A DNA stretch of 64,000 nt. It comes from Eudromia elegans. Its lineage: Eukaryota > Chordata > Aves > Tinamiformes > Tinamidae. Made by a program: the position numbers and the translations under genes. The notes beneath the pieces were generated by a model. It did not search any database. It was not told where the DNA came from and worked only from the letters and a program-made list of their open reading frames with translations. This document shows, piece after piece, positions 1 through 64,000 of the stretch (positions are counted from its first letter, which is position 1; every line of letters starts with the position of its first letter). The DNA is taken from positions 3,301,302 to 3,365,301 of the forward strand of contig PTEX01000032.1 of assembly GCA_003342815.1 (NCBI GenBank). The letters run 5' to 3'.

Positions 1-3000
1 TTGCTTCCCCAGCCTGAGGGCTGCACCAGCAGCACTCGCTGATGCCTCAAGTCCACAGCAAGTCCTCCACGCAGTGCTAGACCTGAGCAGTGGAGGGAAA
101 CTTTCAGCTGCTCATTGCTCACGTGGGAGCACAGCAAGAAGAGAGTTAAGGCTTGTCTGGGAAAGCCGAGGGAGAAATATGATACTGCTACAACTGCTGT
201 GCATGGTCAGTTCACCCCAGAATAAAAGGGACTTTATTTCACTACCATTCCCCTTTCCATCTCATTTCCCATTTAAATGTGTTACTGTTCCATTTTATTT
301 AATTAAGATGCCATGACTCACTGGTGAACTGCAACCCTGGAGGGGTAAGCAGTACATATCTCCTTCTCCTTTCCCTGATATCTGAGGCACCCATCTCTTT
401 TGCAAGCTTTTGAATGCAGAATCCTTGTGATCCTCTCTTTTCTGAGATTTACATAGAGAATTCAGGGATAGAAAGACTACAGGATTTGCTCAAGTCCCAC
501 AGTTACACTGAGTAAGAACAACTCAAAATTGCCAAGAAGATTTTTCCATACTAACAGCAGAGAGAAAGATATTAGAGTTTTTTAAAAAGTCCGAAAAGAA
601 GTATCAAAAGCTGTTCTTTTCCAGGACTGTCACAAAATGGAAAGGGACCTTCCATCTTTCTTGTATGAACTAACGGAACACTACAGAGTCTCAAATATCA
701 GACATCATGGGAAAAGTGGTGCAAGCAAATTGCAAGACAAATCTCTAGTTAATGTTATTTTCCCAGTAAGAAGAGTGGAATATCAACCTCTTTTTGAGGT
801 AGTAGCATTAGAGGGGCTTGCATACTCTCCATTCAGATCAAAATAAGCATGACCAACAATGCAGATGACTTACCTTGCACTAGATACTCCCAGGGCTGCT
901 GCGTCACCACAGGTTGCATTGCCTCTCTTTGCAACCAGAGCTCATCAAGCACAGCTATGGTGAGCAGCAGCTTGAACAGTTAGGGACAACCAGTCCCAAA
1001 CAAGTCTGTGGTTTTCTTCCAATTAAGCTCTTAGATAAATCATCCTCTCCAAAGCATAAGTGAACATCACTCCCACCAGCAGGCACAGAAACCCTGGATG
1101 AACATTTTTCCTCATCACAATTACAGCAACATATTCCCTTTTTAATGACATGGCATTTCCAAATTACAGCAGTAGCCAGAGGCAGAAGCTCTTCCCCAGC
1201 AAGCAGCAGACTTGTGTGACCCATGACACAGCACCACAAAGCCACCAAAATGCAGCACCATTAGGTTACTCCAGAGGCTGAAAGATAAGGCAGTTCTGCA
1301 GGGAGGGCCAACTCGACTAACCTTAGGGACTTAACTGAAAGAATAAGACAAGGAGGTCAAGTTTTCTTAGTCTCTAGGAGAGGTTCACGGAGAGACTCCG
1401 GATTAAGTGTATTCCTAACTGTAGTTCCTAACACACACAGAGTCCAAAATATCCAAGTTTCCCAGGAAATGGATTCTATGCGAGTCTTCTTTAAAACAAA
1501 AATATGAGCGTCTCACAGCAATGCTGCACCGTCAGCACTCGCTTATGTGTGTTTCATGTCTGCCTCCCTTATAGTCTTGAGTGCATCGCAAAGCTTGGGA
1601 TCAGTGAAACATAAGAATTGCCTCACACAAGGAAGATGCAGCCACAGAAACCACTTGCAGACTGGAGAGATGCTTAAGAAACAGCAGAAGATTCAAAGGA
1701 CTTGGGCTGCTCCACAAAAAAGAACCAGAGATGATTTGACCACAGTGTAGGAAAGTTTTCAGGGAGAGAACATATGAAAGGAGTTTGTATCCAGGAAACA
1801 AAAATAGGAAAGCTGATAACCAACACTCAAACTAGGCTCGTTTCAATTGGAAACAGGAGATTAGGTTTGGGTTTTTCTGTGGAACAGCAGCAGGCACTAA
1901 ACAGTGCCAGTGCTCTGAAACGTGAGCAGATTAGTTCTCCACTTCCTTTGCAGAAACTCTCCCAGAAGGGCTGGCTTAGCCAAACCCCAGCAGCTGGGCC
2001 ATACAGGGTGAGTGCCTAAAAGCTGACAGCAAGCATCACCCACCAGGCTAGCAGGTCTGGCTGGCTGTGAACTGTGGTTATACCTGTGCTGCACTTCTTG
2101 ATAAGGAAAAATCAGCCTGCTCCAAACCCTCTGCTGTCACAAGCTCATGGCTACTACCCCCAGAGCCAGTGAGCAGCTTGTGTAACCCTGCGGCACGCTC
2201 CTTGCTCCAGGTACCTTTTGAACCTATGACGTCTGCAAGGTAGGAAGCTGCTCAAGTCACTGCCAGGCAGCCGACTGTACAGGAAGATGGGTGTACCAGG
2301 TAGTGCAGTGATCCAGCGATGGACTTCCGCACGGCGAGGCACGCAATCTCTCTGACCGGCACAGCTTCTATTTGAACAGTTGTTACAACATATTCTATAA
2401 ATCAGAGTCTTTTTTAGCTGCGAGATGTGACTCAACACCACTCAGGAGCACCGAGCTCCACTGGAACATTTCCAGTCCTTTTGGACGACACTTTCTTCTG
2501 GGTAGTTTCCTAGCCCTCGTGAGGGTAGAAGGAAGGTCACAAATCCATCAATCCTTGGGGCCTTTGCCAAGGTGACAGAAAATCAAAGCCTCAGTAGAGC
2601 CCGAGCTTGAGCAGAGCTGTGATGAGTAGAAGGGCGTAAAATCACTACACCCATTTGTTGCAAGGGAATCAAACTGGTTTTTCATGAGCTGTCATTACAA
2701 AGCACTGCCAAAATGCCAGACCTCACCTCCCTAATAGCAGGCAGCATAACAGAATCGTATACGCTTGACGATTTAGTGCTAAAACACAGTAATCTCACCA
2801 CGAATCCACCCATGATCATAACGACACACCTATAGAGAAGGCCAGATTAAGACAAGATGCATTTGCCAGCAAACTCAAGGCATAAAGAAGGCCGTGGCTA
2901 TAGTGCCAGGCACATGGTATTAAGACAGTAAAACATGTGCAATCTGATCACATAAACACCTCAAATGTGCTCTGTTGCAAGTAGAGAGATGCCTCTATTT

Positions 3001-5870
3001 CTCATCGCCAGCTCAGCAAGCTTCTGGCTTCTGAGACAAACAAGCTGCTTTCCTTTTCCCATAGCAATGACAAGTTGCACCATCACTTACACCTGTGGGC
3101 CTGGCACTTTCCAAAAGTTTGCACAAGCGTTAGCGAAACTTGGTAAGCAGCTCTTGCAAGGGCTGTATTCCAGCCCACTCATGCCATATTTGGCTCTGCA
3201 GAGCTAGAGGGTGTGGGAAGTCATACCAGAGCTGGGAGATCACTCCTGTCAGCAGATCCGAGTAACGTATGAACAGATCTACAGAGGCAAAAGATGCCAC
3301 ATACAGAGTTTCATAAAAGGCTGCATTTGAGGAGTGTGGTGGCACAGTGCGTCTTGCTATTTTTAAGGGTGCAAAGGTAATGAGCTTCCCTGTTTGTAAC
3401 TAAATCATGTGCCAGTCACATGGTGATGTTATCCTCCCTCCTGAAACCTTCTACATCCCCCTCTCAGGCTTGACTTAAACTTGCTCCATGCCACCCTGCA
3501 GGATAGTTTATGACCTGATTTTTCATCAATTGCTCCTCTTACCTTATTGCTTAATTTCAAGCAATTACAATCAAGTCATTGTTTTCCCTCCTGGCCACAA
3601 ACTGCCCAGCAGCCTAACTAAGGGCAAGACCACAAGACACTTCTTTGGCTGCAACTTCCCTTCAGGGCTTCTGCACCCTTTGCAATTTCTCCAGTGTCCT
3701 CAGTTTCTTAAAACTCCATAGAGAACTAACAAAAAGCACTGTTCTTTCTCTTTTCTGTTTCTCTAGCAAAAGCTGTACAGATAGTATCTCCTTTTATCTC
3801 TCCCACCACTCCTCAAACCAAAAAATGTCTCCAATCAGCAAGCTTAGTCAGTGAAGCAAGAAAAAGCCAGAAGAGCAACGCTACAGAGATAAAGAGTTTG
3901 ACAAGAGCACTCTAAGAAATTCTTTGAAGTTTCCTGTAGCTCTTATAGAATTACCACCAACAGTGGCAGATTGCAACTGCATTTGACCCAAGATACTTGA
4001 AAGAAACATTTGGCAATGACAGTTTTGCTTTCTGTGCCCTATCCCTGACCTCCAAAATATGCAGTCTGTGAAGAGAAAGCATTGGAAATAATTCACAGGA
4101 AGAGGAACACAAAAGAATCTAATGGGTTTGCAGTGAAAATGTCAGATAGGGCTTAAACAGGAGATCCTTGCTGGAGAAAATGAGCCAAGAGGGGGAGATT
4201 TGGTCAGGGACCGAAGAGGCTATAGATGAAGCAAGGTTTCTCCTCAGTAATGGCCAGGGTAGAGACATGCTGACATCAGGCTCCACCACAGCAACAATGC
4301 GGGTTTACTTCTGTTTTGGAAAACAGAAGCGAGTCTGACTCCCATAAGAAATGTTGGGAACTGACCTAATTATATAGGGAGTACCAAGTCAAACCAACTT
4401 CAGCATGATGCAATGCTTCTTTCAGCGTGCTCCATGCTGGGAAACCACTCATCCCTGTGGAAGCAAACCTCCAGGTTTACTCTTGTTAGATCAACTGCAC
4501 ACGTGAGAAGAAAAACCTTTTGCTTTTTTGCTGCTTTCTATCCAGCAGACTTGAACTTCTAGTGCCTCCTGTTTAAGTAGCCCCTGCTGGTGAGTGTTAT
4601 TCATCTCTTACCCTGACCGTTCTTCCAGGGCACAGGGATACAAGTAACTCTCCCCCAAAAGATGCCCCCAGATTGAGAAAGAGGCTTTTAGGGCTGGTTG
4701 AAGCCATAAGACAAAACTAGCTGGGAAATGCCATCTAGAGGCCAAAATGGGCTTCTGGCAGTGATATACTAATCAACAACCTAGTAACATCCCATTCGCT
4801 CACTCCCTCTCCAAGAAAGGGCAGTTATTTTTATTTTGTAGACAGGTTCTGTCGGACCCCATCATGCAACACAGCACAAAGTTGAAATCCGCCAAGAGAT
4901 TTACCAGTGCTACCTGCTGTGTTTTTCAGTGTAGCATTGCCTCTCAGCTCAAACACTCAGTCCCCCCACCCCAGGACTGTTTGTACGTACCAGTTTGGGT
5001 TAAGCGGACACCTCTCTGGCATGTAGCAGAGCCGTGCTTGAATCATCTGTTTTCACAGTGCCAATCCTGCTTATAAATTAGAAATGTTACAGCAATTAAG
5101 TGCATTTTAAATACTGGGACTGACCCCAGCTTCCTAGATCGAACTCTGAAGATATTTTGGCCCCTCCTCCCTGCTTAAAGTAGGTTGGATGGGTCTTTTA
5201 CAAAACCCTGTCAGAAAAGCCGTCTTCCAGCCAGGCAGGGCTCCACCATGTAATTGTTGTTTTTAAGTCAAGAATCTCATTTCTGTGAGATTGCAGCAGT
5301 ACAAGAGCTCCTAGGTGAGGTTAAGGCTCATTGAATTAGGCACAGTACAAGCACACGATAGGGCACTCCCCCATACATTTTTAAATCTGAATTGCCAAGA
5401 CTCCTGGAGAGATGTGAGCTGAAACAGAGGAACGCTCTAATCCTAACCTAAGCTCTTGCTTATAAAAAAGTCAGACTGAAGCACTTAGCAAGATTATGGG
5501 GTAAAGCAAACTTGATATAAACTAGAGCTGTGTTTCTCAAGCTGTTTATGATACCCATTTCCTCATGGGAAAGTTTTTTATCCAATGAGTGGTCAAAGCA
5601 AGTCACCAGTACCAGAGAGTGGCACACCAGACAAGAGTGCAGTTTTGTGCAGCAAGATCTTTCCTACAGTGTAATCCCTGAGGGGAATGGACAAACTATG
5701 GTAAACAGTATGTATCAACTGACAATAGCCACAGCACAAAAAAAAAAAATCCACCATCACCCCTCCCCGCTCTGAAGAGAATTACTAAAATCCTATTTAT
5801 GCCAAGATGTTTGGAACAGATCTTGACCTTTCAAAGATGGAACAAAAGATTAGGAAATTGTTTCTTCTTG
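1..5870. other. Left flank with no recognised gene
   Basis: No protein family, RNA gene or clear repeat was recognised here. Open frames are short and none matches a family I know. In mammals the gene downstream of NSDHL on the same strand is ZNF185, so I looked for its N-terminal exon on the minus strand and did not find it. One 81-base minus-strand stretch (954 down to 874) is open in one frame and flanked by AG and GTAAGT; it is described as a weak candidate exon in the findings. Confidence 0.5.
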
Positions 5871-5871
5871 A

Positions 5872-5877
5872 TTTATT
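5872..5877 (-). terminator. NSDHL: Candidate polyadenylation signal of NSDHL
   Basis: AATAAA on the minus strand, about 655 bases past the NSDHL stop codon. It is the only canonical hexamer I found between the stop and this point, so a 3' UTR of about 0.65-0.7 kb is likely. The 3' end itself is not shown by the sequence. Confidence 0.5.
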
Positions 5878-6532
5878 TGTGTTATTTTTGAATAGAAACA
5901 GGCTTCTGCAAAAGACAAAGGCACAGGCTTCTTACACGGACAAGCCTAGCATGCCATTCCTCAGGTTTTCTTCTCATACCTTAAAAAGTAGCCAAATCAC
6001 CCATCAATCACTGAGAGATCCAAAAGCAGTCCCAGAACAACATCAACTTCAATAATTTAGAAGAAATAGTGGCAGTACTCCTTTTTGGTGTGAGCTTCTC
6101 TTTCAATGCTCTTGTATAGAAAAGGTCAAATCATAGACTAGAGTAAGAAGTTTTTCATTACCCAATCTGCAGCTGTGAGAAGAGGTGGGTGGAATCACCA
6201 GAGCAACAAAACAGAGGGCAAGGGTGGAGACAGAAGAGTAAGGAATGCTGATTTGCCGGGTAGGAATTGAGACGGGCACAGCAGTGTTTTGCTTAACCAT
6301 AGCCCATAGGGTTCAGTAGCTGTTTCAGAACAGTTGGTTACATCAAACTGAACTATTAGCACAACTACTACAGGAAGTAGTTTCAACCCAGAGAGATCTT
6401 TCTTGATGATTGTGATGAGAAGGGACTTGGAGATTATTCCATTTTCCAGAGAATTAGTGAAGCTTGCTTCTGTGTTAAGCTGTCAAAGCACTGGAAAAAC
6501 AAGTTAAAAAAGTAGAAAACCCCTAGGACTTT

Positions 6533-9500
6533 TCAGGCCTTAGCCCGGCGGAGGTGGGGGTAGCTCTGGAGAGTCCTCTCTATTGCTTCATCCAAGCTCA
6601 CCACTGGTTTGTAGCCCATGTCTCTCTTGGCTCGTTCACAGCTGTAGTAGTGAAAAGTTCCAGCCAATGCTACCCGCATAGGGGTAAAAGTGGGCTTGAT
6701 GGTGACCAGTGGACTGAGTAGCAACAGCACAAGAGAAAGGAAGAGGGCAAGGTAATAGGCCAGCCAGTAAGGGATGTGGTACTTGGGTGCATCGTAGTTC
6801 AAGCCAGTCAAGATACGGGACATGAATGCCCAGAAAGGAACAGGTTCATCATTTGTGATATGAAACGCCTGAAAGAGAGGAAGACAGAAAGCCAGATGAT
6901 AAAAACATTACTCTCTGCATAAGCTCATCTCTGTGCTTGCCCAACTCCTGATCAGTTGGACAAGACTGACATTTTGGACTTGAATGAAAAGAGGTTTCAA
7001 CATGAAACTGATTTATACAAGTTCTCTCTGTCTGAAAAGAGATGGACCTCTTTGCAGAGAAAATTAGCTGCTTCTGAGATTATAGCCCTCAGTGTTCATA
7101 TACGGTCAAACTGAATGATACAAATGATACAGTACCATGCAACCATGCTAAAACATCCTGGTTGTACATGTGTGTGGCCAGAGCATAGTGATACAATGAA
7201 AATCTTTAGGCATTTCTGCTGTTCAGAAGCGTATTGCATGAGCTAAGGGAGTACGTTTCTTAAGCACATATCTAGGGTGTCAAGAATTTTGCCAGGATTT
7301 TCTTCCACGAACAGTGTTACAGAACAAAGTTAAAGTATATTCATATATCTTAGCCTACAGGCTTGCCGAGAATGGTTACCAGACATATAACCAATCATGA
7401 TATTCACAGACAGAAAAGATGAGGCTGTGAGAGCTAGTTCCACTCTTCTTCAAAGTGTTAAATACAGATGAAATCAGAATTAGCTACAGAACAGCCACGT
7501 GGAATCAGGTGAGGATTTTGTGTGAAGTTTGGCTAGATGACTCCCACTCCCTTACTACTTGTTAGTTCCGCTCTTACCTTCCCACACAGGGGAGAGTCTT
7601 TCTGAAGATGCTCGGCAGCTAGAATGTGTCCATGCACAACGTTTTCCACATAGGTGAAATCCACCAAATTCTTTCCATCTCTGCACAGAAGAAAAAAGGA
7701 AAAGTTAAACTCAAAGGTAATCTGAAAATTCATTTTTGGCAAAAAAGATTTTCACACAATGTAGATTTGTTCTGAGTTTCTTCTCCCCTTCTGTGCATTT
7801 TTAAGAGCAAAATACAATAGTAAGCAAAAAAATCTTAGTAAAAGATTGAATTTCTTGTTCTAAGATTTTAGAAGTCGCATTTCAAATTAATATTATTCCC
7901 TTCTGAGGGCAGCTTTGTAGGTTTAGCATGAATTTTAACCAAACCTGTAAAATTACTGAGTCTTGCTCACCCAATCATGAATTTCATTTTGCCACTTTTA
8001 GCTGCTTGGATGAGGATGGGAACCAGCTGAGGATCTCTAGGGCCAAATATCCCATGTGGGCGAATAGCTGTAGTGAAAAAATTGTTGTCTGGGTCATTTG
8101 CTCCCAGCACTTCCTGTAGAAGAGAAAAAAAACCACAATCAAATTAAGAGAAAAAGGCTGGAAAGATATGGCGTAGCAGTACATCCCAGAATCATCATTA
8201 AACAGGGTAGAGGTTCACAATTAAAACGTAAACAACTGGAAAAAAAAAGCATTTGTTTGGCATGTTATATTTAAATTATAACTAGTAGGGTATTATGAAT
8301 TCTAAAAGCAGAGCAGATGCTAGTCATCTGCAAATGTCTGAAGTAGTGACCATTCAGATGCACGGTTTTAAAAATACTTTTTAACAAGCATATATTCAGT
8401 TTAAGGCAACAGAAACAGCTAACCACATATTATTAAGCTAGCATGCCCTTAACACAATGTACCTTCATCTTGTTTTTCCCCTGTCAGCTTGTTGAAAATC
8501 CTAACAGGACCACGTGCCCATTGCCATTACTATTAGAATGAGAGAGTTTTTGATGAAAAACTCCTTGAGATCCTTGAGAACCACAGAAGTGTTTGATGCT
8601 AAAGAGCCTGTTGTGCTCCTCAGGGCATTTCCTACTTTAAGAAGGACAGTTAGAAGCATTAAGAATAATAGTGTTAAATCTATCATGACAAATACCTTCT
8701 CCTGCAGAATCTTTGTTTCTGTGTAATAGTCAATAGGCTTTTTTGCATAAGGGAGGTCTTCTGTTCCATTTTTTATGTCTGTGCCCTCAAAAACAACACT
8801 GGCACTGCTAGTTAACACCAATTTCTGCAAGAGATGCAAAAAACAGTTATATGAAAATTGACAAAAATATTATTTACAGAGTGTGAGTAAAGATGGCAAT
8901 ATGTAATAGATTGATTCTACAGAGAACAACCTTTGTTCTTTCAGACCTGGTTTAACTTAATATCTGAAAATTAAGTATGAAAACTCCCATATTTTCAATT
9001 GATTTCATGACATAGTTACTACTACCTAAAGCAGATGAAAGAACAACTTCTGCCTTAAAGAGCAAAAGGTCTTATTAAAGTAGTAACAGAAGATTTCAGA
9101 AGCAGATAAAGTACACATTTCAACAGGTTTCCAGTGCAATCAGTCAAGAGGAAAACATTTCCGGGGAAAGATGAGTGCCCACTTGACTTGACACATTTAA
9201 ACAATTCACACAGAATGAGTGCTTTTAAGGCACATCTGTTCACCTTTACAACAACAATATTGAGCTATATTAAGCTATATTAAACCAAAAAGGAATTTTG
9301 ATCATGAGTGTTTTTGTTGAATAACACTATGCCCTAGAGGCTTCAAAATGGGAAGCCAGCGATTCATTTGAATAATTAGAAACATGGGGGTATTAAACAC
9401 TGTAATAAAGATGAGCGAATCCAACAAAACTTAGCTCTTGGTCTGACAGCATCCAGACTAAGCAAGGATGTAAACACTGAAGAGTCTATTTCCTACAATA

Positions 9501-12500
9501 ATTTATCACACGAGAAGAAAAATGTGGGCTGAAGGTCCTATATGATGTATATATATATCATGTATATGGGACATTGCAAAACACATGCTTTCCAAGTAAC
9601 CACAGTAAGCAACTTTCACATATACCGTGCTTTAAAACTTGGTAACAGCTCACATGCTATTAGAAAAAAAAATGAGGATAAAGAAAAAACCAAAACAAAC
9701 AAGAAAAAAAATCATGCCTGAACAGCATCCTGTTTTCCTTTGTCTTTTATAGGCAAATGACTTTCTAAATTGAATTATACTGAGACTGTGACACAAGTGT
9801 GTTCCTTCTCCATAGCACATCAAAGAATTCACATAAGTAATAGATGCCATGAACACTTCTACAGAAGGAAAAAGCTATCTTTACAGTTGGCCCTTTATTA
9901 AAGGCATGAAAGAATTCACTTGTCAGTCGTTCTGCCTTGGGGGAATTCCCAGGTGTCTGGTATGACAGACTCTAATGGATGTTTTTCCTGCAGTGAGGGA
10001 AATTGAGATGTGCAGGTTTTCTGTGACCAGCAGGGATGGAGCTTACATCAGACTCCCAGGGGGACAGCAACAGTCTCTCGCTTCTCTTTATTTGCATGGA
10101 ACAAATAGGAATTCAGCATCTCTGAAAGCTTTGCCCTGCTATCAAAGGGACTGAAATTGCTTCACAGTTCAAAAGCTACAAAGTCACATCAGCACCTTAC
10201 AGTCTCCACATGCTTTTCTGCCCTTACCGACACTCCAGCTTCTTTGCAGGCTTCAATGACTGTTTTGGTTCCCATAAAATTCACCTTGTAAAACAGTTCC
10301 CTGTTGTCACTGGAGGGTGCTGGGGATGCACAATGAAATGCCACTGACACTCCTTGTAAAGCTGGGAGCAAAGCCTAGAAGGCAGATGTTGAAGACAGCA
10401 ATGAAACAGCAAAAACAGTGTCTATTTTGAGAGAAGGAAGCCTATAAAACAGTTCTTTTCCTCATTCAAATTTCAGATCACATTCCTTTCACAAATGTGA
10501 ACAGTAGAATTGGGATCATCTCTTCAGGACATTTTTCACAAAGTCCTATCCTTTTTGCCAGGCAAAATTGCACCACATCTTTTCCTTCCAAACAGGAATC
10601 TGGGAATTTTCTAAGACCTGAAGGTTATCTAGATAACCTCCTATTTTCAGAAACCTTAAAGGTAGTTATGGGATCCAAGATAGGAGATAGAAAATCTAGT
10701 ATACAACAGGTTTAACTTCTGACCATACCCTTGCACTGTCCATTTGAGATGACTGCCATAAAACCGAGATACAGTATCTCATATTAGTGGAGACTCATCT
10801 CTTCATGTAGATACACTTTTGCATGTTTGTCCAAGAAGTCTTAGCCTGTCTTAACTAATGTGAAAAATAATGCATCCTGCCATTCTCATACTACTGAGAT
10901 GAGCTAAGACAGCACCTACATGCAATTACCAACAGCGACAGTAATCAGACTGTCTAACTGAGCTCACAGTAATAGAAGTTATAATACACAAATAAGCTCT
11001 GTTCCTGTCAGCTCCAAGCAGGCCTCATATTTTTTGTTTAAATAATCCACAGAAAAATTCTTTAGAATTACTCACTTCACTGAGAAAGTTGAGGGTAAGG
11101 ATATATAGTCACATATCCCCTTAAAACCTGAAAAGTTTGGTTAGCTGTTTGAATGAGCATTTGTTTAAACAGACATCCCTCCCATTTATCCAGCTCCCTT
11201 ACTGTTATTAGTTTGTACCTCTTTGCTGCAGAGATCTCCCAAGAAAAACTGCACCTTCTCATTCTCAAAGCCCTTCCGAATATCAAACACATTGACCGAG
11301 TAGCCTTTGTCCAGGAGTTGCTCCACCATGTGCTGCCCTAAGAATCCTGAACCACCGATCACCACGCATTTCCTACCATCCTGCAGAGAGAGTAAAGAAG
11401 AAAAGTATTACAGCAAACACACCAAAAAAGCACAAGTAAACTTGGATCCAAACTTTCCAAGATCTTACAGGTTGGAATTTTGCAGAAACACAACTGTTAA
11501 ATTCAGTAACTAGATTGATTGAAGGAATCTAAATTCAGATATCAAAAGACTTTTCAAGTATGTCTGTATCAATACAGTAACTTAAGAGTTCAGCCTCATC
11601 AATGTGCTGGTGTGTATTTTGTCAGGATTGTGCCACGTAATGAACTGGCTGACTCAAGAAGAAAGAGAAAGAGGACTGTCTGCAAACAACTCTGCATTGC
11701 TGGTAAAGCAGAACAAATTCAGGCACGCAGCATGAAAGCCATTCCAAGTAATGTGAAATTTGGGCTCCTCCAAGCCAATAAAGCAATCAGGTAAAGTCAA
11801 AGCTCATCCTCTTTTTATTAGTCATTAGCCTTTTTTTTTTTCTTCCTTCTCTTAAAGCTTATTAAAATCAATGGCTTGAGTTACTAATTAACAAACTTTG
11901 GTCTGGTCACTCATCTAACTAGAATGAGTCTGGAAACCTCACCAGCAACAGAAAATATATAACCAATGAGCCTGCATAAACTTTGGTACAAAGCCTCCTC
12001 TGTCCTAGTTGGAAATGTATTGCTTCTTATTGTTGATTCACACCCTCCACCTCTGCAGTTATTGTATTGAGTTGAAAGGAATTTTAACAGAGTGGAATTA
12101 TACAAAGGCTGCAATTATTTGAAAATTTCCAAATGCTACATCTTTAAACAAAGATTCTGCCGAGAAGTATCAGTTACTCATTGATATGTCATCCAGAGAT
12201 AAGTACTTGTCCATTCATATTAAAATATAACTTGCTATTTGTGACGGCACATGCAAACTACACTTTAATTACAGACATTACAAAAAAAAGTACTGTGTTG
12301 GTCTAATGGTCCCTATGTCTGTTTGACAGTTGCAAGAAAAAAGAATAAACCAAAAGAGCATTAAATACTCCTGCAGTTCACTCTCACTGTACTCCCCCAG
12401 AATCCACAAGAAATTATATTAGAAGTGACAGAAAAGACAGCATTGTCTTTTCCTTTTAGCATCCATTTCTAGACCTCCATCTATACTCGTCTGACTCCTC

Positions 12501-13864
12501 CATGACCTGGCTGGTCACATCTATCTCTACAACCCATACATCAGCTAATTCCAGAAACTCACTACCTGCATGTGAAGTAGTCTGTTATCTTTCTTATGCC
12601 CATTTCCTACTACCAAGTGCTTCCTAACTTCAGTATCACAGGATTCAGCAGGTAATTGTTTTATATTTGCCCTCCTTTTCACCTGATTTTGTAAACATAA
12701 TCACATCACTCTGCTTACCAGTTTCCTTTCCACACTGAAGAGCTTTAGCCTTTTTAGTATCTCCTCAGAAGTTGGTCAATTCCACTGATATTTTTACTTG
12801 CCTTTCCTTATACGCTTTCATATTATGGCATGTTTTTCATAAATTGGGAATACCAGGACTCTATACAGTTTTAGTAAGTAGCAACATTTAGTGTACAGTT
12901 AAATCCAGACTTTATATAGTGGCAAAATAAAATGATGCCCTCTATCTAGCTCAGTCTTAGAACCATTTTCTAGGACTACAGATTAGATACTCCAGGTTCT
13001 TCTGCAGGACAGCTGTCTACTTGCCCAAGTAAAGCACAAGATTCTAAGTGGTGATAAAATGCAAACATAGCCAAATAATCTTTAGCACATATTTATAATA
13101 TGCAATACATAGTATGTAAACCCCTTGGGTAAGTACTAAATGAACCAAGCCAAAGACCAGAAACAGTGTAACTGCAGCTAACTACTGCTCCTAGACCAAT
13201 TAGCCCCGTTAAAAAAACTCAAATGAAAAGCCAGGCTGCACATGACTTATATATTTTAGGATAAATACTACTACCTGTCTGCAACGTTGTGCTATGAGAA
13301 TAAAACAGCTTGTTTGTGCTTTCTAACATAATGCTACTTTCTTTTTTTTTGTTGTTTGCTTGTTTTCTGAGATTCATTGGCCTTCCATAAGTGTAAGAGC
13401 AGGTTAGGAGAAAACAGTTTGAGGAATATTTGCTTCCTGTACAAGAAATTCAGGTAAAGTAGCAGAACTACTTAGTTCTTGTGCTTAGTATTTTACACTA
13501 CTGATAATGAAGTCTGAACAGCTTTCCAAGCAAAATGTTATTCTTTCCATGTTTAACTTCCTGTATTTAATGTAACAGTCACAGAGGCAAGTGACAGAGG
13601 TCTAAAAGAGGTTACAAAGGCCTAGTAGATAACAGGGACTTCAGCTGGGCTTCTGTGTTACAATATGGAATACTGTTTTAACGCATGTAGGAATGACCCT
13701 GTTGTGAGGGAATCTCCAGACCTATCGATCTGTCAGCACTGGCAAAACCACTGTACTTAGAGGCTTGAGCATTCCTGTTTATCTACGAAATCTATTTTCA
13801 TAAGACAAACCTCCATAAAACAATGTACAAGTCCTTCACTTACCAATCGGAGGCGTGCAGCCAT
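6533..13864 (-). CDS. NSDHL: Sterol-4-alpha-carboxylate 3-dehydrogenase, decarboxylating (NSDHL)
   Basis: NAD(P)-dependent short-chain (3-beta-HSD family) dehydrogenase of the ER and lipid droplets. It oxidises and decarboxylates 4-alpha-carboxysterols during C4 demethylation in cholesterol synthesis. Coding exons on the minus strand: 13864-13844, 11380-11219, 10374-10228, 8824-8696, 8113-7971, 7680-7578 and 6868-6533, all with GT-AG borders and matching phases, giving 346 residues (human 373). The first coding exon holds only seven codons, so the N-terminus before the Rossmann fold is shorter than in human. Visible motifs are the nucleotide-binding GGSGFLG near residue 16 and the catalytic YTETK (YxxxK). 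The C-terminal exon carries a hydrophobic segment ([16 protein letters not shown]) and the family signature [12 protein letters not shown]. An upstream non-coding exon is expected in the shared promoter; donors at 15372-15371 and near 15409 are candidates. The gene is head to head with CETN2, as in human Xq28. Confidence 0.97.
12570..12975 (-). mobile_element. Ancient CR1-type LINE fragment in NSDHL intron 1
   Basis: Read on the plus strand, the segment follows the order of words typical of old CR1 3' regions in reverse orientation: a stretch like 'ctgaagagctttagcctttt', then 'agtatctcctcag', then 'ataccaggactctatacag', then 'tttatatagtggcaaaat'. It is strongly diverged and its edges are uncertain, so it is older than the other CR1 pieces in the window. 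The LINE sense strand is minus. Family assignment is from memory of CR1 consensus wording, not from a search. Confidence 0.55.
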
Positions 13865-14935
13865 TTTACAGAGGATTCACTGCAACCAATCAAGTTTCTA
13901 TAAAAGATGAGAATATTACGTTATGCACAATACTTAAATCTCACACTAAGGAACATCATTAAGACAAATCTTTTCCTTTGAAATCACAGATCTCTAATTA
14001 CAGAAATTGAAGTGTGAAGCCAGTAAACTTGAAGCGTTACAAGAACCAGATAACACCCCCTATCCTGCTGGATAAGACAAGCAGCAGAGCATTAACAGTA
14101 ACATTCAATAGTGTTCTCAAAAACACAGTCCTAAAAATAAAATATCCTTGACAAAAAATGTACCATTTTGTTTTAGCTAATATTAGCTCCATGCTTCCTT
14201 TCAGGCCAAAATTTTTATACTAAAAAGAAGGAAAAAAAGAAAGAGATGATGATTCTAATTTTCAGCAATCCTCTCTCCAAGAATATAGTTGCTGAGGGAT
14301 GTTAGAAACAGTGAAGTAAATTGAATTTCAAGCACTCCAGCACCTGCAGCACACACACCGCGTGCAAGAAACTGAGCTACTCACCAATACCTGCCAGCAA
14401 AGAGATAGGAACCAGCACACAGACTTTCCAAGTTATTACACCACAGGCTGTTGGTACCACTGAAGTTTCATTGAAGTGTATTCTTCCTCCCAGGAAGAAG
14501 AAAAAAAAATTCTCAACTGAGCCAGGATTCTACAGCATGGGATAGAATATAAAAACAGAAAATTGTAAGAAGACCCAAACAGAGACTTTTAAAATACACA
14601 CACACATAAACCTTACAGAAAAGTTCCCATAGGTCTATAGTTATTTAAAGACAACCATAGGATAAACTGCTGTTGTTAAAAGATGATTCCAATCTCCTTC
14701 CTAGCCAGATATTCCCACCATCTCCTCCTCTTCATGTATTGAGGCCAACTAAGGATACAACTAGTTGAAATAAAATCATTTTCTCCCCAAGTTGGTCTTT
14801 GTCTAGAACAGATCCCTGACCCTCTCATCTCTCCTGAGGCTGTGAATGCCACCACAAATGCGACTGTAGTTGAGTCAGGTGAGTCCAAAGGGCAATGTTG
14901 CCATAAAATCATTATCACTGCCCCATGCTTGCAAC

Positions 14936-15275
14936 CATAGAATCATTATGCTTGGAAAAGACTTTCAAGATCATCGAGCTCAACTACAAACCCTTCAACA
15001 CCAGGTCTGTTAAATCATGTCCCTAAGTGCCTCCTCCACCCATTTCTTGAGCACTGCCAGGGGTGGTGACTCCATCACTACCCTGGGCATCCCTGACCAC
15101 TCTCTGCATGCAGAAATTTTACCTAAGACCTAATCTGAAACTCCTACTCCTCCCGCCCTGCCACAATTGGTGGCCATATCCTCTTCTCCTAAGTAGTTAT
15201 TTTGGAGAAGAGAGCAACCCCACCTCACTACAACCTCTTTTCAGGTAGTTGTAGAGAGCAACAAGGTCTCCCACA
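14936..15275 (-). mobile_element. CR1 LINE 3' fragment
   Basis: Begins with 'catagaatcattatg' and continues through 'tcaagatcatcgagctcaac', 'ggtggtgactccatcac', 'ctgggca' and 'gtagagagcaacaaggtctccc'. These are the usual landmarks of an avian CR1 3' end read in reverse complement. It is a truncated fossil copy that ends just upstream of the CpG-rich NSDHL/CETN2 promoter. Confidence 0.85.
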
Positions 15276-15399
15276 GAATGAAAAAAAAAAAACACACAAC
15301 ACCCCCGCCCCAGCCGCCCCCTCATGAGCCCCCAACCCTCCTCTCCCCGCACCCCCTCACGAGCCCCCTCACCTGCACCGCCACCCACCGAGCCTGCGC

Positions 15400-15799
15400 C
15401 GCTACCTACCGCCCAGCCCCGCCCCTGCTTCGGCCACGCCCTCCTCCCTCACCAATCAGCGACGAGCTTTCCGGCCGGCCCCGCCCTCTTCCACGCTCCT
15501 CAGCCCCTGCTCGTCCCGCGCGCCTGGGCCCAGCATCGCGCCAGCCGGCTGTGGAGCGCTGATTGGCCCCAGCCTCCCCACCTGGGCCAATCGAGTCCGC
15601 TGAAGGCGGAGCGGTTCCCGCCCCCTTCGGTCCGCCCCGGCCACGTGCAGGCCCAATAGCCATCACCCAAGCGCCTCCCGCCTTCAGCTCTCCACCAATG
15701 GCAGTGCGGGTTTCCATAGCGACGGCGTAGGGGCTCTAACCAATGGGCAAGGGCGGCATTGACAGCGGGCCGGAGCGGAGCTTCCCTAGCGGCGCCGGG
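15400..15799. promoter_or_regulatory. Bidirectional CpG-island promoter of NSDHL and CETN2
   Basis: GC-rich, TATA-less stretch between the head-to-head genes. It holds six CCAAT pentamers: 15452-15456, 15562-15566 (minus), 15587-15591, 15653-15657, 15695-15699 and 15740-15744. CCAAT clusters bound by NF-Y are typical of bidirectional promoters. Also present are a CACGTG E-box (15642-15647), an ATCACCCAAG word resembling the SREBP sterol element ATCACCCCAC (15662-15671), and GTTTCCATAGCGAC (15710-15723), which resembles the RFX X-box GTTGCCATAGCAAC. Sterol control would suit NSDHL and RFX control would suit a centriolar gene. Factor binding is inferred from motifs only. CpG density stays high to about 16050. 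Confidence 0.85.
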
Positions 15800-18142
15800 A
15801 TGGTGAGTGCGGCGCGGCGGGAACCGAGGGGCCGCGGCGGTAGCAGCACCCGCCGCCTTGACCCTGACCTCTCTTTGCTTTTATGCCAAGGCCTCCAGCT
15901 TTAAGAAGCCGTCGCTGAGCGGCGCGGCGCCGAGGAAGAAGGGCAGCACCAAGCTGGAGCTCACCGAGGACCAGAAGCAAGAGATCCGCGAGGCCTTCGA
16001 CCTCTTCGACGCAGACGGCACCGGCAACATAGACGTGAAGGAGCTGAAGGCAAGGAAGCAGCCCTGGAAACAGGCCGTCAAAAACGCGCTCTTCTGCATT
16101 TTCCATGTTTATCTCCTTCCACTTTAGCAAAAACAGAGTTCCTGCATTTTAATAATTTTTTTCCTGCTAATCTTTGCTGAGGACTGTAGTTTAGTATTAT
16201 TCAAGCTGTAGAATGCACCAATAATCTTCATTTTTATGGAACTAGGTCTTCTATGCCTCCTTACCCCCGTGCTTTAGGAAGAAGGACTATTGATAAGCTA
16301 GGACTCGTTTGCTCTCAGAATTTGCCCTTACTCTTGGCAAGTTGGGTGCCCACATTACTTAAAGCAACAGGGAAGGGAGTATATGATTTTTAGGTGGTTA
16401 ATTGCCTCTTCCTCAGAGAAGGAAAGAATAAAGCATGTGGATGTGCACAGGTGGAGACATCCTTGGATATGCTGCCTGTAGGAATATATCTTGTTTCTCA
16501 TTTCAAGGGGAAAACCAACAGTAATTCAGGAAAAGCATATTTTTCTGTTTTATTTTAGTTTTACAAAATGCTGTCATCTGGAGCATTGTGCTGGTGTTGG
16601 GCAACAGTATTTTTTTCCTTCAAAATACTAATGGATGCAGGATTCTTTTATGTGATTCTTTTATCCGAATATTTGTCACATGAATTAAAAATGTATGTAA
16701 CAAAATGCTCTAAAAAAACCTCATGAAAGAATCATGATTTCCTTAGGAAAAAAAAATGTTCTCCCAAGATTCTGCTATATTCTTGCCAGCTCTGACAATT
16801 ACAAGACAGTTTTACATCGCTTCTAATTTCTTTTTCCTTGCAGGTAGCCATGAGAGCGCTAGGGTTTGAACCAAAAAAAGAAGAGATCAAGAAAATGATA
16901 TCAGATATTGATAAAGAAGGGACAGGAAAAATCAGCTTCAATGACTTCTTGGCAGTGATGACACAGAAAATGGTATGTAAATCTTGAAAGCCAAAGCGAA
17001 AGGTCCTTGGCAATTTTCAAATTTTTTTCATTCCCTTGGGTTTACTGGTAGCTAAAGACACCGTCTTATTCTTAACAACAAAATATATAAAAGTTGCTAA
17101 TTAAAATATAACTACCCTATCATTTTTTATATTAAGGTTGAAAGAATCATATAATTAATAAGCTTCTTTAACAACTGCTTTTGTGTATGTGTAAAGGGAA
17201 GAACGTTGGAAGGTTCTCTGACTTACTCAGTGTTTACATGTATGCTTCCTGCATACTGGGCTCCTTTGAATCTCTTCTTAAGTGAATTTCTTATGTGTTT
17301 TGGTTGTTTATTTGTTGTTGTTGTTTCCTTGATGTTAGTATTTTATAGCTAGAGCCTTTATTTTGAGTGTTACCTACTGTTTCCCACTCTCTACTCCAAA
17401 ACTTATGGTTACTTCTTTAAGGCTGAAAAAGATTCCAAAGAAGAGATTCTCAAAGCTTTCAAACTCTTTGATGATGATGAAACAGGCAAGATCTCTTTCA
17501 AAAACCTCAAACGCGTAGCCAAAGAACTGGGGGAAAATCTCACCGATGAAGAGCTGCAGGTTTGTACTTGGTACAACATACATATGAAACCGTATTGTGT
17601 ATGAACACACAGTCACTGCCTCTGTGTATAGCAGTCACTGAATATTCATGTATTACTTGCTTTCATATTTGCATTATTCTAAAATCTTAATAAATAGTCA
17701 CTGAAACTAATCCTCCTTCTCTTTAGAGAGCTGAACCATCTTTCTGACAGGTTTGCCAAGTCCTAGAGCTAGTGAATAAGGAATGGGAATTTATGTTTTG
17801 GTGGGGGTTGGAAGCAATTTCTAAGTCAATGAGCTTTTAGGTAAAGGCAACAGTCTGTTTAGATGCTGTCATATTCCATCCTAAAGGATCTTTATGCTTG
17901 AGCTATTAGGAAAATATTCCTTACATAAGTATGCATGCTTATTTTATGTGAACATAATCATATTTGTTTTAGTAAATTCTTTGTTACCTGTTAGATCTTC
18001 TCTTCCAGTATGAGTGGATCTAACCTAGTTTCCAAATGCAAATGTCTTTCAGGAAATGATTGATGAAGCAGACAGAGATGGGGATGGAGAAGTGAATGAG
18101 CAAGAATTCTTGCGGATCATGAAGAAGACCAGCCTTTACTGA
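15800..18142 (+). CDS. CETN2: Centrin-2
   Basis: Calmodulin-like EF-hand protein of centrioles and basal bodies; it also serves in the XPC nucleotide-excision-repair complex and the TREX-2 mRNA export complex. Exons: 15800-15802 (the ATG alone), 15891-16049, 16844-16972, 17422-17559, 18053-18142, giving 172 residues, the same length as human CETN2. The four EF-hand loops are [36 protein letters not shown] and [12 protein letters not shown]. Loops 1 and 4 are canonical; loops 2 and 3 deviate, as usual for centrins. The C-terminus KKTSLY is the conserved phosphorylatable tail. Intron 2 starts with GC instead of GT (AAG then GCAAGG), which is needed to keep the conserved [13 protein letters not shown] join. 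Transcription comes from the promoter shared with NSDHL. Confidence 0.98.
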
Positions 18143-18520
18143 AACTCAGTTTTATTTATTTGTGCGTATACTTTTGGTAGGTGTCTCACTTTCTTCTCCA
18201 GTCTTTTATTTCCTTTGAGACAACAAGTAAGTTAGGTCAATTTTTTTTTTTTAAGACAATGATCTTAAATTCATGTCTTTGTACAGTTACTGACTGCTAA
18301 ACTGTTTACATGTAGAAATATTGTTGCTTGTTTGTACTTCTAAGATTTTATACTGTTATGTTTTAGATACACAAATCACATTTTCAGTGACAGCATTCAG
18401 ATTCTTATGATGAAAAACCATGTGTCAAATGCATACAGTTTGGTTAAGGGAGGTGTGAAAACCAAGTAGTGTAAATCTGTCTTTTCCCACCAGTTGAAGT
18501 GGTATTTTTGTCTGATGTCT

Positions 18521-18560
18521 TTGATGTCACGATTTTGTCTTTGATGTCATGATTTTGTCT
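18521..18560 (+). repeat. Two-copy 20-base tandem repeat in the CETN2 3' UTR
   Basis: The 20-base unit beginning ttgatgtca and ending gattttgtct occurs twice in a row with one substitution. A partial copy precedes it and part of a copy follows. It looks like a recent local slippage duplication with no evident function. Confidence 0.85.
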
Positions 18561-18825
18561 GATGTCACTCAGCTATAGTGAATTCTTTGTATGATGTATT
18601 TGCGGGGACCAGCTGTTTTTACTCTGTTTTATGGAGGTTATTCCCTTCCCTTTTTTAATATATTCTTAAAAAAAAAGTAGATAGTCTGTTACAAATTAAT
18701 TTATTGCTATTCAATTCAGAAGAAATTTCTGGAAAAAAAAAGGAAAAAAGTTACCAGTTCTGATTATTAAATTTCAGTATATTTGGGGGAATATTCAATG
18801 GCTTCAAATGTGGGCTTGTATTTAA

Positions 18826-18831
18826 AATAAA
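18826..18831 (+). terminator. CETN2: Candidate polyadenylation signal of CETN2
   Basis: AATAAA about 690 bases after the CETN2 stop codon and about 0.65 kb before the CpG-rich promoter of the next gene. This is consistent with the end of the CETN2 transcript. Confidence 0.6.
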
Positions 18832-19479
18832 ATTTCTTATTTTAAGCCATCAGAGTTGTGGAAAGATGTATACAAAAATACAAACAAGTCAGCAGGTACA
18901 ACGTTCACTCTGACTTGCTGGCAAACAAAACAATTCTTCCAGATATTTTTTAACAAGTTTCAACTGTTAAATGGACTTTGGAAGGGCTCTGTTTTTAAAA
19001 CGTTTCACTACAGAAGCAGTGGCTGCGGTATATTCTGTCTCTGAAGTGGCAGCTATCTCAGGTAGGTGTGTAATTTACACCTGGACGCAAGGAGAGGGCC
19101 AGGCCACCTCTCCAACTCCTGACTTTCTGCTGCTGCTGTTTGTTACGGTGATCCCTCTAGATTTCTCCGTCTTTCCTCTTGGGCAAAGGAAGGAGAGATT
19201 CTTCCTTTCCAGAAATAGTAGTCTTTCCCTCACTCAGAAATCTAATCTGTTCCTTTACTTTCTAGAGTCAGTATCTGCCTTTTCCCATTGCTGCCACCAA
19301 ATGTTTAGCCATCCACAACTTGAGAACATGAGAAACAGATAAGATTAAGCTTGACATCAAAAATAACAAGTAAATACTGCAATGGTATAGGCCAAATTCA
19401 ATTGCAGCTGTTACAGAATTCCTGCAATGTGTTGTGCCCCCATGTGGTAAAACATCCATATTACAAAGCAAAACCAAAC

Positions 19480-19688
19480 CACCACGTTTCAAATTCTCCG
19501 GCGCTCCGCGCGCGGGCAGACGAGGCCGCGGTCGCCTCAGGCAGAGGAGCGCCCCGCCCGCCGGGCGGCAACGGCCGCTCGTGGGGGCGGGAGCAAGCGC
19601 CTCGGCCAATCGGCTTGCAGCTTTCCCTGAGGAGCAGGAGCGCTAGCCAATGAGAGACACAATTCCCGCAGCGCGGCGGAGCGGCGGG
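19480..19688 (+). promoter_or_regulatory. CpG-rich promoter of the second centrin gene
   Basis: Abrupt rise in CpG density from about 19495, with two CCAAT boxes (in ggccaatcgg near 19603 and agccaatgag near 19636) and no TATA box. It ends at the ATG at 19689. Its presence shows that the second centrin has its own promoter and is not a read-through product of CETN2. The CpG island continues into intron 1. Confidence 0.75.
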
Positions 19689-22275
19689 ATGGTGAGAGCC
19701 GCGGCGGGGTTCGTCGTGTCTCTGTCCCGATCCTACCCCGCCCTGTTTTGGGCTGGGGTCGGCCCTGGTCCCCTCTGCGAGCCCCGCGGCTTTTTGTCCT
19801 GCAGCAACAGGCCTCAGCGGCGGCGGGGCTGCCCCGGAGGAAGAGATCTCCTCCCGTCTTCCCCCTCAATGAGCAGCAGAAGCAGCAGTTGCGCGACGCC
19901 TTCGACTTGCTCGACCCTGACGGCTCCGGACTAATCGACGTAAAGGATCTGAAGGCAATTAAGCTATTAAGCATTTGTCAGCCATTTGGCCCTTTAAAAT
20001 AAATATATATATATATTTAATTTTCAGGCAGGGAAAGTTACAGTGCATCCCAGCAGGGGAGTAAGGAGCAGATGGGACTGGCTCCATTATCTATATGTTC
20101 ACAGCCTGTGGTATTATCTTTGCATGTAATTTCCAATATAGCAAAGTGTTCCGGTACTTCCCCTCCACTTTCATATATCTAGTTGTTTCAGGCTTCTTGC
20201 TGTCTGATTTGTCCTCCAGGAAAAGCACTAGTTTGTTTTCTCTTTTGGCAGATACCTCTGACAGCTCTAGGCTATGAACTCAGGAAAGAAGAGATGAAGA
20301 AAATTATCTCAGAAATTGATGAGGATGGGTCAGGGAAGATAAATTTTGAGTCATTTTTGAAGGTGATGACCAAGAAAATGGTATGTGAACCTGTCTGGTC
20401 ACAAAAAGTGAGGTTCCACATTCCCCACTTTAAAATGCAGATATCCAAAATAGTTTGGGTCACCCTGGCTCCCTGCAGGGGAGAAATAGGAGTTTTTCTG
20501 TTTTACCTGAGCTATTTCAGATACCGACCTGAGGGTGTTTAGCCCTCTTGTCTCTTCCCTTGGACTGTGCAGGGGCAGAATGGCTAGAGCACAGCTGCAT
20601 TTCAGCAGACAGCTCCTACCCATCCTGGAGCGTGCTGAGCACACAGAGCACCTGGGATGTTCACTGGGAAACTGGAGGACTTGGAACAACCCAGGAAAGG
20701 ATCCAGCTTTTAGTAGTGAAACTACTGCAAAGGCCAACGTATCATGTGGATTGATGTTGCCCCCTTCCATTCTTTGCACGTTTACGGATGAAAATTCAGT
20801 ACTGTGCTTATAGTCACACGGTTTTCTTTTTTTGGTTAAAACACTGGTCAGCAAATGTCACATGACATATGAACATGAACAATTACCATCCATAGAGAAA
20901 TCATTCCTCACAACCTGCTAACACAGTCAGCACTTCCTGCAAGCAACAGCCACTCAAGTTTGTGGAGTGTCCTAAGAGTACTGTTTAATATCAGCTTTCT
21001 GATTCACGTTTCCTCATCCAAATCCCCAGTTCTGAGATTCTTGTGGTTCAGACACCTCTCTGTACCTTCTAGTCATGACTGCACGTTTACAAAAGCCATT
21101 TTACAAGAGCATCAGCTCACCTGGTCCTACCTCTGTCATCCTTGTGGTTTCATAGCAAGGTTCTATAGGATGCACAGGAAGTAACTGGGTCATATGTGGT
21201 GTGGCTATTCCCTTGTCACTGCTGTCATTTACTGGAATGTGGACCCATCCTAAAATGTAAGCATCAATCCAAGCTTCCCTCAGTAATGCTCCAGAGTTCA
21301 GGCAAAGCCCACACCCAAGCTTGTGTATGCATTGCCTGAGAGGAAGAAGAGTAAGGGCTGGAGCACAGGCAGACTCACTTCTGAAGCGAAATATTGCTGC
21401 AGCCATGGGTTCGTTTTGGCAACTGCTTCTTCCTCCAGTAGTTCTGCTAATCCTTCTTTTCCTGACAAAGCATGGTCAGGATATTCCCAGCCAACTTCCC
21501 ATGCTGTTTAAACAGCATTGCTGGGATTTTTTTCTTTAATATGTAGTAACATGGGAGAAAAAAGAAAGAAAGTAAATGTGAAATAGCAGTGGTAAATAAC
21601 TCTCAGCTATGACCATGCTTTCTCTGAGACATTGGCTTGGATTTGATTCCGAATGTTTGCTGGCTAAAGTGCTCGAGGGGGGACTGTAGAGCAGAACAAT
21701 GTCATCTTTGCATGGTAGCATTTTCCATTTCCTTACTAAGGCAGAGCAATGTTCAAAAGAGGAGATCCTGAGAGCTTTCAAGCTATTTGATCGTGATGGC
21801 ACCGGCAAGATCTCCTTTGAGAAACTCAAGCTGGTGGCTGTTGAGATTGGGGAGGACATCACGGATGAGGAGCTGCAGGTTTGTGAAGTACAAACACATT
21901 CCTCCTATGCTCTGCTCCGGGAGGGAGGGCTGTGCCTTCCTGCAAGGAACATTAGTAGGGGTAACAAAGCTCTGTGTTGCTTTACAAGACACAACTCACC
22001 ACTGCTGCTCTCATTCCTCCTGCCTCTCTAACCTCCATCTCATGTCTAGGGGCTAAAGTCTAATGCACAGTCTCTGTCTCACTTGGGATTAAACAGAAGC
22101 CGTGCTTGAGACTTTATAAGGTGTTCAGGCTTGCTGGGTCTCCACCCTCTCAGAGCTCACCTAATCTGATCTCCACTTATTTGCTCTCCCCTAGGAAATG
22201 ATTGATGAAGCAGATTTGGATGGAGATGGGCAAGTGAATAAACACGAGTTCTTGCAGATCCTCACTCTTGACTGA
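19689..22275 (+). CDS. Centrin-like EF-hand protein, tandem paralog of CETN2
   Basis: Exons 19689-19691 (ATG alone), 19805-19954, 20252-20380, 21741-21878 and 22195-22275 give 166 residues. Exon number, phases and internal exon lengths (129 and 138 bases) equal those of CETN2, so the gene arose by duplication of an intron-bearing centrin rather than by retroposition. EF-hand loops are [36 protein letters not shown] and [12 protein letters not shown]; only the last has the full canonical set including Glu at position 12. The protein starts with a Gln/Ala stretch and a basic PRRKRS segment and ends QILTLD, lacking the KKTSLY tail of CETN1/2. Intron 2 begins with GC, as in CETN2. It is a CETN1/2/4-type rather than CETN3-type sequence, but I cannot place it as a named ortholog. 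A centriole or basal-body role is inferred from family only. Confidence 0.92.
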
Positions 22276-22425
22276 CCCATAACTATGTGATGTTTTTTTC
22301 TTCTCCTATTCTGTTGTAAATAACAGAGAGAAATGTCACATTTCTCCAACTCTCTTAGCTTTTGTGGATTTTACTCATTTGATTGCCTCTTGTGCTCTGC
22401 TGTTGCAAACAGTTTTTCACATGCC

Positions 22426-22431
22426 AATAAA
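22426..22431 (+). terminator. Candidate polyadenylation signal of the second centrin
   Basis: AATAAA 151 bases after the stop codon, followed by a GT-rich stretch (ctttgtgtctgtgtg) that would serve as the downstream element. Confidence 0.75.
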
Positions 22432-22795
22432 TGGTGGTGGTACTAGCTTTGTGTCTGTGTGAGTTGGTTCTGAAGTCTGAGATTGGTCCAGACTTCCCAG
22501 CAAGTGACTGAAATTCTCCCTCTTGTAGTTACATTCTGCTGCTTTTCAGCCTGATAAATTAGTCAGAATACTCTTCATACTCAGAAAACCCAGCATAACT
22601 CTCAGAAGTTAGTACTGGTGTCAGAAACTTCTCTATCTTTCCTGAGCTCCCAGAAGAGAAAGGTTTTTTGTGCCAGTAAGCACTTTAGAAGTAGTATGGA
22701 TGGCTGCTTCCTAAATACTCTGTTCTATCGTAACAAGTCTTCTGTTAACACAAGACTAGAATATAACCTCTTTCAGATACAGAATACAAAGTAGT

Positions 22796-22970
22796 TGAGG
22801 AGGGAAGGGACCTCCAAAGACGATCTCGTCCAGCTCCCTCTTCAGTAAGGGTGAGCTGTAGCAGATTACCTAGGATCATGTCCAGTTGGGTTTGAATATT
22901 ACCAAGGATGGAGACTTCACAACTTGTATGGGTAAGTTGCTCTAGTGTTCAACCATGCTCATTACACAAC
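22796..22970 (-). mobile_element. CR1 LINE 3' fragment
   Basis: Contains 'gagggaagggacctccaaag', 'ctcgtccagctccct', 'cagattacctaggatcatgt', 'ttgaatattaccaaggatgg' and 'gagacttcacaac', standard CR1 3'-region words in reverse complement. It is truncated and lies in the gap between the second centrin and the GATD3-like gene. The rest of 22440-23240 shows nothing I recognise. Confidence 0.85.
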
Positions 22971-23244
22971 ACTGCTAATGATTGTTTAGTTATTCCCATC
23001 AGCATGGAGGAAGATGAAAAAAAAAATATCAGTCCAGAATACCTACTTCCCTTCTTGCTATCACATTCTATACTTATGCTCAGGTCTGAGTTCTGACGCC
23101 TTTAAGCCAAGAAAGTGGAGTTTGTACCCGTATCATTTTCCCCATTCACTGGTAAACCACTGGCACTAAGAACACCTCCTACTACAGAGTACAACACAAA
23201 GATAAAAGCATATCATTCAGTCAAGGAGAATTCAAGTGTCTACT

Positions 23245-23250
23245 TTTATT
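23245..23250 (-). terminator. Candidate polyadenylation signal of the GATD3-like gene
   Basis: AATAAA on the minus strand about 510 bases past the stop codon. This would give a 3' UTR of about 0.5 kb. Confidence 0.5.
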
Positions 23251-23757
23251 CAGTAGCAGAATCATGTTTCTTCCTTCGGGCACTGATACATTCATTTTGT
23301 GAGGTGGTAGTGTTCAGGAGGCTTTCAACCAGCAAAGACAGATTTGAAAGTATCTTAAGGGGCAAATCCTCATTTGCATGTGATATACATATATTAGGTC
23401 AGTCAAGGCATGACAAATGACCCAGGCACCTCCCCTGCTCCTCACAACCAAAGGCAATGGCTGCATTTCAGGCCTGTGGAGACCTGGCATCTGCATGTCA
23501 GCTCCATGCACATTGCCAGTCTCATTTCTGCCATTTTATAGCCAGGTTAAGCGGCGTGTCCTTGGCAAGACACATCAATACCTACATTGCTCCAGTGTTC
23601 TCCCTCCTCAGCAGCCAGCAGTGGTTCAGTGGGGGAGTCTACTACTCCACTGGAGTAGCAGTTTTCCTATTGACTGGTGGGTGTAAAAAGGAAAGGACAT
23701 TATCTTATATTTGGTGCCCATATTCCAGAAGAGTTGGATCCTTCCGCTTTGTGGCAT

Positions 23758-26700
23758 TCAGGCAAGTCTGACCACTTCTTTGACCATTTTTCCAATACCA
23801 TCATAGACCTCATGAATGGGGGCATTGCACATGAAGGCACTGGTAGTCACCAGCTTGTTCTTCATGTCCACGTGAATCTCAGTGACGTGTTTGTTCACAT
23901 GCTTGCAGCCAAGTTCCTTCATTGTCTCAGCTGTCTTTGCATAAGGCCATCTACAAGAATAAGAGAGTAAACACTGAGGAGAAACCATCATTGTATAGAA
24001 AGATCTGACAAAGTCATGGAATGAAAGTCCCATGAGTGCCTCTTGGAAACAGCTTCAAGGCTGTTTCAAAGAAATCTGTGGCCCTACAGAAAACCAGATC
24101 AATGGGATCCTTTTTTTCCTTTCATGAGAGGATTTTCTCAAGACCTATAGAATTAATCAGGAAAACTTCCAGATTACACTGAATTTAAATTACAAATCCT
24201 ACACAAAGTCAATATAAGACCTTGTTGCAAAACTATAGTTTTTCATGGATGAGTAAGGGCAATTTAAGCTCCTCCTTCTCGTAACAATATGAAGTGTTGT
24301 GCAACCATGCAGCTGCCCAGCATCTGCTTAACTTGAAAAGACCTATTCATTCTTGTTAAGACTGGACTATTCTGGAACTGAAGAGATAGGGTCCTGCACA
24401 CATTGGGGAGGGATGTGATCATGTAGTGTTCAAGAGGTGATTTTGTATCATTTCCTTGTATTTGCAGTTACTCACTTCTCACATTCTGTGTCATGTCCCA
24501 CAGTCAGCTCACAGCCTGGGAAGATTTTGGCTGCCAGTACTGGGGAAATACAGCATAAGCCAATGGGCTTTCTGGCAGCATGGAAGGCCTTCAGTACGTC
24601 CTCCACCTCTTTGGAGATGATGCAGTTCTTCCCTTGGGTGGCCCAAGTACTCAGGTTTTTAGCCACTCCAAAGCCACCTGAAAAAATGGAAATGGATTAG
24701 ACGGGAAGATAACTGCTCAAGGGCAGAGTTTGTATGTGAGACCTGACCTAGTAGAATACTAAATGGATTTGGTATGAAATAGATTTGCATAGAAGCTTTT
24801 GTCCAATGTTGACAAAAGCACTAAAATATACATGCTACACTTCTCTGAGCTTCTGCATATTTTTCAGCTTCTCACCTGAAGTCTCCAAAGCACCTTTGAG
24901 TCTAAACAGAATTGAATTAGGGAGGTATCAACATTTGGTTAATTATCCTCTGTAATTCTCTCTAGAATTACAGTGAAGCTTGCTTACAGATTTTTCTTGT
25001 CATTTAATTCTTGTTCCAGGGGCACAGCATCAACACTTAAGTCACTCAGCCATACTCCCGCCAAAGACAAATTGTCAGAGCAACCAAATTTTCCGTCTGG
25101 GTCACCCTCTCTCTGTCCTAGCTTTTCCTTCTCCTAGTGAGGGTGTAGGCAGGTCAGAGTAGGAGGGGATGGGTTAGATATGTCTTTGCATCAAGTAGAG
25201 ACAGAGTATATGGTACAAAGAACAAGAAGTCAATCAAGTTATCTGCCCTCTCCTTCTAGGGGTGAGCTTCCATATTGCCATGTGCTGTTGTAGCACAAAT
25301 CCAAGCAAACACACTAGTCCAGCACAGATGGAAGAGGGCCATTCTTTCCAAACCCTCCCTCCCTTCCTTCCTTCCTTTCTTCCTTCCTTCCTCCAGACTA
25401 TCCTCTTCTCCAGTGGTTCCACCTGGTTCTCCAGGCCACAAAGCCCAGGGCATACCCTGAGCCCTGCCACCAAATCACAGAATAGTTGATGTTGGAAAGG
25501 ACTCTAGAGATCATCCAGGATAAAACCTTGAACTTGGAGACCCCAGCGCCATCCTACCTGGTATGATCAGGGCATCCAGTCCCTTGACATCCAGCGTAGC
25601 TAGATCCTTGATGTTGCCTCTGGCTATTCTGGCACTTTCAACTAGCACATTGCGCTTCTCCTGAGTTGGCTGCCCTTTTGTATGGTCCACGACATGCATC
25701 TGGTCTACATCAGGAGCATAAACCTCTGCCTGGAAACACAGTGTGAAATCTGTTATTCTTTGGGGACACATCCCAGGCAATGTTGCAAAGCCACAGAGCG
25801 GGTCGCAAGCGCTTGAGTTATTCCATTAGAAAAGACCTTTGATGGTGAACACAGAGACCCTCAGGCTCACCTGTACCCAACATTGGCATGGGGAAGGTTA
25901 TTGTCACTTAGAGAAAGACTGTTCTTTTGTAACTTCTGTATGGGAATCCTTGCACTGACTTTGCAGGGACAACCATACTAGGGGAAAGCCAAGAATCCCG
26001 TCCCCACTGCTTATCTGGGGGGCTGAATCTGGGGAGAGGGGAAAACACTGCTTCCCCTCCTAGAAAAACCAATCACAGTATGAGTCTGCCCTTGTAAATG
26101 GAGAGAGGAAATTGCAGAAGTTCCAAGAGAAGAGGAAAAAAGAGGCAAAAATACAGTGGTGGAAGAGAGATGAGACACATCTCACCTCTAACCCAACATG
26201 AGGCTGAGCACTCAGGAGCTTGTGGGATGGGGTCTTGGGCTCTGCAGAGCTCTTAGATCACTACTGCATGTTTGTAGTCAGTGGAGCAGTGCTGATTCCA
26301 GGAGAAAGGCTCTGACCCAGGTTTGCCGGTAGCTCAGAGCTCAGCATAACATTACACACAGCTTTCCTCCTTCCCCTTGCAGAAGGGTTATAGTGGTAAA
26401 CTGCATGTCAAGCTGCTGCTTGAGGGTTGCCTTTTTTAAACCATTTTGCAGTTTAACTCACAAGGACTCATCTAACTTCTATTTCAGCTAGCTGATTTTT
26501 TTTTTAATACATTTTAAAGAGCTAAAAACACTAGCAGTTTTTTTTAAGCAGTAATGTCAGAAAAGAGGAAGTGCCAGCCAAGGGGGGCAGAGAATGTGTT
26601 TAGGAAAGTTTGCTTCAGAGGTTGGACATGCTCAGCACGGAGCACCTTGCCAATGCTTTTGCAGAGCAAAGCAAAGAGGAAGGAGTTCTAAGGAGTTCTC

Positions 26701-26971
26701 TGTGCTCACTGCAGCAGCTTCTACACCGCACCCTTAGCTTTGACTCTGCTCACTTATGCCCAGCAGGAGTAGGGAGCTCCCGCAAAGCTCCTGAGAGCAG
26801 AGAACCTTCTGCAAGAGAAAGAATAAGAGTGATAAGTAGAGCCACGCAGAGGGACCCCCTTACCTGTGCCCCCTCCCTGCTGAGATGCACCAGCACAGCA
26901 GAAGACTCGTGGACCTCACTCCCATCGTACACTCCGCAGCCAGCCAGCACAACAGCCACTTTCTTTCCCAT
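23758..26971 (-). CDS. GATD3/ES1-like protein, class I glutamine amidotransferase-like (DJ-1 superfamily)
   Basis: Minus-strand exons 26971-26864, 25729-25558, 24677-24476 and 23950-23758 join in phase to 224 residues. The sequence follows vertebrate GATD3 (ES1, C21orf33) and bacterial ElbB from end to end: [18 protein letters not shown] at the N-terminus, [12 protein letters not shown], then [16 protein letters not shown], the nucleophile-elbow region [14 protein letters not shown] with Cys135/Cys136, and [19 protein letters not shown] near the end. GATD3 in mammals is a mitochondrial protein with a cleaved presequence. Here the ATG (strong context GACCATGG) opens directly on the first beta strand, and a TATA box lies about 75 bases upstream, so this copy probably lacks a presequence and acts in the cytosol. 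The exact reaction of the family is unsettled; glyoxalase- or deglycase-type chemistry is suggested by superfamily only. It is divergent from gene A. Confidence 0.93.
25355..25394 (+). repeat. (CTTC)n microsatellite
   Basis: Imperfect tetranucleotide run of about 40 bases in the intron between the last base of exon 2 and exon 3 of the GATD3-like gene. Simple slippage repeat. Confidence 0.9.
25472..25520 (-). mobile_element. Short CR1 3'-end fragment
   Basis: About 49 bases reading 'aaatcacagaatagttgatg' and then 'ttggaaaggactctagagat' plus 'catccagg', the extreme CR1 3' end in reverse complement. It sits less than 40 bases from the donor side of exon 2 of the GATD3-like gene. Confidence 0.7.
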
Positions 26972-27043
26972 GGTCACTGCCAGTGTGAGAGGATTCCCCA
27001 GAGCCCCAGCTCACTGCTGTGCACCTCTGTTCCCTGCCTGGAG

Positions 27044-27052
27044 CCTTTTATA
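27044..27052 (-). promoter_or_regulatory. TATA box of the GATD3-like gene
   Basis: TATAAAAGG on the minus strand, about 75 bases upstream of the ATG at 26971. Spacing fits a start site about 30 bases downstream and a 5' UTR of about 45-50 bases. This supports the short N-terminus of the predicted protein. Confidence 0.75.
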
Positions 27053-27059
27053 GCACCGT

Positions 27060-29180
27060 CCCTCCCCCAGTTCACAGGTGGGGCCAGGAGGGCTGGGCTG
27101 TCTTTCTTACTGGCAGGAAGCTTTGGTTTCCAGTGCCACAGGCAGGGCATGTAAATATTATTTGTTTCCTAAACTGAAAGCTCCCTTGCAGACCTTCTTC
27201 GCAGCACGTTGTCCCCACAGTATCCCCAGCTGACATGACCTGTTCAACAGAGCAGCTGTGTTTTTCCTTCTTCTCAGCTGTCAATTTTCCATTCTCTTCC
27301 AGACTAAAGCACCAGAACCTTTGCACATGTGACGATGTTGGAGGGAGCCAGCCCAGAGCAGAGCAAGCATTTGAGCCAGTGAATTTCCTCATCTAGTGCA
27401 AGCTGTTTCCTTCGGTTACTTTTATTATCCAGCAAAGGAGTTAAGCTCTGAGACAGCTCTGTTTGATTTGGTATCTAAGGGACTGTAAGTGTGATTTAGA
27501 AATTTATTATTTCCTCTCGTAAAAAAAAAAAGAAAAGACATCTCAATCACACTGATGTTTGAACAAATAGTTTCTCCCTCCTTCATCTTGTTAGACAGCA
27601 GATGCATTGATGGTGAGACAAAGCCAATACAAGTCTACTGATCTAAACAAAATTCTGGCTCATGGCAAACCACATCATCTAGCTCCACACGTTGCTGACT
27701 AACTAAGTAGGTTCCCCTTATTGAAATAACTGACTGGGTGTAACTGGATGTAACAGCATTGTTCCAGTCCTTGTTTCGTACTAGACTTTGTTTTCTACTG
27801 GTCCTTGTTCAAGATCTGGCTCAGTAGACGTATATAACCTAAAGATCTATCTGCAATAGACTTTTTCTGGACATTTATCTGGAAATAGATGCTGAGGTTT
27901 AATATTAACACCTTTTTCTGATCTCTATTGACACTCTTGTAAAAATGATCATGAAGGAACCCTGTTGCCTCAAAGTTCTTCTTGCAGGGTGAACACAATT
28001 TAAGACAACTGTCTTCCAAAGCACTGAAGAAACTTGGAAGGTCTGGAAGTCATTGTAGGTGTCCAGCTGCTCAGTGGGAGCAGGCTGCTGTGTTTTACCT
28101 GACTTGGGGAGCAGAAGTGTAGTCCCTTGGCATTATAATGTGGATTCTGCCAGTTGGGGATTGTCCTGACTGCTACGGCAGATCTGACACATCTGGGATG
28201 GTGACCTGACCTGCCACTTGGTCAGCCTTGGTGGCCTGGCTTTGGGCTCCAGCACTGCCCACTGTTATTACAGCTCTAAGACTCATTTTAATATGCCATG
28301 AAGCGTGCTCTACGGGAGAACATGGAGCCAGGTCTGCCAAGAGGAACATCAAAGCTTGCTGCTGTAGGGCCGCTCTGGATGCATCGTTATCCAGTCCAAC
28401 AGCATGAAGCCTTTTACACTGCTCTGTGCCTCTTATCTTGTCAAGAGGCCAAGAAAAGAATTTGCTTTAAATGGCCCTGATAGGAGTTGAGTCCTCCATA
28501 GGAGCAGGGCATCACCTGGACCACTGCTCCTGGGAATCCAACAAGACTCTTCTAGATTTTATCCTCATCCTGGCAGCGTCCAGAATTCGTGTTTCCACTG
28601 ACACCTCCCTCCTGAAGACTATGCAGGAGCAAGGAGGAGTTTCCCTGGGAACGTGCACAGAGAGGCTGGATGAGATTGAGGTGGACTGAAGTCACTTTTA
28701 AGGGGAACAGCACTGAATCTTCCCTGGGCTTTCCCAGCATGGAAGAGTGGTGCCAAGCATTCATAGCTGTGACAAGGACAAACAGCAGGGCTATAGCCAG
28801 TGTTAGGAGAAATTGCTGGTCCCCAAGGAATTCCTGGGCTTGAAAAGTGCTTGTTTGCTCCAGCAAGATGTGTTCTTTAAAAAAAACCTTAATGTTAACC
28901 AATGCAGTTTCCTCACTGGCAGTGGCAAAAAGGCAGCAATAGCAATAAACCCTTAACATTATTTTTTAAGTGTCTTTTTTAACAAGAGTTAATCAGCAGT
29001 AAAATTAAGAGGCCCCTTGAGGGAGCTACCAGCAGTCCATACTGACTCACAGACTCAAATTTATTGCAGCTACCAACTCGTTTGCATTTCCTCCCCGCTC
29101 ACAGAGGCGAACACTAACAGAAGATGTTTGTAGGGAAAAGGGGTGGAGAGCAGGGAGGAACAGAGGCCAGTGGAGTTGGT
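27060..29180. other. Intergenic region between the divergent GATD3-like gene and gene A
   Basis: About 2.1 kb separating two divergent TATA-containing promoters. No exon, repeat family or RNA gene was recognised. Two NF-kappaB-like decamers lie at 28636-28645 (GGAGTTTCCC) and 28726-28735 (GGGCTTTCCC), upstream of gene A; each departs from the consensus at one position. Confidence 0.5.
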
Positions 29181-29185
29181 TTGGT

Positions 29186-29192
29186 TATAAAG
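29186..29192 (+). promoter_or_regulatory. TATA box of gene A
   Basis: TATAAAG 62 bases upstream of the gene A start codon at 29254. The spacing fits a short leader of about 30-35 bases. A TATA box without a CpG island suggests tissue-restricted or inducible expression. Confidence 0.7.
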
Positions 29193-29253
29193 AGCTAGGG
29201 AGGAAAGAGAGGCAGCATTTCAGTCGGCACCTGGGTCTTCAGCGGACTCCGCA

Positions 29254-32200
29254 ATGGCAGTCAGAAAAGCTGACTCACTGCATTACTCCATAGGGCTCTT
29301 GGGCATTTCCGCAGGTAGGGATCAACTCTTCTTGGCATGGAAGGATGGGGCTGGGACTGGCTTGCATGGACAACCCCCTTTCAAAGGGGGCTAAAGAGTC
29401 TGTTTGTTCTGAATCTCTCTACTTGGATAAAACTTTGAGGTCCAGAGATCCCTCTGTCTATTTCGGTAGCCAATAACATATTTATCTTGGCTTTAAAGTG
29501 CTGGCCTGAGCTCTTGTACTCATTCCATCCTGAATGGGAAGCAAATCAAAACTTTGTGATAGTCATTTTTCATACAGCCCTTTTTTTGGATGCACTTTCC
29601 TCCCTTTTCCTTTTCTCTGTCTTCCCTGTGAGTCTGTTTTCCTTGTTCACTCCCCTTTCTTTTCCTCCTCCTTTGTATTTCTTCTTTTTAAGTGTTGCCC
29701 CTTTTCATTTTTGGTCTGTTTTTCTCTAAGCAAAAATCTCATGTAATCTCTGTGGAGTGTGCATGTATATATATAGCTGGAATCTGAGAGCTGATTTTGA
29801 CTTATCTGGTGGTGAAGGAACAGTTTCACAGATGATTAAGTTCACATTCTTAAAACTAGGAACCCAGGATGAGATGAGGCTGTGGACACAAGCCTGTACC
29901 ACACCACTCTTCCCCTTATTTTTCATTATTTGTACATCTCGTATGGTTACTTACTGTCTGTTCCCTTTCCCTGTTTTGGGAGGAAGGTTTACAGGTTCTT
30001 TTGCTTTTTCCCTCTTGTCACACTCAGGATCACTCTTACTGACTGTGCACTTCTACACTGTAAGCAGAGCAGCCCCTCTCATCCCCAGCACAGCTTTAGG
30101 AACCCTTCTGCTGATTTTATCATCTCTTCTGGCGTATGCAGGTAAGGTTCAGAATGTGGCCGGCTTCGAGGTCTCCCCTTCTCTAGCTTCACAAGTCTGA
30201 GGTCTGCTTTGCCAAGAGGCAAAGGCTTGGCAGCCTTACCAGACCAGATGCATTCTCCTATAGGAATCTATCAGCACACCATTTTTTTTCCAACCTATGC
30301 AATCTATGAAATAAATGTCAATTTTGAAAAAAACCACTTTACTATTAGATCACTGAGTATTTCATCAGAGTGGTTGCATAATTTATATAAAAAACTATTC
30401 CCAGGCTGAAGTGTGATTTAGTCATCCATGGATTAAAATAGCATGTTCATGTGTAAATGCCAAGGGATCTATTTAGCTGAGAGGGAAAGTCACTGATGAC
30501 ATTGAAGTTCACACTGAATGATGAAGTATTTCTCCTATTGCAGGAATGGATCAATGAGGAAATGAGTTTCCAAGTTTTGATGCTAGATTACCACTACTGG
30601 TCCTGATATTTTCTCCTGCAAAGCAGATGATTCATGAGAGATAATACACACTTTAACACCTAAAGCATAGGCCCACTTCCTTTCTCAGCTGGTGGTTACA
30701 CAAAACACCAGCAGCAGTAGTTATATTAGTGGGGCCATGTGGAATGGTCTGTTGGGCAGTTGATGTCTTCACAATGTGCAGAGCTCAACAGCCTTCTACT
30801 AGAGGATGGGTTGAAGTTTTTTAAATCAGTGTCTTTCATCTTTTTTGAGATGAGGATACTGGACAGCTCATTTCTTGAAAAGGAGTGAGTTCAGCAGTTT
30901 CTGTGCTCATTATTTATGGAAATTCAAGAAGATGTTTGAGACCCGTGGTACGTACTTGGACCTCACATTTCACATTTGGAAAGAAAAAACAAGCCACTAG
31001 GCACCCAAAAAGAAAGTAGTGTCAGAACTTGATCTCCATTAAAATATTGTCATTGTTGTTGAGTCTTGCAGGGATCACTAGGAAGAGAAGGTAACTGTTT
31101 GCTGAACCTGAACTTCATTAGGGCAGACTTCATGTCAGACTTGGTGTGATTTTAAGTTGAAGTTACTCATGAACCTTGAGTTCAGTCCACGCACTCTGCT
31201 GAACAGGCCATGTGTCGATAGCACAGATACATGTACTAAGTACAATCTTTATTAACCTGAAGTCTTAAAGTCATGGTTCTGTCTCCATTGTTATTTTTTT
31301 TCTAGGAATTCGGAGAAGCCTAAGAAATGCCTCCCTGTTCTTGTCTCTCTGCCTGACCCTCTCAGTGTTCTGGTGCAGCTACGGAGTGATCTTCATCCTA
31401 GGAGGGCAAGGAGTTTTGAATGACACTGGTGATCTCCGCAATGCCTTGGTGCCTGGCCTGGTCACATTTACTCTGGCACTACTCATTATTGCAGTGGTGG
31501 GCTTCCTTCACAGGGAGGTCGTCCTAGCTATGATTGCTTCTGCTCTCTCATTTGCCAGTGCTCATGAAATTGCCATGCACTATGACACAGCTTTTGGTTC
31601 CTCTGCTGTTGCTTGCAATTATATGATTGTCTCTTTGGTTGGAGGTTATTTTGCTCTGGGAAGGTTTCTTTATTTTCTCACCAAAGAGAAAATTATACTT
31701 CCTGGCACAGATCCATCTAAGAAAAAGACCCATGAACAGATCAAGTCCACCAGTGGCAGCATGAATCATTTTGCAACCACAGGTCTGATCCTGAACATGC
31801 TGTCTGCCAGTGTCTTCGGCTGTAGGCTCCTGGGTGTAACAAGCAAACTCTTTGTTGGTCAGGTGCCCTGGTTGTGGGCCTCTGGGGTCTATCAGATTGG
31901 AATATGCATTTTATCATACCGTTCCATGGATACACTGATGGCTACATTCTTTGGTTTTACTTCCATCTTGAAATTTGCTGGAGGCTATAGCCTTCTGTAC
32001 CCCATCTGGCAACCAGAGGAGCCATCTTTCCCTATGCCATTCCTGGTGGTTTTTGCAATTCTTTTTGCTGTCTTGGCTCTTTTTCTCACGCTTAAGAGTC
32101 TAGTGGATGGCCTGTATTTGCTGTTTTATGTGGCTTACTGTATTGCAGTTGCTTGTTGTCCCAAGGGATTTTTTGAAGGAGGACCCCAAGGCATGGATGT

Positions 32201-35200
32201 GGCCATCTTTGTGGCCTCAGCCATGATGACTCTAATTTACCAGTGCAATACAAAAGAAAATGCCATGATCCCAACAGGAAAGGGTGTTGTGAAGGCCTTA
32301 CTTTCTAACACTAGTTTTCTGAAGCTTCGAGAAGGGGCAGGCCTTCATGCTCCCTATCTAGGCTATTCCAAATATGCAGATGCTGAAGTTCTTGGCTATG
32401 CATGCAGTGTCCTTGCTTCTTTTGCTATAATGATAACAGGGGACCCAAAGGCTCCACTTGCTACTGTTGTAGTTCCATGGGTTGTGGTAGCTGGTGGGAT
32501 CCTTAAGCTTCTCGGTGGCTCAGTGGCCTTTGCCCGTGGTAAAACCCTGGAGAGCAGTGCCTTCATTTTCTATGGCATCATGTGGATCATTTGGGGCTTA
32601 ACAAGATACAGTGGCCTCTATGGCACTGCCAGAAGCTTCCACACAGCAGTGGGCATCATTGCTTTCATGCTCTTCAATAGCTTCATTGTCTTCTGCACAC
32701 TCTTCTTAAGCATCACCTGGTTCTTTTACTCCCTCACTTTCTTGCTCATCGCCATCAGCTTCTTGCTGGATGCCATTAATGCTCTTCCGACTGGCTATGA
32801 CATTGCTGCTGCTCTCATCTTTGGTCTGGTCAGCTTCTACTGCTTCCTGTCTGCCCTTTTCAGCAGCATTTTTGAAGGTTCCTGCTTACCCATGGGTAAG
32901 CCCATTGTGCAGCTCAGTGGTGTGGGGGGAGGAATGAGCAAGTGCCTTCATCTTCCTGCCAGAAAAGCTTCCTCAGTCAAGAGAATTGCAGGTAAGGGAA
33001 ATGTACAGGGGGCGTTATGTGGGTGGAGGGTCAACTAAGAGTGATTTTGGAAATCAAACATTATTAAAAGGACGTTTTTTCTTGTCCAAACATGGAAACC
33101 ATGATAATCACCCAGGGATAATCTGACCTTACATTTTGATCAAGCAAGCCAAGTTATTGGAGACATTGGGACCTAAACACACTTTGCAGAGAATAGGACC
33201 AATTCCATGGCAGAAGTTTGTTTTTTCATTAAATTTGTTGCTGAATTTCCTATATCATATCCCTGCTCATTCAGTCTAAGACACACAAGTCCTCCAGGCT
33301 GAGGCTACCACTGAAAGCCTCAAACAGAAAAAGTTAGGCAAATGCATGGTGCATCGTTCTCTCCAAAGTGCTGAAAGACTTCTGAACATGGCCCAGAATT
33401 CCCCCAAATGTCAGATCTCTCCTTGAGTGAATTGTAAAATACACTCAGAGGAAATATTTATTGTTTGGGAGAAGGAAGTGAGAGCGCTGAATTGGCTGTC
33501 TGTCACAGCTCTTCCATTAAACCCCACAGTTCTAGTCACTTAAGGGATTCTACCCCATTCCACATCAACAGATATCCTGAAGAATGGAGGGACCTGCGGC
33601 ATCCCCACAGATACTGTATATGTGCTTGTGGCAGCCTGTAATAGACCTGATGCTGTGGAGAAAGCTCACAAGTAAGTATTTCTCTGACTGTTCCAGTGTG
33701 GACTATCTTGGCTAGTATAAAGAAGCCTCTAGGACTTACAGCTGAGTGCTGACTACAGCAACTGTCCAGAAAAATGTGATACATAACATAGTTTTCCTGT
33801 GAGGAATAAGCTGACAAGCCTGGGGAGATGATCTGAATGGGAAAAAGGGACAGCTGAGCTGAGATTGTCTCCTGGAATGTTGAAGGTTATTGACAGGTGA
33901 TGGATATTGCAAGGAAACATGAAGACCAAAAAGTGAGAAAAGAGACAGGGTCTACCTGTAGGCGCATACCCAAACCCCTCTCATTTTATGTCTCTGGTTG
34001 TGCTTTTGGAGGCAGCTGGAATCCCTCATATTGGTGGGTATTTCTCACAGCTTGGGCAGTTCTGACTTTTACCCATTACTACACAGAGTCAAACACATAA
34101 CTGGGAATAGACATCCATGTCCTTTCCTGTCAGGTCATCTATGGGAAAGTTCAGCATTTGCTACAGAGACTGATCACCTGGGGCAAGGCCTACAGGTATT
34201 GTCTAACACTAGACCTCTCCAACACAGTTTCTGTTTCAGTCTGCAAATAAATTCCTAGCTTACTTCCCAAATCATTTGTCTTTCTCCATTCTAGCTCCAA
34301 GCGCCAGGCCCAAGAGCGCCCCATGTCACTTTGGATTTCTAGCCTGAAGCAGCTGGAACCTGCAAAGCATTTGTTCACCCCTCTACTCTGGGACTTTATG
34401 GAGGCTGCCTGGCCATCTCCTATTAGTTTGGTTATTCCCAGAGGTGAGGAAATGCTGTTACCTACAAGCTCTCTGGAGAGCTCTGGGTTCAAAACTCCAA
34501 TACAGTTCACACTTGATTGCAGTACCAGATACTCCATGTCAATATTCTCGGTAAATTCATTGTGGTTGGGCTTACTTGTATCAGTAAGTCTGTGACTCTT
34601 CTTTGTGCAGGAGAATGGGTTGACTTCCTGGGAATGAAGGACTCTGCAAAATACGTTGGTACTCCTCAGAGCGTCGCCATCCGTATTCCTGACTGCTCCG
34701 TCACCACACACCTCATTGACTTGGTGAGTGGTCAGAGCACATTCCTCTCAGCAGCACCCACAAACAGATCTCTCCACTCCACTGTCTAGGTGGCAGGCTT
34801 GGGGTCAGTTTCTAACGTCCAGGACCTCTGGCCTGCTGGAAGACAGAAGTATGGCGAGATTGAAGTACTCAGCTAGTCCTAGTGCTGGGTCTTGATAAGT
34901 CACCTCTCCTCTTTTTTCTTGCCTCTTTGAAATGAGGATCCTATAATGTTCAGAGAGCTCTGGGAAGTGGAAAGTGCTCAAATGAACAGCTCCCTCAAAA
35001 AAAAAAAAATCATTAGGAAGGAGTAGAGTATGCAGGCAGCTGCAGTTGATTTAATTGCTGGAGGGAGTGTAAATGGAAGAGAGATGACCAGGTCATTCAT
35101 ACACAGATTTCCTGGGATTCATCTCTTCCAACTTTACAGAATAGGTGTCTCTATCTGGGTGAGTCACACTGAGATCACTTTTCAATCATGGAGACTCATC

Positions 35201-36597
35201 AGTAGACCTCAGAGTGCAAGACGTCTGTGTGACACTGCAACACTTGCTCAGAGCTCTTCTTCCCATTTTTGTGTCACCAGGTTGGCCCCATTGTGGTCAC
35301 ATCAGCTAACCCAACAGGAGAGGCAGACACAACACATCACAACCAAGTATACGCCAAGCTAGGAGATAAGGTAATTGAGACCATCTTTCTTTTTATTCAA
35401 ACTGGTCCCAAAAGTAGCTGAGGATGGAGTAACCAAACCACTTTATTCCAAGTAGCCAAGCCGATTAATGGTAGCAAGAATCTGGGGAAAAATATAATTA
35501 AAAGAACCTCACTGGCACTCCTTACACTGATGACAGAATTAAGGAGAAAGAAGAAACTTGATGGAAAGCCAAAATGTCAATGTGTTGGACAGTATAGTTG
35601 TGGCTTGGCATCATGATTTAGTTCATCTTTCACCACAGAATGACATGAGCTACAAAAAGACGTTTCTTTGTTTAGAAGCAGTAAAACCATCATTGCCTGA
35701 GTGTGACAGACTCATTGGTGATGAATTGTCAGAACACAGAATTCCCACCCAAAGCTGGTCTAAACTGCCATCAAAGCTTTAACATGTTCCTGTCTTTCAC
35801 AGCATTTCTAAGTTCTGGAAGGACTATCAGGGAACTTGGTGTGAACATTTGCTTTTCTTCAGGTGGATGCAGTTCTTTGTGATGGGCCTTCTCCAGAGAA
35901 TATTGCATCCACTGTTGTGGACTGCACCAAAATCGACAGTGGAAACATTGGTTTCTTCAGGGTTGGTATCATCCCAAAGTCTCAGGTAAAACTAATCTTC
36001 AGCTTGCTATTGTTTTTCTTCTCTCTGCTTTTCCTGTTTCCATTATGTGGATATTGGGCAGGGGATTCCCTTTTTGCATAAGGAGCTGAATAAATCTATG
36101 ATGGCATGAGGAGGTATCATAGGGTGGTGTGAAAGAACAGAAAAATACAGCTCCGTGTTCTCTGATCGTGCCCATGGACCACCATTGTATGTCTCTTGGC
36201 TAAGCACGTACCTCATGGAGCAGCCTTTCCTTTCATACCTATCCCTGCAATCTCTGAACACACAGAAACACTTAGGGTAAGCCCAAGGAGAGACTCACAC
36301 AGGAAGCTTGAAAAAGAAAAGGGTGTATTTCCAAAGCCAGAGAAGAAATATGTTCTTTCCCCTAACCAATAAACAACGTGGAGCTCTATTTATTAATTCC
36401 AGGTGCTGCAGATACTGGAGCAGGTGCAGAAGAAATACACGTTGGTTCATAGCAATGGCCCCATCATTGCAAAAGGCCAGGAGCAGCACGTGAACCATAG
36501 CCATGCTGTTCCCAACGGGGCAGGCATGGCTGTCTCAGAAGAAACAGTACTGGGGCAGTCCAGCGATGACATTTGTGAGAGTCGCACTCGGCTCTGA
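29254..36597 (+). CDS. Gene A: triple SatP/YaaH-like permease fused to a YrdC/Sua5 domain
   Basis: Nine exons (29254-29314, 30028-30141, 31306-32991, 33572-33671, 34295-34443, 34611-34723, 35281-35370, 35863-35985, 36403-36597) join in phase to 876 residues. Residues about 12-191, 213-382 and 418-589 are three repeats of the six-helix acetate/succinate permease fold (GPR1/FUN34/YaaH). Each ends in an (I/L)P-x-G-type motif as E. coli SatP ends in VLPIG, and repeat 3 has VAGGILKLLGGSVAF like SatP GGIAQIFAGLLEY. Residues about 622-830 form a YrdC/Sua5 domain with IPTDTVY, TSAN (748-751) and VLCDGPSPENIASTVVDCT. Where bacterial TsaC/Sua5 has K-x-R-P, this protein has K656-R-Q-A, so the ATP/carboxylate site may be altered. 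The last 45 or so residues are polar. I know no vertebrate symbol for it. Carboxylate transport is inferred from family. Start choice: strong context gcaATGG behind a TATA box. Confidence 0.9.
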
Positions 36598-37776
36598 GAT
36601 GCCCTTGTGAGTTAAACAGTTACTTGCTCCGTAGGGAGGTGTTTGCTTGAAAACGATGTTCAGGTTAAATTGGGGAATGGGAGAGGTTTCCCAGCTGCAG
36701 AGGTGATGTTCACCCTTCTGTGGACTCCAGTAAAATATCCTAGGTAGGCTCCTAGCAGAGCTGACTTACCAACCAACTTCACCTGGTTTATAGTGGTACT
36801 TTTTTAACTCCTGAAAACTACCAGCTTCCACTGAAGATCAGACATAACCAAAGGAAGCTTTACATCAGTGACTAACTGACCCCAGTGTAAAAGAGCTTTA
36901 TTTTTTTTTATTTTTCAAGGAGTTAATACCTTCAATTTGGGGTAGAAAATAGCTTGACATGTTTCATAATTACATGTTGGGGGAAGAGCCCTTCATGAAA
37001 CAAGAAGTGGGAGAGGGAGAATGCAATATGTATTCAGGTGCTGTGCTGGTGAATACTATGAACTTTCTAATGTAGTTAAGACAAAACATCATCCTGGGAG
37101 CTAAGGCTGTCTTCTGATAGCAATCTTCTCAGAAAAGAATTGTTATTATGTGAGACATAATTTCTGTATTTCGTGGTCGGTGTGAGGGTAGAATTATCCT
37201 TTCAAAGACTTCGATAATATTTCTTTAGAAGTGCTGGAGTGTGATTATATTGCCTCGTGCAGAGTGTGCATGTCAGACACTTTGTGTGCCTTACATCTGA
37301 GGATGTTAGAAGCTGATCTTGCCTTCTAGCATAACTGTACACGTTTCTATGTTCGTTTCACGGGAGGTTTCCTCCAGACTGCAGATTTTGTACAGAGCAG
37401 TAGCTGCTGACCTAGAGGAGGTGAGAAGAAGTGTCAAACTGACATGAAGAGACTTCTTTAGTTAAAACTACCTGGCCCAGCTGGCTCATTTATCTTCTGA
37501 AAACTGTGGATCTTGTTCTTACCTGACACACCTGCAAGGAACTGCAATGGACAAATTCACTCATTTCACCTGATGTTTTGCTAGATTTTAAGCATAAATC
37601 CTGTGCTGTCAGAGGAGCCAAACTTCTATGAACTATGTCAAAACAATATCTTCTTGACTCTTCTTCCAGAACCAGCTCTCTTCCTGTAGAGAGATAAGAT
37701 GTTGGATAATGGAGTTGCTAATTCATTTTTCCAATCTGCTCACTGTATCTCTTTTGGGTTTTGATTTTTAGAAATC

Positions 37777-37782
37777 AATAAA
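37777..37782 (+). terminator. Candidate polyadenylation signal of gene A
   Basis: AATAAA about 1.18 kb after the stop codon, followed shortly by T-rich sequence. The interval 36598-37776 would be the 3' UTR. Confidence 0.6.
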
Positions 37783-37799
37783 ATATTTGTGATAAAAAA

Positions 37800-40700
37800 A
37801 GTCACATATTATGCCCAATGGGACAGAAACATCTGCAGAAAGTATCTGGAAAAGTCTTTGCAGGTCAAAGTATTTCAGCGTGTCAGGATTTCCAGCCTTA
37901 CACAAGTGACCTTACAAGTGAATCAAATTGCATCACTTTCCTGGGTTGGAAGAGAAGGGAAAGGAAGGATAATACCTCCTAACATTCACCCTTCAGTGCC
38001 AGCTTCCTTGAGGAGTGCTGGTTAGTTCATAGGGCTGAACACCAAGACTGAATACAGCCACATTTCATAACCAAGTTTATAAATAAAAGATGTAAACCTT
38101 GAAAACTGGGGTAGAAGTATTAGTCTGGAGAGGTACTGAAGCCTCACAAAGCTTTTCCTACAGAGAATAGCCCTGACTTAGATATACCAGAGGTGCTACT
38201 GCCCTGCACCTCATATGATGATTTATTTTAGTGCACCACAAGTGGAAAGGGGTTTCAGGCATTGGATTCATCACTAGGTGCATTGAATGGATTCCATTTT
38301 TCCTCTTTCACAGTATCAGGATGGTAACAGAACACAATAGGGAGCACATTTTCACTTTGATGACTAATACAAAAAACTGGGAAAGATTTCCTTTAAGTTC
38401 AACCCTTATTTTTTTCCTATGCATCCCAGCTGTGTATTGGCAAACTAGAAAGAAATAGTTTTAGGAGGAGGAGATCTAATGTGGATGTTCCCATTAAAGT
38501 AAAAGCATTTCTGTTATTTCCAGAATTTTCTCAACGTTTAAAATGAAACAAAACATTTCTAGAAAGGGGTAGAGGGAGGAAAAAAGACAGTGGTGTAAGT
38601 GGCAATTCCAAAATACTTCAGTCAAGCTGTTGAGAGAAACATAGGGACGTTTTCAGCTTATATGCTGAAAAATCACAGATCAAATACATTTTGAGACACC
38701 CTCAAGTATTTATCACATATTTTAATTACTGAACGTGGAGTTTTCATCCAAAAATAGTTGGCCAAGTTTCTTAGAAGAGATTCCACAGTGTGCCCTTCCA
38801 GTGCCATTTCTCTACTGTCCCGTTCAGTGGGAAGGATTTGCTCCACTGCAGTGTATCAGGTGAAAGGAATAGAAGGGATTTTGAGGTCCCAAAATTTCCA
38901 TCAAAAAAGACTGAGGAAAATCATGGACCTCAGACAAGAGCCAGTTTTGGTTGCATTGATAATTACTGAGGCCTTTAGTCTTGAAATGTCAGTTTGGGAG
39001 AAAAAAATAATCTCATGAAAGGATCTCTTTATGAAATAGCCAACACTTTAATCCCATGGGGGTTGGGAATAACCCAGGAAGAAGGGCTCTCCCACCTTGA
39101 TTTTGCCCTTTGTGGATTCCAGACCTCTAAGTTAATGGAAGAAAAAAAAAAAAGAATGGAAAATAAAGAAGGTGTATTTTTTTGGTCACAGCAAAAACAA
39201 CCCACCCTTCTAAGAACAGAGCTCTACCATGTGAGCAGGAACTGACTCAATGGCATCGTCGAGGATGCATGTTGGAATAGTGGGTGGACCTGATACTGCA
39301 GTGGGCAAAGTGGCTGAGAGAGGAAGGGTGGCAACACAACCACCTCTTGAATGAAACCAGCTTAGCAGAAAGCTTGAGGCGTGGGCAGGGACCAGAATGT
39401 GCCATGACTACTACCGAATTAAAGAAACCGAAGAAAAAGCAGCTAGGGAGCTCAGGAGCAGCAGAGTCTTTATCTGTTCACCTCCTACTCTTGATGCATG
39501 AAAGTCAGACTATGCCTATAGCTTGAAATGAGTATGAAAAGAGATGAAAGAATGAGCAGGGGGAGTCAGTGACACTGTGCTATCTGCCTATGTCCTCTCA
39601 TGGAGGTGATCCTACAACCCTAGTTCTCCATTCAGACACACTGTGTGGTAGTAGAGTGTAAAGGGCCACAGAGAAACCCGGGAGCAGATTCTAGCTCTGT
39701 GCACCATTTCTCCTCTTGGTACTGCAGATGCCTCAAGGGTTCTTACTGCAGTACTGCATCAGGTCTTACATGCATTGGATGGAGGAGGGTGGGCACGAAC
39801 TGCTGCAGAACAGGCAGTAAGTAACTCAATGTAAGGAGTAGTATTGGGGAGGGCGGCTGGGGAGGTCTATCCTGTAAATCCATTTCACCACTGGCCCAGG
39901 CTCTGCCTATTGCTCAGCACCCATAACAAGTAACTCTACTGAAAAATATCCTATTTAAAAGCTCAAAAATGTCAGTTCATGTAAGAATCCCCTCTTCATT
40001 CCTTCCCCCAAAATGGAAAGAAATCTATCTCATAATATTATTTCTCTACAGACATCCCTCCACCCCTACCTCCCCCCAAAAAAAGGCAGGAGTTTTAGTT
40101 CAACAAGAATTTCTGCTTTGACTGTGAGAATGAAATCAGTGTTCAGATACTTACCCTTAATTATACAAAGCTCAGTAGTTCTGGAATGAAGAGCTAACTA
40201 GTGACATCACAGGTTCACTGAATGAAACCTCAGAGAACAGGGACTGTCAAGAAACCTGAATACATTTTCAGATTTGTCCATGCACCAGGCAATCCTTTAT
40301 GAGGAAAGAGCATTTGGTTTGGGAAGAGCAGGATGATTGTGCAGTTGCTTATAGCAATAGCTATGCCCAGGAATCCTTTAAGGCAATCCGTATGCTCTGT
40401 GTTCTACCATGGAAACCAAGGGAGTGAAATCTTTGACCACCTTTCAAAGTAGCCTATTTTAGTTCTTATGTGACTATGAGTCCTCCAAGGAGTTGGGATT
40501 TTTAGGACCACATCCTGAATTTACAGATGTGTGTCTTAACCTGAGTACCTCCGTTCTCAGAACATAAACTTTTCATATTATCTTTCCAGCAGGAAATAAC
40601 TTGAGTCTTTCATAAGATGTTTCTCGTAAGTGCCAGTGAGCAGCCAATCCTGAATTCCTTCCATAACTTAATAAAACTAATCACAGCAGATAACACAGAA

Positions 40701-43700
40701 ATCTTTCTTCTGTCATCTGACTACAACTTCTGAATAAGCGATACATTTGTTGACCAACAGATAACCAGTTTTGCGTTGTTATAGGTCCTACTGTGACCTT
40801 TCCAGTAAAAACACCTCAAAATGAGCAGGATGTGGTTAAGGAAATTCTCAATACACTGTTTTCGGAATCCCAGAAGATGAAAAGGTACCAGCAGCACTGA
40901 CCTTGTGCCCGATCACACTCACTCAAGGAGATATGATCTCATCATCTCCAGGAAAGTGCCTGTTCTTAACTCATAAACATAACTCAAATATAATGAAATA
41001 ATAAAGCAATGAAAAGAAGGACGTAGAATGGCGGGGACAGAACAAGCACATCTGAAACTGGACAGCACAGTTTTGTTGGGTGGCAACAGCCTTTTTGGGT
41101 GGAACATAAATGCGATGTTCTTCACTAGCAATAATTTGATGGAATTTACTTCCTTAATGACAAGAGTAGACACTTAGTTTTGCAATAATTTTTGTACAAT
41201 GTTTCTATTTATAAAATAATGACATTTTGTCCCCTTGTCTGAAGCTTCCTCTCCTGTTCCTCCCTCTACACCTTTCACCCGACCATCTGAATGCACAGAA
41301 GTCCATTAAACAATTGGGCTGCTCTTCTCTTTGCCATAGCTACTTCCTCATTCTTTAAATTTGTTTCCCTACAGAGGAAGGGCAGAATGAAGACACCCAT
41401 TCATAGGAGAGATTTAAGGACAGATGCAACATGATTTCCATCTACCCTCCTTGCTCAATTGGAAACCAAAGGCCCAGTTGCTTATTGCTAGCTTCCACTT
41501 GGAAATGACCCTTCAGTCACAGGTAGCATCACTTAAGAAATAGCACTACATCAGATATTAAGTATTGCAGATAGTTGTAATGAAAGGGCCTTGTTTTTTA
41601 GGAAGCTTCATTAAGGGAAGTGAAGATTCATGTTGTTCATCTAAGGGATACTGGCAGAGGCAGTCTAGGCCTCAGTAGTTAGCTGGAGTCCTTGAAAAGG
41701 ATCTAGGATATGTTGCCATGGTCAACAACTTGCAGATCTCCAGAGATCCAGTTGTTGATGCTAGTGCAATTGCAGAATCCCATCATGCATGGCCAGGTTT
41801 TAGAGTTGTTTCTTTTGGGAATACAGTTATATCTGTCATGAAAAATAAGGAATTCTCTTTGCTATCTGGTGAGAAGATCTGTTGGGCATGAGCTCTCAAG
41901 CCAGATGTGCCTTCAGTCTGCTTTATTGTTATGTTCTCTATATTCCTCTGGTCTTGCACACACAGATGGGCATTTCTGACCAAAAGCACTTGAGATTATT
42001 GAACAGTAGGTTTGCTTATTAAGAGGAGGATCCTGATAAACCACAGCTGAAGCAACATGAAATTGGTGTAATTACAAAATATGGTAATTCACAGAGCTTT
42101 AGGAAAAGGCTTTGCACGGCAGGAATATAAGGAGGATTTATCTGAATCTGTTCTGGAAAGGAAATACTCCACTCTTCTGTTTAGAAGCATTAAGGAAGAG
42201 AGACAACACTGAAAAAAATCTAAATTATTTCCTTGTATGTTGTAAATGCATAATCATGCTTGCTCCTGGCACCAACTACGTGAAGATGGAAAAGTTTGCT
42301 CACTTTACTGTTAGAAGAAAATCCATCTCTTTTCCTTTTACTGTGCCACACCTGATGCCTCAGAATAGATACAGTGCAAACACATTGTTGTGTTTACTCA
42401 TGAGTCAATAGAAGGCTCATGAGAAGGTGAGTATCAGTCTGGGCTTAGATTCCCGTAAATATTATTTCTTTCTGTAATATCACTTGATTACTTTATTGAA
42501 CTCTAAAAAGTCCCTTCTCTTACATTTCCTGGTCTCAAAATGTCTGTAAATACAGACTGAGTTTATTGATCTATTCATCTAGACAGCAGTCCTCAGATAA
42601 TTTTCTAATTTTGCATACTGGCATGCCAATGTGGTTCTCAACGAAACTTGGCAGTTATTGGGAACTTTATAAATGGATCTTATATTATACCTAGCAATAA
42701 TCTCTGCAGTTCAAGGACTGAGCTTCCTTATGCTTCCTTATGCACATTGCTTGGTACAGAGAGTCAAAGCAATGTTTCCCAGTGTAGGCATTTAGCCAAG
42801 CTATTATTTAAGATCTCTCTATATCTGATGCTGAGAAACCTTTCTCTAAAGAGTGATTTGAAGAAAGTAAAAGATCTAGTGGGATTTCCATAGGTGTCAG
42901 GACTGTTGTGTGAACTCCAGGTGAAGTCAGGACCCTATGGCATCTCTTTCTGCTCTCCAGTTATCTTGCAAGCCCTTCAGGGAGACAGATAGTGGTAGAA
43001 AGTCAGTGTGATATTGTTTTGCAGTCAGAGCCCTGTGACCCTCACACGAAGGAAATTGAGTTTTCTCTGGGTTTATGTCCTTCAAGATGGAAAGGGACGA
43101 CTAGCTGGTTTGAGACATTCAGACAAGCTCTCTTTCAAACTTGGGTCACAGTGTTTGGCACATGGACTCCAGGGCCAGACCACACATTTACAGATCTAAA
43201 CGCATCCAAAAATCTAGTCCTATCTCAAAGTCACTTGGGGAGTTTGTCTCAGAGGAGATATCTGAACCCGGATTTAACTCCTCCTGGTGGATCCCAAAGG
43301 ACTAAAAGCCAATTTGAGGAAAAAAATAAAAATAAAAATAATAAAAAAAAAGAATATTTTTAAAGATCCTTTCATCACTCTTGCTGTTTTCTGTGCTGTT
43401 AGAATAAAGCATATTCCTGTAGTTTTCTTGTCTTGCTCCTTTTATAACCTAAATTATAAATTTATCCATAACTCTGAAGTTAGAAAGCAGCTTCTATTTT
43501 AACCCCTGATTCTTCCCATCGTCAATGTGCGCAAGGGTTTTCCTTTAGGTCTGAGGCAGTCCATTTGTGACTTACCTGCTGGACAGCAGCAATGTGAGGC
43601 AAGAGCTTCTGCTCCTACAGAAGAAAGAGTCTCACTTTGCAACATGTCAGAAAAGCATGGACCAGGCAGGTGGCCTTTCCAGCTACTGTAAAGGACAAAA

Positions 43701-46085
43701 CCTCCTGCTGAGCTTGGCCTGTTTTACCAAGTTATGTGCTCTTTGCTGTGTGCACTGCTCACATTGGATGGGGAGCTCTACGTCCGTCTCTCAGACTGAC
43801 ATGCCACACGTGCTGTCTCAGTCCTGTGCCCCTGGGGTGGATGATGGTCTCATGTAGAACCACACCACAGAGATGAAAAGCTGAGAAGGAGACTCTTTCC
43901 TATTTTTTTTCTGGTACAACTTATGGACAATATTGAAAACCTCTTTCCTTGGAGTGGTCAAGCTGGTTTTCACATATTAAAACACGAAAGAAATCTCATG
44001 TTGAGGGACTTTGCAACAGGCTTCAAGCCAAGCCTCTGCTAGATGATGGTGGCCCACAGCTGTCCCTTCGATACACTTATTCAGTAAGTGCTTTGCAGCA
44101 CCATGACTTGCAGAATTTTAACAATTCCTGGTATTACACTAATGACCAGTAGTTAATGCGGACCTAGGTTCCCTATTTGACTAAGATATTTATCTGCACT
44201 CTTAAACTGAACAGCAGCATCTGGTGCAAACCTGAAGTTGCAGTAGGGAGAACAGCTGATGCTGGGAGCAAAAGAGCCACAGATAATTTCGTTCCTGCAA
44301 GGCAGTACAATTTTATTGCTCTGATTCATTGATGGTTTTATTGTGTCGTTCTTTGAGTACGGGCCAGAGAGGACGACGACGTGACAGGTCCCCAGAGCTC
44401 CTCGCTGTAAGCTCAGCTTGCCCAGCTGCCTGTGGTTACCTCCTCCCCAAGCAATTGGACTCTTTCCTTCCCTGCCTTCCTTGCACTGACAACGTTGTGC
44501 TGCTGGTATTCCCTTTTGCCTGACACAGCTGATCAGTTGGATCTGTTTTGGGAAGGACCTAAAGTCCTGGAAAGGACAAGGGGCTGCAACTCTGCAAACG
44601 AAGAGGAGGAGGAAGCCTGGTCTGAGAAGCAGGGAGGACACAGTGCCCTGGGGAGAAGGGGTTTCACAGACACTTGAGCTTGAGAGCATCAGGCCAAAGC
44701 CCTCCTGGCTCACTGCATATCTTGTGGGAGTCTTGGGCAGCCTCTGGAGCTGGAAAAGCTGGGCAGATCCCCAGGGCACATACCAAGGTGGTTACGTCCC
44801 CGCCAGAGGAGATGGCGAGGAAGGAGCAGATGTTTGATGTGCTCTCGCCCTTGCCATGCCCAGCCAGCACAGGCAGGAGGGGCAGCAGTTTGCTCAGGTC
44901 AAGACAGATGCACTATCCCCCCTCAAAAAAAGGAAGGAACTGATTTTAATCGCAGTGAGAAAAGAGGCTCTAGCCATGTGCTGACACACAGGTGCTAGGT
45001 GCTGACAAGGACTTTTAATAAGGAGGTTGAGGATTAGCCCGAATGAAACAATGTGTGTCACCTGGAGCACGAGTGAAAGCTGCTGCTTTTGACTTCAGAG
45101 TGCAGACTAAAGAGTGGGCTGCAGTTCTTAGGAGATTCAGCTGGACAATGATCCCCATGCCAAAGCAAGCTGAGCACAGAGCTGGACCTGCTCTCTGCAG
45201 ACCTCCCTCCCTGAAGCAAGGGAGAGTTCCATCCCCCAGACATCCCAGGTTTGGCTGATCAGAGCCCAGGGCAGTCAGAGAGATCAGGAAGGAGAAATTC
45301 CTGACCAGATAGGCAAGGGAAGTGTGAATCTGGGGAGAGGTCCACGAGCAGGAGAAAAAGATGCTTCAAAAAGATGCTAAAGAAGAAAAATTGGGAGGGG
45401 ACTTGTCCCTTGGGATCAGTAGGAGTTGCTGTTGTGATGGTGCTGTGAGAGCAGGCGTGGCAATCCTCATGTGGAGCAGAGTGAGGAGAACAATTGGAGG
45501 GAGCTGCCACTTGGACACTGTCCCTCATGCAGAAAAAAAAAAATACCCCAAACCTCCCAATCTGTACTGCACACCCCAATGTTTTAAAGATATTCTTGAC
45601 TTTCAGCCTTAACTCATTGTTTCCTTAGTTGGGGTTTGTCTTTGTGTGAACTTCCTCTGCCTCCAGAGTCTCTGGCTCCTTCACGGTTGTTATTTGCTTC
45701 AGGGCAAAGCAAATTGCCCTTTTCTTCCCTTGGCTCCATCTCCTCTGCCCTGTGTGCTCTTAGTCTGTGCTACCAGCAGCTCCCAAGAGAGTTACAGCCT
45801 TGGGCAACCTGACAGCGGTTCTCGTTGCTTGGCCACTGTGTGCTACTGGGAGGCTTCTCAAACGGTGAGCCCTGAAACTAGCGGGGTACTCGTTTGGGTT
45901 AAATGGGGAAGGATTTGTAAAACTGCAAAGAAATTTGGAAAGGTGGGGAGGAGGAGATGGGAACTATGTGACTTTAGCCCTCTATCCAAACTGTGTTTTC
46001 CAATATTTATTCCTTCCTCCAGGAACAGGGAACAAATGTTTCAGTGGAAACAAGTGAAATTCAACATCCTTATGTTCCCCCCAAA
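37800..46085. other. Gap between the convergent genes A and B
   Basis: About 8 kb between the expected 3' ends of A and B. I see no recognisable coding exon, RNA gene or interspersed repeat family. It contains an A-rich simple repeat at 43319-43352. The longest open stretch, on the minus strand at 44153-44779, has no recognisable domain and is most likely chance. Confidence 0.5.
43319..43352 (+). repeat. A-rich (AAAAT)n simple repeat
   Basis: Run of A with interspersed T, unit approximately AAAAAT, in the A-B intergenic region. Low-complexity sequence. Confidence 0.85.
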
Positions 46086-46088
46086 AAA

Positions 46089-46094
46089 TTTATT
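46089..46094 (-). terminator. Candidate polyadenylation signal of gene B
   Basis: AATAAA on the minus strand about 425 bases past the gene B stop codon. A second copy lies at 46006-46011 on the same strand and could be used instead. Confidence 0.5.
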
Positions 46095-46516
46095 TAGTGG
46101 AATTTAGCTGTTTAAAATACATAGAACTGAGTGTGGTAGAAGGAGATATAAAAGCAGGCCTGACATTCACAGTTGAAGGCATTTAGGAAATCCAGGTGCT
46201 CTGAGAAATCCTGCAATAAAGCACCAGCTTCTGATCCGGCTGGCGTTCTCTGGGCAGTTTTCCCATTTTCCCAGCACTTTCAGGCACTGACTGGAGATAA
46301 ACAACAAACAGCGGCAGAAAGCTCCCACAGGACATGCTGGGTGGTGAAGTGCTGCTCTTTCCCAGGAAGGTAAGTCCTTGGTTTGAAAAGGTAGGACTTC
46401 CACACAATCAGTTGCTCTAGGAGGGCTTCAGGTATGGGGCGAAGCACCATGGGGCACTTCAGGTGGTTTTGCTAGCGTGGACGCTCTTCCTTTACTTAGG
46501 GAAAGTTGCTTTGGCT

Positions 46517-49500
46517 TCAGACTGCTCTGTTCTTCACCCTCTCGAATATCTGCATCACCTTGCCTGCTGGGATGCAGCCTTCTCTCACGATGTTGATGCC
46601 ACCTTCCCAGAGCAAGAACAAGAAAGTCAGGATAACCCCCAGTCACAGGCCAGAGGGATAAGGGAAAGGAAGAAAGCATAAAAAACGCTTTGGACTGGTA
46701 AAGCTATCAAACGACCCTCCACATTTTAAAGTTCTGTAGCAATTTGACCAGAAATTTTGTCAAAAATGGAAATGTCTGCTGACTCTATCCCAACACTTAT
46801 TTCAACAGTTTAGTTTTCCATTAGAGAATCACACTCAAATGATAATCCAAATCCAAATAAGATCTCAGCTTGTGATGTTGCATTATTGTCAAAAAACTCC
46901 ACCTTGTAACTCTACCTTTATTCTGGTGATGTACAAGGAATATACTGCCTGTCCTTCCGAAGCATCCACCCCAACACTTAAAGCATTTTGTTCTTACAAG
47001 GTTGACTTTGCATGCACCACCCAGTTTCTCCTCACTGCCTCACTCTCTGTCAACACTGAGGTACTCCAAAGACATCTTTTGTTTGTTCCTTTCCATCAAC
47101 ATGTTTGCAAATGTCCAGGCACCCAAGAAATGTTACTCTTGGAGCACACTACACTGCCAGATTGATATTATTGAAAGGAATGGAAAGATTCCAGGAAAAT
47201 CCTGTTGCACATAGAAAGGGCGGTTCTCACACTCACTTTCATCAATCTTTGTGCAGTTGACCACAGTTGATGCCACCACCTCATCAGATTCTCCATCACA
47301 GAGAACACCCTCCAGCTTATGACCAAGACGTCTGTAGGGAAAAGAAGCAACAAAACTACCCGGTTATTCAGATTGCATTGAGCCAGATTCCCCTTGTCTC
47401 AGTAGAGGCCATCCACTCATGATCTTTATGATCGTGGTGTACATTTTCTGGCCACCTGAAAGGCGGCTATAAATACCGGTTCTGATCAGTGGACAGGGTA
47501 CTTACGAGATGACCATGTCATGGTGTGTGCTGTCAACCTCTCCGCTAGGATTAGCAGAGGTGATAGCCAAGGGTCCTGTCATGTCGATGAGGTGTACCAG
47601 GACGGTTAGGTCAGGTACTCTGATCATAATGGTGTCTTGAGTCCCCACTCTGCTGTAGCCCGCTCCAACCCCTAGACAGACAGGCAGAGGGTTTTGGCAG
47701 ATTAGAGACTGGCACAGACCTCCCTCTTTCCTAAAGTTTGCAAGTGGCTCTGCCACACACCCCTCATCAAAATCACCATTCTCTTGGTGCAGTTTCACAT
47801 AAGCAAGGACCCAAAAGAGGGACAAGACAAGCAAAAGCAAGGGTTCATCCCACCTAACTTCTTCAGCCACTCTCCCTTCTTGATAATGCAGCCGATGCCA
47901 CCGGGGTATACGTTTTCCATGAAATCCCAAAGCAGTGGACTGATGGGGGGAGCCGCAGCTCGCAGCTGGTCCAGGTTTGAAATAAAAATGCAGATGGGCT
48001 TTTCTTGAGGCCTGTCCTGTGCAAATGAAAAGGAGGAAGTAAAATAGTTAAGGAGAGAATTTCTGACCTGAGAAGATTTAAACCCATTAGGGTCCCATTT
48101 CATACAATTCCCAGAAACCATGAGCTTCAGGAAGCAAAATGCTATCTCTGCACAAAGTACTGAGCAAAGTAGAAGACTGTGTGCTGTGATTTGTGTCACA
48201 CTTCAGTTCTGCATGTGCAAATTGAAGGAAAGAGAGAGTTTTAGTCTGCTCTTGGGATCTTAAATCCCCTGCTTTGGATGCAGCAAAATGAGGGAAGATG
48301 GTGATCTGCTCATTATCAGGGCTTATAACCTTAGTATTTGGGCCTGATGTTCATCTCTCTTACATTGCTATAAATCAGGAGTGACTTCATGAGTTAAGAA
48401 CAGAATAATAGATAGAGAGCTAAGCCACCTCAAAGCAAGTATCCGTATCTCCTTCATCTCCTTGATGCTTGGAAATACCCTCACAATGCAGTGAACAGTG
48501 ATATGGAGGGAAAATAAGAAGAGCTCGTGAAGCAGTGTCACTTCAGTTCTTGAGTGACGTCAGTTTCATCAGAGCCAGGTGACTAAGAAACTGGGCATGT
48601 ATTTACATTCTGTTTATATTATCTCATCCATGGGGAAGGTTAGCCCTGGCAGCAGGGCAGGAAAGAAAAGACTACCTTTGTTACCGATGTTCACGCCATT
48701 GCCAGCTGAGATAGTCTGTTATGCTTATTTCTCTGGACTAGCCAGGAAATTGCCTCATGGAGAACAGACAGGGCCAGGCAGAAAAAGATGTATTTAAGGT
48801 GCAAAATTTGAGACTGATTCCAACCCTGAATGTCTCCAAAAGTCTGGGGAAAGTTAGAGCTGAGATTCTGATTCAGCACTTCATGAGGCAGAGGGAAATA
48901 TGGGCTTGGACCCGCTTTGGGCTGATGCCAGGGCTACTGCTTTGCCCCCAGCAGTGAGGCAGAATGGGTCTGTTTAATGTGGAGTATCTTACACCAAGAG
49001 TGGCGAGTGCTAACCCCAGGCAGCTCAGATCAGAAAACGCTCCGTGATGTTTTGCTGTGACTGCTCATAAACTTTACCCACAGCCAAGTTCTGCGTCTTT
49101 GGAAGACTCAGTACAAGCAGATCTCACTCCTGCTTGTGCTCAAGCAAGATCCAGCTCACAACCAGCCTCCCCTTTATCTGTACCTTGATTCTGTAGACCT
49201 TCTCGATGGCCTGAGGGTGTTTGCAGGAGGCAGCCAAAGCATACACCGTGTCTGTTGGCACCCCGCACACTGCCCCGGTGTTCAGCAAGTCCGCGATCAT
49301 TCTCAGGCCACTCGTGCAGTGGGACTTGGGGCATATGCAGGGTGGAGGGTCGTCATGGTCCTCCTTAGAGCGCTCAGCCTAGTGGAAACCAGGGGGCAAC
49401 ACAGATGTTGTTTGCAATATAGCTGGGATAACCAAATATATGAAGCCCAGGCCAGGATTCAGGTATCACATTGTGCCAGGCACAAGGCAGAAGCAGCCCT

Positions 49501-52500
49501 TTTAGATGAACTTCATCTGAAGTAGATCAAATAAATTAGAAGTGCTCTTTTCTGTTACAATAACGGTCAGAGATGAATCCCAGCACAGAGAGTGCTTCCT
49601 GGAGAAACAACTATCCTCCAAAACGAGTCAGACAAACAGCTAAGGAATCCTACATCCTGCAGCATGTGGAGTACAATCAAGTTTCAAGTGCTTTCTCATG
49701 AGTCCCAGTGTTTAGAGGCTCTGATTTAATCTTGCTCTGCAGGAAGATTTGGAACTGCCAAATTAATCAATCTAGTCAGGTAAAAGTGTCTCCATGCATG
49801 CAAAATGCTACAAAAAAATTAAAATTATCCAGTACTGTGGGGAATTCTAGCTCATAAAGGAGTTAAAAGAGGGTAAAATCCATGAAATACTGAACATCCC
49901 TAGGCAAGGCTGAAGGCCCTAGGGTGTCACTCCTGAACAGCAAATCTACAAAATAATGAAAAGAGTCTCTTACCACAAACAGAGGGGGTCCCATCATTAT
50001 CAGATCCTTCCCAAACATGTTGTTTGCAAGTGATGCTGTTGCTCCATAGAAACAAATGATGCTGAAAATGCTTAACATCACAACTGAGGGAAAAAGAAAA
50101 AAAAAAAATGGTCCAAGGACTCTCCAGAAAAATAACTCACTTCCTCTCATGCCACACTTGTAGCACTTGTATTTCAGCATGTTTGTGGGCCTGAAAGTTC
50201 AAGGCATTCCCGACTTGCCTGTCTTTGCTATATTACTCTTTCACCCTGCTGAAACAGCTCCTACAAAGCATCTGGTTAGAGCAAGTAGCAAAGCAAATTC
50301 TCAACTGCTGCAAAGTTATGACTTTAACAGAATTACTGCTGTCCGCACCAGTGGTACGTCTAGTTGACCCCAAATTCTAGTTTGCCCTGAATCTTGGGTC
50401 TATATGACTAATAGAAAGAATCTCAGGAAGTTCTCTTGACCCGGAAGAGTCAGCCATACCCCTAATGTTAGGATAGCTCCTAACAGGATGTTGGGGATAA
50501 TATGAGGGAAGGTTTTCTCATTCAGCTCTGTAGATTAAATGTTCAGCATCTGCAGCTTGCACACACAGTGTGCTAGGAAGAGGCAATACGCTGTCCTCCT
50601 CCTTCTCTTATTTTGGTGCTGAACTTGTGCAGAACAGTGTTCCTTTAACCAGGAACCCATCACTGCACTCTCTGAATGAAGATTTGAAGAGCAAGTTCAC
50701 CTGCAACTCACTTTCGAATGGCCAAGGGAGGTTCTCCACCGTAAAGAGCAGAAAACAAATGATCAAGAGCTCCATTGCAAGGGTCGTGAGGAGAAGGACC
50801 ACATTAAAAGAGGAAGCTGTGGAAGGAAATAGAAACAAAAGGCACTGACATCAGAGAATATGTTAAAATTGTTAGTGAAACTGGAGGAATATGTGATCTG
50901 ACTTCTCTGTTGTTGGGGGGAATGGGAGCACGTCGGTATTGCTGTTGTTTAGTTAGCCCTCGGCTTTCAAGAGACAAGATGCCAAGGCCTTGATCTGCCA
51001 GCATGCTGTGCTCACATGGAAAACTCTTCTGGAGCAGCCAAGAACATCCTGATTTACAGCAGCTGAGCTAGAGGATGACTGTGGATATATGCCAGCGGCC
51101 CAGTCTGTCTAACACTTTTACCTTAACTGAACCTTTTATTTTCTTTGAAATGTTCTTCCACTCCCTTATGACTGTTTCTTCTAAGCCCAGCTCAGCTTCT
51201 GTTGTTGGCTGTGGGCAAAACATTTCAATTCTGGCCTAACTGGAGCAACAGAGAGAAAGCTGAGACTCTCTCACTTGGAGTTTGTACCTCTCCACCACAG
51301 AGTAGGTACCAGATTAGATTAAGGATATAGCCCCAAATGCCCCTCAATAATCAGTTACATAAGGTGCTGAGACTTACCGAGAATAATTAAAAAGGTATTG
51401 AGTACCAAAAAGGCAACAGAACCAGCAGTGAATCCTTCACTCTTCCCTGCACTAATGTTCACCAAGTGGCCTGAAATAGAACCAGTAGATCATTGAGGAC
51501 AGTATGATGAAATAACAACCTATCTGCAGCTGGAAGAACTGAAGTTCAAAGTAACTCATGGCGACCGCTATAAAGAAATCCATTGCAATGAAACACATCT
51601 GCACTACAAAACATACAAGGTATTAGCTGAAAGACTTATGATGACTACCCCAAGGAGCTGAGTATGTAATTTTATTTTTCTTCGGCTTGTAATAGACACC
51701 AGTGTGTCTTTCTGGGTTTGGTGGAAGAGATTAACAGCTTTCCAACATACCTCTTAAGTAACAGCTCCAACTTTCCCAGAAAGTGGTAAATCTAGTAGGA
51801 ACTTGCCTGGAGGCAGCGTGAGCGTGCTGCTAACAAGGAATTAAATAAGACATTTTTACTGCCCACCCTTCTTCTGAGACTGCCTTTCATGCCCAAAACC
51901 AACTGGCCATGATGGCCATCAATTACATGAGCACAAACCAGGATGTTGAGTCACTACCACTTGTTGCATCCTTTTTCAAAGAGAAATATTGATAGACCCA
52001 GCATCTGTGAATCTCCTGGGGCAATGAATTCTGTTGGAAAAAGCCGTGTGAAATTTCCTAAAAGCAAATTCTATCTGTTTTTAATAAGGAAAGCAGTAAG
52101 TACATTCTTGCATTACCTGCAAATCGAAGCCAGGTCCATGCTCCCCAAAAGGCAGCATAACAGAATGGAATAATGCAGCCAGACTTTCTTCCTTGTTGAA
52201 CTTGGATCCTGCACACATACAGCTGCATTACAGCTCCTGGTATGAGCACAGAGGGTATAGAGAGTTGCTGTTTGATGGGGTCATTGACAGTACCCTGGAT
52301 GGCAGAGACTGCAGCCAGGCCATTACAGATGTAGAACAGGGCATCTGGTAGTTCAGCACTGGTGCTGCTTTGCAAATCTTTCGATCTGGTGAGACAGGCT
52401 CTAGCAAACATGAGCGTGGTTTGAAGAGCTGAGCTGGACATAGCCTGGACCCCAACTGGTATCAAAGCCTTCTCTCCAATGGAGTTGATAAGGCTGGCAA

Positions 52501-54174
52501 AAGTCGCGTACATTGAGAGGGCAGTGCAAAGGCTGCAGGCAGCCCCAAGGAAAAAGTAAGCACCTGGTGTTGGGATCTGATGGATGGTAGCGGTTGTGAG
52601 GACAATGAAGGAGGCGTTTTGCAGCATCTCTAGGGTATCTTTGTGGAAAGACATCAGGAACAATAGGCAGGCAACAGCCAGGAAGAACCAGCCTCCAAAC
52701 ATCCCCAGCCTACTTTCCTGAGTCTTCTCCGGCCCGGTGAAGGTGGTTAGTATGAACTCTTCCCAAGACATCACCAGCCAGTACAGGCTATGAACACCAA
52801 GCTTGGTAGTGTGATAGGCATCATCTCTCAAATAGCTGTAGAAGCTGGACAGCAACTGACAACTAGAGATGATGGATATCCATGCTGCTCCGATACAGAA
52901 GGTCTTCATGTATCCAAAAAAGTAGAAAACAAATATAAAAGAAGAGATAGTATCACAGATGTTGCCTAGGGCCATGGGTTCAGCATATTTTGTGTTCTTT
53001 TTCTTCTCCTCTCCAATGGCCTTGGAAGAGCTCTTCTGCGCTGACCCCAGTAGCAAAACATTGAAGAGTGGATGCCCAAAGCCTGGGAGAACGTACCGTT
53101 GTGTGATGCCCTTGAGCAGAAGAGCCACTGCCCCATATAACCCACACATGACAATGACCAGCTCAATGACACCTGACACTATCAGAGCCCACTGGCCAAA
53201 GAGTGCGACTGCTTCAAACACCAGGGCAAGAGCAATGGCCCCAAATATGAATGGCATGATGTAGTTCACTGTAGCTGAGCAGAAGGAGAGGATAAAGGAG
53301 ATGGAAATGTAAGCTACCAGCCCAGCCACAGCACTTTGACTGACAGAGGGGTTGGCCATGGCAGCAGGTAGGAGGTGACTGGCGTTCTCTGAGGCCAGAG
53401 TTAAGTTCTGCCAAGGGGGATATGCAGCTGAAAGGATGCGTGTAGCCCCATAGCTACTCCATAGAGCAGAAAAGGTCAGAAAGGCTGCACCTCCAAGGTG
53501 ATCATACTTCCGGAAGGCAAGGAATCCTGCCAGGAGCTGGACAAAGCCTCCAATCAAGATGAGGTGGACACCTGAGAGACACAGGAACACAATGTTATGA
53601 GGAGAGCAAGCTGCAGAGAGGCCTGAGTCTGCCTCACCAAATGCTGGAGAACATCCCATTGCAACTCCTACAGCCTTCTGGTGACTGGCTCTATGCCCTC
53701 TGGCCTTCCCTCTCTTCCTACCTTCATGCTCAGTATAGCAAATGGATCTGACAGAGCTCCAGTATGGTTTAGATCTATGAATATAAGTGGAAGGGGGAAA
53801 GCACATATGAGGTTTGGACCAGATTCATGGCAGAGTCGCTAAGGAAGGAGGGAACCGTTGTCCTAGGGTTTACACTTAGCTTCTGAACATTGGAAAATGC
53901 TTCTGTGAACTGGCCCACAGGGATGAATCTGTAAAAACGTTATCCTAGAGCCTTATCCTACCACCTAGAGCCTCCAACCAACAGTCAAGGTGCCCTCCTT
54001 GGAAGGCAGGGCCTCACCTGCAAGGACGTCTTCTGCTCCCGTGGGCCTGATGCCGCTGTGAGCCGTGGCGAAGTTCTGCAGGCAGAGCAGGAAGGCGCTG
54101 ACCACGTTCGCCAGGAGCCCCAGCACCGAGGGCTCGCTGTAAAACACGGCCGCAAAGCCCGCGGCGCTCGCCAT
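46517..54174 (-). CDS. Gene B: triple SatP/YaaH-like permease fused to a YrdC/Sua5 domain, paralog of A
   Basis: Ten minus-strand exons (54174-54018, 53571-52117, 51470-51378, 50816-50712, 50083-49974, 49378-49184, 48016-47854, 47671-47506, 47331-47237, 46602-46517) join in phase to 874 residues. Repeat 1 (about 12-215) opens with SEPSVLGLL, like the NPAPLGL motif of SatP, and has GGFVQLLAGFLAFRKYDHLG; it ends YVLPG. Repeat 2 (about 249-425) opens AEPMALGN and ends LIPVG. Repeat 3 spans about 457-630. A polar linker precedes the YrdC domain (about 668-874), which has VPTDTVYALAAS, an intact K705-D-R-P motif, TSAN (797-800) and VLCDGESDEVVASTVVNCT. So B keeps the TsaC/Sua5 signature residues that A has changed. 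Like A it should be a many-pass membrane protein with a soluble C-terminal domain; substrate and location are unknown. B lacks A's long polar tail and ends soon after the fold. The ATG has a perfect ACCATGG context. The last two exons are short and least certain. Confidence 0.9.
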
Positions 54175-57100
54175 GGTCGTCTCCCTTCCAGACAAAACAG
54201 CGGTGTCAGTGGTCACCCACAACCTCACCGTCTCTCCCCTCGTGTCTCCGTCTAGACGGGTGCCGTTTTGGCACAGACCCCCCAGCCAATGTTCAAAGCC
54301 TTGCCCCTGCTCCAAGGGGGAGAAATTGGTGACAGACTCAGGTATTTCCATAGTGCCTCCCTGCTCATAGCTCTAAACAAAGGCCCAATTCAAAGCAGGA
54401 ATTTAGGTGCCTACTTTCCAGAGACTTATCCAGAGAAAACACACACAACCTATTTAGGCTACATGGATTTCTGGCAAAAACATGTTTAGGTGCCCCAAAG
54501 CGCTGCAGGTGGTGGTGATGGTTCCTGCCTCCTCTTCTCCGGCTGCTGTAGATGGAGAGGAATAAATAGTCCAACACAAATGAGCAAACATTCAGATGAA
54601 ACCCACAGGGTATTTTGAGCCATTCCAGGACACTTCTTATCCACTATTACAGACAAACAGGCAGGCATTGCACTCACATACACAGTCTCCCTTCCAGACG
54701 GAATTTTCCAACTCCATCCCTTTCTTGAAATTGTAGTGACTAAATGATCTATTTTCAAACCCTTCATATTTCTACCATTAACAAGTCTATTTGCAAGCAG
54801 CCCCCACATTTCCATTCCTCCGCACTCCTGGGTACCATGAGCTGGAGTTTGCTCTCTGGAGGTTTTTGTTAGGAAACAAAGACAAAAATAAAATGGCAGT
54901 GTTCTTGTTATTTTGTTATTTTTAGAATATTTTATGACCTAAAGGAGCTGGAAAAGGAGCCAAGTGATGTATTTTGTTCTCTGCTACCTCAAAAAAGCCT
55001 CTCAAAAATTGAGGAAAGGACGCAGAGCTACAACTGATATGGGAAGTGAAGGAGAGCAAGGGGAGAGTGTCGTTCTTCTCTCATACCTATTTTCCCTCGA
55101 ACCTGTTTCTTCTGAAGGCTAAATTTACACAGAAATCAAAGAGTAGAAGGACAATGCTAACTCCTGACAGCTCTGAACTCATTAAACAAATTAAACTTTA
55201 GAACAAGCAATAGTTTTAAACTGAGTGTACCTCTACGGATCAGCTAATTCATTCGGTTATTGCACTGTGCTAAAGTTGAGATGTTTCTGTTGAGAAAGAG
55301 CTTCACCAGCTCATGGCTCTGCAGAAAGAACACTCTCTTCAGTGTCAAGCACCTGTATGAAGTGCTGACCTGGACGGGGCCCTACCAAATGAGGCATTGA
55401 GTCCTTAGAAGTGGCTGAGCAGCTACCTGTGGAGCTTACGATGTTGACATTTTTTATAGCATCCAGATACAAATAAGCAGCTTAGCTGAAATGGTTATAC
55501 TTGGACAAAGGCCACATTATTAAGTTCCTCCAGATGTTCTGCTCCGAAATAGCTCCGACAGTGACTTTCTAGGCATGCTGCAAGGAGCACCTGCTTTGAG
55601 CCTTTCTCTGGAGAAGGATGAGACGGGTTTGCTGGTGGAAGACAGCCTGGCTAGGCGGCTGCGAGCAGAAGTGATTTTTAATTTGCCAGGATTCGCTTGG
55701 TGTGCAGCTCCTGCATAATTAGCTGTGCTAGCAGGTTTTGACCCTATGGCAGGCAGTTTGGTTTTGCCAAGGACACAGGGACATTAACAGGACTGCTTCT
55801 CTCTGACTGCAGTGAAGGCTTGGAGAGTTTTTTGTGGGGCGTTTGGGAAGGAGGGAAAACACATCGGAATGTGCCGTATGGAGGTGCAAAGGGAAAGGAA
55901 GTGAAAGGATTTAGGGCAAGGTATGGGAGAGGAGGAAGACAAAGGATCTTCCCTTGTAAGGAGTGGGCTTGGAGTTGTATGAAAGTGCTATTTCAGCATA
56001 GGGGAGGTGGAGTCCCATGCCTTCCCCCTCTACTCCATGCAATATAAAGATACTTCAGACAACAAATCCCCTCCTGACGTTCTCTCAGGGATAACAGCAG
56101 CAGTGATGACCTGGCCTGCTCCAGGATGCAGTGAAGCGAGATCCTGCATGGAGGCATCTTGAGGCACTTTCTGCTCACAGTGTGCCTAGGTCTGGTTTGT
56201 CCCCAGGACAAAATCAGCGCTGCTGTCACTCTGCAGCTAGAACAGCTGCTGCCTCTGGTGTCTAGTAAGGACTCATTTCTCTGTAGGCTCTCAGGTGTTA
56301 CCAGTACAAGACTAATATTTCTGTTCCTTATTCAATGCAATGCAGCAAAGAGGGAGCTCCCACCAAGCTTCTCCTTGGGACCAAATCCTGCAAGTTGTGT
56401 CTATAGCTGGGACTGAGGCAAAGGGGGTTTACAGGTGGAGATTAGCTCTAAAGGGAGATTAGGAAGTCCTGAGAAGCAAACAAGGACTTCCTTTGCACTG
56501 TGCAGTCACCAACCAACACAGTTACTGTCCAGCAAGCTACAGGGAAGGAGGCCTTCCTGGAGTGGCGAGGGCCCCGATGTCCGGGGACACTGCCAGGCCT
56601 TTCAACCACAGGAGAGGGCTGGTCCTTCTAGTGAGATGAGGCAGCCCACGGTGATCCTTCCTGCACACGAACCCAAGAACCCTTGCACATGTAGCCTCCA
56701 CTGTCTCCCTACCACTTAACACTTGGAGCTTCTGAACATCCCAAACCTCCTGCTACTCTGGCTCTTCTCCACCCATGGGGTCATTCTCCACCCATGCGGT
56801 CATCTCCAGCCTGGCTGGAGCATCTCAGCCCCTTCTACTCGCCCCCTTGCTCACCGCAACTTCCCTTCTCCCCTTCTACAGCAGCCCTCTCGCACATACA
56901 TTTTCCTCTTATATCTTGGCAGCTCCAGTGAATTCAATGAGAACTGTGATACAGCACTGCAGACATCACCATGTGCAGCTGCTCAACCCTAGCATCTGCT
57001 GTCTGTGTTTCTTTACCTTGTTTTATCGTGTCAACAAAGAAAATGGGAATATGCTGGTGTATGGATGTTGTCTCCATGGAGAGCTAGAGCAAAACTTAGA

Positions 57101-58130
57101 AGAGTGTTGGATTTATAAATAACTACCCCAAACCTCTCTTTTGCAGACATGTGTTCTCAGTGACATTTTGCTATTAGTTTTCCATCCCCTCTTCATGATA
57201 ACAAATGTTTACATAGCTCCCAGAAAATAATGTGTCTCATAAGATAAATATGTAAAAGAATGAAATGAAATCCCCTTTGGATAAGTACACTGCAGGATTA
57301 ACGGTACCTCACAGCCCTGCATGGCAGGAATACATATCACAACTCCTGATCTCATCTGGTGAAAATCAGCACGAAGGTTTCTAAGAGGCATTGCTACATT
57401 CACAGTGATCAAAGGTCTGGCTAATATTTTGTAGAAAATCCAAGCTGTTTCTATATAGCTGGCTGCCAAATGCACCACTTTGATATTTTGTACACAATAA
57501 TATGCATAATATTAAAAGACCACACAAGCATTTCCACAAAGTCCAGGCATTCACCTAAGAATGAATGAAGGGTCCCAATGTCTCCCGGCACCTACAACAT
57601 AGATCTCACGTCCATATTAACATTTCAGTGAACCTGTAACACATGGAAGGCAACGTTGCAGCACTCACAATGTAGAAATAGGAGACTTAGGAAAAGATTC
57701 AGCCAAATGCTAGAATACCATAGAAGCATCAAAGAAAAAAATACCACCCTCCTATCTCTGCAGCTTGGATTACCTGTTTTGGTGACACTTCAGCTCAATG
57801 GGAGGATGCTCTTGTCCCTCTCATTTCCTGGTAAGTACCATTTTTATAGTCCTCCTCTGTAGGAGGAGCCTAGGGCCGGTTGCTTCACTCATTGGCACCT
57901 GTGGCATTTTGGAAACAAGAAGTTCCTTGAACTTTGTCAGTTATTGTCCCAAAGCTTTTTCTATTTCCTGAAACCAAAGGGGTTTCCCTTCAATTCAGCC
58001 CAGAAAAAAATGCCCCTCCTCATCTCTTCCCCCCTCCTCTCCATCCCCAGAGGCTGATGTCATCACACTTGAAATTCAGTTGAGAAAAAAAAAAAGAGGA
58101 AAACCAAAACAAAAAGCAAATTGCCTTTCA
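54175..58130. other. Intergenic region between divergent gene B and the ACOD1-like gene
   Basis: About 4 kb between two divergently transcribed starts. No exon, RNA gene or repeat family was recognised. GGAATTTTCC, an NF-kappaB-like decamer, lies at 54700-54709 upstream of B. An NF-kappaB consensus match lies at 57979-57988 upstream of the ACOD1-like gene. A short tandem duplication of about 19 bases (unit containing ctccacccatg) sits near 56767-56806. I see no TATA box for gene B. Confidence 0.5.
57979..57988 (+). promoter_or_regulatory. NF-kappaB consensus motif upstream of the ACOD1-like gene
   Basis: GGGGTTTCCC matches the full GGGRNNYYCC consensus and lies about 150 bases upstream of the TATA box. 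ACOD1 in mammals is strongly induced by Toll-like receptor and NF-kappaB signalling in macrophages. A similar control here is plausible but rests on one motif. Confidence 0.5.
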
Positions 58131-58136
58131 GAAGCA

Positions 58137-58145
58137 TATATAAAG
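58137..58145 (+). promoter_or_regulatory. TATA box of the ACOD1-like gene
   Basis: TATATAAAG about 100 bases upstream of the start codon at 58241, giving an expected start site near 58170 and a leader of about 70 bases. No CpG island is present, as expected for an inducible gene. Confidence 0.8.
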
Positions 58146-58240
58146 CCTGACACCAAAGCACCTTGCAGACACACACACCTCTCATTGCTCGAATAGAGCA
58201 GTTCAGAGCTGGAGATCAAGCAGTGTTAGCAGCTACCAGA

Positions 58241-60298
58241 ATGGTCTACTTAACTCTGCAGGTAAATACTACTTGATGTACAAAATCTCTCCATCTCTGA
58301 TCTTTCCCTTTTGGCTTTCAAGAGCTACTCTTGCTATTGGAATAGTTCCTCAAGTGGTCAAAACTGTCATGACATTAAGTGAGAATCTGCCCCATATTAA
58401 TAAAACCAGCTGGTTTTATAGGCATTTTCGGGGTTACTAACCTGTTCCTTCTCTGTGCTTACTCCTTATATGCATCTCAAATGTCTTGTACAATGCCACG
58501 GGGAGGTTTTGTTGGTCTTTGGGAAGTGCTGCATGTTTCTTACTCTTCATATCCCCTCTGAGCTGGTCCCTCTTCACAGCTCTGAGGACTGCGTGGTAGA
58601 GCTTGAGAGCCGGTGCTGCCCCTTCCACGATGCTGCTTTCTCCTATGGCTGTTCTTGGCACCTCGGCTGGACTGGGCATTGGAAAACATTTTTTCATCTT
58701 AAGCGTGTAGGCTCTCAAATGTAGTTTTATCCACTTATTTGGTCTCTGAATGTCTTTACTGTGCCGTGCCAGAGGCACAAGTGGTAAAACATCTCTGAGA
58801 GCGCTCCGGCAGCTCAGGTGACAAGTGATCTTTCTCTGTCTTTACCCTAGAAATCCCAGAAGATCTTGGCAAGCTCCCGACGGGTACATAAAACTGCCGC
58901 TCACGGTTCGTATCTCTTAGCAGAGCAACATTCTCTCTTCTATTTTAAATTACTTCTCAAAATAATTGTGTCATTACCTATAAAAAAAAATGGATCTGGG
59001 TTAAGCATTCTGGAAAAAAAAGAAGTTCTTGGGAGAGAAAGCATGCTTGAGGGTCTTCTTATGTTAATTATTGTCCTGGGTTGAAAAGAACAAGGGAAAA
59101 TGCAACAAGGGTAAAAATGTTGCTACTGGTCCTGTGCTAAAATAGGATATTTACTTGATTGTTTTTACTGGTTTTGAACCAGATTTTCCAAACTCTCACA
59201 TTGTGATCATAGCCTTAAAATATTCCAATTGCTGCCACTGGGTTGCTCAGGTGGGATTTTTCATTCCTCTATTTCTCTTTGCTTATTTATTGCAGTTCCC
59301 TTGTTGCTAACATTTCTTAGAGTGATTCATCAAGGAGTCTTCCTGTAATATCTCACCGACAGTTCACTGTCCTCTGCAGTACTGCACATATGCAGTTGTT
59401 CCGGCAAATCAGTTTTAGCAGACTTGTGACATGTAGCCATTTGATGTCTCACAAATTTGTATATTATTTTGTGTGCAGATTAAACAAATCTAATGAAATT
59501 CACAGAACTTAATGAGCAGCTGAGAGCAATGGAAATAGTAATAATCCATGCAAGTCTATTAGCTCTTGCAGAAACTTTTTGTATAAGGTCATTTTTATTT
59601 AGTTATTTAGTTCTATTGCCCAGCTGCCCTACCGGGATGAAAACACTGGTGTGTAAAGTATCCTTAATGGAACAGTTAAAACTGTCAGTGTTTACTAGAG
59701 TGACAAAGAGTGTCTCATGATGGGAAGGAAGAAGTCAGAATTGCATGGGCGCAGCATGATTCAGAATGATTTTCTTTCCATCCCTCCAATCTAGTTTGAC
59801 TTCACTGTTTCCCTCCTGCTGAGGGCGTTGGTGCTTTTGCTTCTGGTATTCAGAAGATACTTTCAGCACACACAGGGTGCACCTCGATTTTGTGTGCAGA
59901 TTTCCAAACTGCTGAGTGCTACAGATTCCTATAGCAATATATTTCACAGGGCTGCTGCAAAGTGTGAACTTTGCTTCAGTGAGTCACAGCCGTGATGAGA
60001 TTCTCAGCTGTGTTTACAAGTGGTTTTTGGGCTCCTAGACATTAGGTGAGACCAAATACAATTCCAAGCAAACTGTGAGTCAGGAGCCATGACATTTGAA
60101 AATGAAAACTTCCTAGTGAAGTTAGGGGTGGTCATTTTTTAATTGGAACATTTTCTGATACAAAAAATAGTCTCAGGTGTAGTTTCTGATGAGGTTTCCC
60201 ATAAGATGTGGAAATAAAATATTCATCCTTTCTTCCTTGATTCATATTAACTTCTGCCTAGGATTAATTTAATTTGGATATACATGCTGGGCCTTGTT

Positions 60299-60340
<42 letters not shown>

Positions 60341-63301
60341 GAAAGATTTGCAACCGTGCACATATTAACTACTTTGAATCTTGCAGTTTCTATAATCTTA
60401 CCATGTGCCTTTTCAAAACGCTGTTTATCGTTCACCAAAACAAAGCAATTTGTCATTGAAATAAAATAATTCAGCAGTCCTAAGCTACATATTTTCCACA
60501 GCATTATAATACCTCCAACATTTTGGAAGCGGTAACTCCCATACACAGAAATGCAAGTGTTTTGTGCTCTCTGTCCAACTCTACATGACATGACATGAAT
60601 AGAGACACTGACTTTACCTTGGGAAGATGGATGTTGCATCTTGTCTAAGAGGAAAGGTGGTCTCAGTGGCAGGAAATCACCTTTCTTCAAACACTGAGTG
60701 TAGGTAATCAACTTTAATCTGTTTCTGAAGCACAGGGTAGATCTTCTGATATGCTGAACTGAACTTGGCATGTCCAAGGAGAGGCTCACAGCATGGAAAG
60801 CACAGGGAAGCTCCCATACCGCCCAAATGCTTAGGGCTATTCCCAGCCTTGTGACCCAAGGGAAGTGCTGGCCGTGTCCTGTGCTCTGGGACCAAGGATG
60901 AAGACTTGAGAGCTGTTAGCACATGGGCCATGTGAGTCTTACCTCTTTCCTCTTCCTTGGTGTGCAGTGGTGGCCAGGAGCGCTCCGGAGGAGACGGTGA
61001 CCAGCAGCTTTGCCTCCTTCATCCATGGAGTTCAACCAAAACACTTGTCAAAGGCCATCTGTCACCGAAGCAAGAGGATGATCCTCGACAGCATTGGCGT
61101 TGGCCTTGTGGGCAGCAGGACGCACGTGTTCAATATTGCTCTGCAGTACTGCCGGGTAGGTGCAACCACCATAGAGCCATGGATGTACGTGGTCCCCATT
61201 CTGACACCGTCATCATAAGCGGAGCTTTGCTTGGTGGCCGAAGGAGGACTTGTGCCTTGAAACAGGGGGCTTTTTGGCTCTGCACAATGCTTCTCAAGGT
61301 CCTCATGTGGATTTCCCTCTCTTCCACAGGAACTATACTCCTCAGCAGCCGTGAGCTCTGTCTATGGAAAGCCAGGCATAAAGCTCTCCCCAACCCTTGC
61401 TGCATTTACCAATGGAGTTGCGGTAAGGCAGGCTGGTCTAAAAGGAGCTCTGGGATCCTTTCAAGGCACTGCTTGATGTTACGGGCAGCAGTCAAGGCCT
61501 TGGGAGGATGCTGGGCCTCAAAATTCACGTGCTGCTCTGCAAGCTCACATGCTGCTTTTAGGGCAATAATATGGGTGCCACTGGATGACTGGTGGATTTT
61601 ATTCCTGACCTTACACTAGCATATCCTTTTTTCCATTTCCATGGTAGACTCACTCCATGGATTTTGATGACACCTGGCACCCTGCTACTCACCCGTCAGG
61701 AGCTGTTCTGCCTGCCCTTCTCGCAGCTTCCCAGATGCTGCCTCCAAGCACCAAACCCAATGGCCTGGATTTCTTGCTGGCTTTTAATGTGGGTGTAGAA
61801 GTGCAAGGAAGGCTCATGCACTTCTCCAGTGAGGCTCACAACATTCCCAAAAGGTAAATCTCCCTTTCTTCACATGGGTCTAGTGAGCAGGGCTAGAGTG
61901 TGATGCAGCAATTTCCATAAGAAAAACAAGCACAGTTTAACTGTGGGGTTTTCCTGGGACAACTCCAAGCTGTGCCAGCTGCACTCACCAGGCAGAGTTC
62001 TGGCACAATATAAGAGACAACACAGACCACAAACTATTATCCTTAGATGAGGCCTTCTTTTCTGCATGGGAGAGTGAAAGCTTAGCTGTATGGACACGAA
62101 CTGTACCATGCCATCTACGCTCAGGAAGAAATAATAATTTTGTTCTAGAGATGCTGTTCTCACTCTGTCATCTCAGAAGTTTCAAGTAGATGCTTAGTTT
62201 TTAGGTGATTAAATACTGAGTCAGATGAATCCTATCTGCAATGGACCCATGGTGGTTTCTCACTGATGTGGCAGTTCCTTTCCTGCCCGATGGGCGTGTT
62301 TGTTAGATGAGGTGCTGTGGTAGTCCCTGTGCGTGTTCTGCGAGCCACGTCGGGGTGCTCATACTGACAATTTCCTCTTTAGGTTCCATCCTCCTTCTGT
62401 AGTTGGTACCATGGGCAGTGCAGCTGCCACCGCAAAGTTGCTCTCTCTCAGCATAGCCCAGTGCACACACGCCTTGGGCATAGCTGCTTCGTTTGCAGGG
62501 GCCCCGATGGCAAACGCTGCCACCCAAGCCAAGCCACTGCATATGGGAAACGCAACTCGCCTGGGCTTCGAAGCAGCACTGCTGGCAGCCCGAGGGATGG
62601 AGGCCAACCCTTTCATTCTGGATGATATCCCTGGATGCTCTGGATTTAGTGCTTTCTACAGCGCCTATGAACCCAAACCGCTTGCTGTACCAAGTGACCA
62701 TCATGAATTCCTCTTGGAGAAGCAGGACATTGCTTTCAAGCGATTCCCTGCCCATCTGGGGATGCACTGGGTGGTTGATGCTGCCTTGTCTGTCCGGAAC
62801 CTGTTCCTCAACTATGCAGGCTCTTTCTCTCCCTCTTTGATCCGTACCATTGTGCTGAAGGTCCCAGTATCAAAGTACATCAATAGGCCTTATCCAAGCT
62901 CTGAACATGAGGCCAGACACTCCTTCCAGTTCAACGCGTGTACGGCCTTGCTGGACGGTGAAGTGGGCCTTAGCTCCTTCACGGAAAACAGCATCCACCG
63001 TCAGGAATTGAGGGAGCTGCTGGACAAAGTGGTGGTAGAGCATCCTGAAGATAACGCGGCCAACTTTGACAAGATGTATGGAGAGGTAGCACTGCTCCTG
63101 CACAGCGGGGATGTCCTGACAGGCAAATGTGACACTTTCTATGGTCACTGGAGGAATCCTCTGAGCAGAGAATCACTCCTGAAGAAATTTCGATCCAATG
63201 CCTCCTATGTGCTCTCGGATGAAAAGATCGAAGCCATCATTGCTACAGTGGACAACCTGGAGAATGTGTCAGATTGTTCCCAGCTGGCCTGTGCCTTCTG
63301 A
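58241..63301 (+). CDS. ACOD1/IRG1-like cis-aconitate decarboxylase
   Basis: Exons 58241-58261, 58851-58905, 60968-61155, 61330-61422, 61648-61853 and 62383-63301 join in phase to 493 residues (human ACOD1 is 481). It belongs to the MmgE/PrpD fold; ACOD1 decarboxylates cis-aconitate to the antimicrobial and immunoregulatory metabolite itaconate in mitochondria. Catalytic-site residues reported for ACOD1 are all present: MDFDDTWHPATH (Asp124, Thr128, His134), RFHPPSVVGT (His190), AKPLHMGNA (Lys238) and RFPAHLGMHW (His312). About 40 extra N-terminal residues are rich in Lys/Arg/Ser with no acidic residue before about position 33, and look like a mitochondrial presequence. Exon 2 must end at an unusual donor, G then GTTCGT, to keep phase with exon 3. 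Bona fide ACOD1 sits near CLN5 in other vertebrates, so this is probably the separate ACOD1-like paralog (compare irg1l of fish), which I infer from location. Confidence 0.94.
60305..60335 (+). repeat. (TG)n microsatellite
   Basis: About 15 pure TG units in the second intron of the ACOD1-like gene, likely polymorphic. Confidence 0.95.
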
Positions 63302-64000
63302 GAGCAGGAAAAGTAGGGTTTGAGTAAGGGAACTACCCAGGTGAAAATCTGTTTCTTTTCTTCATTGGTGCTTTACTGTTCATTTCCAAAGACAGAAAAG
63401 TTTCTGTGTCTTGAAATCAAAATAGATGCTTTACTACCTAAGGAGCCCATGAAACAGGAAGTGTGCCTGTGTGGGAATTTAGTGCACAAATTAAGTTTCA
63501 GTTCACAGATGGTGCTGCCTGAGGAGTTGAAAGGCCATCACAAATACCAAAAATCCCATGGACACCTATAAGAATTCTGAGATGTCATGTGGAAGTCAGT
63601 CAACCCCACATAAAAGACAGTCTATATATGTATATATTTTAAATTGCATTCAAATGCACAGAATTGTCTAACTCAAAACAGACAATGTACAGAGAGAACG
63701 CCTACACAGATCCTAAAGAGAGGATACTTAACGTCTGGAAAGAAGAGGAAGTTCAGCCACAAAGTTACGTGCTTCCCTTAACGCTGTTCTGGGCTCTGTT
63801 TAGACCATCAGTGCTAAGCAGATGAAAATGCCTATGAGTTACCGTAAACAACCCTGTCAGCAGAACTCTCAAACATAGCGGGATTTTATTTTTCTTCTTT
63901 CATACAAAAGATTCCTATTTCTCCCAGAATTTGGTGTTTGTCACCTCTTTGTGTAGAACAGACACTTCAAGGACCTTTGAAACCCGTCTGTCTTTCCTGT
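63302..64000 (+). other. 3' flank of the ACOD1-like gene
   Basis: Presumed 3' UTR and downstream sequence. I found no canonical AATAAA here, so the transcript may end beyond the window or use a variant signal. A TATATATG-rich patch lies near 63623-63638. No other gene was recognised. Confidence 0.4.

Follow-up and report, generated by a model that had tools for sequence, protein, structure and literature searches.

Why do a GATD3-like gene (GATD3L), two genes for fusions of a permease with a YrdC domain (A and B) and an ACOD1-like gene (ACOD1L) lie next to each other in Eudromia elegans? The first-pass annotation had regarded chance association as less attractive, because all of these families are related to small acids. 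In the window, i.e. the whole 64,000-nucleotide stretch of DNA that was analysed, the genes occur in the order GATD3L (-), A (+), B (-) and ACOD1L (+), and the interval 23758-63301 extends exactly from the stop codon of GATD3L to that of ACOD1L. The features are as follows:

23758..26971, minus strand: GATD3L, ES1/ElbB family, spliced from exons 26971-26864, 25729-25558, 24677-24476 and 23950-23758 (NF008747, 278.8 bits; PDB 1oy1/1vhq, E 1e-58)
31306..32991, plus strand: large permease exon of gene A, AceTr/SatP-like, with AG/GT ends (PF01184, E 9e-05; 22.6 bits for this open frame, short of the required 25)
33572..36597, plus strand: YrdC exons of gene A, 33572-33671, 34295-34443, 34611-34723, 35281-35370, 35863-35985 and 36403-36597 (PF01300, 113.2 bits; alignment with Pa-Sua5)
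52117..54174, minus strand: gene B exon 1 (54174-54018, with the start codon and EPSVLGL) and large permease exon (53571-52117)
49974..51470, minus strand: three more permease exons of gene B, 51470-51378, 50816-50712 and 50083-49974
46517..49378, minus strand: YrdC exons of gene B, 49378-49184, 48016-47854, 47671-47506, 47331-47237 and 46602-46517 (PF01300, 119.8 bits; TIGR00057, 121.5 bits; PDB Sua5 matches)
60968..63301, plus strand: ACOD1L, MmgE/PrpD-family cis-aconitate-decarboxylase-like, exons 60968-61155, 61330-61422, 61648-61853 and 62383-63301 (PDB 7br9, E 8e-101 for the last exon; Pfam)

The models of GATD3L (4 exons, 224 aa) and B (10 exons, 874 aa) are complete. For A, 7 exons (817 aa) were found and the N-terminal exon or exons are missing; a tblastn search with residues 1-78 of B against 26972-31320 gave no match. 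The ACOD1L model (4 exons, 467 aa) is without the exon that carries the start codon. Each of the 44 splice sites in the models is canonical (acceptors AG 23/23, donors GT 21/21), and none of the four spliced models contains an internal stop. The two divergent pairs of the first-pass annotation, with the paralogs A and B facing each other, are thus borne out. The distances, measured to the first exons found in the models, are 4.3 kb between GATD3L and A and 6.8 kb between B and ACOD1L, and so do not support short shared promoters.

In order to look for constraint, we compared paralogues by percent identity at codon positions 1/2/3, namely: ACOD1L vs. the ACOD1 gene at C92, 67/75/38%; GATD3L vs. 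its relative GATD3L2, 73/84/46%; the YrdC domains of A and B, 62/68/36%; and their permease parts, 37/52/30%. Third positions have diverged beyond first and second positions, which indicates constraint at the protein level in all four pairs. The unfound N-terminal exon of A and the one catalytic residue that A is missing (see below) could be signs of pseudogenes or of an assembly artefact, but the splice sites, the open frames and the codon-position divergence lead us to reject this reading as hardly credible. Moreover, relatives of the fusion are published vertebrate-wide (PMC13316224).

Profile and PDB matches confirm the family assigned to each gene. GATD3L scores well above the cut-off of the NCBIfam ElbB equivalog (NF008747, cut-off 180), and it resembles GATD3A/ES1 and E. 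coli ElbB (1oy1, 1vhq) in this as well as in the Cys within [12 protein letters not shown]. Unlike GATD3A/ES1, the model has no mitochondrial lead sequence: the protein starts with [14 protein letters not shown], beginning MGKKVAVV, with nothing resembling a transit peptide ahead of it, although there may be a further upstream exon. GATD3L is also a separate gene from the GATD3 gene at C380, which we take to be the canonical one.

ACOD1L has the MmgE/PrpD fold of ACOD1/IRG1 (PDB 6r6t, 6r6u and 7br9), with Pfam scores of 222.3 bits for MmgE_PrpD_N and 131.4 bits for MmgE_PrpD_C, and differs in being a second, separate gene in the genome. It is 57.3% identical to the ACOD1 of C92, with identical intron positions. 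All seven active-site residues listed for ACOD1 (PMC12259180, PMC11814083) are kept, namely: D93, H103, H159, K207, K272, H277 and Y318, numbered by position in the C92 ACOD1 with H159 as the anchor; on this scale the Tyr is 319 and is taken as human Tyr318. K272, H277 and the Tyr are also seen in the alignment to 7br9. By these residues, ACOD1L looks catalytically competent.

Genes A and B belong with a fusion family already published for vertebrates (Ghasemi et al., iScience, June 2026, PMC13316224), which is described there as about 900 aa long, with a Sua5/YrdC domain at the C-terminus behind an AceTr-like membrane part, and as forming two clades that occur in all major vertebrate lineages except mammals. 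Both genes fit this size, domain order and clade description, and B (874 aa) has both PF01184 and PF01300 above cut-off. Here the two are neighbours, and the KxR motif is intact in one and altered in the other. In that paper, a term search finds no mention of neighbour, synteny, aconitate or itaconate.

The assignment of the membrane part to transporters of acetate or succinate is weaker. As full spliced proteins, B scores 29.7 bits against PF01184 (above 25) and A 21.8 bits (below 25), while in a six-frame search of the genome A reaches 25.9 bits (over the cut-off) and B 22.9 bits (under it); this search detects no AceTr genes other than these two. Uptake by AceTr proteins is reported to depend critically on NPAPLGL, the motif with which TMS1 begins (PMC13316224). 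Neither B nor the 817 aa found for A contain the strict NPxPxG/NPAPLGL signature; the first-repeat start of A falls in the missing N-terminal part and hence outside this check. The nearest equivalents of the signature, EPSVLGL and EPMALGN, are both in B, with none in the seen part of A. Each protein has a single stretch matching the PF01184 HMM when checked for tandem six-helix repeats, and the hydropathy peaks ahead of the YrdC domain number 14 in A, N-terminus missing, and 13 in B. A PDB sequence search with the A permease returned 0 matches at E 1, and an AlphaFold2 model of the A permease exon, with B as the sole other alignment row, has a mean pLDDT of 37.2, too low to use. Thus, of the earlier assignment to SatP/Ato acetate-succinate permeases, family membership is marginal, and the NPAPLGL signature of such transporters is missing wherever it could be checked.

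The YrdC domain of B retains KDRP and TSANPSG, and in an alignment with Pa-Sua5 all seven residues described for TC-AMP synthesis (K56, R58, S143, N145, T33, S181 and R195; PMC10321239). B therefore has the KxR/SxN motifs and the T33, S181 and R195 equivalents of TsaC/Sua5 TC-AMP synthases (6f87, 9d3h and 3aje), and it carries the T before SxN that is given as a mark of TsaC (PMC10321239). A retains six of the seven and differs from these enzymes in having Q at the R58 position (K-x-Q replaces K-x-R). Both domains differ further from TsaC/Sua5 in being fused to a membrane part and in lacking the length of a SUA5 domain after YrdC; in A, the domain already starts in the final (3′) part of the large permease exon and is followed by a tail of about 60 aa. 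The Sua5-specific H67 is F in B and W in A. Against the TIGR00057 equivalog (cut-off 123.2), both remain below threshold, with A at 103.4 bits. A normal YRDC-like gene is present elsewhere, at C554. A third YrdC-like match, at C642 (E 0.0125), has plus-strand frames without a recognisable YrdC motif and was treated as chance.

The main evidence on the origin of this neighbourhood comes from the other ACOD1 gene, at C92:750232-746010. It scores higher against 7br9 than ACOD1L does (434.7 vs. 340.7 bits) and has CLN5 and a KCTD8/12/16 H1 domain nearby, which mark it as the canonical ACOD1. Only 1.5 kb from it lies a second GATD3-like gene, GATD3L2 (C92:740288-744487). A KCTD12 query finds four loci in the genome, including C92:778978 and C236:3416893, the latter 51.6 kb to the right of the window. 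The order is therefore CLN5-GATD3L2-ACOD1-KCTD12 on C92 and GATD3L-A-B-ACOD1L-KCTD12 paralogue on C236 (window plus right flank), with a KCTD12-family gene beyond ACOD1 or ACOD1L in each case, on the side away from the GATD3-like gene. The GATD3L, ACOD1 and KCTD12 families are thus linked on both, as in paralogous blocks. Random placement of both GATD3-like/ACOD1 pairs would have a probability of about 3e-8.

In a tree, GATD3L and GATD3L2 are sisters (support 97/91), with the GATD3 of C380 outside. They have all three intron positions in common, and GATD3 matches in six pieces that are broken differently. Pairwise identities are 64.3% for GATD3L-GATD3L2, 66.2% for GATD3L-GATD3 and 63.1% for GATD3L2-GATD3; it should be noted that these alone do not group GATD3L with GATD3L2, which counts against the block reading.

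Since GATD3-like and KCTD12-family genes flank both ACOD1 copies and the GATD3-like copies are sisters, we interpret GATD3L-ACOD1-KCTD12 as a duplicated block. Judging by the human locations of ACOD1 and of NSDHL/CETN2, C92 and C236 presumably correspond to 13q and Xq. Human 4q, 5q, 13q and Xq make up the ParaHox paralogon (PMC2211742). The duplication most likely dates from the early vertebrate genome duplications. Recurrence at the canonical locus means that the GATD3-like/ACOD1 pairing is old and not accidental. The earlier argument against chance is therefore supported for GATD3L with ACOD1, but what the recurrence demonstrates is common descent and not a shared pathway.

In searches of open-licence literature, in which subscription journals are mostly not covered, we found no report of GATD3-like/ACOD1 linkage; PMC8727884 names both GATD3 and ACOD1, in separate gene lists. 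Among the new findings is the GATD3-like/ACOD1/KCTD12-family synteny at both ACOD1 loci, the fusion itself being already known.

Does an old neighbourhood imply a common function? The chances are about even that the block is ancient and yet its genes, together with A and B, were merely never separated, with no functional link among them. The KCTD12 family, which is not known to have a metabolic role, accompanies the block too. No relatives of A and B were found in the 100 kb searched around the canonical ACOD1 (1,698 bases of which are N), and the orientation of the GATD3-like and ACOD1 genes is not conserved, being convergent at C92 and divergent in the window. In bacteria, an ACOD1L match (E 0.01) occurs in none of the flanks fetched for 26 elbB loci, two of which (L057 and L066) are shorter than 4 kb, and a YrdC match in one (L049), about 4.7 kb away. 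Mere inertia is harder to reconcile with two enzyme genes staying close in both copies for as long as paralogues of 57% and 64% identity imply, and at only 1.5 kb in one of them.

Two functional readings compete with this. One is an itaconate module, in which ACOD1L would make itaconate, A and B would export or sense it and GATD3L would repair damage. The conservation of all seven checked ACOD1L active-site residues, the above-cut-off PF01184 score of full-length B and the location within the block of the only AceTr genes found in the genome agree with it, but we consider it unlikely given the missing transporter signature, the lack of A/B relatives in the 100 kb searched around the canonical ACOD1 and the substrates with which YrdC domains are described, i.e. 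threonine/bicarbonate/ATP or carbamoyl phosphate and not itaconate (PMC9654439). The other, somewhat doubtful, is that A and B are transporters that feed threonine or bicarbonate to TC-AMP synthesis, as a second t6A-type enzyme independent of itaconate. It accounts for the complete residue set of B, its T before SxN and a TIGR00057 score of 121.5 bits vs. the cut-off of 123.2, but the gene at C554 already covers the need and A is without R58.

We regard it as probable that the window holds one copy of a gene block duplicated early in vertebrates, and propose the following mechanism. The old core would be GATD3L-ACOD1-KCTD12, copied as the canonical ACOD1 locus and as the window with its right flank, and A and B would be the two vertebrate Ato-YrdC fusion genes, found only in the C236 copy. 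ACOD1L would convert cis-aconitate to itaconate and CO2, while GATD3L may work, probably outside mitochondria, as a glyoxalase or deglycase of the ElbB/GATD3 type. Together, the two fusion proteins could form a SatP-like anion conduit in a membrane. From ATP, bicarbonate and either an amino acid or a carboxylic acid, the cytosolic YrdC domain of B would make a carbamoyl-AMP-type product, with A as a putative, catalytically altered partner. Least certain, and offered tentatively, is the step that joins all four genes in one carboxylate pathway. Two fusion protomers have been proposed to build a six-domain ring (PMC13316224). A bolder version, to which we give little credence, has A and B as obligate partners, one each in a six-domain SatP-like ring, with a working YrdC (B) and a silenced regulatory one (A); with ACOD1L and cytosolic GATD3L, they would form a carboxylate-defence module from the pre-duplication neighbourhood, largely lost in mammals, in which the chemistry of itaconate and CO2 is linked with the ATP-dependent activation of an acid that is transported.

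Itaconate, an acid of key importance against bacteria and in immune regulation, has been studied mostly through the single ACOD1 gene of mammals. Our analysis suggests, from sequence, that at least one non-mammalian vertebrate has, besides the canonical ACOD1, another ACOD1 gene that is apparently competent, and that a gene of the GATD3/ElbB type lies beside each of the two. Should other vertebrates share this linkage, GATD3-like proteins would become candidates for unrecognised partners of itaconate synthesis, and the two Ato-YrdC proteins would acquire a genomic context.

All four genes were reconstructed exon by exon, and the genome (944 Mb, 723 contigs), in which the window spans C236:3301302-3365301, was searched with them. 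The arrangement proposed in the first-pass annotation is borne out, coordinates included (23758-63301), by open models with canonical splice sites (AG at 23 of 23 acceptors and GT at 21 of 21 donors). From left to right, the genes are:

GATD3L, minus strand: 4 exons, 224 aa, complete
A, 31306-36597, plus strand: permease-YrdC fusion, 7 exons found, 817 aa, modelled without its N-terminal exon(s)
B, 46517-54174, minus strand: permease-YrdC fusion, 10 exons, 874 aa, complete
ACOD1L, plus strand: 4 exons, 467 aa, modelled without its start-codon exon

Residues 1-78 of B found no match to an N-terminal exon of A within 26972-31320. A and B are 48.4% identical in their YrdC parts and 22.5% in their permease parts, so that the YrdC (enzyme) half is the better kept of the two. 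Most of their intron positions differ, and A carries a polar tail of ~60 residues past the YrdC domain (exon 36403-36597) that is absent from B.

The family assignments are as follows. GATD3L scores 278.8 bits against the ElbB equivalog model (cut-off 180) and matches an ElbB structure in the PDB (E 1e-58). ACOD1L scores 222.3 and 131.4 bits against the N and C profiles of MmgE/PrpD, and among PDB entries its last exon hits 7br9 best (E 8e-101), a cis-aconitate decarboxylase that we take to be the mouse protein. PF01300 scores 119.8 bits in B and 113.2 bits in A. Family counts across the genome are lower bounds, since the searches score best candidates only: at least three loci for GATD3L (the window and contigs C92 and C380), at least two for PF19305 (ACOD1L and C92), and at least eight matches for PF01300. 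A and B account for five of these eight and a normal YRDC-like gene elsewhere, on contig C554, for two; the last, on contig C642, is weak and judged to be due to chance.

C92 holds the canonical ACOD1 locus. Its gene scores 434.7 bits against 7br9, compared to 340.7 for ACOD1L. Around it are a KCTD8/12/16 H1-domain gene (181 bits), CLN5 (261.2 bits by Pfam) and an F-box gene, which by eye we take to be FBXL3. A second GATD3-like gene (C92:740288-744487) occupies the space between CLN5 and ACOD1, whose end is 1.5 kb away; it shares all three of its intron positions with GATD3L, whereas the C380 gene matches in six pieces, broken differently. In a midpoint-rooted tree with ElbB proteins from 23 of 26 bacterial elbB loci (L066 and L067 were omitted as partial matches and L068 as a broken one), the C92 copy groups with GATD3L as its sister (97/91) and C380 falls outside the pair; as a counterpoint, raw identities among the three copies are nearly equal (64.3, 66.2 and 63.1%). 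A KCTD12 query finds four loci, one of which (C236:3416893-3417249, 82% identical) lies 51.6 kb to the right of the window. Given this match and the GATD3-like gene beside the C92 ACOD1, the GATD3L-ACOD1-KCTD12 block recurs on C92 and C236, in the same order and in different orientations. Independent random placement would yield both GATD3-ACOD1 pairs with a chance of ~3e-8; as both pairs go back to a common ancestor, what has to be weighed is the chance of a single ancestral linkage, ~4e-4 for any such pair.

Other features were observed at these two loci. The first exon of the C92 ACOD1, as modelled, has a GC rather than GT donor (C92:750071). The interval from CLN5 to the GATD3-like gene includes a retroviral envelope-like open frame (C92:734903-736294, minus strand; positions 4903-6294 of the stretch L027; Pfam TLV_coat, 24.9 bits). 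To the right of the window, on the way from ACOD1L to the KCTD12 paralogue, one exon encodes an exocyst Sec3 coiled-coil domain (83552-83896 in window coordinates, minus strand; positions 9552-9896 of the right-flank stretch L040).

The split between ACOD1L and ACOD1 is old, as indicated by 57.3% identity overall and 38% at third codon positions, and the four KCTD12-family loci look like the quartet left by a double genome duplication. The left side of the window contains:

6539-8869, minus strand: NSDHL-like gene with a 3Beta_HSD domain
15807-16124 and 19631-22031, plus strand: two tandem centrin-like genes, with EF-hand domains in each first exon

By eye, we take these neighbours to be NSDHL and centrin; human NSDHL-CETN2 is presumably at Xq28, and human ACOD1 presumably at 13q22. 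Human 4q, 5q, 13q and Xq are described as one fourfold paralogon (PMC2211742). With these human locations presumed, the duplication likely dates to early vertebrates.

A and B fit the published Ato-Sua5/YrdC fusions of ~900 aa, which form two clades and occur in every major vertebrate lineage except mammals, according to PMC13316224; AlphaFold models there have three six-helix repeats, and two protomers are suggested to build a six-domain ring. The permease label of the first-pass annotation holds in part: PF01184 exceeds its cut-off of 25 in the B protein (29.7 bits) but not in the A protein (21.8 bits), and in the genomic search the matches listed number two, one in A at 25.9 bits (over) and one in B at 22.9 bits (under). 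Against the label, the NPAPLGL motif, described as critical for uptake (PMC13316224), is absent from B, which has EPSVLGL and EPMALGN in its place, and no motif of this type occurs in the 817 modelled residues of A, the start of the first repeat lying outside the model. Because the motif is unmatched, the AlphaFold2 model of the A permease exon is too low in confidence for use (pLDDT 37), and the hydropathy peaks before the YrdC domain (14 in A, its N-terminus missing, and 13 in B) do not settle the repeat number, we treat transport of acetate, succinate or itaconate by A and B as a hypothesis.

The residues described as needed for TC-AMP synthesis by Pyrococcus Sua5 (K56, R58, S143 and N145 for ATP; T33, S181 and R195 for threonine; PMC10321239) are all present in B (7/7), while A has six of the seven, with glutamine at the R58 position. 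Both have the T preceding SxN that marks TsaC rather than Sua5 (PMC10321239), and at the position of His67, which is specific to Sua5, B has F and A has W. The cytosolic domain of B is likely to be a working TsaC-type adenylating enzyme that consumes ATP and bicarbonate, and A its altered partner. In ACOD1, the residues given as active-site or closely connected include Asp93, His103, His159, Lys207, Lys272, His277 and Tyr318 (PMC12259180, PMC11814083). All seven residues checked, counted from His159, are identical in ACOD1L and the C92 ACOD1. Tyrosine 319 in the C92 count is presumed to be human 318. ACOD1L is likely a working cis-aconitate decarboxylase.

More speculatively, A and B may be joined in one A-B complex and may carry an acid tied to itaconate metabolism, while GATD3L might guard against reactive by-products, by analogy with the deglycase role published for GATD3A (PMC8935817). 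A single pathway is disfavoured by the lack of an A or B counterpart in the 100 kb examined around the canonical ACOD1, and of an ACOD1L match beside elbB in any of the 26 bacterial loci.

The observed four-gene arrangement is confirmed. The earlier reading of it as one small-carboxylate block has support in part, in that the GATD3L-ACOD1 pairing recurs at the canonical ACOD1 locus, and in part gives way to evolutionary linkage. The fusion proteins themselves are already published, and among the literature matches listed there is no report of a GATD3-like/ACOD1 linkage, which is the main new result. Our strongest claim is that a GATD3-like gene is evolutionarily linked with ACOD1 in two paralogous blocks.
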